From the NCBI RefSeq assembly GCF_040183065.1, contig NW_027185499.1, positions 930,001 to 994,000 on the forward strand: 64,000 nt of DNA, written 5' to 3'. Each line of letters opens with the position of its first letter. Within the stretch, counting starts at the first letter, position 1. The notes under the pieces were generated by a model, which saw only the letters and a list, made by a program, of their open reading frames with translations, was not told the origin of the DNA and made no database searches. The position numbers and the translations under genes are program-made. Source of the DNA: Periplaneta americana (Eukaryota > Arthropoda > Insecta > Blattodea > Blattidae). Shown in pieces: positions 1 through 64,000 of the stretch.

Positions 1-68
1 TGACACGGCTAATTACGTTTACTTTCAAGGGGAAAAAATCGGGAAACTTACTTTCTGGATGCGCCTCA
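1..68. mobile_element. Terminus of a mariner-like element
   Basis: These bases match positions 63063-63131 almost perfectly, including the terminal motif CTTACTTTCTGGATGC. That second site is the end of a complete TA-flanked element. Here the terminus is followed by TA at 69-70, as expected for IS630/Tc1/mariner insertions. The rest of this copy lies outside the window. Confidence 0.7.
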
Positions 69-69
69 T

Positions 70-210
70 AAATAAGTTATAAGGAGAAATGTTTCTATGT
101 ATGTGAATTTCTTATGAAGATATAAATAAGTTATAAGGAGGAATGTTTCTATGTATGTAAATTTATGATGAAGATATAAATAAGTTATAAGGAGAAATGT
201 TTCTATGTAT
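70..210. repeat. 54-bp minisatellite, about 2.6 copies
   Basis: The unit begins AAATAAGTTATAAGGAG and repeats three times at a spacing of about 54 bp, with a few substitutions. The last copy is partial. It directly abuts the mariner-like terminus. Confidence 0.85.
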
Positions 211-1358
211 AATACATTATGTCATGCTATCATTATTAACAGGTTGTTACTACATCTAATATCGTGCGTAATCAGCTTATTATGGCACGCGTGCCAATAA
301 TAGCAATGACGTATTGACTATGACGTAATACCGGAACGCTTGGGTGCGGATGCGTGCAACTCGTCTGGATATCTTGCTTACCCGTTCTACGCCACACGTA
401 AAACGAAATGAAACGAAGGGTTCAGAACCATAGTGGACCAAGTGCTATATATTAAAGACGTAGGAATTAAGGGTTAAAATTAAGTTATTACCATAATTCA
501 ATGGAAACATATAGCAAGTAATATAAAGTATGCAAAATAAAACTAAATGATATATCAATCTTCATTAAACTACAGTATTCACTTACATTTAACCCTTATT
601 TTCTCCGTTTTTAATAAATGACGCTTGGCCCACTATGCCTTTGAACCTTTCAAATGCAAGATAGAAGGTAAAGTATCATTTATTTCCAGTCTTTAACAAT
701 TTTGTATCTCTTTCTTAATATCACATAAAGCAGTTCTGTGGTTCAGAGAACCTATGTTAACAAAATAAAAGACTATATGTAACATAAAATTTCATACCTA
801 AGCTATAACTAGAATTTGTAATACCTGCAAGGTCATCCATTTCTCTTTATTCAATGCCAATGCCAGGCGAAATTAATCGATACAATCAATAAGAACATAT
901 CAACACTTATGTCAGCTATGGATGATTTATAATTTATTTCCTACAATTTATAGTGCTAAGATGCCATAAAATGTTGTATCAGATCGTGGATAATCTCATG
1001 AAAATTGTCGCATCCACTATCGTTTGTGCAACAAATATTCGCTCATACCATAATCATTAATATTATCCATTTGTTGCGTAAATAGCTATTATGTGCTTTT
1101 TAACAATGAAAAATAAGCTGGATATAAAAGAAAGAAATGAACAAAGATAGTTTTACAAATATTTTGACGAGACTTCGTGTTACAGACTTGTAAAATGTAG
1201 AATACTACCCTTACTTTTAATTTCACTGTATTTACGACGATTATTTTTTTTCCTTCCCGTAATAGCTTCGAAAACATCGAACATCGAATTTGGTCCTTAC
1301 TCTTCACGAAAAAAATCTTCCCATTCTTTGTGAACATATCTTATTTTATATTATTATG
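211..1358. other. Unassigned AT-rich stretch
   Basis: I see no protein domain, tRNA-like box or terminal repeat here. The minus-strand frame at 1089-1337 has no recognisable motif. Confidence 0.5.
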
Positions 1359-1640
1359 ATGAACCGAAGTACATATTATGATATTTCCGCGCAGAAATTC
1401 TGCGTCATCATATGATGAAGGTTGAGTGTAACAGAGAAAAATTCTCTCCGGCACCGGGATTTGAAAGTGAGTTTTCAACTCTACGTGCTGACGCTCTATC
1501 CACTAAGCCACACCGGAATACCATCCCGATGTGGGATTGAACCATTCCACGTGACATCAAACAGTCCTATTAGTGACCCGAAAGGACTGTTGGGTTCCGC
1601 CGACCTGCGCCAGACTGTGCTGCTGGCAGATGCATGGTAA
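1359..1640 (-). mobile_element. tRNA-derived SINE (family 1)
   Basis: On the minus strand there is a pol III A-box-like TGGCTTAGTGGATAGAGC, followed by a degraded B box (TTTCAAATCCC). The distal part contains the family tail seen in other copies (ATATGATGACGCAGAAT on the minus strand, then the GTACTTCGGT region). Related copies occur at 15585-15745 and twice within 28155-28838. Confidence 0.65.
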
Positions 1641-2164
1641 ATATCAACCACGTAATTCAAGCCTGATATGAAGCATACAGATGTAGACAAACTACTGAAA
1701 CTTGATTTGTTGTTTTCTGAAACGTAATAAATACAAAGAAAACTATTTCTCGTCAACATAATAACCATTAAATACCAACAGCTTTTATAAATTACTTACA
1801 CTTTCCTTTTCATCATAGTAGGCCTAATGTAGATGTAATGCAAACCGTTCAAACTTTCAGCTTAACAAATAAAAAGATATCTTTCCCTCAGAAGTTAAAT
1901 AGCAAATCAACATTATTCTGCAGAACGAAAAAGTTTTTTTACATTTTACAAGTCTTCATGAGGCTTTTAATAATATTTGTTGATAAGGAAAAAGTTAAAA
2001 TGGAATATTGTACGTAAAGATTTATTTATCACAATTATCAATATATCTTCTGTATTATTTTCCTCTCCTCTTCTTTCCTTCACTCTTCTGTTCACTCTCT
2101 CCTTTCTTCATTTCCTCTCCTCTTCTCTTCTCGACTGGTAACAAGTTACGAAATGTTACTATTG

Positions 2165-2500
2165 TGTTGAGTCAGATACACTTTGCATTATTATTATTTC
2201 ATGAATTCTGTAGCGCAATAAATTGTAGAACTGTGTTTTTAATCAAGAAATATCTGACGTTCTTTCGTGAGTTACATACACTTTGCAGAAAAAATGAATA
2301 TATATTATATTTATCTTATTATTTTATGAAATTCTATAGCACAATAAATTCTAAAACTGTGTTTCTTTAATCAAGGGATAGGGTCTATCTGCCGTTACTT
2401 CTTGAGTCCGAAACACTTTACAGAAAAATAAAATATATGATAATTATCGTATTATTTCATGAAAACATGTAGTAGAATAAATTGAAAACTGTATATATTT
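2165..2500. repeat. About 120-bp subrepeats at the edge of the 3.5-kb array
   Basis: Three imperfect copies share a block that runs from a GAGTTACATACACTTTG-like start to a TTTAATCAAG-like end. The third copy is the beginning of unit A1 of the 3.5-kb array, so the array edge itself has been locally duplicated. Confidence 0.6.
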
Positions 2501-5500
2501 CATCCAGAATTTTCTGTCGTGTGGGAGCAGAAAACACATATGTTTTGAAGTGATTAATAGCGAAAGAACTTAGATTTCAAATCAGTACTTTTTCATCTTA
2601 ACCAGCGCAGACTGGCTTCCGTGAATGCAAGTCAATCTACTTTACAATGCGAGCAAACAGGCAGGTCTTCTTGGGTCCCGCCTGGACCGAGCTTAAAAAA
2701 CCCGGGCTGAATGGGCCAGTCTTGAAAGTTAACATGCTTTGTAGGTTCATCGAAACTCAAGTCAGACGACAGGCTCTTACGGGCGCGAGACTTTGTGATT
2801 TGCCGGTGTCTATTTTCTATAGGTTTCATTCGAAGTGCAATAGCCGTGTCTATTTTTACTTTAATATTGCAGAACTTTCGATCACAAATCGAACGAGTGG
2901 TCGCAAAGATCTGTAGCTGCTCTCCATGCCGAGATATTATTGAAGTAGGCATGGCGGCAAAGCTAATGTTATACGTAATTTCGACGCCCTCATGCTCACA
3001 GCGAGGGGTGGTGACGTCATTGGATGTGGTCGCAGAAGTTACATTGGTTCATGTCCTAAGTATTAATGATATTAGCATTCGATTGTGGTTTCAAGAGTAG
3101 TTACAGTAAGTACTTGAAATAGTCACTATTTGTGTCACTATTGATTTCGGAACGGATAGCCTAGCCTGCATTTCTTCGCTCAATATGAATCGGCCACATT
3201 GATGGCAAAAGCGAAATTAATGACTTGTTGTATCCAATTTGTTCTTCTGAGCAAAACATGACAAGAGGTGCTCTACGCAAACTGCTCATGAACTATTTCA
3301 AAGGCAAATTATACAGGTCAGTTGTTGCTTTGGCAGAAGAATTTATGCTAAATAGTCACCATGCTTCTATTACAATCTTAAAAACGGCGAAGTTCATATT
3401 GAAGGAGATAAATGAATTGTGAACTATTTTGCTAGTAATATCAATATAAAATATTCAGTTTAATACTTTTCTTTTCTTAGAACCAAGATTTTGTTGTGTA
3501 CTGTCGTGCTGTGAATTTTATATTACTACAAGTTACATTTTGCTGCTAGGGCATGCATCCTATTTTATTTTGCTACTTTTCCGTTACTCGCCCGGTATAA
3601 ATTAATATATTGTGATTGTTCTTTATATTATAAAAATAACGGATTTCGCAATATGGCTGTAGACATAATAAAGTAATTTAATTTGGCTATAAACACAACC
3701 GACATTTCAACGCTTCAGGGCTATGCATTCTGAATAAAACATAGTTATATTTTATGTTAACGTCAACACGCAAAAAAATAACGACATTAAATATTGTGAG
3801 AATGGACACAGTCTATTATATACAGTCATTAAGCTCAAAACGTAGTAAATATGCATCCACAGATATATCCTAACCACTAGTTTCGCTAAAATCGCCTCAT
3901 TATAGACAATGCGAAATATTACCGGCACAGTCTATTGTTCCTAGACCCTCACAACTCACGCTGCGTGATTGTATTTCCTAGACTGTGGCATTGATACATA
4001 CAGTGGTGCACCCAAGGGGATATTAAAAGTGCTCTGGTCAACCCAAATTGAGAATGGGGAAAGGAATAAAAGATTGTAAGAATAAATAAATAAAGTTATT
4101 AATTTAATTAAGTGTGTGTGTATATATTAATTAATAAATGAACAAATAAATTAATAAACAAATCGGTAGGTAAGTAAATAAATAAATACATAAATATATA
4201 AAGATGGAAAGAGGTGCTATGAAGGATTAAATTACCTTACCGTCTTACTTTTTGTTACTGTAGGAAGTGTGTGTTTGAAAATTAATATGTAAACACGCCA
4301 GTAGGTGATTAGATTTTTCTACAACAGACTGTAATTTTGAAAGACTCGAACTTTCCACAATATCTGAAGTTGTGTTAACTTTTATTTGGAGCGTGGCTAC
4401 CAGACTTAACTCTTTACACAGACAAGCACATTTAATTGACAATGTCTGTACTTCTCAAAATATCCTAGTTTTGCGTAGGGGTTCCGATATACAGGTCTAA
4501 TGCTGGTCCATATCAATGACATTGGTTATAAATGACTTTCCCACCCCATATTTTAGGGTGCACCACATGCCTGCACAGACACGAACGATCATCCAACCAG
4601 AATGGGGGGAAACGCGTGGTAAACACGTTAATGGCCAGAGTGTATTAAAACGTTACGGTATCTGTAGCAGACTGATTATGAATTGACTTTCCAAACCATA
4701 TGTCTAGATGTACCTATGGAAACAAATAAAGAATAGTAAAAATAAACTCACCCTTACTTCAAAAACCCAGGGCGGTGGGGGCCGCTTCAGTTGCACTTTG
4801 TCGGGCGCTCTAAAGGAAAGAAATGACAGTATATAATAAATTAATGTCATTAAATAATTTTTATAGACAGGAAGTAACAATAATTAGATTCATGCCGCGT
4901 TGAATATAAAATATATTTGATCGAAATTTGGACTTCTCGCCCGCTGATGTCTGATGCAGAACACACAGCTCAAACAAAATGAATTAAAAAATAGAGGTCA
5001 CTACCTGAGCCGTGTGTCATCATCTGTGGCTCAATGAACGAGAACAACATCAATTCGATATATCATTTATCCAATCGATTAACACTGTAAACCAAGAAGA
5101 ATACAGAATCATTAACCCTACGGAAAAAAACATTTAACGACACATCAAGAGATGGTGAAAAATGCTTCATCTGTAAAAGGAAAATTGCCTAAACCGAGCA
5201 AAAACTAACGGATGATTGTGATGAATATGAATCTGAAACTTGCTGAAGATGGCAGAGAGAAACGCATGAATACAATGACAAAAAAGTTCTCATCATCACG
5301 TAAATAAGTAACTGGTAAATTTACAATTATTATTAATTAATCACTAATGTAGAAATGTAACCTTAATTTGTATACATAATGAACAGAAAAAAAGACATAG
5401 GCTACTTAGTATGTAATCTGAATTATTTTTTCTAGCATCAGACTGTATGTCCCCCTTCAACCTATTCCCAGACTGTGGGTCCTACTACAGTGTGTGGCTG

Positions 5501-5846
5501 AGTTCTCGGATACGAATACATTATTTAAGCCATATTAGACAGTTGAATATCAATTAAGACATTAAGAATAATCCCTGTCGCACCAGCAAATGAAGTTCTA
5601 GGGCCAATCTTCAGGCTGTTGGGATGACGTTCACTTGCTTGCAGAGAGGTTAACGATCATCCAACAAGTATGGGAGTAACGTGCTTACGTAATACAAATA
5701 TTTGCAGGGAGTGAACAAAAGTATTCATAGCACCAATCAATCACCCTACTAAGTCCGCGATTCTAATTCTTCATTCCTATTCCTTTTCAAATTTTATAAG
5801 ACACTCAACATTATCATATACGCCTACAAAAATATTGGCACATTTG
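2372..5846. repeat. Tandem array unit A1 (3475 bp)
   Basis: First of the 3.5-kb units, anchored on the block GGTCTATCTGCCGTTA. The equivalent anchors lie at 5847, 9350 and 12854. A1 is the most diverged of the four over its first 500 bp, and nearly identical to the others after that. It carries minus-strand cassette A at 4752-4809. It also carries an old reversed SINE core around 4585-4640, containing ACGATCATCCAACCAGAATG. Confidence 0.9.
4752..4809 (-). other. Putative minus-strand mini-exon, type A, copy 1
   Basis: Read on the minus strand, a pyrimidine tract (TTTCTTTCCTTTAG) precedes a 58-nt interior that ends at GTGAGT. An alternative AG two bases further in would give 56 nt. The only frame without a stop reads APDKVQLKRPPPPWVFEVR. 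A second possible donor, GTAAGG, lies inside the 3' end. The flanks align with the other cassettes (types B-F), while the interior shares only a CCCGAC-like start. Splicing is inferred from sequence alone and the host transcript is unknown. Confidence 0.5.
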
Positions 5847-8800
5847 CAAGGATTAGGGCCTATCTGCCGTTATTTCTTGAGTCACATACACTTTGGAGAA
5901 AAATGAAATTTGTATTTATCTTATTGTATTATGAAATTCTGTAGTGGAACAAATTGTAAAAATGTATTTCTTTAACCAAGAATTTTCTGTCGTGTTGGAG
6001 CAGAAAATAAGATTTTTTGAAGTGACTAAATAGCGAACGAACTTAGATTTCAAATCAGTACTTTTTCATCTTAACCAGCGCAGACGGGCTTCCGTCAATG
6101 CAAGTCACTCTACATTATAATATGAGCAAACAGACAGGCTTTCTTGGGTCCCGCATGGACTGAGCTTATAAAACCCAGGGTCAATGGGCCAGTCTTATAT
6201 GTTGCTTTGTAGGTTCATCGGAACCCAAGTCTGACGACAAGCAGTTACGGGCGTGAGTCATGTCTGATGTGCAGGTGACTATTTTCTATAGCTTACAATA
6301 GAAGTGCATTGTCCGTGTCTATTTTTACTTTAATATTTCAGAACTTTCGATCACAAATCGAACGAGTGGTCGCAAAGATCTGTAGCTGCTCTCGATGCCG
6401 AGATATTATTGAAGTAGGCATCGCGGCAAAGCTAATGTTATACGTAATTTCGACGCCCTCATGCTCATAGCGAGGGGTGGTGACGTCATTGGATGTGGTC
6501 GCAGAAGTTACATTGGTTCATGTCCTAAGTATTAATGATATTAGCATTCGATTGTGGTTTCAAGAGTAGTTACAGTAAGTACTTGAAATAGTCACTATTT
6601 GTGTCACTATTGATTTCGGAACGGATAGCCTAGCCTGCATTTCTTCGCTCAATATTAATCGGCCACATTGATGGCAAAAGCGAAATTAATGACTTGTTGT
6701 ATCCAATTTGTTCTTCTCAGCAAAACATGACAAGAGGTGCTCTAAGCAAACTGCTCATGAACTATTTCAAAGGCAAATTATACAGGTCAGTTGTTGCTTT
6801 GGCAGAAGAATTTATGCTAAATAATCACCTTGCCTCTATTACAATCTTAAAAACAGCGAAGTTCATATTGAAGGAGATAAATGAATTGTGAACTATTTTG
6901 CTAGTAATATCATTATAAAATATTCAGTTTAATACTTTTCTTTTCTTAGAACCAAGATTTTGTTGTATAGTGTCGTGCTGTGAATTTTATATTACTACAA
7001 GTTACATTTTGCTGCTAGGGCATGCATCCTATTTTATTTCGCTACTTTTCCGTTACTCGCCCGGTATAAATTAATATATTGTGATTGTTCTTTACATTAT
7101 AAAAATAACGGATTTCGCAATATGGCTGTAGACATAATAAAGTAATTTAATTTGGCTATAAACACAACCGACATTTCAACGCTTCAGGGCTATGCATTCT
7201 GAATAAAACATACTTATATTTTATGTTAACGTCAACACGCAAAAAAATAACGACATTAAATATTGTGAGAATGGACACAGTCTATTATATACAGTCATTA
7301 AGCTCAAAACGTAGTAAATATGCATCCACAGATATATCCTAACCACTAGTTTCGCTAAAATCGCCTCATTATAGACAATGCGAAATATTACCGGCACAGT
7401 CTATTGTTCCTAGACCCTCACAACTCACGCTGCGTGATTGTATTTCCTAGACTGTGGCATTGATACATACAGTGGTGCACCCAAGGGGACATTAAAAGTG
7501 CTCTGGTCAACCCCAATTGAGAATGGGGAAAGGAATAAAAGATTGTAAGAATAAATAAATAAAGTTATTAATTTAATTAAATGTGTGTATATATTAATTA
7601 ATAAATGAACAAATAAATTAATAAACAAATCGGTAGGTAAGTAAATAAATAAATACATAAATATATAAAGATGGAAAGAGGTGCTATGAAGGATTAAATT
7701 ACCTTACCGTCTTACTTTTTGTTACTGTAGGAAGTGTGTGTGTTTGAAAATTAATATGTAAACACGCCAGTAGGTGATTAGATTTTTCTACAACAGACTG
7801 TAATTTTGAAAGACTCGAACTTTCCACAATATCTGAAGTTGTGTTAACTTTTATTTGGAGCGTGGCTACCAGACTTAACTCTTTACACAGACAAGCACAT
7901 TTAATTGACAATGTCTGTACTTCTCAAAATATCCTAGTTTTGCGTAGGGGTTCCGATATACAGGTCTAATGCTGGTCCATATCAATGACATTGGTTATAA
8001 ATGACTTTCCCACCCCATATTTTAGGGTGCACCACATGCCTGCACAGACACGAACGATCATCCAACCAGAATGGGGGGAAACGCGTGGTAAACACGTTAA
8101 TGGCCAGAGTGTATTAAAACGTTACGGTATCTGTAGCAGACTGATTATGAATTGACTTTCCAAACCATATGTCTAGATGTACCTATGGAAACAAATAAAG
8201 AATAGTAAAAATAAACTCACCCTTACTTCAAAAACCCAGGGCGGTGGGGGCCGCTTCAGTTGCACTTTGTCGGGCGCTCTAAAGAAAAGAAATGACAGTA
8301 TATAATAAATTAATGTCATTTAAATAATTTTTATAGACAGGAAGTAACAATAATTAGATTCATGCCGCGTTGAATATAAAATATATTTGATCGAAATTTG
8401 GACTTCTCGCCCGCTGATGTCTGATGCAGAACACACAGCTCAAACAAAATGAATTAAAAAATAGAGGTCACTACCTGAGCCGTGTGTCATCATCTGTGGC
8501 TCAATGAACGAGAACAACATCAATTCGATATATCATTTATCCAATCGATTAACACTGTAAACCAAGAAGAATACAGAATCATTAACCCTACGGAAAAAAA
8601 CATTTAACGACACATCAAGAGATGGTGAAAAATGCTACATCTGTAAAAGGAAAATTGCCTAAACCGAGCAAAAACTAACGGATGATTGTGATGAATATGA
8701 ATCTGAAACTTGCTGAAGATGGCAGAGAGAAACGCATGAATACAATGACAAAAAAGTTCTCATCATCACGTAAATAAGTAACTGGTAAATTTACAATTAT

Positions 8801-9349
8801 TATTAATTAATCACTAATGTAGAAATGTAACCTTAATTTGTATACATAATGAACAGAAAAAAAGACATAGGCTACTTAGTATGTAATCTGAATTATTTTT
8901 TCTAGCATCAGACTGTATGTCCCCCTTCAACCTATTCCCAGACTGTGGGTCCTACTACAGTGTGTGGCTGAGTTCTCGGATACGAATACATTATTTAAGC
9001 CATATTAGACAGTTGAATATCAATTAAGACATTAAGAATAATCCCTGTCGCACCAGCAAATGAAGTTCTAGGGCCAATCTTCAGGCTATTGGGATGATGT
9101 TCACTTGCTTGCAGAGAGGTTAACGATCATCCAACAAGTATGGGAGTAACGTGCTTTCAACACGATGAACCCTTGTCCACTAAAACTTTACGTAATACAA
9201 ATATTTGCAGGTAGTGAACAAAAGTATTCATAGCACCAATCCATCACCCTACTAATTCCGCGATACTAATTCTTCATTCCTGTTCCATTTCAGATTTTAT
9301 AAGACACTCAACATTATCATATACGCCTACAAGAATACTGGCTCATTTG
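5847..9349. repeat. Tandem array unit A2 (3503 bp)
   Basis: Full-length unit with the same internal order as A1 and A3, including the cassette at 8221-8278. Differences from the neighbours are scattered substitutions and very small indels. Confidence 0.92.
8221..8278 (-). other. Putative minus-strand mini-exon, type A, copy 2
   Basis: The 58-nt interior is identical to that of copy 1. The only visible change nearby is one substitution in the pyrimidine tract. Acceptor and GTGAGT donor are intact. Confidence 0.5.
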
Positions 9350-12300
9350 CAAGGATTAGGGCCTATCTGCCGTTATTTCTTGAGTCACATACACTTTTGA
9401 GAAAAATGAAATTAGTATTTATCTTATTATATTATGAAATTCTGTAGTGCAATAAACTGTAAAAATATATTTCTTTAATCAAGAATTTTCTGTCGTCTTG
9501 GAGCAGAAAATAAGATTTTTTGAAATGACTAAATAGCGAACGAACTTAGATTTCAAATTAGTACCGTTTCATCTTAACCAGCGCACACTGGCTTCCGTCA
9601 ATGCAAGTCACTCTACATTATAATACGTGCAAACAGTCAGGCGTTCTAGGGTCCCGCATGGACTGAGCTTATAAAACCCAGGGTCAATGGGCCAGTCTGA
9701 AATGTTAACTTGCTTTGTATGTTCATCGGAACCCAAGTCTGACGACAAGCAGTTACGGGCGTGAGTCATGTCTGATGTGCAGGTGACTATTTTCTATAGC
9801 TTTCAATAGAAGTGCATTGTCCGTGTCTATTTTTACTTTAATATTGCAGAACTTTCGATCACAAATCGAACGAGTGGTCGCAAAGATCTGTAGCTGCTCT
9901 CGATGCCGAGATATTATTGAAGTAGGCATGGCGGCAAAGCTAATGTTATACGTAATTTCGACGCCCTCATGCTCACAGCGAGGGGTGGTGACGTCATTGG
10001 ATGTGGTCGCAGAAGTTACATTGGTTCATGTCCTAAGTATTAATGATATTAGCATTCGATTGTGGTTTCAAGAGTAGTTACAGTAAGTACTTGAAATAGT
10101 CACTATTTGTGTCACTATTGATTTCGGAACGGATAGCCTAGCCTGCATTTCTTCGCTCAATATGAATCGGCCACATTGATGGCAAAAGCGAAATTAATGA
10201 CTTGTTGTATCCAATTTGTTCTTCTGAGCAAAACATGACAAGAGGTGCTCTACGCAAACTGCTCATGAACTATTTCAAAGGCAAATTATACAGGTCAGTT
10301 GTTGCTTTGGCAGAAGAATTTATGCTAAATAGTCACCATGCTTCTATTACAATCTTAAAAACGGCGAAGTTCATATTGAAGGAGATAAATGAATTGTGAA
10401 CTATTTTGCTAGTAATATCAATATAAAATATTCAGTTTAATACTTTTCTTTTCTTAGAACCAAGATTTTGTTGTATAGTGTCGTGCTGTGAATTTAATAT
10501 TACTACAAGTTACATTTTGCTGCTAGGGCATGCATCCTATTTTATTTCGCTACTTTTCCGTTATCGCCCGGTATAAATTAATATATTGTGATTGTTCTTT
10601 ACATTATAAAAATAACGGATTTCGCAATATGGCTGTAGACATAATAAAGTAATTTAATTTGGCTATAAACACAACCGACATTTCAACGCTTCAGGGCTAT
10701 GCATTCTGAATAAAACATAGTTATATTTTATGTTAACGTCAACACGCAAAAAAATAACGACATTAAATATTGTGAGAATGGACACAGTCTATTATATACA
10801 GTCATTAAGCTCAAAACGTAGTAAATATGCATCCACAGATATATCCTAACCACTAGTTTCGCTAAAATCGCCTCATTATAGACAATGCGAAATATTACCG
10901 GCACAGTCTATTGTTCCTAGACCCTCACAACTCACGCTGCGTGATTGTATTTCCTAGACTGTGGCATTGATACATACAGTGGTGCACCCAAGGGGATATT
11001 AAAAGTGCTCTGGTCAACCCCAATTGAGAATGGGAAAGGAATAAAAGATTGTAAGAATAAATAAATAAAGTTATTAATTTAATTAAATGTGTGTATATAT
11101 TAATTAATAAATGAACAAATAAATTAATAAACAAATCGGTAGGTAAGTAAATAAATAAATACATAAATATATAAAGATGGAAAGAGGTGCTATGAAGGAT
11201 TAAATTACCTTACCATCTTACTTTTTGTTACTGTAGGAAGTGTGTGTTTGAAAATTAATATGTAAACACGCCAGTAGGTGATTAGATTTTTCTACAACAG
11301 ACTGTAATTTTGAAAGACTCGAACTTTCCACAATATCTGAAGTTGTGTTAACTTTTATTTGGAGCGTGGCTACCAGACTTAACTCTTTACACAGACAAGC
11401 ACATTTAATTGACAATGTCTGTACTTCTCAAAATATCCTAGTTTTGCGTAGGGGTTCCGATATACAGGTCTAATGCTGGTCCATATCAATGACATTGGTT
11501 ATAAATGACTTTCCCACCCCATATTTTAGGGTGCACCACATGCCTGCACAGACACGAACGATCATCCAACCAGAATGGGGGGAAACGCGTGGTAAACACG
11601 TTAATGGCCAGAGTGTATTAAAACGTTACGGTATCTGTAGCAGACTGATTATGAATTGACTTTCCAAACCATATGTCTAGATGTACCTATGGAAACAAAT
11701 AAAGAATAGTAAAAATAAACTCACCCTTACTTCAAAAACCCAGGGCGGTGGGGGCCGCTTCAGTTGCACTTTGTCGGGCGCTCTAAAGAAAAGAAATGAC
11801 AGTATATAATAAATTAATGTCATTTAAATAATTTTTATAGACAGGAAGTAACAATAATTAGATTCATGCCGCGTTGAATATAAAATATATTTGATCGAAA
11901 TTTGGACTTCTCGCCCGCTGATGTCTGATGCAGAACACACAGCTCAAACAAAATGAATTAAAAAATAGAGGTCACTACCTGAGCCGTGTGTCATCATCTG
12001 TGGCTCAATGAACGAGAACAACATCAATTCGATATATCATTTATCCAATCGATTAACACTGTAAACCAAGAAGAATACAGAATCATTAACCCTACGGAAA
12101 AAAACATTTAACGACACATCAAGAGATGGTGAAAAATGCTAGATCTGTAAAAGGAAAATTGCCTAAACCGAGCAAAAACTAACGGATGATTGTGATGAAT
12201 ATGAATCTGAAACTTGCTGAAGATGGCAGAGAGAAACGCATGAATACAATGACAAAAAAGTTCTCATCATCACGTAAATAAGTAACTGGTAAATTTACAA

Positions 12301-12853
12301 TTATTATTAATTAATCACTAATGTAGAAATGTAACCTTAATTTGTATACATAATGAACAGAAAAAAAGACATAGGCTACTTAGTATGTAATCTGAATTAT
12401 TTTTTCTAGCATCAGACTGTATGTCCCCCTTCAACCTATTCCCAGACTGTGGGTCCTACTACAGTGTGTGGCTGAGTTCTCGGATACGAATACATTATTT
12501 AAGCCATATTAGACAGTTGAATATCAATTAAGACATTAAGAATAATCCCTGTCGCACCAGCAAATGAAGTTCTAGGGCCAATCTTCAGGCTATTGGGATG
12601 ATGTTCACTTGCTTGCAGAGAGGTTAACGATCATCCAACAAGTATGGGAGTAACGTGCTTTCAACACGATGAACCCTTGTCCACTAAAACTTTACGTAAT
12701 ACAAATATTTGCAGGTAGTGAACAAAAGTATTCATAGCACCAATCCATCACCCTACTAATTCCGCGATACTAATTCTTCATTCCTGTTCCATTTCAGATT
12801 TTATAAGACACTCAACATTATCATATACGCCTACAAGAATACTGGCTCATTTG
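9350..12853. repeat. Tandem array unit A3 (3504 bp)
   Basis: Full-length unit, nearly identical to A2, with the cassette at 11725-11782. The uniform 3503-3504 bp period of A2 and A3 points to recent unequal exchange. Confidence 0.92.
11725..11782 (-). other. Putative minus-strand mini-exon, type A, copy 3
   Basis: Interior and splice signals are identical to copy 2. It belongs to unit A3. Confidence 0.5.
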
Positions 12854-14570
12854 CAAGGATTAGGGCCTATCTGCCGTTATTTCTTGAGTCACATACACTT
12901 TTGAGAAAAATGAAATTAGTATTTATCTTATTATATTATGAAATTCTGTAGTGCAATAAACTGTAAAAATATATTTCTTTAATCAAGAATTTTCTGTCGT
13001 CTTGGAGCAGAAAATAAGATTTTTTGAAATGACTAAATAGCGAACGAACTTAGATTTCAAATTAGTACCGTTTCATCTTAACCAGCGCACACTGGCTTCC
13101 GTCAATGCAAGTCACTCTACATTATAATACGTGCAAACAGTCAGGCGTACTAGGATCCCGCATGGACTGAGCTTATAAAACCCAGGGTCAATGGGCCAGT
13201 CTGAAATGTTAACTTGCTTTGTATGTTCATCGGAACCCAAGTGTGACGACAAGCAGTTACGGGCGTGAGTCATGTTTGATGTGCAGGTGACTATTTTCTA
13301 TAGCTTTCAATAGAAGTGCATTGTCCGTGTCTATTTTTACTTTAATATATCAGAACTTTCGATCACAAATCGAACGAGTGGTCGCAAAGAACTGTAGCTG
13401 CTCTCGATGCCGAGATATTATTGAAGTAGGCATGGCGGCAAAGCTAATGTTATACGTAATTTCGACGCCCTCATGCTCACAGCGAGGGGTGGTGACGTCA
13501 TTGGATGTGGTCGCAGAAGTTACATTGGTTCATGTCCTAAGTATTAATGATATTAGCATTCGATTGTGGTTTCAAGAGTAGTTACAGTAAGTACTTGAAA
13601 TAGTCACTATTTGTGTCACTATTGATTTCGGAACGGATAGCCTAGCCTGCATTTCTTCGCTCAATATGAATCGGCCACATTGATGGCAAAAGCGAAATTA
13701 ATGACTTGTTGTATCCAATTTGTTCTTCTGAGCAAAACATGACAAGAGGTGCTCTACGCAAACTGCTCATGAACTATTTCAAAGGCAAATTATACAGGTC
13801 AGTTGTTGCTTTGGCAGAAGAATTTATGCTAAATAATCACCTTGCTTCTAATACAATCTTAAAAACGGCGAAGTTCATATTGAAGGAGATAAATGAATTG
13901 TGAAATATTTTGCTAGTAATATCAATATAAAATATTCAGTTTAATACTTTTCTTTTCTTAGAACCAAAATTTTGTTGTGTACTGTCGTGCTGTGAATTTA
14001 ATATTACTACATGTTACATTTCGCTGCTAGGGCATGCATCCTATTTTATTTCGCTACTTTTCCGTTACTCGCCCGGTATAAATTAATATATTGTGATTGT
14101 TCTTTACATTATAAAAATAACGGATTTCGCAATATGGCTGTAGACATAATAAAGTAATTTACTTTGGCTATAAACACATCCGACATTTCAACGCTTCAGG
14201 GCTGTGTATTCTGTATACAACAGAATTATATTTTATATTAACGTCAACACGCAAAAAAATAACGACATTAAATATTGTGAGAATGAACACAGTTTAGTAT
14301 AAACAGTCATGAAGCTCAAAACGTAGTAAATATGCATCCACGGATAGATCCTAACCACTAGGTTCGCTAAAATCGCCTCAAGATAGACAATGCGAAATAT
14401 TACCGGCACAGTCTATTGTTCCTAGACCCTCACAACTCACGCTGCGTGATTGTATATACTAGACTGTGGCATTGATACATACAGTGGTGCACCCAATGGG
14501 ACATTAAAAGTGCTCTGGTCAACCCCAATTGAGAATGGGGAAAGGAATAAAAGATTATAAGAATAAATAA
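12854..14570. repeat. Truncated array unit A4, cassette missing
   Basis: Homology to A1-A3 continues to the AATAAATAAATAA tract near 14570 and then stops, before the cassette. The last 600 bp are more diverged than in the other copies, for example around 14200-14480. This is the right-hand edge of the left array. Confidence 0.85.
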
Positions 14571-14689
14571 ATAATTAAATAAATAAATAAGTAAATAAAT
14601 AAATAAAGTAATTAATTAATTAAATTATATGTATGTATATATTAATTAATAAATGTACAAATAAAAAAATAAATGAATAAATGTTGCGA

Positions 14690-15075
14690 CCGTTATGTAT
14701 GTGAGTCAGTTATGGGATGCTTGATGTCGTCGCAATGTCGTAATTATAGTTTGATTGTGTTTGTGTGACTATTGTATATTAATTTAATATGTATGGCACG
14801 GAAAGCTGCATATTTGTGTTATAGAAGTGTTACTTATGTGTGTTGTTAATGTTTTTATACATTTCAAATTGATACCTGATATTTGTTTTGCATTCGCAAT
14901 GCCTAATTTACGGATTGTTTATGTTTTGTTTACTTCGTGTAAGTTAATTTAATTTTCTTTTCAATTTCTCTTTATGCTTATATTTTTTGTGTATGAAACT
15001 ATAACCCTAACATTCATATGTACTCGTAAAATAGGGCTAACCCCCATTGGAGATACAATAATAATAATTATTATT
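14690..15075 (+). mobile_element. LINE-like 3' tail ending in an AAT-rich repeat
   Basis: The segment ends with CTATAACCCTAA, then ATAGGGCTAACCCCCATTGG, then a short ATA/AAT repeat. Similar closing motifs occur at 23640-23745 (AGGGCTACCCACAATGGGG) and at 59990-60030 (ACTATAACCCTAA, AAATAGGGTT). No coding region is attached. Calling it a non-LTR 3' UTR is an inference from these shared tails. Confidence 0.45.
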
Positions 15076-15340
15076 CATATCGTTATAAAACGATAACAGA
15101 ATACAAATGATGACTTGAATTTTATTCATATCTCTAAAGAACGATAACAAAATATAAATAACGTGATATCCTTAAAGAACGATAACTGTATATAAATGAT
15201 AATTTGAATAGCATTTACATCGCTAAAGAACGATTAAAAAATAAAATGAAAACTTGAAGAAGGCCCGAACCCACAACCTTCGAATCATTAAACAAGCATT
15301 CTACCGCTGGTCTACGAGGCGCAGATATGTAACACTTTCA
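15076..15340 (-). mobile_element. tRNA-derived element with about 55-bp internal repeats
   Basis: The minus strand begins with a tRNA-like head: an A-box-like TAGACCAGCGGTAGAATGC and a B-box-like GTGGGTTCGGGCC. It continues into four imperfect tandem repeats of about 55 bp, each containing a variant of CGTTCTTTAGCGAT. It is probably a SINE or a tRNA pseudogene. Confidence 0.5.
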
Positions 15341-15584
15341 TAGCTCCGGAACTGCTTGTACAAGCACATGCATCGTGTAACATCGCCGCGACCCGAAGTG
15401 GACTTTGAAAATATTCGCTGTTCACGAGTGCGGCCACTTTTTTTTTTACAGCTGTACATAATGCGTTGGACAGTTTGCCACTGTCACATATTCTGTGACA
15501 CAGTACATGAGGGTAGACCACCAAAGGGAAAACTGAGAGACAGAACTTAAACTGAGGGGATTCGATCAGGCATCGGAACTGGAA

Positions 15585-15745
15585 TTCGGTGTGGCTTAGT
15601 GGATAAAGGGGCAGTACATAGGGCTGAAAACCCTGGTTCGAGTCCCGGTACTGGAGACAATTTTTCTCTATTCCATCCATCCTTCATCATAAGATAATTC
15701 CGAATTCCTGCACGGAAATATCATATGTACTTCGGTAAATAATAA
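15585..15745 (+). mobile_element. tRNA-derived SINE (family 1), plus-strand copy
   Basis: It contains GGTGTGGCTTAGTGGATA (A-box region) and GGTTCGAGTCCCGG (B box). The tail matches family 1: CTCTATTCCATCC, then CACGGAAATATCATATG and GTACTTCGG. This is the best-preserved pol III head of the family in the window. Confidence 0.7.
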
Positions 15746-17094
15746 TAATATTTTTAATCAAGTCAAATACGTAATATAGGCATTCATATGGTCACTATGG
15801 CTTAGCTCTCATTATAAGAAATCACTTATAACCTCTAGATCGCCTATATTGTTTGGTCACGACGAGTCTGTCTATATTACGATGAATACTGTTACTATAT
15901 AAACGACATAAAGCAGTTACGAAATGATAGGCTTTAGGCGTGTACGCGCAATATTTTTCAACAGGTTCATTTTAGAAAAAAAATGTTCGTAGACACAAGT
16001 GGATTCAAAGCATCTTAGCTGTGAAATTACCTAAGTTAGGGAACTTTTCATTAGGTAATAATTCATACAATTTCTTGCTGGTTTTACATAACATTTTAAA
16101 AAAAGTATTGTTCTCTATGACACGGCTATGTCTATCGGACAATAAATTTATCGGACTGCATTTTCAACTGGCAGTGATTGTAGGTTCGCTTTTCCATTAA
16201 CAAATTATTCTTGTAGATTCTTGGAAACTTTCTCAATATTTCAACCTGCACAACAAACTACATTAAAATAACACAGTGCTTTATCTCGTGTAACAACTAT
16301 TTTATTCATATAAAACATTCTGAATAATCCTATTTTAAACTCTAACCTACAAATTTATGTTCGCCAAAATCCTTCTTATGTTCAAGATCGAGGTACATTC
16401 TGATCTTATAATGTTTTATATAAATCTCTACTAAACAGATGAGGCATTGAACTTTACCTATATTGAAAATAAGAAAATAGTCTTGTTTCGATGCTTCTTC
16501 GAAATTAAAACGAAACCTACAATTTATTCGTCATTTTTCATCACTTTACACACCCCTGATTAGAACGATGTGGTACCGAGATCAACTTCTGAATACTGTA
16601 TGCACACGCAGTCAGATAGAATATTTGTGGATGGAGAAATGAAGGGGTGATGTATATAGTGCTCGTGCGGGAACATATTGTCCATGCCAGTGTCGGAAAT
16701 AATTTTGAATTGTATTCTCATAGTTTTGAAACAAAAGGTATGAATTTTTTAAGATTGTTTGAACCAAAATGCAACACTGCTACAGTATTTAATCATAGTA
16801 GTAATGTAGGCCCAAGAATATAAAACAAATTTATATTTAAATATCCTAATCTTGTCTATTCTAATAGTTGTAGTATTAAATTTAAAAATTATGTATGGAT
16901 TTTATAAAAATCGAAAAATTGTAAATTTAAATTTATATATGCTTATTGTGTAATAGACGTAAAACAAATTGTATTATATAATTCTTAATTTCAATTCAGG
17001 AATCCTCCCCGAGCACAGGAGCGAGCTAAAGTTTTTCTGTATATATTATATTTTATGTTACAATTATTAGCAAAATAAATGAACAAATGAATGG
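15746..17094. other. Unassigned stretch before the receptor exons
   Basis: I searched this region for N-terminal receptor exons and recognised none. Near 16995-17060 there is a GC-richer patch (CCTCCCCGAGCACAGGAGCG) that looks like a retrotransposon 3' end, but I cannot assign it. Confidence 0.4.
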
Positions 17095-17172
17095 CTGGAT
17101 GGACGAGCGGACGAACGGACGGACGGACAGACGGACGAACGAACGAACGCACGAACAAATAAATAAATAAAT
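17095..17172. repeat. GGAC/GAAC tetranucleotide repeat
   Basis: An imperfect tract of GGAC, GAAC and related tetramers runs into AAATAAATAAATAAATG. Confidence 0.9.
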
Positions 17173-17429
17173 GCCTGTTCTAAACACACAGCAGCATGTT
17201 TCACTCACTGTTGTACAGTAATAATATTGGTTGAAAATCAGTTACTTAAACACCCTACAATTGTGTTTCATTTTTTACTCAAATGAATAAGTATGAAGAG
17301 ATAACACTGTGTTAATTTTGTTAGGAATGTATCATACCAGGTTCTGGATCGCCAAGAAATGTGTTTAACCTCAATTTAACGTTTTACCTGCATTTTCATT
17401 ACCCTAGTTGTCAAAGGTTGGGTCGGTCA

Positions 17430-17640
17430 TCGATATAGCTCTAGAGCAGAGAGAGGGACACGTAATCCGAGGCTGGGTTCAAATCCCGCTTGGATTCATC
17501 GCCTGGTTGAGAAGATTTCTCCAACTTCAAGATGAACGTCAGGTAATCTCATGGCAAAACCTCGGTCTCATTTCGTCAGAATACTCTACCACTGTCACTA
17601 ATTTCATGAATTTTAGATAAATAATCGATTAAAATACTTC
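17430..17640 (+). mobile_element. Degraded tRNA-derived SINE
   Basis: A B-box-like GGTTCAAATCCCGC is followed by CGCCTGGTTGAGAAG. This is the same order as the GTTACCTGGTTGAG module of the better-preserved SINEs at 30045-30301 and 32022-32245. The later part (AAACCTCGGTCTCATTTCG) also matches the 32-kb copy. No clear target-site duplication was found. Confidence 0.5.
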
Positions 17641-17686
17641 GATTCCTCTCGAATTGCGAGTTACAGGCTATACCGCTTTCTCTCAG

Positions 17687-17961
17687 TTGAGCACCTGCTG
17701 GCGCTGTACAATTCTGCCAGTATAGCAGCGCTCTGCTCGACCGACACGTCAGATATGGCGTTGCGTTTCTTGTTGCTAGTGCACCGTCAAGTACTCGAGA
17801 CAGTGCCCTACAGCTCGGCGCTAGCCGCCGTTATGATGCCCACGCTCGTGCTGTCTGCCTTCTACAGGACCTTCATCGACTTGTTCGTCATGGTGGTCAG
17901 CGTCGCACTGGCCAGCAGGTTCCGACAAATCAACAAGAGCCTGCGGGCCAGCAGGGAAAAG
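17687..17961 (+). CDS. Sugar-type gustatory receptor, exon 1 of the visible part
   Basis: The frame reads through MALRFLLLVHRQVLETVPYS and on to FIDLFVMVVSVALASRFRQI. This matches the membrane segment and following loop of insect sugar receptors (Drosophila Gr5a/Gr61a/Gr64 clade), which are multi-pass ligand-gated channels in taste neurons. The start is chosen at the TTTCTCTCAG acceptor; the frame is open from there. The Met at 17755 is internal and not a likely translation start. The exon ends at AAG, followed by the donor GTGGGT. The next exon needs a different phase, so there is a one-base mismatch: either a small exon is missing or there is another lesion. Earlier exons were not found. 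Confidence 0.7.
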
Positions 17962-19103
17962 GTGGGTCACTTATCCACACATAATCTATTTATAGTCCGC
18001 TTTTAATGAATTCGGAGGAACATATCACCACCCAAAAGAACTAGCGGTGAGCAATTATTTTATTTCATCTTAAACCTGGGCCAGCTAATCCTTCGAAGAT
18101 TACGAGTAGTATTAATTCTCGCTCCGGTCGTGTTACGAACGCTGCGTACAGCTAATTTTGGTGTATGGGGCTGCCACCTTACTGTCTCCAAGCTTGCAGG
18201 GTCTCTATTCGTGTTACAAATACTTCACAGGTTGACTTCCATCTCTTTAGAGTTGCTGCAGGGATGAATTACTAATGGGATTCAAAATGCATAACTTTCT
18301 TGTTTTCTTACGTCGTTATCTATCGAAGCTGTATCAATTACTGAGTTATTTGGCGTCGATGAACAACGATCGAGAAAACGAGACTAACAGCGCCCGCAAA
18401 GCCAAAAACCCGCACGACAATGTTGGACTGGTTGTGAGTCTTCCGAGACCCGATATTGATCAACTCCCGAAGTCAGCAGTTGTTTATACCTGACTGAACT
18501 TTTATCTACTTTGGCAACTGTTGCATATGTATGAACAATCAAGTAGCCTATTTGAAACATCATCTCTACCTTTCAGTGTATAATAATCCGTTCCCCAATC
18601 TTTATTTAATTACAAGGCCTTATTAAAAGGCTAGGAATTTTCATTTCAAATGTTTAAGATCAAGTGTGCAATCTCAAGTAAAAAGATAATAACGTTATGT
18701 TTTATGTTTCTTAGAAATGCAAATTTATTTCAGAATTGGTTTTTTTTCTATTTATATAACCATAGGTAATATATAATAGAACCAGAACATTTTGATAACT
18801 AAGATACTGTTCTGTTTTGTCTTTTTGTCTCATTTAAACATTTATAATGTTATATATTTCAATGATGTATGTCATTCAAAATTACGAAATCTTTCCACGC
18901 CGACCAAATGCTATTTCGAGAATGATGAGCGAGACTTGAAGCGCACGAGAATGACTTGCCGAGACTCGAAAGACAAATGTAACTAACACAGCGAACGAGA
19001 GCGGCAGTTAGTTTTGTTCATCTCTAGTTCAGTCACATTGTGGAAGAATACAGTAAGATGAATCTGCAGTTAATTAATTGCCGTATTTTATGTTAACTAT
19101 GAA
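17962..19103. other. Receptor intron 1, left part
   Basis: Intronic sequence after the GTGGGT donor. The open frames at 18275-18493 and 18792-18986 have no domain or compositional support and are taken as chance. Confidence 0.5.
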
Positions 19104-19437
19104 TCCTGCCTAGGACTCGCGTTACGGAATGCGCGCTGGTTCGAGTCCTCATGGGGGAAGAAATTTTCTCATGAAATTTCATCCAGTGTATGGGACCGGT
19201 GCCCACCCAGCATCGTGATGCACTTGGGGAGCTGCGATAGGTAGCGAAATCCGGTTGCGAATGCCAGCTATAACGACTGGGGGGATCATCGTGCTAACCA
19301 CACGATACCTCCATTCTGGTTGGATGATCGTCCACCTCTTCTTCGGCATGTGGGCGTGAGACCAGCAGCCGGCTGGTCGGTCTAGGCCCTCCACGGGCTG
19401 TAGCGCCACGGATTATTATTATTATTATTATTATTAC

Positions 19438-19488
<51 letters not shown>
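19104..19488 (+). mobile_element. Young SINE with (ATT)n tail and 15-bp target duplication
   Basis: It is flanked by perfect direct repeats, TATGTTAACTATGAA, at 19089-19103 and 19489-19503. The head has a B box (GGTTCGAGTCCTC). The body contains TCCATTCTGGTTGGATGATC and the tail is about 80 bp of ATT repeats. The same body, old and reversed, is recognisable inside the minus-strand cassette array, for example near 4585, 37970 and 63350. The intact target duplication and tail show that this copy is recent. Confidence 0.88.
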
Positions 19489-19491
<3 letters not shown>

Positions 19492-19503
19492 GTTAACTAT
19501 GAA

Positions 19504-21109
19504 GTTTCGATTCAACTAGCTGTGGTAAGTGTGGCCTAATATGAACAAAAAGGAACGTCGGCTTCACTCAGAACAAAATTGATTGCGTAAAATTCAAGCT
19601 GTAGGTCTTAGTGACGTGTAACGGCAAGGAAATTAGAATAGTAATCATATGAAGCTACTTCTCTGGCTACCGTTTCACAGATGACATCATAACATTACAG
19701 ACAAATGACAAAATGATCAGAGAATTCTCCAAATACGAATTCTTGAGACGCAGAAGATGCCGACTACCCACATGAGATATGGGCGCGAAACGATTGAACT
19801 TTTTCTGGGAAAATGTCTTCAGCTGCCATTATAAGAGCTAATGTAGAAATTTATCTTGCTTCCACCTCTTTTGTTTAGGAATAACAAATTACTCGAGGAG
19901 TCTAACAGCGCACCAAGTGGCACCACGTGCATAAAATATGTCCCCTCCTCCTTCTGAAACTAACAAATTTAATTTAAATCAAATAATATAGATTTTTATT
20001 CTTCCCATCTTCCATTGAAAATTCACATTGGAACCAATTGGGACAATGATTGACTAACCATGTAGCTTTCACGTGGTGATTTCTTTCTCCCTCATTTTCT
20101 CTCTCTTGGCACATACATGAAAAGAGCTGATGTCTAAGGATAACATGAATTCCAGTCAGAAGTAATTAAATAAGCTAAGCATGAGGGGATTTACCAGCTA
20201 TACAGTCAAAAAGCTTACAATTATCAAAAGCTTACCTGTAAAACATAAAGTGTATGGACTACCAACTCTATGACTTTCAAGAATATCCAACAATATCTTT
20301 GAAGTCTTCTCTTCCACGTAACAACACCATGAAACCGATCAAACACCTGCTTCGAATTAACGTTCCCGATGAACATATAACGTGTCAAACTTACCGTCAC
20401 TGCCTCGCCATAATGGCAGATGAATGTGTAATTACGTCATAAATTTAGTAAATTTGAACAACACATTAATCAAAATTGCTACACACGATTAAAATTAACG
20501 AAACCTTAACCACTGATTGCCAGTTGCTGGATGTTTGCGCGAGGAAACGTTACACAAGCAGCGCACTAGGGCAATTAAAATTCGATTCCAGTTACAAGCG
20601 AATTCCCACCCCCTCATATGGGTAAGCTGCTATAATTGTAGTTTAATTTGTTGGTTGATTATATAATTTTATTAATGAATTTATTGTTTCAGGGATATCT
20701 TCGTGCATGATCTTAAGCTACCGATCTTTTTTAATCGTGTGTTTAAACTACCGAAAAAAAAAATGATTTCTAATTTGAATTCCTCTAAGAAAAACAGCTA
20801 ATATCTAAATCTTTGTAATGAGGTCATCGTAGGGAAATTCTGCCTATTCATAGGATGGTATGTTAAGTATTAATTTAGTGTTATTCCTATTAACTAAAGC
20901 GATTTTATATACGTAACACTAATTAATCGCCTTAATACTCGCTAGGAAGCTGTTAATGATTTCATGTACAAGTCTCTTTTCAAAGTTAAAATCCACAGCC
21001 GATAGTAATTCCCAAATAGGGGGGCAAACTTCCGTAGGTCCTATGAACATATGTTTCATAATTCACATCTATGCAAAATACAGAATTTGAGATGCAAAAA
21101 TAGCATTGT
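19504..21109. other. Unassigned intronic sequence
   Basis: No domain, tRNA-like box or terminal repeat was recognised. There are several A/T runs. Confidence 0.4.
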
Positions 21110-21330
21110 GTAATTATCCCTCGACGAGCCACAGTAGATTCTCCAAGTGTTGCCCATGGCTCTCAATGTATGCGGTCACACGTCGCACGATACTTTTCAG
21201 ATGCCCTCAGAAGTAAAAAAAGTAAATAGGGTTTAGATCTGGTGACCTAACCGGCCATACAACAGGACATCCTAGCCCAATCCATCAGTCAGGGAAAATG
21301 TTTTTCAAATAATGGCAAACGATTACATAG
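21110..21330 (-). pseudogene. DDE-type transposase remnant, C-terminal part
   Basis: The minus strand reads WIGLGCPVVWPVRSPDLNPI, then a stop, then GHLKSIVRRVTAYIESHG. The pattern 'WP-RSPDLxP', 15-20 residues, 'GxLK' is typical of the third catalytic region of IS630/mariner-like transposases common in arthropods. There are in-frame stops and no termini could be assigned, so this is a dead fragment inside the receptor intron. Confidence 0.6.
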
Positions 21331-23051
21331 AAGTGAGATCGAATTGCATCACTCATCAACAACATGTCTAGTCTACTACAAACGATACAGAGAAACAACG
21401 CACTGCGAAGGCACTTTCACTGATACGATTGCTGATAATGACTGAAATCGTGAAGAGGAGTATTGATATCTACCTCGGAAAAAATGCGCTTGAATCATTT
21501 CCCTGTCTAAAAATATGGGGTAAGTTACATCCTGTTCACCTGAGAAATGGCATTTAAGTTGCATTTTCTAAGTGTACGTATGATGAATTACCCGACATTT
21601 GTTGTTATGGATATGAGACATTGGTATTCACCCGACCCGATATTTTTACGATACACGGCGATGCATATTATGCTTCAATGCTCGTACACTCGAATGCATT
21701 GATATTCGGAAGATGTAAACAAAAGTTCTCTTTCTTCCCAGAGCATATCCATACATTGGGAAGGGGTGTGGTAGGTTGTTTATACGTTTTAGACCGTACG
21801 ACAATCATTGCACTCTCCGTATGACCTTCTCTGATGACCCAGCACTATAAAGCTAAGGCATCTATCCCACTTACGTTCTCTGCTAGGTCTACTACTCAGA
21901 AGCTGTTTATCTCTATTGCAATGATGGAACTGAAGACAAAGTAGGCATATTTTATTTTGTGCAACGATAGAACTAATAATATTTGTGGATCTTCTCCTTA
22001 GTTCAATTGCAATTATTTGTGTAAAATGAAAAAAATTATACAGAGTGTAAGAGGTATAAGTGCCGTCCTTTTCACAGTCGTCGGGGACAGTCTACAGGAT
22101 CAAAAAATGTCCATACAACATAGGATCAAAACTTGATAGTTTTCCCAGAAAAAATATTTCTTCTGTTTTTATTCGCATTATACTGCTTATATAGTTAGTA
22201 AAATTACGAAAACAATTACATCAGTAGGTATATCTAGCAAAGAGTTAATATTACTTTAAATAGATATTTGTGTGTTCTATTATGTTTTCGTGAAATTAAA
22301 TAAAATTTCATGCTTAAATTTGTTACTATTCTGGCGTGAGGGACATGGCAACGTGTTCAGCAGGCAGTACTCTGCACAGACGTACGTACGAGTCAGCTGA
22401 GTTCAAGCTCCCTGTGCATAGGTCTACTGCCGAGCGGATGGCAGTTTGGTACCAGGTATTCGATAAACAACTTACCATTACATTCAAAGTTTAGGAATAT
22501 CATATGTTATTAATTTATGGAGAAAGTCGTTGTAATTCAAGTGAGGCAAGAAGATGTACCGTCAATGTTTTCCGCAATGAAGATTACCTAATCGGCGAAC
22601 TTTTGTAGCGATTTCTCAACAATTATTACAAACTAGGAGTCTCTTACCTCGTTTCGAAAATCACACAAATAGAAATTTCTTTAAAATGGTACTGCTTTAT
22701 GGAAGCGAGCGATATTAAAATGTTGCATTTAAAAAAAAAGTCCGTGTGATTTTGTGCAGTAAACCTTTATTGTTTATTTTTTAGACGTATAATAAAAATG
22801 GACCAATATTGCCAATATTGTTAAATAAAATAGAAATTTACTATAAAGTTATATTAAGGAGATTGAATGTTTGTATTTGCTGTTCGTTTTATGTAAACAA
22901 CGGTCCGCCCCTTCATTAGAACAGAGCACCTGTTTTGTACCGCTATGTCTGTATCCGCTTGAGCTGTACCTTGTGCCTGTAAACTCTCTCCTCCTCATCC
23001 AGCAACGTTGCCAAACGCCTAATATTGTAAACTTTAATAATTAGATAAATA

Positions 23052-23537
23052 TTGCAATTAGAAAAAAAATTGTGCCCGAAGATTGAAATTTTAGCACACG
23101 TCTTGGGATTCTATGAACAGGGATTGCTCTTGAAGAACTCTAGACATCATCTTGGGAGATCCAAAATTGCTGCCGCATTAAGAAATAAGGGCTGGATTGT
23201 AGAAGAAGAAATATCCTGTCTAGCTGAAAATGGGTCAACAAGACAAGTAGATATTTTAGCGTACAATGCTGACACTAAACAGGGCATCATTGTGGACCCC
23301 ACGATACGTTTCGAAGTAGGATGTCATCAGTCAGTCCAGGTCCACCTTGAGAAGAAGTCGATCTATGAGCCTACAGTCAACTATTTCAAGCTGAATTATG
23401 CCTTAATTCATGTTGAAGTATTCGGCTTGCTCATAAGTGCTCGACGGACTATACCTGCTTTTTTCGAAGAATTTCGACGGCATTTTTCTCTACCAACATC
23501 TCTGAGGGTTGACATTGTGATACCAAATCCGAATTAA
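23052..23537 (+). pseudogene. C-terminal restriction-like endonuclease domain of a non-LTR retrotransposon
   Basis: The open frame of about 160 codons has no ATG at its start and looks 5'-truncated. It contains NSRHHLGRSKIAAALRNKGW, then EEEISC, GSTRQVDILAYN and IIVDPTIRFE. The RHH element, the VD in a strand and a later acidic residue resemble the PD-(D/E)XK endonuclease tail of retrotransposons such as the R2-type group. It is followed after 100 bp by AGGGCTACCCACAATGGGG and a TTA repeat, as expected for a LINE 3' end. The clade assignment is tentative. Reverse transcriptase is absent. Confidence 0.55.
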
Positions 23538-23688
23538 TCACATGGTGCCACATTAATAGCAATTGTAATTTTTCACGCCCTTTTCTTTGTTTCCCTTCTT
23601 TAAAATTTAATATCTATGTTTACATATGTATAACAATTTTTTTTGAGTATATACTGAGTCCATAAGGGCTACCCACAATGGGGAGCAG

Positions 23689-23690
<2 letters not shown>

Positions 23691-23742
<52 letters not shown>
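23691..23742. repeat. (TTA)n microsatellite
   Basis: A pure TTA/ATT repeat forming the tail of the preceding retrotransposon fragment. Confidence 0.95.
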
Positions 23743-23744
<2 letters not shown>

Positions 23745-23986
23745 ATGAATAATCATCAGTTAAAACAATGACACTTATACCCCTTACACCTTGTATAAGA
23801 GGAGTACGAAGGGAACTACCACAGCGCAGTTTAGCCTAGGCGGACTTTGCAAAAAGAAGAAATTCAAATAATTACATCTTACTTTTAAAAACTTTTCTCC
23901 ATGCATTTCACTAGCAATGGAAAACGTTTAATTTCTGCTCTTCTCAGCAATCAGTATTACTTTCCTGTGATTCATAGCAATGAAAC

Positions 23987-24239
23987 GTCCACACCTGTGG
24001 AATAACGGTCAGCGCGTCTGGCAGCGAAACCAGGTGGCCCGGGTTCGATTCCTGGTTGGGGCAAGTTACCTGGTTTGAGGTTTTTTCTGGGGTTTTCCCT
24101 CAACCCAATATGAGCAAATGCTGGGTAACTTTCGGTGCTGGACCCGGACTCATTTCACCGGCATTATCACCTTCATCTCATTCAGACGCTAAATAACCTT
24201 AGATGTTGATACAGCGTCGTAAAATAACCCAATAAAATA
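23987..24239 (+). mobile_element. tRNA-derived SINE (family 2) with 11-bp target duplication
   Basis: Direct repeats AGCAATGAAAC flank it at 23976-23986 and 24240-24250. The head has GGAATAACGGTCAGCGCG (A-box region) and GGTTCGATTCC (B box). The body contains GTTACCTGG and TTCGGTGCTGGACC, and the tail is CCAATAAAATAA. A second copy lies at 30045-30301. The insertion ends only about 100 bp before receptor exon 2. Confidence 0.88.
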
Positions 24240-24343
24240 AGCAATGAAACATTAATTTATGTTCGTTCCCTCGTAGGATTGTGGCGGTCACAATTGTGTA
24301 GCATTCAGATAGAATGTTAACTATTACTCACCACTCTTGGCAG

Positions 24344-24504
24344 ACGATGGCGGCGGACGGCCCGCGAGGGTTACAGCGACCTGTCCTTCCCTGTCCTTCC
24401 TCACCAAGCAGCTGGATGCGCGGGCCTCGGCCCTCGTGCTGCTCTCCTTCTCCTCCAACCTCTACTACATCTTACATCTGCCAGCAGCTCTACAACAGCA
24501 TGAC
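24344..24504 (+). pseudogene. Sugar-type gustatory receptor, exon 2, broken by two tandem duplications
   Basis: The acceptor is TTGGCAG. The exon encodes the cytoplasmic region and membrane segment seen in sugar receptors: a start like WRRTAREGYSDLSF, then LTKQLDARASALVLLSF, SSNLYY and CQQLYNSM. These pieces lie in three different frames. CTGTCCTTCC occurs twice in a row (24381-24390, 24391-24400) and TACATCT occurs twice in a row (24466-24472, 24473-24479). Each exact duplication shifts the frame. The donor GTTAGT follows at 24505 and leaves phase 2, which fits exon 3. Everything except the duplications looks like well-kept receptor sequence, so the damage is recent or is an assembly error. 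Confidence 0.75.
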
Positions 24505-24587
24505 GTTAGTACCTAGAGATTGGCCTCCAACGCTTGACGCAATGCGACGGTGAAATTTAGACTATCTCTTATTATTTAATAATTGTC

Positions 24588-24658
<71 letters not shown>
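24588..24658. repeat. (ATT)n microsatellite
   Basis: A pure ATT/TTA repeat of about 70 bp, lying between receptor exon 2 and the LINE fragment that follows. Confidence 0.95.
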
Positions 24659-24660
<2 letters not shown>

Positions 24661-24662
24661 TT

Positions 24663-25278
24663 TATGAAGAGGTAGAAAAATCAAATATCTTGGCGCAACA
24701 GTAACAAATATATATAAATAATACTCGGGGGGAAATTAAACGCAGAATAAATATGGGAAATGCCTGTTATTATTCGCTTGAGATGCTTTTGTCACCTAGT
24801 CTGCTGTCAAAAAATCTTAAAGTTAGAATTTATAAAACAGTTATATTACCGGTTGTTCTGTATGGTTGTGGAACTTGGACTGTCACTTTGAGAGAGGAAC
24901 AGAGATTAAGGATGTTTGAGAATAAGGTTCTTAGAAAATATTTGGGGCTACGTGGGATGAAGTTACAGGAGAATGGAGAAAGTTACACAACGCAGAACTG
25001 CACGCATTGTATTGACTTGACATAATTAGGAACATTAAATACACGTATGGGCGAATCCAGAAATGCACATAGAGTGTTAGTTGGGAGGCCGGAGGGAAAA
25101 AGACCTTTCGGGAGGCCGAGACGTAGATGGGAATATAATATTAAAATGGATTTGAGGGAGGTGGGATATGATGATAGAGACTCGATTAATCTTGCTCAGG
25201 ATAGAGACCAATGGCGGGCTTATGTGAGGGCGGCAATGAACCTCCGAGTTCCTTAAAAGCCAGTAAGTAAGTAATTAC
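24663..25278 (+). mobile_element. Non-LTR retrotransposon 3' fragment (end of reverse transcriptase ORF)
   Basis: It encodes KYLGATVTN, then EIKRRINMGNACYYSLEM, KTVILPVVLYGCGTWT and LRMFENKVLRKYLG. After a gap it continues with GRPEGKRPFGRPRRRWEYNI to MNLRVP and a stop. This is the C-terminal end of a LINE reverse transcriptase ORF, closing with AAAAGCC and GTAAGTAAGTAA. About 30 bp that code for the RRLRWAGHVA segment in other copies are missing near 25040, and a frame change separates the two halves. The clade is not assigned. Confidence 0.8.
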
Positions 25279-25700
25279 AGACGTCTGAGATAGGCATAGC
25301 AAGTAGCACGTATGAGCCAATCCAGAAATGCATATAGAGTGTTAATTGGGAGACCGGAGGGAAAAAGACCTTTGGGGAGGCCGAGACGTAGATGGGAGGA
25401 TAATATTAAAATGGATTTGAGGGAGGTGGGATATGATGATAGAGACTGGATTAATCTTGTACAGCAGTAGTGTCAGAGTTGTAAGCTCCAAAACCGGTTG
25501 TGGAGCTAGAGAGTGCAGTCGGAGCGTGAATTTGCTTATGTCTGTGGAAACACCGGAGCACGCAACGGTCATAGTGGAGCGCTCCGCTCCGTTTAGTCTC
25601 TGCCTGACAACGCTGTTGTACAGGATAGGGACCGATGGCGGGCTTATGTGAGGGCGATAATGAACCTACGTGTTCCTTAAAAGCCATTTGTTAGTAATTA
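25279..25700 (+). mobile_element. Second LINE 3' tail, split by a hAT-type MITE
   Basis: It repeats the last 230 bp of the preceding fragment, from CAGACGTCTGAGATAGGCAT through RPEGKRPLGRPRRRWEDNIK. The match stops at 25464 and resumes at 25616. Without the insertion and one copy of its duplication, the reading is NLVQDRDRWRAYVRA. Confidence 0.8.
25465..25615. mobile_element. 151-bp hAT-type MITE
   Basis: Flanked by the 8-bp direct repeat TTGTACAG (25457-25464 and 25616-25623). Its ends, CAGTAGTGTCAGAGTTG and (reverse complement) CAGCGTTGTCAGGCAGAG, are imperfect inverted repeats. An 8-bp duplication with CAG ends is typical of the hAT superfamily. There is no coding capacity. Confidence 0.85.
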
Positions 25701-25703
25701 TTA

Positions 25704-25740
<37 letters not shown>

Positions 25741-26239
25741 TATTATTATTTAACGAAACTGCATCAACTGCGAGGTTGTAAATACAGCTTCGATGGAATT
25801 GGTGATGCCGATACGAAATGGAATTTTGACAACATGACTCAGAGGATTATATATTGTATTACCTGACGTTCGCTATACAGTTCAGAGAAGCAAACAAACC
25901 TATCGGCCAAGCGAAACTCGAATCGCTTGCGAAACCAATCCAGGTTGGCAGCTTCTTAATTGTTATCTTGAAAATTTAAAGTTGACGGAAGAATAATTCA
26001 TTTATTTACTTGTTTATTTACTTATCAATCACTCGAGCAATCAATCCGTCAGTTTGTCTCTGCCTGCCTACCTACTTACGCTCATCCATCTATCCTTCCT
26101 TCGAAACATCTATCCTTCTGTTAGCCAACAGCTATTAGCCAATAATAAATTATTTCAAAACAAGCAATGCATCTCTTCTCTTGCGATAATTGCGGCGCCA
26201 TTTTCCCATTTTTGGCGCTGTGCAGGTTTTTAATATCTT

Positions 26240-26299
26240 CGGAGCCACCGGCGTGGCTCAGTCGTTAAGGCGCTTGCCTGCCGCACAGTGTGCAGTAAT
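26240..26299 (+). mobile_element. Head of a family-3 SINE
   Basis: CCGGCGTGGCTCAGTCGTTAAGGCGC matches, in reverse, the head of the SINE at 52418-52654. It is cut off by the Foldback-like element that starts at 26300. Confidence 0.55.
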
Positions 26300-27213
26300 G
26301 CAAATCTAGCTGGACAAAATGCATAACTTTCCTGCATTTCAACGGATTGTTATGACACTTTGTACAGACCTTATAGATAACACATATTCTTTGTGTACAA
26401 ACTCTAACTACGATTGTGCAAGAGGAACTACCCCTTTAACCGAGGTGGTTTTAGACAAAACTAGTAACTTCTCTCCTATGTAACAGATTTTTATGAAAAA
26501 TTGTAAGGAAGTTACAGGTAGAATATATTTTTTGTGTACAAACTATATACACAGTTCCAAAAGAGGGGCGTATATTTACACAAGATTAACTTATGAAACT
26601 TTGTACAAGAGTTACAGGTAGCATATATTTCTGTGTACAAATTCTGATTACATCTGTATGCCACCTGTAGGCCTAGTAGTTATACTAAGTTGCATAAAAA
26701 TATATTATATAGGAGAGAAATTGTTAATTTTTTCTAAATGCACCAATGTAAAGAGGCAATTCCTCTTATAAAACATAATCAGACTTTGTAGACAAAAAAT
26801 ATGTTCCACCTGAAACTTCTGTACAAAGTTTCATAAAAATCTGTTAAATAGGAAAGAACTTATTAATTTTGTTTAAATGCATTTCTAAAAGGAATAGTTT
26901 CACTTATGGAACACTTCCACCGGATGCTTGCCAACTTGCAGTGTAAATAAAAATACACACAAATACAGTTTGTGCACAAAAAATATATGCTACTTGTAAC
27001 TTCCGTACAATGTGTCCTAAAAATCATTTAGATAGGACAGAAGTTATTAATTCTGTCTAAATGCACCCGCTATAAAGGGGTAGTTTTTCTTGTCCAAACG
27101 TAATCAGGGTTTATACACAAATGATATGTGCCACCTGTAAGTCAAGTACAAAGTTTTATAACAATTCGTTAGACTGCAGAGAAGTTATTAATTTTGTCCA
27201 GCTAATGATTTGC
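26300..27213. mobile_element. Foldback-like element with inverted arrays of about 145-bp subrepeats
   Basis: The left end GCAAATCTAGCTGGACAAAAT-like and the right end (reverse complement GCAAATCATTAGCTGGACAAA-like) are inverted. Each arm contains three to four imperfect subrepeats of about 145 bp with GAAACTTTGTACA-like and TTTGTGTACAAA-like motifs. Those on the left run in one direction and those on the right run in reverse, with the centre near 26680. Long inverted arms made of tandem subrepeats are the architecture of Foldback (FB) elements. No transposase is present. Confidence 0.7.
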
Positions 27214-28086
27214 GTTCTGATCCTCTGTGCGTTTGTTAAGGATAGATAAAAATGTGTCCAATGTATTTTTAAACTGATATTCCTTATCATGTGAATAATA
27301 TTGTAAGTCTAAAACACTCTCACAGTGATCAAAAACTTCCTTAGTCAATGATTCTTTTCTGCTGTTAAGCCAAACATGAAATAGTTACCGTATGTCCCAC
27401 CACTGAAAAAAATAGTTACATATAAATGCGCAAGAACGCGCAAACTTTAAAACAAGGATTCAACACTATAAATGCTGCTGTATTAAATGGTGAAGGAATT
27501 GTTGTAACCGGACGTGACCGGCTATACTAAAACTCACATTATATCTGGAGAACTTTAAAAACATAAGTTTTTCAATTGTAATGTAAACCTACTGTAAGAA
27601 GGAAAATATTTTATAAACTTGTAATTGAAGTTACTTTAGTAAGAACGTACCTATTATGAACAAATTCCATGTTTCACAACACAATAAATCACTAACAATT
27701 GGCTCTCTCTGTCTACGACTGAACCGGAGCTAGACGTGTTAGGAAGAACTCAAAGTTTATACCCTTCTAAATATAGTTTGCCGCTGATAAATCAGTAAAA
27801 GCTATTACTTATAACCAGGCTTAGAGACTTTAGACCCGATAGATGAAAACAGTGCGATTTCAAGTTGGAAAGCAGGACGATAGTGGGAGGGGGCAGTGAT
27901 GGTAGCGACCTGCCTGTCGTCCCATGTGCTTTATTTACTCAGTCATACTCGTAAGGCAGGGAGAGGAGGTACTGTTCTGATAATAAAAACAGTCCCGTAC
28001 ACCTAGTTCACTTCATGAGAAGAGAGGACAGGAGATAGCTAGTAGTCTAGTTTTTATCTGTGCATCTATCTGATTAGTCTAAGAAT
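27214..28086. other. Unassigned intronic sequence
   Basis: No gene or element recognised. There is a GC-richer patch around 27890-28020. Confidence 0.4.
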
Positions 28087-28154
28087 ATACAGTGAATGTA
28101 AAAAGTATTCGCACAACGATGTTTTTATTACAAATTGAACCTTAAATGAAGTAT

Positions 28155-28838
28155 ATATTTTGATGTACCGAAGTACATATGATATTTCCATGCAGATATT
28201 CTGCGTCATCATATGATGAAAGAGTGACGGAACGGAGAAAAATTCTCTCCGGCGCCTGGATTTGAACCCGGGTTTTCAGCTCTACGTGCTGATGCTTTAT
28301 CCACTAAGCCACGGCGGATACAACCCCGACGCCGGTTAGAATCGTCTCAGATTAAGCTCCATCTCTTGGGTTCCCTCTACTGGCCGCCCTCTGCACTACG
28401 TCATAGATGTCTATGAGCGCAGGACCGAAGTCCATACATGTGTTGAGGTGCACTCGAATGAGTGACTGGTTGGCCGGGATCCGACGGTATAGGCGCCGTC
28501 TTAAATCACAAAGTGATTTATTACGCATATCATATATATTTTGATGTACCGAAGTACATATGATATTTCCATGCAGATATTCTGCGTCATCATATGATGA
28601 AAGAGTGATGGAACGGAGAAAAATTCTCTCCGGCGCCGGGATTTGAACCCGGGTTTTCAGCTCTACGTGCTGATGCTTTATCCACTAAGCCACGCCGGAT
28701 ACAACCCCGACGCCGGTTAGAATCGTCTCAGATTAAGCTCCATCTCTTGGGTTCCCTCTAGTGGCCGCCCTCTGCACTACGTCATATATATACTCCCGGC
28801 GCCGGAGAGAATTTTTCTCCGTTCCATCACTCTTTCAT
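28155..28838 (-). mobile_element. Composite of two family-1 SINEs plus an inverted end
   Basis: Perfect 14-bp direct repeats, CTTAAATGAAGTAT (28141-28154, 28839-28852), bracket it. Inside are two nearly identical head-to-tail copies, each with a minus-strand tRNA-like head (a B-box-like GGTTCAAATCC in reverse and TAGTGGATAAAGCATCAGC). The third piece is the same head start in the opposite orientation. The whole block appears to have inserted as one unit. Confidence 0.75.
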
Positions 28839-29141
28839 CTTAAATGAAGTATTATTAATTCTTGGTATGAAATAAACTGTTCACGTATAATAATAATGCA
28901 TCACATAGCAAATACACACAATAAATTTTAATAATTTTGCATGTAGGTTCTGTCATAGTTCAGTAAATTGAATGCCTAACAAAACTACAGCATAAAAAGT
29001 ATTCGCACACTTAACTCTGTTGACGAATAAAAGCATTCATCCGGAACGCAGTAGGCACATGGTACTAAGAAAATGCTCCTAATGCATGTTCCAAGTCAGT
29101 TTGATTCTAGAATCACAAGTAGTATATAGCTATCACGCCAA

Positions 29142-29411
29142 ATGGGACTCAGAGGGAAGGAAACTTCTAAGAAAGAAAGGGCTGCTATTATTCGTCTGCA
29201 TAATCAATGTAAAGCACTGAGTGAAACATCAGCGATTGTGAATAGAGGTAAGTCAACCATCAAGGGAATCATAGACAGATGCGGGGAAAGAAATTTAAGG
29301 AGAAGTGGCCGGCAGAGGAAAATAAACGAATACAGTGGCAGAACAATCATACGAACAATTAAAGAGAATCAAACACACGGCCCACAATACTCGACTGTGG
29401 ATTCTCTATAG
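29142..29411 (+). pseudogene. Tc1 transposase, N-terminal DNA-binding part
   Basis: ATG at 29142 opens 89 codons starting MGLRGKETSKKERAAIIRLH and containing SAIVNRGKSTIKGIIDR, a helix-turn-helix typical of the paired-like domain of Tc1 transposases. The frame stops just before the deleted catalytic core. Further on, SPDMNLIE (the third catalytic region) and LEAILKCKGYPPKY (the usual C-terminal end) are found in other frames up to 29648. The protein is inactive. Confidence 0.8.
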
Positions 29412-30044
29412 CATCCCTTCATACCTTCAGACACCTCCCCAGTCACCAGACATGAATCTAATCGAGACCTTTGGGATTATTTAGAAATAAGACTTAGAAC
29501 CAGGCATATTACCAGCAAAGAGTCTCTAAAGACTGCAATTGTACAAGAGTGGAACATTCCGGCAAGTATTACTTCAAATTTAGTTAATTCTATCCCCAGG
29601 AGGTTAGAGGCTATTCTAAAATGCAAGGGCTACCCTCCAAAGTATTGAAATTGAAAAGGAACTGACTTAAGTGAGACCAGTGTGCGAATACTTTTTCTCC
29701 GTATTTTTCTTTGGTATCATTGTGTTTTAATCAAACATAATTGTTTATTTTGAGAATTGTGCAATTAATTTTGTGTTTATATGTAAACAAATAACAGAGA
29801 ATGTGTATACTTGTACTTAACTTGTGTTCATGTCTAAAAAGTTGAGAGTATAGGATTTGAAGCACATTAATTACTACTATATATTTTTATTACCCACCGT
29901 GCGAATACTTTTTACACTCACTGTATGCGATATTCTGTGACATAAAAGACATGCTAGCAGGGAAGAGGTCTACGGACACTGCTGGGTTAGCGAAAATAGA
30001 TTTCAATGACTTAGTGTTTTTTCGTTTTGCATCCATTACATCAT

Positions 30045-30301
30045 CCACACCTGTGGACTAACGGTTAGCGCGTCTGGCCGCGAAATCAGGTGGCCCGAGT
30101 TCAATTGCCGGTCGGGGCAAGTTACCTGGTTGAGGTTTTTTTCTGGGTTTTCCCCTCAACCCAATGTGAACAAATCCTGGGTTACTTTCGGTGCTGGACC
30201 GCAGCTCATTTCACTGGCATTATCATCTTCATCTCATTCAGACGCTAAATAACCTAAGATGTTGATAAAGCGTCGTAAAATAACCTACTAAAATAAAATA
30301 A
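30045..30301 (+). mobile_element. tRNA-derived SINE (family 2), second copy
   Basis: Flanked by ATCCATTACATCAT (30031-30044) and ATCCGTTACATCAT (30302-30315), a 14-bp target duplication with one mismatch. Head, GTTACCTGG module and TTCGGTGCTGGACC body match the copy at 23987-24239. Confidence 0.88.
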
Positions 30302-30315
30302 ATCCGTTACATCAT

Positions 30316-31480
30316 GTGATGTAGAGCGGAGCGTCTCCCAATATAAACTTTGTCTTGCTGACTACCGAAGAAAATTTAGTTTTGAGACCTTCAGAATGTG
30401 TGTTGTAGTAGGCTACATTGTAACAGTACCATGTATTGTACATCATAAGTTGTGTATATTGTGTAGGATTATTATGTGTGTTGAGTAAGTATTGCACTTG
30501 TGCTTATGACAGAAGCCGAAAGGAAATGCATATTAATTTATTTTGAAAATTTCGCATTATAGGTTTGTTTATTTTAATATATGTAAACATTAATTTTTTG
30601 GTCCAATAGAATTTTTTCCTCTAACAATCGTTTTACTTTAATGTTTGATAAATTAGTTGCTGTTTTTTGGAACGTCACTGTACAGCACCAGCAGACTGGA
30701 CTGAACTGGGTTTCATGTACACATGCCTCTTCTTCTGCCGACTCCCATCCCCCTCTAACACAGTGAAAAAGCTGCCTATAGTATGGACTTAGTAAACTTA
30801 TTCTATCGGGTCCAAAATCTCGATGTCTGCTTATAACTAAAGATGAGGGGTTTGTGCGCAGCACGAAAAACACGTTGACTCGACAGGGAGCATAGGTGGA
30901 CAGACAGGTGAACAACTACGACCAGTGCGACCAAAATAAATGCAACTACATGCTATCCATGTGCCTACCTGCCGTCTTATCATAACAACACGGAATGAAC
31001 ACAGGCCTTCATAGTCCAATACACTGCAGTGGTGAACTGACGTAGTGAGCAGTAGTTACCTGCAACGACGGCAACTAAGCAGACAATTGTATGCACAGTG
31101 TGTGAGTATGAAATTAAAATATTGTGTAGGAAGTATTACGTAGAAAGACGTAACAGCAGAAAATATAAAGACAATATTTCACGCGCTTTAAAGGTGGTGA
31201 TTCCCTCAACATCAAAATTAGTATGAAACGCAAAATCAGAATTTGCTAAGGATATATGTGCGATGATGATTAAAACACACATTCCGTTCGAGGATTTTTC
31301 CAAAAATATACCAAGCAGAGCGTTCCGAATCAGACAACGCTCCGTAAAGACTATGTATCTGATTGCATAGCAATAATAAAAGAAGTGTCAGAAAAAATCA
31401 AGGAAGGACCTCCAGGACCTTGCACACAGAGAATAAAGAATAAATAACAGAAAAATAAGAACTATTTAACAATTTGTAAC
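30316..31480. other. Unassigned intronic sequence, perhaps part of a decayed hAT
   Basis: I could not define termini. The hAT dimerisation frame begins at 31481, so some of this stretch may belong to that element. Confidence 0.3.
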
Positions 31481-31687
31481 ATGCTGAATAATGCAACATC
31501 ATCAGACGATAGGAAAGTATACTTGACATATGCACCGTTGACGTCCTGTGACATTGAAAGAAGCTTTTCGCAGTTCAAAACCTGTGTGAGTGATCGACGA
31601 CGACGTTTGACATTCGATAATTTAAGAATGTTAGTAGTGGAGTGCAATTCGGCTTGTGATGGCTCTGAAGCTATGGATGAATCATAA
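31481..31687 (+). pseudogene. hAT transposase C-terminal dimerisation fragment
   Basis: The frame reads APLTSCDIERSFSQFKTCVS, then DRRRRLTFDNLRMLVVECN and a stop. 'ERSFSxxK', about 10 residues, 'RRxLxxxNLxxL' is the hallmark of the hAT C-terminal dimerisation region. No catalytic core or termini could be assigned in the surroundings. A related, shorter fragment is found at 50250-50419. Confidence 0.75.
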
Positions 31688-32021
31688 AGGCAAGTTTCTT
31701 CTCCTAACTATACTAATGTTTCTACAGATTCCTCATATTTGTATATTGTCATCTGCTAGACCTTAACGGAGTGTTGCATTTGTCATTTTTAGGCTGTACC
31801 CTTCGCATGGTTTGTTTACGTCGGAAGTCAACACAGGCACTGGGCATACAGCTGTGTAACGTCTATGTACAGGCAACCTGACGACAAACCGCACAAATCT
31901 CTCAACTTTAGTCATAACATTCTTCAAATGTTAAAGAACATGAATTCATATTCACCTGTGCATCACTAAACAAGTTGAAATTTGATTTTTGTCCACCTAG
32001 ATCGGGAAAATTGCACACTGT

Positions 32022-32245
32022 GTGCCGGTTTGAAGTTGCATTCGGGCTCCGGTTCGATCTTGGCTTGGGCTGGTTACCTGGTTGAGCTTTTTCAGAGGTT
32101 TTCCCCAATCGTAATGTGAATGGAAGGTAATGTATGACGAATCCTCGGCCTCATCTCGCCAAATACCATCTCGCTATTACTAATCTTATCGACGCTAAAT
32201 AACCTAGTAGTTGATACAGCGTCGTTAAATAACCAACTTAATATA
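32022..32245 (+). mobile_element. tRNA-derived SINE (family 3)
   Basis: It has the B box GGTTCGATCTTGG, then GGTTACCTGGTTGAG and AGGTTTTCCCC, and ends ACGCTAAATAACCTAGTAGT with ACAGCGTCGTTAAATAACC. The opposite-strand copy at 52418-52654 shares all of these blocks. Confidence 0.75.
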
Positions 32246-32982
32246 TATAATTATCTTCGGCGATCCTGTCTTCTCACTATTCTGTCCTGCTACGTTCACC
32301 CCCTCATGTGGTAGCTAATAGGTTCGTCTATTTCCGATATTTCCTTCAAAATTCTCTAATGTTCCTTCATATGAAACGTGAAACATCGAAGTAAGCCAAC
32401 TGACCAACAAGCTACGAGCTCACAGAGACATTTTCTCTTAGCCCCAATTCCCTTAGCAAGCACGCGTTTCCTCCCATTTCCCCAGCATTTTTATTGGTAT
32501 AAAACAGGCCTGGACGTTAATAACTCAATCGAGTCACTGCAGACTACCCCTTAACTTCCCACTCCACATTTCCAGGCATGTTTCGGACCTATACGAGTAG
32601 ACAGGTAGGCAAATTGCTGAATGACAGATTGTATAAGGCAGGCATCATAGCTTTCGGCTCTCGCTGGTCGCCTAAAATCCACCACTGATGCACAGTGCGT
32701 TACTGTGTGTTTGTTCCTAAAGCGGTGTAAACGAAAAGGACATGGGCGGGGGGGGATCTCCTTTCCTTTTCCCTTCCCCTTTGCATCAGGGGCTAGTATA
32801 GAATTAAGCAAAACTACTTACGTTTTTATACTATCAATCCAAAATGGAATTATTTTTGTTTCAATTCTAAGCAAAATTTGATGTGGAACAGAAATTTAGA
32901 TTTACAATAACTTTGTCTGATTTGATTGAAAATAAAATTGTACCAACCTTGAACTCATGCCTGGCTTGGTTGGTACCCACAG

Positions 32983-33143
32983 GAACACGGCGTCTTTGGT
33001 GGAAAAGGTGTATTTCTACGGTCATTCGGAGTCCTGCTGTGCAGGGCCATGCCGTCAACCTGTACGCAGTCAACATCATCGACGAGAGTCTGGCAGCCAG
33101 CGGCGTGCTGTACGACGTGCCCACCCACAGCTACCATCTGGAA
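32983..33143 (+). pseudogene. Sugar-type gustatory receptor, exon 3, two one-base losses
   Basis: The acceptor is GTACCCACAG. The first base completes a Thr codon begun in exon 2. The receptor sequence appears in three successive frames: NTASLVEKVYFYG, then FGVLLCRAM, then AVNLYAVNIIDESLAASG and on to YDVPTHSYHLE. The shifts lie near 33025 (two Ts where three would keep frame) and near 33050 (one G where two would keep frame). The donor is GTGAAT in phase 0. The order and spacing match the conserved region of sugar receptors that leads into the last membrane segments. Both lesions are in short homopolymer runs, so long-read error is a real alternative to gene decay. Confidence 0.75.
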
Positions 33144-33282
33144 GTGAATAAGCACACTAGTCTTACTTTATTATTCCACTTATCAATCATAAACTGCTGT
33201 ATAGGTGAGGAGGCGAGACCTGGCATGTGAGCTGTGTGAGAGGGGAAAGAAAGAGAGTTTGTTTCATAATGGTTAATACATG

Positions 33283-33631
33283 GGTCATTCAATAATTAGT
33301 GGCAACAACGTTTGCATGTGGCGCTATCAGCGGTAAATGATGCAAGCTGATAACAATGAGAAAGAAGAGAATATGATGTGTGTTATCTGTGAGTTTGAGG
33401 GCAATAATCTCATTTATAAGATATTTGTAGCGGTAGTGAATTTATTTTGTAGACTGTTATCTGTAGTGCTCTAAAATGTTAAGCAAATATGAACAAAGTT
33501 GCTTCATTAAAATTCAGATTGCAAGAGGCAAGAATGCTCGACAATGCCACAGCATTACGGGAAGCTTGTGGTAGAGAGACTTCACCATATCGTCCAAAAT
33601 TGTTTGACGCTGATTTGCCTTTTTCTTCCTG
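33283..33631 (+). pseudogene. Mariner-type element, 5' part
   Basis: The segment opens with GGGTCATTCAATAATTAGTG, which resembles a mariner terminal repeat. An ATG at 33477 starts MLSKYEQSCFIKIQIARGKN and continues with QCHSALREACGRETSPYRP, similar to the N-terminal helix-turn-helix of mariner transposases. It stops at about 33631. The catalytic domain is missing. Confidence 0.55.
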
Positions 33632-33647
33632 AATGGATAGATGGATC

Positions 33648-33720
33648 AGTGAGTGAGTGAGTGAGTGAATGAGCGAGCGAGCGAGTGAGCAAGTGAGTGA
33701 GTGAGCGAGCGAACTAACTA
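33648..33720. repeat. (GTGA/GCGA)n tetranucleotide repeat
   Basis: An imperfect GAGT/GAGC tetramer tract of about 70 bp. Confidence 0.92.
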
Positions 33721-33769
33721 ATTAACAAATGAATGTATTCCCTTTGACTCTGTTAACGCTAAATCTCTG

Positions 33770-34375
33770 ACAAGCAAACATTCTGATGGGGACAGATGAA
33801 AAGGTTAAATTTTTTCACCATATTAATGTTGTCAAAACAAGTGCTTAGGTATACAAATTTTGGCCACTCGACCGCAATTACCGAAGGCCGTAAAAAAAAT
33901 AAGTTCGCTAGACGCCGTTAACAGAAAGAAAACACAATTTCACAGGACAAATTGATTGGAAGAGATAAAAATTTGTTTAACTATTTTCCAACATTGAGAC
34001 ATTTGCCATGTCATGGGATCGGCAGAGAGGTGCAGACAGCTGCCAAACGCAGGTTCTGATCCCAGGCTGCTAACTTCTACGATAAAGGGATACAAAAATT
34101 GGTCCTATGGTATGACAAATGTCTCAATTCCAGTGGGGATACGTTGACAAATAGCGCAACAATTGCTGTATCTGTTCCAATAAACCTTTCCATGCAATTG
34201 TGTTTTTTATCTTTAAAAAGAAAATCACCTTCCGGACAGCCTCGTAATTGCGGTCGAGTGGCCAAAATGTGTATAAATACTTGTTTTGACATTTTTAACA
34301 TGATGAAAGAAAAAATTAACTTTCTTATCTGTCCCCATGAGAATGTTTGCTTCTCAGAGATTCTGTAACAGCATG
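33770..34375. mobile_element. Mariner-derived long hairpin
   Basis: Two arms of roughly 250 bp are inverted copies of each other. Examples are GGCCACTCGACCGCAATTAC on the left and its near-complement around 34240-34265, and AGCAAACATTCTGATGGGGA on the left with its partner near 34335-34355. The right arm encodes FYDKGIQKLVLWYDKCLNSS, the C-terminal end of a mariner transposase. The loop is about 90 bp. It lies between receptor exons 3 and 4. Confidence 0.75.
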
Positions 34376-34551
34376 TTACGTTTGAGATGATATATCACAC
34401 ATAGCAGGAATTAACCTGAAGTCATTACTGTGTATTTGTAAGATGTTGAATATTGGATACTGCGCAAATTCCATGCACATATTACTTTATTCATTGCGAA
34501 GCTTTTACGGAACTCTCCCGTTTTCAACTGACTAATGCTTTCTCCTTACAG

Positions 34552-34641
34552 GCACATCGGCTGCTGGTGCAAATGACCACGGACACTGTGGCCCTGACTG
34601 GCCTCCGGTTCTTTCCCGTCACAAGAACACTGCTCCTCACG
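34552..34641 (+). CDS. Sugar-type gustatory receptor, exon 4
   Basis: A 30-codon exon with the acceptor TCTCCTTACAG and the donor GTATGT, phase 0 on both sides. It includes VQMTTDTVALTGLRFF, followed by VTRTLLL, closely matching the strongly conserved sugar-receptor segment just before the last transmembrane helix. There is no lesion. Its phase joins exactly to exon 3 (ending in Leu-Glu) and to exon 5. Confidence 0.88.
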
Positions 34642-34724
34642 GTATGTTTGTCGCTCTATTCAATCACATTTAACATCATCATCATCATCATCATCTTCTT
34701 CATAGTCTCTTCTTATGTTTTTAG

Positions 34725-34847
34725 CTCGCTGGCACCATCGTTACGTATGAGGTGGTGCTGGTGCAGTTCCGTGACACTTCGGGCATCAGCACTACCAATA
34801 CTACGGCGCTTTGCCTCAGCATCGCAGATCAGTCTTTCTCTAATTAG
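34725..34847 (+). CDS. Sugar-type gustatory receptor, terminal exon
   Basis: After an 83-bp intron (GTATGT to TTTTTAG) the frame reads LAGTIVTYEVVLVQF and runs to a TAG stop, 40 residues plus stop in all. TYEVVLVQF fits the insect gustatory receptor signature (TY, five hydrophobic residues, QF) at the end of the seventh membrane helix. The C-terminal tail of about 25 residues is Ser/Thr-rich and not conserved in any way I recognise. A possible polyadenylation signal, AATAAA, lies at 35215-35220. This exon makes the gene family assignment firm. Confidence 0.9.
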   Translation, partial: LAGTIVTYEVVLVQFRDTSGISTTNTTALCLSIADQSFSN

Positions 34848-36087
34848 ACAGCTCTAGTCTATACAGTAGACGCTGTATTGAAGAGATCCTCTGTACTTTG
34901 ACCACCCCGCATGGCTAAATCCAAGCCTCAGCTTTCTTCTAGAATTTAATTCATTCTCTTTGAGGGCTAAGATTGCTGTATTAGCGATGCACCACAAAAG
35001 GTTAAATGTGGTACGAAATAATTAATCTGTAATGAATGTGGCTCAAATTCATTGATTGACTTTCAATGCTGGATCCAAGTTACTGTGGTCCCCAAATTAC
35101 CTACTACCCCGTCAGATATAAAAATTGTACATCTTGATTACAACTGACAACACACAATCAACACAAACAAATACAACAACTGCAACAACTTCTACATATG
35201 ACAGACAGGCATGAAATAAATATAATTATTATCTTTTGCTTCATGGATGCAAGTGTTACAGTTCATCATAATATATTTTCTGAATGTATGAAAGGTAAAT
35301 CGCATACTGCCGTATTTTTATACCTGGAAAAACTTTCTTATACATCGCACAATGCAGTGGGTGCAAATTGAAAACATGCAATATCAGTGTTGTTTATGTC
35401 TTCTTGAGTGTCTGTCAGATACAGGGGGGAGAGCCATTAATCCTTCCCATTGAAGGCTTTAAGGAACCAACCTGGACAAATACCCAATGTCCCATCCCTA
35501 CCTTCCCGTGGTGCAGCTGTTAGTAAGCATAATTTTACAAGCTGAACTAAAGGGAGGGGCTACTCATTCATTAGCACTGGTCAGCTTGATGAGTTAATGA
35601 CCGAATTTGGTATAATTTTCCTCTATTCAATACCTAATTCCCTCTTTACCCTTTCCTATCCAGTCCTCTGACTGAACTCTTACTTTCTTCGACCCCAACG
35701 GCATTCGAGCATTCGAGGCCTAGGGGTTCATTTCCCTTTCTTTCCTCCTCTTTCTACTTTTCTGTTCCTAGTGCTGACCTGCTATGGCACTAAAATCGTC
35801 CTCCAGTGGCTTAAGGAGGGAAAGCTGGTGATCAACAAGATCTCCCAGCTAGGTCCAATGGACCCGTCGACCAACAGCTGGTGTGGTTCTCCAGACATTC
35901 TGGAGGTTGTGTGTGAATGAAGTAGGCACCAAAACGTTAAAATATGGTGTTCACTTAAATCGGCTACAACTTGCCATTTAAATCTGTGCTTCAGTGGCTG
36001 GTCATGATAATATCTTTGAAAAATATTGGAGTGCAAGAGGTCAAATGACTATTTTTGTCAAACACCTGGCATTAGAAAACAACAACA
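34848..36087. other. Receptor 3' flank and spacer before the right array
   Basis: It contains the possible AATAAA at 35215. From 35440 to 36050 there is moderately GC-rich sequence that looks repetitive (CCTACCTTCCCGTGGTGCAG; CAAGATCTCCCAGCTAGGTC). I cannot assign it to a family. The minus-strand frame at 35782-36036 has no domain support. Confidence 0.35.
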
Positions 36088-36678
36088 ACAACATTTAATA
36101 AGGAATATTTTAATTTCGAGGGGGAGAATGATCACTGTGTTGTCTGTTAGGTAAAGTAAGAATATCAGAGTAAGATAAATGCAGAGATAAGTATTCAGTT
36201 TAAACGATGTTTGTCTTGGGGCCATAATAACTTGAATGTCACAACGATATTAGATAAAATGAAAGTGCTCAGAAACAAACAGTGACAAAACCACGGGATC
36301 AAAGCTCGAAACAAGTTCATATATCCCCGTTCAAAGAGAAAAAGTGGCATTGCATTTACGTGCCTTCTTTTATTATTTTGGGAAGTATGTGCACTTTAAA
36401 ATATTTAATTTCATACAGGCCTGTGAGTGAGTAGAATTTTACAACAAAACTTTGTTGTAAAAAGTTGACTTTTGGAGCGTATCTATTAGCCCAAGACATT
36501 CCCACCAGCCAATCATATTCAATAACGCGAAATATTATTCTCAGTGCATCCAATCCTAGCGTGTGAATAAAGTTAAACAACTTTAATTTTCCTCTGTGAC
36601 ATAGATTAAGAATAGCCTTCCTAAATAATGTTTAGATGTACCAATGGAAAAAATAAAGAATTGTAAATATAAACTCAC

Positions 36679-36727
36679 CAATATATGGCACCTGGAGGGC
36701 AGCAGGCTTTCCATGATCTTGTCGGGG
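36679..36727 (-). other. Putative minus-strand mini-exon, type B, copy 1
   Basis: On the minus strand, CATTTCCTTTATTTACAG precedes 49 nt that end at GTGAGTTTAT. All three frames are open. The frame matching type A and D reads PDKIMESLLPSRCHIL. Flanks of about 100 bp on both sides align with cassettes A, C, D and E. Confidence 0.55.
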
Positions 36728-37039
36728 CTGTAAATAAAGGAAATGACAGTCTATTATTAATTCAAGTCATTAAATGATTTGTATACACAGGAAGTAATGC
36801 TAATTAGGGGGATGCAGAATTGAATTTAATATAAATTATACTGATCGAAATTTGGACTTTATGCCAGCTGATGTCGAACTGATGCGGAACACATTGCTCA
36901 AACAACATGAATTAGAAATATTGTTCATAACCTGACTCGTATGTCATCATCTGTGGATCAGTGAACGAGAAAAACATGGACAATTATTAGGATAGGTTTT
37001 TCTCTGAACACCAAGAAGAAATCATAATAATAAATATTT

Positions 37040-37410
37040 GGGGCTAAGCGGGATGAAGTTATAGGAGAATGGAGAAAGTTACACAACACAGAACTACACG
37101 CATTGTATTCTTCACCTGACATAATTAGGAACATTAAATCGAGACGTTTGAGATGGGTATGGCATGTAGCACGTATGGGCGAATCCAGAAAAGCATATAG
37201 AGTGTTAGTTGGGAGACCGGAGGGAAAAAGACCTTTAGGGAGGCCGAGACGTAGATGGGAGGATAATATTAAAATGGATTTGAGGGAGCTGGGGTATGAT
37301 GGTAGAGACTGGATTAATCATGCACAGGATAGGGACTGCTGGCGGGCTTATGTGAGGGCGGCAATGAACCTTCGGGTTCCTTAAAAGCCATTTGTAAGTA
37401 AGTAAGTAAG
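37040..37410 (+). mobile_element. LINE 3' tail in unit B1
   Basis: The frame at 37103-37384 reads MYSSPDIIRNIKSRRLRWVW, then RPEGKRPLGRPRRRWEDNIK and MNLRVP, then a stop and GTAAGTAAGTAAGTAAG. It is a 5'-truncated end of the same LINE family as at 24663-25278. Units A and C lack it at the equivalent position. Confidence 0.85.
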
Positions 37411-39447
37411 GGAAAAAAGCACTTGACGATCAAGTGATGGCATAAAGTGCTTGATTTGAAAACAGGTAAATTGCCTACACAGTGCATGATGTAACAGATG
37501 ATGATGATGATGATGATGATGATGAGGAAGAATATGAAGCGTGCTGAAGATGGAACTGAGAAACACATACATACAGAGACGAAAAAATTCTCATCATCAT
37601 ATGAATAAATAATTGGTGTATTTACAATTACTATTAATTCATCACTGGTGTAGAAATGTAAGCTTAATTTGTATGGCCAATCAACACAAATGAAATCTAT
37701 TTATTACGTAATCTGAGTAATTTCCCATGGACCATGTGTATCGGTATCACTTCTAGCATCAGACTGTATATCCCCTTCAACCTATTCCCAGACTGTAGGT
37801 CCTACTATAATGTGTGGCTGAGTTCTCGGATAGGAATAATTTTTTTAGCCATATTTGACAGTTGAATATCAATTAAAACATTAAGAGTAGTCCGTGGCGC
37901 ACCAGCAATTGAAGCTCCAGGGGGCAATCTACAGGCTGCTAGGGTGACGTTCACTTGCTTGCAGAGAGGTTAACGATCATCCAACAGGTATGGGGATGAC
38001 GTACTTTCAACATAATTATGCTCCGTGTCAATTGACACTTTACGTAATGCAAATATTTGCAGAGTGTGAACAAAATAATCAATAACACCAATCCGTTACT
38101 CTACAAATTCAGCTCATTCTAATTCTTCATTCGTGTTCCTTTTCAAATTATTTAAGACACTTAACATTAAGATGTAACGCCTACAAGAATATTGCCACAT
38201 ATACAAACTACACGATAATTGTAACCATACTCAAATCCATTCCTCAAAATATCCCGGTTTTCTTAAATTCTTTCATCAACGTTACCCATTGTATTAACAC
38301 ATTATTTTCATTCAGATAACCCAGATATAAATTGTTCATACACATCTCTGATATTATTTCCTCCATATTCATCTCAGTTTCTGAAGATTTCTAAGTTCAT
38401 TGAGGTTCTCGCATTTACATCATATACATTCTTAGAAGCCCTGTAGCGAAATGCGTTGAATACGAATGTGGAATAAACACTGTATAGTACAGAACTTTGG
38501 GAAAAATAGAGATCAGTGTCCTATTAAGAATGAAATTGTTAGAGATTGTGCATATGAATTTGTTAAACGCAACAATTTCGTAATCCTTAGCTATAATTTC
38601 CTGAAATCCATTCCAGATGATGTGATATAGCTTATTTCATGATGCGACATTTCATCAATTGCTAAGGTTATATAAAATCTCAATGCAATGTAAGTGATAA
38701 AGGATGCGAAATGAATCCAGCTGCCATCGTCGAAAGTTATCCAACATTTACCCTTAATGGCATGAGGGAAAACCCTGAGAAAAATTCACGCATGTAGGCT
38801 AATTTGTCCCAACTCCATTGGATAAAGAACCCGCTCGCTTCACGATCATGTGCACTCATATGATACAAAGTCACAACATTTAATAAGGAATATTTTAATT
38901 TCGAGGGGGAGAATGATCACTGTGTTGTCTGTTAGGTAAAGTAAGAATATCAGAGTAAGATAAATGCAGAGATAAGTATTCAGTTTAAACGATGTTTGTC
39001 TTGAATGTCACAACGATATTAGATAAAATGAAAGTGCTTAGAAACAAACAGTGACAAAACCACGGGATCAAAGCTCGAAACAAGTTCATATATCCCCGTT
39101 CAAAGAGAAAAAGTGGCATTGCATTTACGTGCCTTCTTTTATTATTTTGGGAAGTATGTGCATTTTAAAATATTTAATTTCATACAGGCCTGTGAGTGAG
39201 TAGAATTTTACAACAAAACTTTGTTGTAAAAAGTTAACTTTTGGAGCGTATCTATTAGCCCAAGACATTCCCACCAGCCAATCATATTCAATAACGCGAA
39301 ATATTATTCTCAGTGCATCCAATCCTAGCGTGTGAATAAAGTTAAACAACTTTAATTTTCCTCTGTGACATAGATTAAGAATAGCCTTCCCAAATAATGT
39401 TTAGATGTACCAATGGAAAAAATAAAGAATTGTAAATATAAACTCAC

Positions 39448-39496
39448 CAATATATGGCACCTGGAGGGCAGCAGGCTTTCCATGATCTTGTCGGGG
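39448..39496 (-). other. Putative minus-strand mini-exon, type B, copy 2
   Basis: Interior and splice signals are identical to B copy 1, exactly 2769 bp away. Confidence 0.55.
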
Positions 39497-39808
39497 CTGT
39501 AAATAAAGGAAATGACAGTCTATTATTAATTCAAGTCATTAAATGATTTGTATACACAGGAAGTAATGCTAATTAGGGGGATGCAGAATTGAATTTAATA
39601 TAAATTATACTGATCGAAATTTGGACTTTATGCCAGCTGATGTCGAACTGATGCGGAACACATTGCTCAAACAACATGAATTAGAAATATTGTTCATAAC
39701 CTGACTCGTATGTCATCATCTGTGGATCAGTGAACGAGAAAAACATGGACAATTATTAGGATAGGTTTTTCTCTGAACACCAAGAAGAAATCATAATAAT
39801 AAATATTT

Positions 39809-40179
39809 GGGGCTAAGCGGGATGAAGTTATAGGAGAATGGAGAAAGTTACACAACACAGAACTACACGCATTGTATTCTTCACCTGACATAATTAGGAA
39901 CATTAAATCCAGACGTTTGAGATGGGCAGGGCATGTAGCACGTATGGGCGAATCCAGAAAAGCATATAGAGTGTTAGTTGGGAGACCGGAGGGAAAAAGA
40001 CCTTTAGGGAGGCCGAGACGTAGATGGGAGGATAATATTAAAATGGATTTGAGGGAGCTGGGGTATGATGGTAGAGACTGGATTAATCATGCACAGGATA
40101 GGGACTGCTGGCGGGCTTATGTGAGGGCGGCAATGAACCTTCGAGTTCCTTACAAGCCATTTGTAAGTAAGTAAGTAAG
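39809..40179 (+). mobile_element. LINE 3' tail in unit B2
   Basis: Same insertion as in B1, carried along by duplication. It reads RRLRWAGHVARMGESRKAYR. One base differs at the stop, so the frame runs a few codons longer. Confidence 0.85.
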
Positions 40180-42216
40180 GGAAAAAAGCACTTGACGATC
40201 AAGTGATGGCATAAAGTGCTTGATTTGAAAACAGGTAAATTGCCTACACAGTGCATGATGTAACAGATGATGATGATGATGATGATGATGATGAGGAAGA
40301 ATATGAAGCGTGCTGAAGATGGAACTGAGAAACACATACATACAGAGACGAAAAAATTCTCATCATTATATGAATAAATAATTGGTGTATTTACAATTAC
40401 TATTAATTCATCACTGGTGTAGAAATGTAAGCTTAATTTGTATGGCCAATCAACACAAATGAAATCTATTTATTACGTAATCTGAGTAATTTCCCATGGA
40501 CCATGTGTATCGGTATCACTTCTAGCATCAGACTGTATATCCCCTTCAACCTATTCCCAGACTGTAGGTCCTACTATAATGTGTGGCTGAGTTCTCGGAT
40601 AGGAATAATTTTTTTAGCCATATTTGACAGTTGAATATCAATTAAGACATTAAGAGTAGTCCGTGGCGCACCAGCAATTGAAGCTCCAGGGGGCAATCTA
40701 CAGGCTGCTAGGGTGACGTTCACTTGCTTGCAGAGAGGTTAACGATCATCCAACAGGTATGGGGATGACGTACTTTCAACATAATTATGCTCCGTGTCAA
40801 TTGACACTTTACGTAATGCAAATATTTGCAGAGTGTGAACAAAATAATCAATAACACCAATCCGTTACTCTACAAATTCAGCTCATTCTAATTCTTCATT
40901 CGTGTTCCTTTTCAAATTATTTAAGACACTTAACATTAAGATGTAACGCCTACAAGAATATTGCCACATATACAAACTACACGATAATTGTAACCATACT
41001 CAAATCCATTCCTCAAAATATCCCGGTTTTCTTAAATTCTTTCATCAACGTTACCCATTGTATTAACACATTATTTTCATTCAGATAACCCAGATATAAA
41101 TTGTTCATACACATCTCTGATATTATTTCCTCCATATTCATCTCAGTTTCTGAAGATTTCTAAGTTCATTGAGGTTCTCGCATTTACATCATATACATTC
41201 TTAGAAGCCCTGTAGCGAAATGCGTTGAATACGAATGTGGAATAAACACTGTATAGTACAGAACTTTGGGAAAAATAGAGATCAGTGTCCTATTAAGAAT
41301 GAAATTGTTAGAGATTGTGCATATGAATTTGTTAAACGCAACAATTTCGTAATCCTTAGCTATAATTTCCTGAAATCCATTCCAGATGATGTGATATAGC
41401 TTATTTCATGATGCGACATTTCATCAATTGCTAAGGTTATATAAAATCTCAATGAAATGTAAGTGATAAAGGATGCGAAATGAATCCAGCTCCCATCGTC
41501 GAAAGTTATCCAACATTTACCCTTAATGGCATGAGGGAAAACCCTGAGAAAAATTCACGCATGTAGGCTAATTTGTCCCAACTCCACTGGATAAAGAACC
41601 CGCTCGCTTCACGATCATGTGCACTCATATGATACAAAGTCACAACATTTAATAAGGAATATTTTAATTTCGAGGGGGAGAATGATCACTGTGTTGTCTG
41701 TTAGGTAAAGTAAGAATATCAGAGTAAGATAAATGCAGAGATAAGTATTCAGTTTAAACGATGTTTGTCTTGAATGTCACAACGATATTAGATAAAATGA
41801 AAGTGCTTAGAAACAAACAGTGACAAAACCACGGGATCAAAGCTCGAAACAAGTTCATATATCCCCGTTCAAAGAGAAAAAGTGGCATTGCATTTACGTG
41901 CCTTCTTTTATTATTTTGGGAAGTATGTGCATTTTAAAATATTTAATTTCATACAGGCCTGTGAGTGAGTAGAATTTTACAACAAAACTTTGTTGTAAAA
42001 AGTTAACTTTTGGAGCGTATCTATTAGCCCAAGACATTCCCACCAGCCAATCATATTCAATAACGCGAAATATTATTCTCAGTGCATCCAATCCTAGCGT
42101 GTGAATAAAGTTAAACAACTTTAATTTTCCTCTGTGACATAGATTAAGAATAGCCTTCCCAAATAATGTTTAGATGTACCAATGGAAAAAATAAAGAATT
42201 GTAAATATAAACTCAC

Positions 42217-42265
42217 CAATATATGGCACCTGGAGGGCAGCAGGCTTTCCATGATCTTGTCGGGG
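42217..42265 (-). other. Putative minus-strand mini-exon, type B, copy 3
   Basis: Identical to copies 1 and 2. Confidence 0.55.
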
Positions 42266-42577
42266 CTGTAAATAAAGGAAATGACAGTCTATTATTAATT
42301 CAAGTCATTAAATGATTTGTATACACAGGAAGTAATGCTAATTAGGGGGATGCAGAATTGAATTTAATATAAATTATACTGATCGAAATTTGGACTTTAT
42401 GCCAGCTGATGTCGAACTGATGCGGAACACATTGCTCAAACAACATGAATTAGAAATATTGTTCATAACCTGACTCGTATGTCATCATCTGTGGATCAGT
42501 GAACGAGAAAAACATGGACAATTATTAGGATAGGTTTTTCTCTGAACACCAAGAAGAAATCATAATAATAAATATTT

Positions 42578-42947
42578 GGGGCTAAGCGGGATGAAGTTAT
42601 AGGAGAATGGAGAAAGTTACACAACACAGAACTACACGCATTGTATTCTTCACCTGACATAATTAGGAACATTAAATCCAGACGTTTGAGATGGGCAGGG
42701 CATGTAGCACGTATGGGCGAATCCAGAAAAGCATATAGAGTGTTAGTTGGGAGACCGGAGGGAAAAAGACCTTTAGGGAGGCCGAGACGTAGATGGGAGG
42801 ATAATATTAAAATGGATTTGAGGGAGCTGGGGTATGATGGTAGAGACTGGATTAATCATGCACAGGATAGGGACTGCTGGCGGGCTTATGTGAGGGCGGC
42901 AATGAACCTTCGGGTTCCTTAAAAGCCATTTGTAAGTAAGTAAGTAA
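42578..42947 (+). mobile_element. LINE 3' tail in unit B3
   Basis: Same insertion as in B1 and B2, at the same place in the unit. Confidence 0.85.
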
Positions 42948-43034
42948 GGGAAAAAAGCACTTGACGATCAAGTGATGGCATAAAGTGCTTGATTTGAAAA
43001 CAGGTAAATTGCCTACACAGTGCATGATGTAACA

Positions 43035-43075
<41 letters not shown>

Positions 43076-44422
43076 GGAAGAATGTGAAGCGTGCTGAAGA
43101 TGGAACTGAGAAACACATACATACAGAGACGAAAAAATTCTCATCATCATATGAATAAATAATTGGTGTATTTACAATTACTATTAATTCATCACTGGTG
43201 TAGAAATGTAAGCTTAATTTGTATGGCCAATCAACACAAATGAAATCTATTTATTACGTAATCTGAGTAATTTCCCATGGACCATGTGTATCGGTATCAC
43301 TTCTAGCATCAGACTGTATATCCCCTTCAACCTATTCCCAGACTGTAGGTCCTACTATAATGTGTGGCTGAGTTCTCGGATAGGAATAATTTTTTTAGCC
43401 ATATTTGACAGTTGAATATCAATTAAGACATTAAGAGTAGTCCGTGGCGCACCAGCAATTGAAGCTCCAGGGGGCAATCTACAGGCTGCTAGGGTGACGT
43501 TCACTTGCTTGCAGAGAGGTTAACGATCATCCAACAGGTATGGGGATGACGTACTTTCAACATAATTATGCCCCGTGTCAATTGACACTTTACGTAATGC
43601 AAATATTTGCAGAGTGTGAACAAAATAATCAATAACACCAATCCGTTACTCTACAAATTCAGCTCATTCTAATTCTTCATTCGTGTTCCTTTTCAAATTA
43701 TTTAAGACACTTAACATTAAGATGTAACGCCTACAAGAATATTGCCACATATACAAACTACACGATAATTGTAACCATACTCAAATCCATTCCTCAAAAT
43801 ATCCCGGTTTTCTTAAATTCTTTCATCAACGTTACCCATTGTATTAACACATTATTTTCATTCAGATAACCCAGATATAAATTGTTCATACACATCTCTG
43901 ATATTATTTCCTCCATATTCATCTCAGTTTCTGAAGATTTCTAAGTTCATTGAGGTTCTCGCATTTACATCATATACATTCTTAGAAGCCCTGTAGCGAA
44001 ATGCGTTGAATACGAATGTGGAATAAACACTGTATAGTACAGAACTTTGGGAAAAATAGAGATCAGTGTCCTATTAAGAATGAAATTGTTAGAGATTGTG
44101 CATATGAATTTGTTAAACGCAACAATTTCGTAATCCTTAGCTATAATTTCCTGAAATCCATTCCAGATGATGTGATATAGCTTATTTCATGATGCGACAT
44201 TTCATCAATTGCTAAGGTTATATAAAATCTCAATGCAATGTAAGTGATAAAGGATGCGAAATGAATCCAGCTGCCATCGTCGAAAGTTATCCAACATTTA
44301 CCCTTAATGGCATGAGGGAAAACCCTGAGAAAAATTCACGCATGTAGGCTAATTTGTCCCAACTCCATTGGATAAAGAACCCGCTCGCTTCACGATCATG
44401 TGCACTCATATGATACAAAGTC

Positions 44423-46878
44423 ACAACATTTAATAAGGAATATTTTAATTTCGAGGGGGAGAATGATCACTGTGTTGTCTGTTAGGTAAAGTAAGAATAT
44501 CAGAGTAAGATAAATGCAGAGATAAGTATTCAGTTTAAACGATGTTTGTCTTGGGGCCATAATAACTTGAATGTCACAACGATATTAGATAAAATGAAAG
44601 TGTTTTGAAAGAAACAGTGACAAAACCACGGGATCGAAGCTCGAAACAAGTTCATATATCCCCGTTCAAAGAGAAAAGGAAAAAGAGGCATTGCATTTAC
44701 GTGCCTTATTTTAATATTTTGGTAATTATGTGACCTTAAAAATATTGAATTTCATGCAGGCTTGTGAGTGAGTAGAATTTTACAACAAAACCTTGTTGTA
44801 AAAAGTTAACTTTTGGGCAAAGTTCGAAGGTCTGTGACTTTAATTATGGAGCGTGTCTATTAGCCCAAGACATTCCCACCAGCCAATCATATTCAATAAG
44901 GCGAAATATTATTCTCAGTGCATCCAATCCTTGCGTGTGAATAAAGTTAAAAAACTTTAATTTTCTTCTGTAACAAAGATTAAGAATAGCCTTCCCAAAT
45001 CATGTTTAGTTATACCAATAGAAACAAAGAAAGAATTGTAAATATAAACTCACCTGAAAATACCAAGATTCGGCGGCTGTATTGTGTCGTGTAGGGGCTT
45101 TGAATAAAAGAAATGAGAGCCTATAACAAACTGAAGTCATTAAATGGTTTTTATACACAGGAAGTAATGCTAATAAGGGGGATGCAGCATTGAATATAAT
45201 ATAAATTATACGTGATCGAAATTTGGGGTTTATGCCAGCTGATATCGAAGTGATGCAGAACACATTGCTGAAACTACACGAATTGGAAACAGGGTTCATA
45301 ACCTGACCCGAATATAATTATCTGTGGATCAGTTAACGAGAAAATGATGGACAATTGTTAGGATACGATTATCTCTGAAAACAAAGAAAAGTGCAAATTA
45401 ATTAACCCCTAGGAAAAAAAGAATTTAACGACACATCAAGGGATGGCGGAAAATACTTGATCTGAAAGAGGTAAATTGCCTACACCGTGCATGAACTAAC
45501 AGATGATGATGCTGATGATGATGATGATGAATATGAATCTGAAACCTACTTAAGATGGAGATGAGAGACACATACATACAGAGACGAAAAACTCTCACCA
45601 TCACGTGAATAAGTAATTGGTGAATTTACAATTATTATTAATTCATGATGGTGTAAAATGTAAGTTCAATTTGTATGGCCAATCAACACAAAATAAAAGG
45701 TGTTTAATACGTAGTCTGAGTTATTTCTCTCAGATAAAGTGTACCGGTATCAGTTCTACAATCAGACTGTATATCCCCGTTCAATCTATTCCCACACAGT
45801 AAGCCCTACTACTGTGTTTGGCGGAGTTATCGAATAGCAATACTTTTCCCTAGCCATATTTGACAGTTGAATATCAAATAAGACTTAAGAGTTCCGTGGC
45901 ACATCAGCTAATGGGATCCAACGGCTAATCTACAGGCTGGTGGCGTGGCGTTTACTTACTTGGGCAGAGGTTAACGATCATCCAACAAGTAAGGGAGTAA
46001 CGTGTTTTTCAAAACGATGATGCCCGCAGTCAATTAAGACTTCAATACAATCATTTGTAGAGAGTGAACAGAAGTATCCATAACACAAATCGATTACTCT
46101 GATAATTCTGCGATTCTACATATGTGTTCAATTTCCAATTATTTAAGACACTAAACATTAACATATTCGCAAACAAGAATATAGCAAACTATACCTGATT
46201 TGTAAAGACACTAAAATCCTTTCCTCAAAATATCCCGGTTTCCTCAAATACTTTCATCAACGTTGCACATTAAGTTAACATTTTATTTTCATTTCGAAAA
46301 CGCAGAAAATATTAGTTAATACACATCTCTGATTTTATTTCCTCCAAACTCATCTTCGTTTCTGAAGATTTTCAAGATCACTTAGGTTGTCGCAACATGC
46401 ATATATACTTTTTCAGTGGCCCGTAGCGAAATGCTTCAAAAGCGTCTGTGGAATAAACACTGAATCACCAAAAAATTTGGAAAAAAATTAATTTATTGTT
46501 AAGACCAGTGTCCTATTCAGAAAGAAATTGTAAACGAAAGTCCGTGCAAGTTTGTTTAACACAACAATTTCGTAATGCTTGGCTATATTTCCTGAAATCG
46601 ATTCCTGATTATGTAATATAGGTAAGTTTATGACACGACACTTCATCAATTGCTAGGGTTACGTAACGTCTCAATGAAATGAATGTGATAATGGATGCGA
46701 AATGAATCCAGAGCCCATCGTCGAAGATTATTCAACATTTACTCTTTATGGGATGAGGGAAATCCCTGAGAAAAAAATTCAAGCAGGTGGAGTAATCTGT
46801 CCCAAGTCGATTGGATCCCGAACCCGCTCGTTCACGATGAGGTTGCGCAACAACTGTGCACTCATATGATAAAAAGTC
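44423..46878. repeat. Diverged array unit C (2456 bp)
   Basis: It follows the block order of unit B from ACAACATTTAATAAGG onward, without the LINE tail and with many substitutions. Cassette C lies at 45054-45097. Confidence 0.85.
45054..45097 (-). other. Putative minus-strand mini-exon, type C
   Basis: Minus strand: CATTTCTTTTATTCAAAG, 44 nt, then GTGAGTTTAT. The acceptor is AAG instead of CAG, still usable. The frame equivalent to type B reads PYTTQYSRRILVFS; all frames are open. Confidence 0.48.
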
Positions 46879-47452
46879 ACAACATTTAATAAGGAATATG
46901 TTAATTGTGAACAGGAGAGTGATCACTGAGTTGTCTCTTAAGTAAAGTGAGAATATCTGCGTAAGACAAATTCAGAGATATGTATAATTGTCAGAACGAC
47001 ATTAGATAAAATGAAAGTGCATAGAAAGAAACAGTGACAAACCACGTGGACAAGGCTCGAAGCATGTTCATGTATCCCGTTTCTAAGAGAAAAGAAAGAA
47101 AGGGTAAATGCATTCACATGTCTTTGTGTAATATTGTGGGAAGTGTGTGATATTTAAACAATATGTTATACAGACCTGTGTGAGTAGATTTTTACAACAT
47201 ACCCCTATTATAAAAATCCACTTTTGGGTAATGTTCTAATTTCTGTGACTTAAATATTGAAGCGTGTCTGCTAGCCCAATTGATTCCCACCAGACATTCA
47301 TATTCAATGCTGATAAATATTATTTTCAATGCATCCAATCTTTGCCTGTGAATATAGTTTAAAAAAACTTTAATTTTCCTCTCTGGCAAAGATTAAGAAT
47401 AGCCTTCCCAAATCATGTTTAGATGTACCAATGGCAACAATTATAAACTCAC

Positions 47453-47499
47453 CAAATTTAGCACACAGATTGAAGCAGACACATACTAACATGTCCGGG
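47453..47499 (-). other. Putative minus-strand mini-exon, type D
   Basis: Minus strand: CAATTTTTTATTTACAG, 47 nt, then GTGAGTTTAT. Only one frame is open, PDMLVCVCFNLCAKF, and it has the same phase as the conserved frame in type B. Confidence 0.5.
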
Positions 47500-48115
47500 C
47501 TGTAAATAAAAAATTGACAGTCTATAATAAATTGAAGTCATTAAATGTTTTTAATCACACGAAGTGGAGCTAATTAGGGATGTAGTATTGAATATATTAT
47601 CAATTATACTTGATCGAAATTTGGGCTATATGCCAGCTGATGTCGAACTGATGCAGAACACATTGCTCAAACAACACGAATTAGAAATAGTGTTCACAAC
47701 CTGACTCGTATGTCATCATCTGTGGAATAGTCAACGACAAAATCATGGACAAAGCATTATCTCATAAAACTAATAAGAATACATAATTATGAATCCCTAG
47801 GGAAAAAAGCATTAAACGATGAAAATAGTTATTCTGAAAACAGGTAAATTGCCTAAACCGTGTATGAACTAACGGATGATGACGATGATTATGAATATGA
47901 ATCTGAAACCTGCTCAAGATGGAACTGAGAAACACATACATACAGACACGAAAAATTTCTCACTATCACATGAATAAGTAATTGGTATATTTACAATTAC
48001 ACAGTCATCAGCGAGTTTTAGCCGAGTAAAGACGTGTGCTGAAGGAGCGGAGACTGCACAGCGTAGAGGGGCATTGACCTATGAGCGAGTGATAGAGCAG
48101 GAGGTACAATAGAAA

Positions 48116-48760
48116 ATGGATAAAGTGCTACAACGAGAAGTGATACAGAAGGGGAGAAATGAAGCTAGGAATGGAGAACTACAAATGCAGAACAGTACAG
48201 GAAACTCGAAGAATCAAGTGGATATATCATCAGAAAGCTTGAAGTGCAGAGTGGATAACATCAGTGCGAAGATTGATTATCTGGTACGGGAAAATGAGCA
48301 AATGAAAGAGAAAATCAAATATTATGAAGATAAGCAAAGGAAGAAGAATTTAATATTCTTCGGGGTGGAAGAAGAGGGTCATGAATATGAAATGGATACA
48401 TATGTGACTGTATGTAACGTGTGCGATAAGATTTTTGGTATCGATGTGAGAGTGGGCCATATTGAACAGACTTATAGAATTGGGAAAGGAAGATTCAGAC
48501 CTATTTTAATATCATTCGTAAGCATGAGAACAAGAGAAGTTATCTTAAGAAACTTAAGAAAATTAAGAATGACGAAAATAAGGGTTGAAAAAGACGTAAA
48601 CTATGAAACAAGAAGCAGACGCAAATCACTGATACCGTTCATGAAAGCAGCTAGAAATAAGGGACATTTTGCTAAGATATATGAAGACAAACTGAAAGTC
48701 AACGGGAGATACTATGACCTGGAGTTTTGTGAGAAGAACGTAAATCATCCGGAATTTTGA
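48116..48760 (+). CDS. LINE ORF1-like nucleic-acid-binding protein, N-terminal portion
   Basis: ATG at 48116 opens 214 codons. Residues 40-80 look coiled-coil (DNISAKIDYLVRENEQMKEK). After that come KKNLIFFGVEE and FRPILISFVSMRTREVILRN, an RRM-like fold as in LINE ORF1 proteins, then NKGHFAKIYEDKLKVNGRYY. ORF1 proteins bind the element's RNA. A TGA at 48758-48760 ends the frame. The same frame is open again from 48761 to about 49405, giving a Lys/Glu-rich, low-complexity part, and its last 25 or so codons are host array sequence. So the TGA may be a mutation inside a longer ORF1, or the natural end. Confidence 0.7.
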   Translation: MDKVLQREVIQKGRNEARNGELQMQNSTGNSKNQVDISSESLKCRVDNISAKIDYLVRENEQMKEKIKYYEDKQRKKNLIFFGVEEEGHEYEMDTYVTVCNVCDKIFGIDVRVGHIEQTYRIGKGRFRPILISFVSMRTREVILRNLRKLRMTKIRVEKDVNYETRSRRKSLIPFMKAARNKGHFAKIYEDKLKVNGRYYDLEFCEKNVNHPEF

Positions 48761-49325
48761 TTAAATAACGTGGCAGAGAAACATCAGAGGCAGCAATGGT
48801 TTGGTTTAATACCGAGTAATGGGACGAAACAGCTGTTACAATCCGAACGTGACGTGAAGCATGCGGCGAAAAATGATGAATCAGGAGTCGAAGCAAGAAG
48901 GCGACATACGCAGAAAGAAGACATTGAACCAAGGAGCAAAAAACGGATCACCAAGCATAATCCTACCAAGCTAGCAGACAGGGAGAATGACACTTCTAAG
49001 AAGAGTGGCATAAAGGCTACAGCGGTAAAGAAATATGCGAATGATAAGATAAAGAAAGGTTTAAGCTGTGTAATGATGAATGAGTCTAGTGAAGAAGGAG
49101 GAGCTACTGGTGGCTATGAATCAAGTGAGCGGATAATAGAGGTAAGAAGAAGGAAAGAGAAGGAGAGGAGTCCAGGGTCGGGAAAAATAGGAGAATCAGC
49201 GAAGAGGAATACGGAGACTATAAGGAAAGGAGTCTTTGCGAGTGCAGGTCCCAGTGTAAGTTACGAAAGGGACTGCGGGGAAGAGAAGAACGAAGTCGAG
49301 AATACAACAGAGTCCAACGTCCATT
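48761..49325 (+). pseudogene. Continuation of the LINE ORF1 frame after an in-frame stop
   Basis: The frame is the same as that of 48116-48760. It encodes a charged tail (for example RRHTQKEDIEPRSKKRITKH and KGLSCVMMNESSEEGGATG). It has no ATG near the start; the first in-frame candidate is GTG. It is cut by the junction with array sequence. Confidence 0.5.
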
Positions 49326-50144
49326 CGTCGAAAGGTATTCAATATTCATTTACTCTTAATGGATTGAGGGAAAACCACGAGAAAAACTGCAACCAGGCAG
49401 ATTAATTTGTCCCAACTCGAAATGATTCCGAGGCAGCTCGTTTCACTATCACGCTTGCCGACCATTGCGCCAAAACAGTGGATGATACAAAGTCACAATA
49501 TTTATTAAGAAATATATTAGTGTCAAGCAGGAGAATGACGTCTGAGTTGTCAGTTAGATAAATTGAGTATATCAGATTAGGATAAATGCAAAGATATCTT
49601 TCATAATTGAACAATGTTTGTCTTGTGTCCAAATTGCATAACAGTCACAACGACATTAAATAAATTGAAAGTGTTTGGAAACAAACAGTGACAAAACCAC
49701 GGGGACAAAGCTGGAAGCATGTTGAAGTATCCCCATTCAAAGAAGAAAAGAAACAAATGGGTGAGAATAGTTTCTAATTGCTTTGACGTGACTTCATCTC
49801 TTATATTGGGAAGTTTGTGAACTTAAAGAATTTCAATTTTGTACAGGCCTGTGTGATTGAGTAGATTTTTAACACATGCTTTGTTCTACAAAGCTCAATC
49901 TTGGGCAATATTCGAAGTTCTGTGACTTTCATTTGGAGCGTATCTAGTAGCACAAAACTTTCCCACCAGCCAATCATATTCAATGACGCTATCTACTATT
50001 CTCTACGCATCCATAATTCTTTTCGCGTGTATTAGTTATGCAACTTTAATGTTGATCTGTAACAAAGATTAAGAATAGCCTTCCCAAATCATAGTTACAA
50101 ATGTACGAATTAACACAAATAAATAATGGTAAATGTATAATCAC

Positions 50145-50591
50145 TAGACAGTATATGCGGGACAACTTAAGGAAAAGTGAAGTTCTTTCGTATCAGAGTA
50201 TATGGCACTTGCCGTGTCGTCCGTCTTTTGTGTACCTGGCGAGTAGAGCAGCGTACAGAACGAAGGGACCCCGGTCCGTTCATAGTAACATTTCAACGCA
50301 ATGTGTGCAGTTGTGTTATCCTGCAGGATAGGCGAAGACGCTTCAGCTTCGACAACTTACGAGACTATATCGTCGTTTACTGCAACGCTAGTAATTACAT
50401 CAATGAAGACGAGGGATGAGCTACAGTACGTCATTTTTCTTTTCATTCTGACTGTACAGAGATGCAGTAGCATGTTGACGTCGTCTGTTTACTTTAAAAC
50501 CTGTTCAGCCAATGGTCTGAATGAAAAAATTTTAACATATGGTAAATGTGCACCTACATTCAACGATAAGTCATCCCGCATCCGCTGTCTA
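50145..50591 (+). mobile_element. 447-bp non-autonomous hAT element
   Basis: Flanked by the 8-bp direct repeat ATAATCAC (50137-50144, 50592-50599). Its termini, TAGACAGTATATGCGGGA and (reverse complement) TAGACAGCGGATGCGGGA, are good inverted repeats. It contains a transposase scrap, LQDRRRRFSFDNLRDYIVVY, from the hAT dimerisation region. Confidence 0.9.
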
Positions 50592-50599
50592 ATAATCAC

Positions 50600-50649
50600 C
50601 ATCACTTAATAAGGGGAGAACGGCGACTTCGCCTGCGTGTGTTGGGCAT
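50600..50649 (-). other. Dead minus-strand mini-exon, type G
   Basis: Lies where the cassettes of the other units lie. Minus strand: CTTCTTTCCTTTACG in place of the expected acceptor, so the AG is lost. The interior contains CCCAACACACGCAGGCG and ends at GTGATTAT, a weak donor. That donor is the duplicated target site of the adjacent hAT. Confidence 0.5.
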
Positions 50650-51054
50650 CGTAAAGGAAAGAAGTGGAATTAATGGAATTCAATAAATGAGTAGCTTAAT
50701 ATCAAAGACGGACATCTGACTTCAATCGAAATTTAGATAGCTGTGGTTTTTTATACAAATTTTCATGCTGTTGCCAGTTATTTTGAAACCATATGCAAAC
50801 TCTAACACTATATTTATAAAATAAATTGTGTTAAATATTACAGAGAACACTGTGAATTAAAAAATTGCCTCTAGATCAAAACTATGGAGAAGACAGATGT
50901 CCGTCTTTGATATTAAGCTACTCAAATTACGTAACACTAATTTGGTGGAGCAGCATCGAATATAATATAAATTATGTTTGATCGAAATTTGTGTTTTTTG
51001 CCAGCTGACGTCGAAACAATGAAAACAAATAAAGAATGGTAAATATAAACTCAC

Positions 51055-51099
51055 CGTTACTTAAATTATGCGGCGGCGGTTTTCTGTCATAATCCGGGT
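51055..51099 (-). other. Putative minus-strand mini-exon, type E
   Basis: Minus strand: CGTTTCTTTTACTTACAG, 45 nt, then GTGAGTTTAT. Only the frame that skips two bases is open, PDYDRKPPPHNLSN. The PD start and proline run resemble type A. Confidence 0.52.
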
Positions 51100-51209
51100 C
51101 TGTAAGTAAAAGAAACGACAGTCTATAATAAATTCAAGTCATTAAGTGATTTTTATAGACGGGAAGTAACACTAATTACGTGGATGCAACAGTGAATATA
51201 ATACTACAT

Positions 51210-51875
51210 TATGCAACGAGCCTATAATGATAGTAATTAAGACGCAAGTATGATTGTTTATGAAACGGGCGCAAGCGAGTTTTATAATATTCATACGAGC
51301 GTCTTAATTACCCTTATAGGCAAGTTTCATACGACTTTTTATGCTCGACCATATTTCTAACTTGAAATTATTCAGATGTATACATTTTATTGTATCTGAC
51401 AAGATCGGAAGTGACCTTGTTCTAGGTCGTGAATTGTGAGATGTGCGCAGACGCGAAAGTATTGATTTTTTTCCGAGGAACAATAATGTCATTGACCTTG
51501 ATGTAATCCCGTTAATCTTGATATAAGCTTGATTATTGAATTCGACATTGAAAAACGAGATGACAAATTGAATTTATTTGAATATTATTTGCAATTAACG
51601 CTAATAATTATAGTAACAGAACATAACCTTCTGCGACAGCATTGGATTTCCAGCCTCCGTGACTTTTCGCTAATTCTCTTCGATTGCATATCCGAGAATA
51701 ATCGATACTTGCGGTTTTATAACGGTACAAAGTTGACTTGTCATTGGCTGAACACCTGTAAGCTGAGTTGTCATTGGCTGAACACCTGTACTTTAATGAG
51801 TAGGTGTACTTTAATGACATTCATTAAAGGACTGCTACCAGGTGTATAATTACTACATTTCGGCATGGTCGAGCA
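51210..51875. mobile_element. Unclassified insertion in unit E
   Basis: It interrupts an otherwise continuous array block (GTGAATATAATA ... TAAATTATATTTGATCG). ATGCTCGACCAT at about 51339 and ATGGTCGAGCAT at about 51867 are inverted. A 30-bp piece, TTGTCATTGGCTGAACACCT, is tandemly duplicated near 51737-51796. The superfamily is not assigned. Confidence 0.45.
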
Positions 51876-52417
51876 TAAAATAAATTATATTTGATCGAAA
51901 TTTTGGTTCTGCCAGATGATGTCGAATTGATGCAGAACACACTGCTCAAACATTTTGACTATTATGTCGTCATCTGTGGATCAGTGAACGAGAATGACAT
52001 GGACACTTGTTAAGAATGGATTAACGCAGTAAACCAAGAATAATGCATAATCATGAAGCCCTTGGGATAACGACACATGAGAGATCTCAAAACAGGTAAA
52101 CTGCCTAAACCGTGCATGATATAACAGGTGATGAGGATTAGGGTCCTTAATCATGCTGAAGATGGAATTGAGAAACCCATACATACAAAGACGAAAAAAT
52201 CTCATCACGTAAAGAAGTAATTGGCAAATTTACAATTATTATTAATTCATCACTAGTGTACAAATATAACCTTATTTTGTATAGCCAATCAACACAAAAT
52301 AAAATTATTTAACACGTAACCCGAGTTGTTTCTCTTAGACCAAGTGTACCGGTAGCATCAGACTGTTTCTCCCTGTTCAACCTATCCCGGAACTGTAAGC
52401 ACTACTATATATTTTTT

Positions 52418-52654
52418 TAGTTTGTTATTTAACGACGCTGTATCAACTACGAGGTTATTTAACTTCGATGAGATTGGTGATAACGAGATGAGGGCGAGGA
52501 CTCGCCATAGATTAACTGACATTCACCTTACGGTTGGGGAAAACCTCGGAAAAACCCAACGAGGTAATCAGCCCCAAGCGAGGATCGAACCTGCGCCCGA
52601 GCGCAACTTCAGACCGGCAGGAAGGCGCCTTAACCGACTGGGCCACGTCGGTGG
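52418..52654 (-). mobile_element. tRNA-derived SINE (family 3), reversed
   Basis: Minus strand: GACGTGGCCCAGTCGGTTAA (A-box region), GGTTCGATCCTCG (B box), then TTACCTCGTTGGG and AACGACGCTGTATCAACTAC in reverse. It is inserted in unit E where unit B has TCCTACTATAATGTGTGG. Confidence 0.78.
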
Positions 52655-53459
52655 CTTCATAGTTTGTAGCTGAGTGCCCGGATACGATTACTTTTTCCTT
52701 GCCCTGTTAGACAGTTGTATATAAATTAAAACATTAATAGTAATCGTAGCGCAATAGTCCATGAAGTTCCAGGTTAACCAGCAGACTGCTGGCAGAAGTG
52801 AAAGATCATCCAACAAGTACGGGAGTGACGTGTATTCAAACGGTTATGCCACGAGACAATCAAAACGTTACGCATTACAAACATAAGCATGGAGTGAACA
52901 AGACGTCCGAAAATTATCGATAAAACCGAACGATTAATTACTATGCTAAAGCCGTGATTCTACACGCGTGTTTGCTTTCAAATTATTTAAGAAACTCAAC
53001 ATTAACATAGGGGTCTGCGGGAATATTGCAAACTATAAGTGAACTGCAACGACAATGAAGCAGTAGCGGACAGTGGGGCTTGAAGGTTGAGGAGGCCAAG
53101 ATGATTAGCAGGGACGACACTTTGTTCCAGGTTGGTTGTTGCTTGCCTATATTGACGTCACGGAGGCCATGGGTTCGAAGGTACTGTACTGTGATAAAGA
53201 GCAACACGTGTGTGCTGCGTCGGAGAACGAACGTATGTTTCATCTATTTAGGATTCGAACCTATGCTGCTCTCTGCCACTGCCTGCTTGTTTTGCATTGT
53301 AGTGGCTTACCTGCAGTTCCTTAACTGTTGTCACTTAATGGCGAAGTGATTGTGATCGTGACTCTGTGTGCAGTATTGTAAACATAATACAATGTAGTCA
53401 GACAAGAACCCTAAACTGAATGTAATTGCAACTGCGTTTGGAAGTGAGTATTCTAGTGT

Positions 53460-54160
53460 GGAGGGCGACAGCATGCGCTGTAAAGTGTGCAACACAGAAC
53501 TAAAGGTCGTAAAGATTTGCAAAAGCACTGTGAAACGAAAAAGCATAGTGAATGTGTGCCGTTATTCCTCTCATCTGCACGGTTTACATACTCTTGAGTT
53601 TTATAATGATTTGTGTGACGTGATGGTATTCCAATACACAGCTCAGTAATCCACATTTTCAACGGTTTAAGGAAAATTACACGTCTAGAAAACTGTCTAG
53701 TATAATATCAATGCGTACAACCTATTTACGAAAAAACTGTGAACCGCATTCAAACAGCTATAGGTAGTAACAGAATATTTCTATCTATAGATGAGACATC
53801 GGATGCTGTGGGACGATATGTAGCTCGCGTTGTTGTAGGAGTGATGTCCTCCAATGAACCAGAAAATAAATTTTTGTTGACATCGGAAGTACTAAGAAAA
53901 GTAAACAGTACAACTATTGTTAATCTTTTTGAGACATCTACTGTTTAGTGACAGACAGTATTGCATATATGATCAAAGCAGGAAATTAATTAAAAACCAT
54001 ATACCCCAACATAATCCACCTCACTTGCGTAGCCCATCCACTCCATGGTGGCGATGTTGAGATAACTTTCTCACAGTACAAGCATATTTTTAGTGAAAAC
54101 AGAAGGAATTTCACTTTTTCACACTTAAAAATGCACATTGTTATATACTGTAACGGATTA
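53460..54160 (+). pseudogene. hAT transposase, decayed plus-strand pieces
   Basis: In order: a BED-type zinc finger start (MRCKVCNTELKVVKI), then SIDETSDAVGRYVARVVVG from the first catalytic region at 53770-53850, then HLTCVAHPLHGG at about 54020, and ITFSQYKHIFSENRRNFTF, the dimerisation region, at 54060-54120. Order and spacing fit a hAT transposase with large internal deletions and frame breaks. Confidence 0.75.
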
Positions 54161-54949
54161 CAGTTGTATCAGAACAATGTACGTACCTCGATTGCAAATA
54201 CGTATGTGTAATTTGACTAACTCGTCGTTATTATAAATATGTGTAAGTAATATTGCAGAGATGTAACTAATCAAGGCATACTCTATGCTACGCGCATACA
54301 TACTATACGGCAGTGGTAATCTGTAGAAATGTTGCGTTTTTGTTCCGCCGATCTGCACCAGCAAACAGTCGCGTGTTGTCGCTGGACTGCTCCTATCAAC
54401 TAGTAAACACAGGTACTCTATACACCAGTACCAGTGAACCTCGTGGCGAACTGGGACAAAGTGTCGTCCCTGATGATTAGACTTCGTGGAATTGCCAAGA
54501 GAATCGCAAGGTTTACTGCGCACGCGGTATAGACTGTATGAGAAGGGGGCGTGCAACGGATGGAGTATGCCTCTGATGTAAACACTGAGCAGTATACTGC
54601 TGTTACAATAAAACCTGTATCCTGCATTCAAGAAATATAATGAATGATCATTGAAGTAGCAAATGTCTAAACAATTATTTTATAGTGAGATATATTAACT
54701 CTTAAAATTTAATGTAATATACTCACATCATCCTTAATACGTGCACTGCAGTGAAAAGTTACGTACATTTTGAGCGACTGCAAAGTAACCTCCTCCCATG
54801 GCCACTTAAAGAGTTTTCATTTTGGGAAAATGTACGTTCAACATCACATGATGTAATACATACATATTTGAAGAAGGGAAAGTCACAACTTTTTAGTACA
54901 CCAACTTCAGATGTATTGTCGAGACCTGATAGTACACCATTTATAGTAC

Positions 54950-55460
54950 GAATTTATGAATAGGCAGAATATTTAGCAATAATGTTTCTCAACTTACATT
55001 TCATTTTTTTCTGAAATTAATGAATTGTTATTTTGGATAACGGGTTGTGATACTTTATCCACTATATTAAGGGCTTCTGAGAGTTGTAGTTTAGACGATT
55101 CTAACAGGATGATGCTTTTGGACACGATTTTAAATTAGAATAAATGAACAGAATATCTTCCAATAGCTGTTCAGAAGGCAATGATTTTACAGCTGCAACA
55201 GCGGAACTGTCTGTGCTATCCAATGCATCAATTACCTCCATTATTTTTCATCAATGTTCTGCATAATAATGAACAGCATCCAACCACGTTCCCCAACGGG
55301 TCAAGACTGGCTGCGGGGTTAAGTGTATTCAAGGGGCAATTATTTGGAATAGTAACACTCTCATTGTAGTATGTTTGATTGAATTCTTGTCTGCACTGAA
55401 CAAATGTTAAGCTTTGACTATTACAACCACAGTAATGTAAAAGCAAGTAGGTATACATTA
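54950..55460 (-). pseudogene. hAT transposase, middle part, minus strand
   Basis: PVLTRWGTWLDAVHYYAEH lies at about 55255-55312 on the minus strand, followed by VIDALDSTDSSAVAAVKSLP in another frame. 'TRWGTWL' is characteristic of the hAT domain between the catalytic regions. It is opposite in orientation to the pieces at 53460-54160, so the parent element is either rearranged or contains a second hAT. Confidence 0.7.
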
Positions 55461-57078
55461 GCTGTAGCTGCTCTATCTATTTGGACCGGTCACAACTCTT
55501 AACATGAACTGCTGCTACTACGAGACCGGGCGGTCGCTCACCTCCTCTATACTACCGTACATCGGTAACCTGATTGCATGCTGCGTGTGACAATTTAACG
55601 AAGTCTACTTATGAGAATATAAAAATATAAGGCCTGTGACGTACTTCATTACCAAGCGCAGAATTTATAGATTTCAAGAAATTAAAATTATGTTTTCCAA
55701 TTTATGTTTTAGGATTTTAAATCTTATGTTTAGGAATTTATGTGGTTTTACGGGGGAAAAAAAATAAAAATAAACAACACACTGTTAATATATTACAACG
55801 GCTTGGTAAAGTTGTCTCTCTTTAGGACATTGTAAGTCCTAACCTACGAATTAGTTCTTTTTAGCTCATATTGAATTTAAGAATGTTACCCTTCGCTACA
55901 TAAAACGAACAAGGAAAGCAATATTTCGAGAGTAATGAGATAGCAACAAAATTGATTCGAACCTAAGAATCCGGGTTTGCTCATTATTATAACATAGCCT
56001 AATTTTACAGAAAATTAACTGGACGTTCCTCTTTCTTCGCAAACCATTCAAATAGATCACAACATACTGAATCACTGCTACTAGAAGAAGCTAGAAACAA
56101 ATCTACATTTGTTTCTAAACTCTCTACATATTTGAAATACTGTATAAGTAAATACATCTCGTAACACAAAAGGATAAAATAACAAGAACACCCGCAAACA
56201 AGAGAAAATCTAACAACATAAATGAAAACTTTTACGCAGGAAGAGAAAACTAACAACACGTGACTCAGTTTTCTAAAAGCAAGAAGAGAGAAAGAGAGAG
56301 AGCTTCCCAATATAGGCGAAACCAGCCGTGACTATAAGCAGTACAGTTGTCAGCGGTGGGTAGGACGTCTCCAAATCGGCTCCCTTCGTGCGTTCTAGTC
56401 AAGTTTAAACACTCTTCTAACCAGCTATCTTATTGGTTGAACTACTGTTGTCATGGTTACTGGGGAGTAGCGTCATCTAGCCGACTCCTCTCTCCCGCTC
56501 TCGCATAGACACTGCAGGCTGCTAGATGTCGACTATACAGGTTACAGCGCTATCTGTTATTTTTCAGTACGAATTATTTGTACTATCTACAGTATAGCCA
56601 GCGGGCATCAACAACCGAATGTGATCGACTTTACGTAACTTACATCTTAGTCGTAGTGCATAATAAAATTAATATACAAGGAAACATGTTCATCATTTAC
56701 TGTAACTTGTCTGTGATCTTAATTTAGCTGGAATTATTACTGTCATATTGTGTTCTGGTAAAATATTGGGGGAGGCAGGGCCTCCCTTGCATCCCCTGAA
56801 AATCCGCCGCTACAATGAAATCCATTCCTCAACATGTCTCGGTAATCTTAAATACTTTCTACAACTTTGCCAGCTGTATTAACATTTTATTTCATTTAGA
56901 AAATCCAGGAGTAATTAGATCATACACAACTCTGATTTCATTTCTTCCACTCTCATCTTCGTTTGTGAAGATTTATCAAGTTTGTGGTTCTCAGATTTTG
57001 TACATACCGGTATACATTTTTTGAAGCCCCGTAGCGAAATACTCGAATGCGACTTTGAAATAAACCCTGCATCATGTA

Positions 57079-57938
57079 CAGGGACATCATTTTATTTTTA
57101 CTTCAATTTTTATTGTACCTGAGCTTTTGAATGTACTTCACTCCCACCCCTTCTACTAATGAAGTACAACCGTACTCCACACAGATCCGAGGCCGCATAT
57201 ACAGTCAAAGTAGGCTTACGGTCATAGTAAATAGTACGTTCCAAAAATATGTTCGCGTTTTCCAGTGACGAAAGAGCTTTCAATATTGAATAATTTTCGC
57301 AAAGGTACTGTCGTCCATTTGCCTACGTCGTATCCCGGTTTCCCCCCACAAACTTTTAATCGCCAGCTAGTGGTTGGGCTGTCTTAGCTCTTTTCTGAGA
57401 ACATTAATTTCTGTTAGAAATTGGACGTCTACGTGATATTATACAACTGTTTAAAATAACTTAACTGGTAATTGGAATTAGGTACAATAGTTTATAGTGC
57501 GATAATATGCACATTAGAACTGAAGCCCCATTTAAAAAAATGTTTAAATATCCATATTATGATTATTTTTCAATTTAGATTCATTCTCTATATTGTACGC
57601 TAATGTGCTGTAGACAATATAATATACACTGCATAATGAATTTGTCCACATGGACAGCTCAGTTCGTGAGTAAAAAACACTCATTGTTAATAATGTACTG
57701 TATTTTGATTAAACAAAAACCTAATGAAAATTATCAAACTCAAAATTGCGATATTTCCTAGTTTACGTAAATGGATGAACTACTTTTCTTCCCTCCTATA
57801 CCTAGTAAAGTGATTTTTTTGTATATTACGTCAGTATCATCGAACTCCAGTCGTGGATGGGGGTAGGAAACGGCGTTGATCCAGAGGTATAGGCAAGTTA
57901 ATATTAAAAATGTTAGTAAAAATAAACTGATGTCCCTG
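57079..57938. mobile_element. TA-flanked MITE-like element, copy 1
   Basis: The ends CAGGGACATCATTTTATTTT and (reverse complement) CAGGGACATCAGTTTATTTT are inverted and flanked by TA. About 860 bp, no recognisable protein. The second copy is at 60674-61775. Confidence 0.75.
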
Positions 57939-57950
57939 TATCAACTTGGG

Positions 57951-58172
57951 GTCGGCCTGGTTCGCTGAGTTGGTATAGCGCTGCCTTATATGCCCGAGTT
58001 TGCGGGTTCGATCCCATGCCAGGTCAATGGCATTTAAGGGAGTATAACTGCGACAGGCTCATGTCAGTAGATTTACTGGCACGTAAAAGAACTGCTGTGG
58101 GACAAAATTCCGGCACGCCGGCGCCGCTGATATAACCTCGGCAGTTGCGAGCGTCGTTAAATAAAACATAAC
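57951..58172 (+). mobile_element. tRNA-derived SINE (family 4)
   Basis: The head GGTTCGCTGAGTTGGTATAG and the B box GGGTTCGATCCC pair with a CCAGGTC end to give a tRNA-like outline. The body has GGCACGTAAAAGAACTGCTG and the tail GCGTCGTTAAATAAAACATA. It lies directly against the preceding MITE. Confidence 0.75.
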
Positions 58173-58234
58173 ACTTTATAAACTTGGGAAAATAATAATT
58201 ATTAAGATCAGTAGGCCTATGCTATTGAGAATGA

Positions 58235-58570
58235 GACTGTAAGAGAATCTGCAGAACTGCATACATTGTATTCTGCACCTGACATAATTAGGAACATTAA
58301 ATCTAGACGTTTTAGATGGGCAGGGCATGTAACACGTATGGGAAAATCCATAAATGCATGTAAAGTGTTAGTTGGGAGGCCGGAGGGAAAAAGACCTTTG
58401 GAAAGGCCGAGACGTAGATTGAAGGATAATATTAAAATGGATTGGAGGGAAGTGGGATATGATGGTAAAGACTGGATTAATCTTGCACAGCATAGGGACC
58501 GATGGCGGGCTTATGTGTGGACGGCCATGAAGCCGCGTTTTCCTTAAGAGTCATAAGTAAGTAACTAAGT
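58235..58570 (+). mobile_element. LINE 3' tail
   Basis: Frame 58266-58547 reads MYSAPDIIRNIKSRRFRWAG, then PEGKRPLERPRRRLKDNIKM and a stop, followed by AAGTAAGTAACTAAGTAAG. It belongs to the same family as the other tails but is more diverged. Confidence 0.82.
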
Positions 58571-60060
58571 AAGTTAGCTTGAAATAGGATTATAATTGAT
58601 TGGACACTTTGGTACATTTATCTTCATAACTAATATATAAATCAACTAATGGACACGGTAACAACAAAGAAAAGAAACGTAATGCATAGATGAAATCTGA
58701 CATGTAAACAAATTAACACTTTAAATTATACATTTACCAAATCGTTAACCAATATACATACCAACTCCAAATCATATAATTATTTCATGTCCTTCTTGAA
58801 TAGAATATTCGTGAAACTGTAAAATGTTAAATTATTCTGGGGGAAAATCGTATTAGTTCTAATCAACTATTATGAAACTATAAGTCTTCAATTTCGCATA
58901 CTATTGTATTATTGATTTGATTTGATTTTATTTTATTTTATTTATTTATTTATTTTTAATTATGTATTTAATTTCCGATTTTGAGCCATTTCTTGTAATA
59001 CCTCCTTATTGCCAATTGTTGTTAGTAAATGCATTTAATTCGTAAATTTCAAGTCATCTCTTAATATAGCTATTTATTGCTTTAAAATAATGTGTTTAAC
59101 AAATATTTCATTTTTATTTATATATATATTTCTTCCTATAACCATTACAGGTTGCCATTGACAAAGAGTACCGTGATACAGTAAGTATAGAGAAATATCT
59201 TGAGGCTTTATGAAACATATTTTGTTGTTACAGTGAAAAACAACAAATTGAAATAGATTGAAACACAAAATAATATATGAAATAACGTCAAGAAGATGTG
59301 AATTAAAATCATGGTCCCTTTGAATGATGCCTGAAAATAGCTATTAATCCTTTGCGTGTTTGTTTTTTAAAATAATGTGTTTAATCTGTAACTACAGTCA
59401 GTGTATTATTATTAGTATCTCTTTGTTGTTACCTATTGCTTTAAAAAGAATGTGTTTAATTTGTAATCTTAAGTCATTTTTTCAACTATTCCTTTACTGT
59501 ACTGTTTACATTTGTTTTTAAATCTTTTGTATTGCCCTACCATTATATATTGCCCTTCAAGAAATTCGATATTCGTTAGTTGTAAGTCATTACTTGTGTT
59601 ATATTTTAATTATTGTAATTTATTCCTGAATCATGTATGTAAACTGTAACCGTAAATCATTGCTTGTAATCTCTCTTTATTACTCTTAACTGTTTCATTG
59701 TTCATGAATTAAGTACTCATTTGAAAGTGAAAGTCAAACTTTGTTTTATTAATCTACTATTGATTATCTTTTTAAGATCGTGATTTACTCTGACACGGTT
59801 AGACATTCTTGTATACCTTTTATATTGATTATTCCTCAAACATCTCATTAATCTTTAACAGGATCCATTATTTCACTAATGTGCATCCTTCTACATGATT
59901 CATGTGAATTTCAGCTGTGACCGCTATTTTATGTTATCACTTTACTATTGTTTATTGGTTATAAAATATGTATTTTGATGCCAACTATAACCCTAATATA
60001 ACTCAGGGTGAAATAGGGTTTATTAAATTGGATAATAAAAGAAAGAAACAAATACAAGAA
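58571..60060. other. AT-rich stretch, probably part of a LINE 3' UTR
   Basis: The motif AATGTGTTTAA recurs at about 59088, 59376 and 59450. The end, ACTATAACCCTAA then AAATAGGGTT, resembles the LINE-type tail at 14990-15050. There is no coding content. Confidence 0.4.
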
Positions 60061-60673
60061 TAAAATAAATTACAATTACTTACAAAATAGACGACAAAAT
60101 ACATACACACCTATTATTGTAACGTTCATACTTTAAACTCAAAATACATAGGCTACCTCTGAATTTAGGAAAGAACAGTGTTGTTAAGAACGGTATACTG
60201 TTCTGAATGAAACTGTAAGGGAATGTGATGGTAACTTTATCAAACGTAACGATTTCATAACGTTTAGCTATAATTTTCTGACAACCAGATCAGAGTATAC
60301 AAATAAGGTAACAACATTTAATAAGGAACTTGTTAATTTTGGCAAGACGAACATTGTGTTGTCTGTCAAGTAAAGTGAGAGTTATGTAGGTGGACTAATG
60401 CAGAGCTACGTATTCTGATTACAACATGTTTATCTACAGGCCATAATTGCAGAACAGTCACAATGACATTGAATGAAATGAAAGTGTTTGGAAACAAACA
60501 ACGGCACACCCATGGGAAGAGGATCCAAATGGGCCCAAGCCCCCCCCCAAAAAAGGGGGGAAAACAAGAAAGAAAATGAAAGGTTTTATTTGCCTTGACT
60601 TGAATGTATATGTTGTTGTGAGAAGTCTGTGATCTTTAAAACATTTAATTTTAAGTAAACACGTATGTTAATG
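60061..60673. repeat. Diverged fragment of the array (unit F, left part)
   Basis: The blocks AACATTTAATAAGGAACTTG and AATGAAATGAAAGTGTTTGG repeat the start of units B-D. Other pieces are too diverged to delimit. Confidence 0.55.
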
Positions 60674-61775
60674 CACGGACATCATTTTATTTTTACTTCA
60701 ATTTTTATTGTACTTGAGTTTTTGAATGTACTTCACTCCCACCCCTTCTACTAATGAAGTTTCAACTGTTCTCCAGACAGAATCAAGGCTGCTTATAGTA
60801 AACAGCACTGAGTTACTGAGTATAGTACTTTCCAGAAATATGTTCGCGTTCTCCAGTGACGAAATAACTTTTAATATTGACTCATATTTTCGCACAAGTA
60901 CTGTCCGTTTGCCTACGTCGCATCCCGATTTCCCCCACCTGCTTCTGCACGCCCCTCTGTAAAAGCAGGGCTGTCTTAGCTCTTTTCTGAAAACATTAAT
61001 TTCTGTTAGGAATTGGACGTCTACGTAATATTATACAACTGTTTAAAATAACTTAAATAAAAGGGCCTCGTTAAGTAATTAACTGTCACGTGAGTTCCCC
61101 CTTTCTACGACCCTGCGGCATAACCACTTGGACGGACAGTAGATAGCATGTCTGAGTAATTTTATCTGTGCGGGTCGGGCAGAAGTGAAGATGGAATTTA
61201 CAGTACGTAAGGTACTCTTTTATAGAGTAGGTACAGAATTATTTCAACATGAGTTACTAGTACGAAGGACGAAACTGGCAATTGGAATTAGATGCAATAG
61301 TCTATAGTGCGATATTATGCACAAAAGAACTGAAGCCTGTATCGAAATGATCGGCCACCATTTTCAAAAATGCGTTTAAATATCCATATTATGATAATTT
61401 TTCAATTTAACTTCATTCTCTATATTGTACGCTAATGTGCTGTAGACAGTATAATATACACTGCATAATGAATACGTTCGCATGAATAGCTCAGTTCGTG
61501 AGTAAAAACACTTATTCTTAATACAGTACTGCATTTTGATTGAACAAAAACGTAATGAAAATTATCGAACTCAAAATCGCGATATTTCCTAGTTTACATA
61601 AATGGATGAACTACTTTTCTTCCCTCCTATACCTAGTAAAGTGATTTGTTTGTGTTTTACGCCGGTATCATCGAACTCCAGTCGTGGAAGGAGGTAGCGA
61701 ACGGTGTTTCCGGTTCTCTAAAGGTATAACCAGGTTAATATTAAAAATGTTAGTAAAAGTAAAATGATGTCCCTG
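60674..61775. mobile_element. TA-type MITE-like element, copy 2 (1102 bp)
   Basis: It shares ends and most of its interior with 57079-57938, plus about 240 bp extra near 61060-61270. The left TA is not preserved. Confidence 0.72.
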
Positions 61776-62022
61776 TACAATTTTATCACATCTTCATTCA
61801 AAAAGCTCAAGATTTTGATAATGTTAGAAGATCTGTAACTTTTACTTGAAATGTGTTTAATAGCCCCAACCATTGAATCATTTTCAGTGATGCCGTCTGT
61901 ACTTCTCAGCACATCCGCGCTTCACAGCTATAGCAAATACTGATTACGGTTAGTCCCCCCACCAAACCATATTTCTAGGTGTGTCACTGGAAACAAATAA
62001 ATAACGGTAAATATGAACTTAC

Positions 62023-62062
62023 GTTATCGTCAGCCTGATGTTCCGGCCTCGGTGATGTAGTG
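62023..62062 (-). other. Putative minus-strand mini-exon, type F
   Basis: Minus strand: CTACTTTTCTTTACAG, 40 nt, then GTAAGTTCAT. The donor sequence differs from the usual GTGAGT but is equally good. Two frames are open, one reading TTSPRPEHQADDN. The flank TTTATTTGTTTCCA after the donor matches cassettes A and E. Confidence 0.48.
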
Positions 62063-62424
62063 CTGTAAAGAAAAGTAGTGACATATTTTGTTAAAACCAG
62101 GTAAGTAACAGTAATTTACAAGGGATGCAGCCATTAATATAATATAAATTATGTTTGATCGCCTTTTAGAATTTTTCCAACTGCTGTTGAAGCATTAGAA
62201 ATATCTGGTTCTGAACTCGGTATTCAAAACTAATTAGAAACATTGTTCACAATTTGAATCGTGCTGAAGATGGAATTGAGAAAGGCATATTCCTACGTAT
62301 AAAAACAAAAAATACCTCATCATAATGTAAATAAATAAAAGATAAATTTAGAATGATTATTAATTCATCACCAGTTTAGAAATATAACTCCAATTTATAT
62401 AACTAATCAACACAAAACAAAATA
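62063..62424. repeat. Unit F, right part
   Basis: TAATATAAATTATGTTTGATCG and TTATTAATTCATCACCAG are array blocks in the usual order, shortened. The block continues after the mariner-like insertion to about 63420. Confidence 0.6.
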
Positions 62425-62687
62425 CGAGGCGCATCCAGAAAGTAAGTTTCCCTATTTTTTTTAAAGAACACACACCTTTAGGAAAACATTTATTGGCAAC
62501 AGGTACAGCAATGTTTCAGCTATTTTCCAACATAGCCACCATCAGAATTGAGACACTTGTCGTATCGTGGGATCAACTTTTGTATCCCTCTGTCGTAGAA
62601 CTCTACCGCCTGTAAATGGAACCAGCGTGTGACAGACGTCTTCAGCTCTTCGTCGTTGCCAAAACGCTTATCGGAGTACAGGAATTT

Positions 62688-62727
<40 letters not shown>

Positions 62728-63131
62728 AGAAGGAGAGAGGGAGAGAGAGAGGGCGAGAGGGGGAGAGGGAGAGAGAGGGGGAGAGGGGAGAGGGAGAGGA
62801 GAGGGGGAGAGAGGGGAAGAGGGGGAGAGAGAGGGAGAGGGAGAGAGAGAGAGGGGGGTTCGGCCCATAGACCTGACAGCTGCCGATGAGAGCTGGCAAT
62901 GCTTTGTGCATTAAAGAACTATCACCGACCGAACCTCGATGCGGCGGGAGAAGGAATAAGAGCTTCCATTTCGAACCACTGCTGCCACGCTACTGGCACC
63001 AGGCGGGACCTGTCCGGCTGGCATATGAATGATACGTCATAGATCTGTTACGCATGCGCAATTGACACGGCTAATTACGTTTACTTTCAAGGGGAAAAAA
63101 ATCGGGAAACTTACTTTCTGGATGCCCCTCG
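62425..63131 (-). mobile_element. Internally deleted mariner-like element with a GA microsatellite
   Basis: The termini CGAGGCGCATCCAGAAAGTA and (reverse complement) CGAGGGGCATCCAGAAAGTA are flanked by TA (62423-62424, 63132-63133). On the minus strand the end of a mariner transposase remains: VEFYDRGIQKLIPRYDKCLN. A GA-rich tract occupies 62694-62855. The right terminus matches positions 1-68. Confidence 0.85.
62694..62855. repeat. (GA/GGGA)n purine tract
   Basis: About 160 bp of near-pure purine on the + strand. The long frames reading Arg-Glu or Ser-Leu-Pro repeats across it are artefacts of the repeat. Confidence 0.95.
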
Positions 63132-63461
63132 TATATTTAATTAACTGAGTTTTATCCCTTGAATCAAATCTATTGCTGCCAGCATCACTGTCTGTCATTG
63201 TTGTAGTTTCGACATACTAGGTATAAGAGTAAGCGGATGGGAATACTTTTTCCTACCCCTATTTATAATTTTAATCTGAGGCATGATAGCCCATGAAGGC
63301 CATGACCGACCAGCCAGCTGCTGACCTCAAGTCCACATACCGAAGCAGAGGTAGACGATCATATCCCTATTAATAGCTGTATATAAATTAAGACATTATT
63401 TGTAATCCGTGGTGCGACAGCCCATGTAGAGCTTTCGGAAATTCCGCTTTCTCTCTATCTC

Positions 63462-63958
63462 GCGTATTCCGGTGAGCAATCCGATGGCATCACGGTGTTC
63501 CGAATTCCACCGATGACGTCATTGATGCTCCACCGGTGTCGCACCGGTGCCATCAACTTGCAGAAGTGGTGGCATTCTCCATCAGCCGCCATCAGTGAAT
63601 CTGATTGGTTCTTGTATAGGGCGGGAATTAGCAGAAGAATAACATCGTGCACTGTTGTGTCATGGCGGTGTGTTCTGCTGTATTGTTTATAATGAGCACA
63701 ACGTAAAAACAATATGTTAATGGCTTATGAGCGAACACATCAACGGACCCGTTATTGCTACCGGTTGAAGAAATAAATTGTTTATGCTATCTTTTCTTTG
63801 AACGAGATGGGAGTACGAAAATTTTGCTAGTGTAGCACAGACAACAACCTGTACAGTCGCCATGACAGCCAAGGATCCTTCCAGCAATTTTTTTGTTCGT
63901 TATTTCGCTGCAACGTGACGTCATTGATGCCACCGGACCGGTGAGATTCGGAATACGC
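63462..63958. mobile_element. Possible MITE with short inverted ends
   Basis: GCGTATTCC at the left and GGAATACGC at the right are inverted. ACCGG and GACGTCATTGATGC motifs recur towards both ends. No clear target-site duplication was found. Confidence 0.4.
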
Positions 63959-64000
63959 TGATACGGTACCGAAAACCCAACAAACCGATAACAGCCAGTC

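Follow-up and report, generated by a model that had tools for sequence, protein, structure and literature searches.

How can a row of very short segments lie between readily aligned splice signals while the segments themselves differ almost to the level of chance? The question is raised by a stretch of 64,000 nucleotides from the cockroach Periplaneta americana (C18:930001-994000, hereafter the window), in a genome of 3,231,669,367 bases in 91 contigs. The assembly, PAMFEO1_priV1, is given in its report as 3.23 Gb in 91 scaffolds, of which 17 are chromosomes (PMC12774602); C18, with 3.78 Mb, is probably an unplaced scaffold. It is proposed here, from order, junctions and borders in the DNA, that the cassettes are likely to be consecutive exons of one long minus-strand micro-exon gene, joined in series after its stop codon.

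The cassette array of the window

The initial annotation had placed ten minus-strand cassettes in this stretch, and all ten were confirmed there, with splice-like conserved flanks and interiors of 40-58 nt. They belong to only six types, A and B each being present as three recent tandem copies, so that the ten do not count as independent. Identity among the A units is 96.6-98.1% over about 3.3-5.4 kb, and among the B units it is 97.6-98.5% over 3.2-6.0 kb. When the first AG is taken as the start, the interiors measure 58 (A), 49 (B), 44 (C), 47 (D), 45 (E) and 40 nt (F); by the junction in an intron-free locus on contig C7, treated below, A starts 2 bases later and measures 56 nt. The features are as follows, with z values for the match to exons of the C7 locus.

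62251..62421, minus strand: conserved intron block upstream of an exon, common to dispersed relatives; coding not supported (by eye)
62023..62062, minus strand: exon F, 40 nt, first exon after the stop-bearing exon K3; z 8.2
51055..51099, minus strand: exon E, 45 nt; z 8.0 and 7.9
50600..50649, minus strand: relict exon G, flanks found by profile search, boundaries read from the sequence
50145..50591, no strand: 447-bp insert in G, whose ends are inverted; 8-bp target duplication GTGATTAT at 50592-50599 and 50137-50144
47453..47499, minus strand: exon D, 47 nt, identical in 12 of 12 gene clusters; z 14.3
45054..45097, minus strand: exon C, 44 nt, with a weakened acceptor (AAAG); z 11.5
42217..42265, minus strand: exon B copy 3, 49 nt, hypervariable between clusters
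39448..39496, minus strand: exon B copy 2, 49 nt
36679..36727, minus strand: exon B copy 1, 49 nt
17617..34857, plus strand: sugar-receptor-like gene, PF06151 matches in 17617-18006 and 34450-34857; the extent is the matched interval only
11725..11780, minus strand: exon A copy 3, 56 nt long from the C7 junction or 58 from the first AG; z 6.3
8221..8276, minus strand: exon A copy 2
4752..4807, minus strand: exon A copy 1

The donor of exon C reads ATGAGT in the C3 and C21 copies compared. Relict exon G is an eleventh unit, which has lost its acceptor AG and whose donor side is split by the 447-bp insert; the latter looks like a hAT element. No clear partner of G was found among the C7 array exons. 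A second insert, at about 50690-50925, lies in the flank of G and is MITE-like, with long inverted ends.

Between types, the flanking stretches showed 54-94% identity over the 15 pairs of six types, and interior identity per aligned length was 0.40-0.61 against shuffled means of 0.39-0.45. Two of the 15 interior pairs (A-E and B-D) exceeded all 100 shuffles and two more tied the best shuffle at two decimals. The earlier statement that the interiors do not align therefore holds in that they are near chance level, but not in every pair. An identity profile of ten diverged units, five from the window and five from C14, C16 and C26, had a mean pairwise identity of 0.67 and a single deep trough, the exon bin at 0.31; the next lowest bins reached 0.47-0.51, among them a pair at reference positions 780-819.

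Two readings of the conserved blocks were rejected. A signal peptide in the upstream block (MMRxF...) was dropped on codon changes without third-position preference (by eye) and on frames that break in C and E; a reading frame in the downstream block (PWFCHC...) was rejected by eye on like grounds. Elsewhere in the window, two tRNA-Tyr genes (28247-28318 and 28628-28699, minus strand) lie in a 98%-identical 254-bp direct repeat, and nothing beyond these two was returned by Rfam at gathering score and ARAGORN. A 215-aa open frame at 48113-48760 (plus strand) is LINE ORF1-like by eye and has no Pfam match. A search of plasmid DNA gave no match.

A joined copy and the coding part

The intron-free locus on C7 carries F-E-..-D-C-B-..-A joined at the predicted junctions, in window order and with a repeat of the D-C-B block. 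When D and C were joined in one query, the match to this locus spanned 90 of the 91 nt, junction included, at 91% and 89%, and the remaining 24 of the 26 matches were single exons. With a joined query of K3+F+E+D+C+B+B+A, K3-F-E was contiguous in two copies in C7 (82% and 80%), as was D-C-B (85% and 84%; repeated block 76% and 75%). In one C7 copy, 17 exons were read by hand: 12 match best the expected window type (z 5.1-14.3), in window order with the D-C-B block repeated, exon Z matches D (z 6.6), and for X, X2, Y and Y2 no clear partner emerged (2.5-5.0). Joining at AG and GT with no intron between was thus seen, in this genomic copy alone, for K3-F, F-E, D-C and C-B; E does not adjoin D in C7, nor does B adjoin A.

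The C7 exons are mostly 75-93% like those of the window, and hence the source gene may be a paralogue. Since none of five short 3'-side probes for a target duplication recurred on the 5' side, and the A-runs of the locus (A8 and A13) are followed by sequence common to its two tandem copies, we only infer that it is a reverse-transcribed mRNA (a retrocopy). One of its exon types, E2, forms about eleven 47-nt tandem repeats with alternating variants, at about 3530-4095 of the reverse strand of C7:43570501-43580500 (counted by eye). A tandem repeat of this kind is what an ancestral intron-free array might look like, with introns inserted later between short repeats in the other loci; this is a highly improbable history, as it requires all introns to have entered their repeats at the identical position, and the exon-intron units are visibly copied as units (A three times, B three times).

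The C7 array is preceded by an open frame ending in ...LYHPEIIAVIVAHI NRGHYQIRDKEQTVT VHTSKNITWRCERVVRLF-stop. Three corresponding exons lie upstream of F on C18, given here in window coordinates.

81517-81473, minus strand: exon K1, 45 nt, AG and GTAAGT borders
69112-69068, minus strand: exon K2, 45 nt, AG and GTAAGT borders
66768-66701, minus strand, outside the window: exon K3, 68 nt, stop-bearing, AG and GTAAGT borders

K1 alone is a weak match (E 0.11), and order and borders speak for it. Between C18 and C7, dN/dS was 0.23/0.67 for K1, 0.18/0.46 for K2 and 0.14/0.23 for K3, small numbers throughout, with dN below dS in all three. K3 is present in 12 of 12 clusters at 94-100%, and its stop is kept in the C18, C3 and C7 copies. 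Between C18 and C3, K2 showed 9 changes in 45 bases against 14 in 397 of flank (p 2.5e-4), mostly amino-acid changing (7.8 vs 1.2), with length and frame kept; K3 showed no excess (4 in 68 vs 11 in 386). No coding exon was found within about 10 kb upstream of K1. On the reverse strand of C7:43570501-43580500, open frames with repeated modules (VEAETNIFRLEATPDGRLHFKKE...) stand before the exon array; these are possible upstream coding exons of the gene, and no Pfam match above cut-off was obtained for four C7 open frames (best 20.5 bits vs a cut-off of 26.3).

Since the stop of K3 is kept and K3 is joined to F, the cassettes follow the stop codon. The preferred reading makes them 3'-untranslated exons of a micro-exon gene that occurs in 12 clusters. 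The coding part would end in two in-frame 45-nt micro-exons (K1, K2) and the stop-bearing K3, after which the spliced RNA would run on through tandem exons of 40-58 nt: F, E, D, C, the B copies and the A copies. By analogy with the joined C7 copy, the array exons of the window locus would enter one mature RNA, and the array is presumed to be untranslated in every isoform. As the exons lie after the stop codon, they probably diversify no protein.

The opposite reading, that the array exons code as alternative exons of the Dscam, bicycle or MEG kind and diversify a peptide in isoforms that skip K3, draws on several features. Types A, B, C, D and F are all open in frame f1; a proline-aspartate pair starts A, B, D and E, though E has it in a different frame; and K2, a coding exon of this gene, evolves fast while staying in frame. 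Yet no frame is open in all six window types, the lengths leave every possible remainder modulo 3, the exons follow one another in series, and in C7 the exon with the kept stop, K3, runs directly into F. A frame as long as the longest one over the C7 array (119 aa) was reached by 14% of shuffles and 7% of exon-order permutations, and is not beyond chance. Protein-coding alternative exons are accordingly an improbable account of the array.

Copies across the genome and change between them

A query of type C found 96-100% matches in 12 clusters: one each on C3, C13, C18, C21 and C23, two each on C9 and C12, and three on C15. In all 12 the K3 and F matches are 4.2-4.9 kb apart, and the clusters are closely similar to each other. 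Those on C9, C12, C13, C15, C18, C21 and C23 are situated either on small scaffolds or no more than about 18 Mb from the end of a chromosome, the exception being C3 at 49.1 Mb. A query of type F found the same 12 clusters and more distant places, with at least 42 matches (best 40 of 182 candidates scored); in 20 regions with F-type matches that were compared, the alignment crosses the exon in 14 and not in 6. Around quite different interiors the dispersed relatives repeat borders such as TTTACAG and GT[AG]AGT, the exceptions being one set with CAGAG and one copy with GTGGGT; they are without the insert of about 250 nt carried by types A-D. The C14 and C26 loci hold several units in window order, and C16 holds one unit.

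The sugar-receptor-like gene lies on the opposite strand, in the interval between exon B copy 1 and exon A copy 3. Eleven among the 80 PF06151 matches listed, one exon counted per place, adjoin these clusters or their A arrays (C9 twice, C12 twice, C13, C15 three times, C18, C21 and C23); the one at C15 168.67 Mb is 2.2 Mb from the nearest K3-F-D-C part (170.86 Mb). Linkage as a rule was rejected, for among the matches listed there is none at C3 49.1 Mb and none beside dispersed cassettes, and the receptor is therefore taken for a passenger.

Relatives at many chromosomal places are also what an ordinary dispersed transposon family would leave, its interiors varying by chance. For such a family, which had been named beforehand as the finding that would count against exons, interiors should be as conserved as flanks. 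The units are indeed dispersed, and the C copies do have interiors as conserved as the rest; in B, in the dispersed relative L and between types, however, the interiors are less conserved than the flanks. The interior is the only deep trough of the profile, interiors are joined without flanks in C7, and the C14 and C26 loci keep the window order. The transposon reading is largely refuted, and we regard it as barely credible.

The comparison of substitution rates in interiors and flanks, proposed at the outset, gave an uneven result: B and L interiors are far more variable, whereas C, D, E and F are quiet between clusters and A shows only a weak excess. For A, B and C, six repeated window copies were removed before copies were counted. 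B and B' (copies from C13, C12, C21 and C3) differ at 11-14 of 48-49 interior bases and at 4-6 of 450 flank bases, being 22-29% apart in the exon and about 1% apart in their introns. Among six B haplotypes, chosen as distinct, 15 of 49 interior and 9 of 400 flank columns vary (p 3e-10, a guide only, like the other p values of these comparisons, which treat columns as independent while copies exchange sequence); among 15 copies with full flanks the counts were 15 of 49 and 11 of 400. For L, in five distinct haplotypes from eight loci, they were 9 of 43 and 13 of 402 (p 6e-5). At this shallow depth A showed a weak excess (4 of 56 vs 10 of 401 columns, p 0.08, 30 copies) and C none (3 of 44 vs 46 of 400, 9 copies). 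There is one A-like copy on C3 whose interior has 12 differences from A in 50 bases, and 4 gaps, and whose flanks have 34 differences in 445. Over 16.4 kb aligned, the D-E-F stretch compared with cluster C3 had no 50-nt bin with at least 7 changes. Of six pairs in the M and N sets, two had an interior excess of about twofold, and in the other four the interiors were more alike than the flanks. A second hot spot in the B unit, at 39001-39050, proved to be a 16-nt indel.

In the B and L sets the variable positions are spread along the exon and do not form one block. The hot columns stop at the splice borders, which argues for selection on the mature RNA rather than a local mutation process, as far as may be judged from sequence. 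Under the preferred series reading, array exons would be copied together with their introns, so that the array grows by exon-plus-intron duplication, and duplication and exchange among the 12 clusters would keep refreshing it; the exon variants would be kept apart by selection, acting on the spliced RNA or, in some isoform, on a peptide, while introns drift or homogenise. As a speculative and rather unlikely extension, the untranslated tail may be an evolving library in which diversifying selection acts on the spliced RNA itself and not on a protein, as it might in an arms race against small RNAs or RNA-binding factors.

The exon differences may instead be old, ancestral variants having survived while gene conversion or unequal exchange (segment switching) reset the introns. 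The gap between exon and intron divergence in B and B' fits this, as do the 12 closely similar clusters, which recent copying or exchange predicts, and the C7 array, which has several B-like variants whose first variable block shows B and B' states (by eye). Conversion tracts would, however, have to end at exon edges on different chromosomes, unless selection keeps the variants apart, and the variable positions are scattered along the exon. Such old variation is a strong rival, with somewhat less than an even chance in our estimate, and we cannot separate it from selection on the spliced product.

The original proposal was of a minus-strand transcript with a diversifying family of exons, into which the receptor locus is set. 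Its core is supported by DNA: by order, junctions, the strand of the K exons and the excess in B and L. The parts given up are a single choice of exon in the Dscam style, the exons being joined in series, and protein diversification, improbable after the stop; the diversification itself is uneven.

Comparison with known systems

To our knowledge, exons that change faster than introns are a rare signature, found mainly in toxins and parasite effectors. The cockroach gene, with about ten introns after its stop and 12 closely similar clusters, would add a case in a large insect gene. It raises two testable questions, namely what maintains the diversity of untranslated exons and by what means an RNA of this kind evades nonsense-mediated decay or exploits it, for which the intron-free C7 copy offers a ready junction map for primers. 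Judged by titles and the starts of abstracts, the literature searched holds no description of the array, which may nevertheless be in print.

In Dscam clusters one exon is used per transcript and the exons code protein. Here F, E, D, C, B and A are joined in one C7 locus, in series after the stop, although other isoforms are possible. The likeness lies in the tandem exon duplicates with divergent interiors that are described for Dscam (PMC3364881).

The bicycle genes of gall aphids are an insect family whose members average about 17 exons, with many small internal ones, and whose coding sequence changes fast, almost all internal exons being of one phase (PMC9168663). The likeness lies in the small exons and the fast change; the bicycle micro-exons code and share one phase, whereas the array here shares none.

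The introns of snake venom genes change less than their exons. Accelerated exons, and short exon segments switched to unrelated sequence, are reported for these genes (PMC2711939, PMC2474615), and both traits recall the array. The venom exons code toxins, whereas the present exons appear to be untranslated and form arrays of one short exon.

Exons of the MEG type have lengths that are multiples of three. This is true of K1 and K2 but not of the array, where among the six window types only E complies. For schistosome micro-exon genes, exon sizes of 3-81 bp, introns as long as 5 kbp and secreted products are reported (PMC10526429), together with high variability (PMC10399815). Many very short exons between long introns and high variability are shared with the known part of the present gene. 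Over about 77 kb this part comprises 10 intact exons of 40-58 nt, the in-frame K1 and K2 (45 nt each) and K3 (68 nt); the 5' part of the gene was not found. The differences are that the longest array stands after the stop, that its lengths are not multiples of three and that the host is a free-living insect. The array exons fail the frame features, and the gene is at most a candidate member of the MEG or venom systems; it works like the micro-exon genes and resembles the venom genes in the fast change of its exons.
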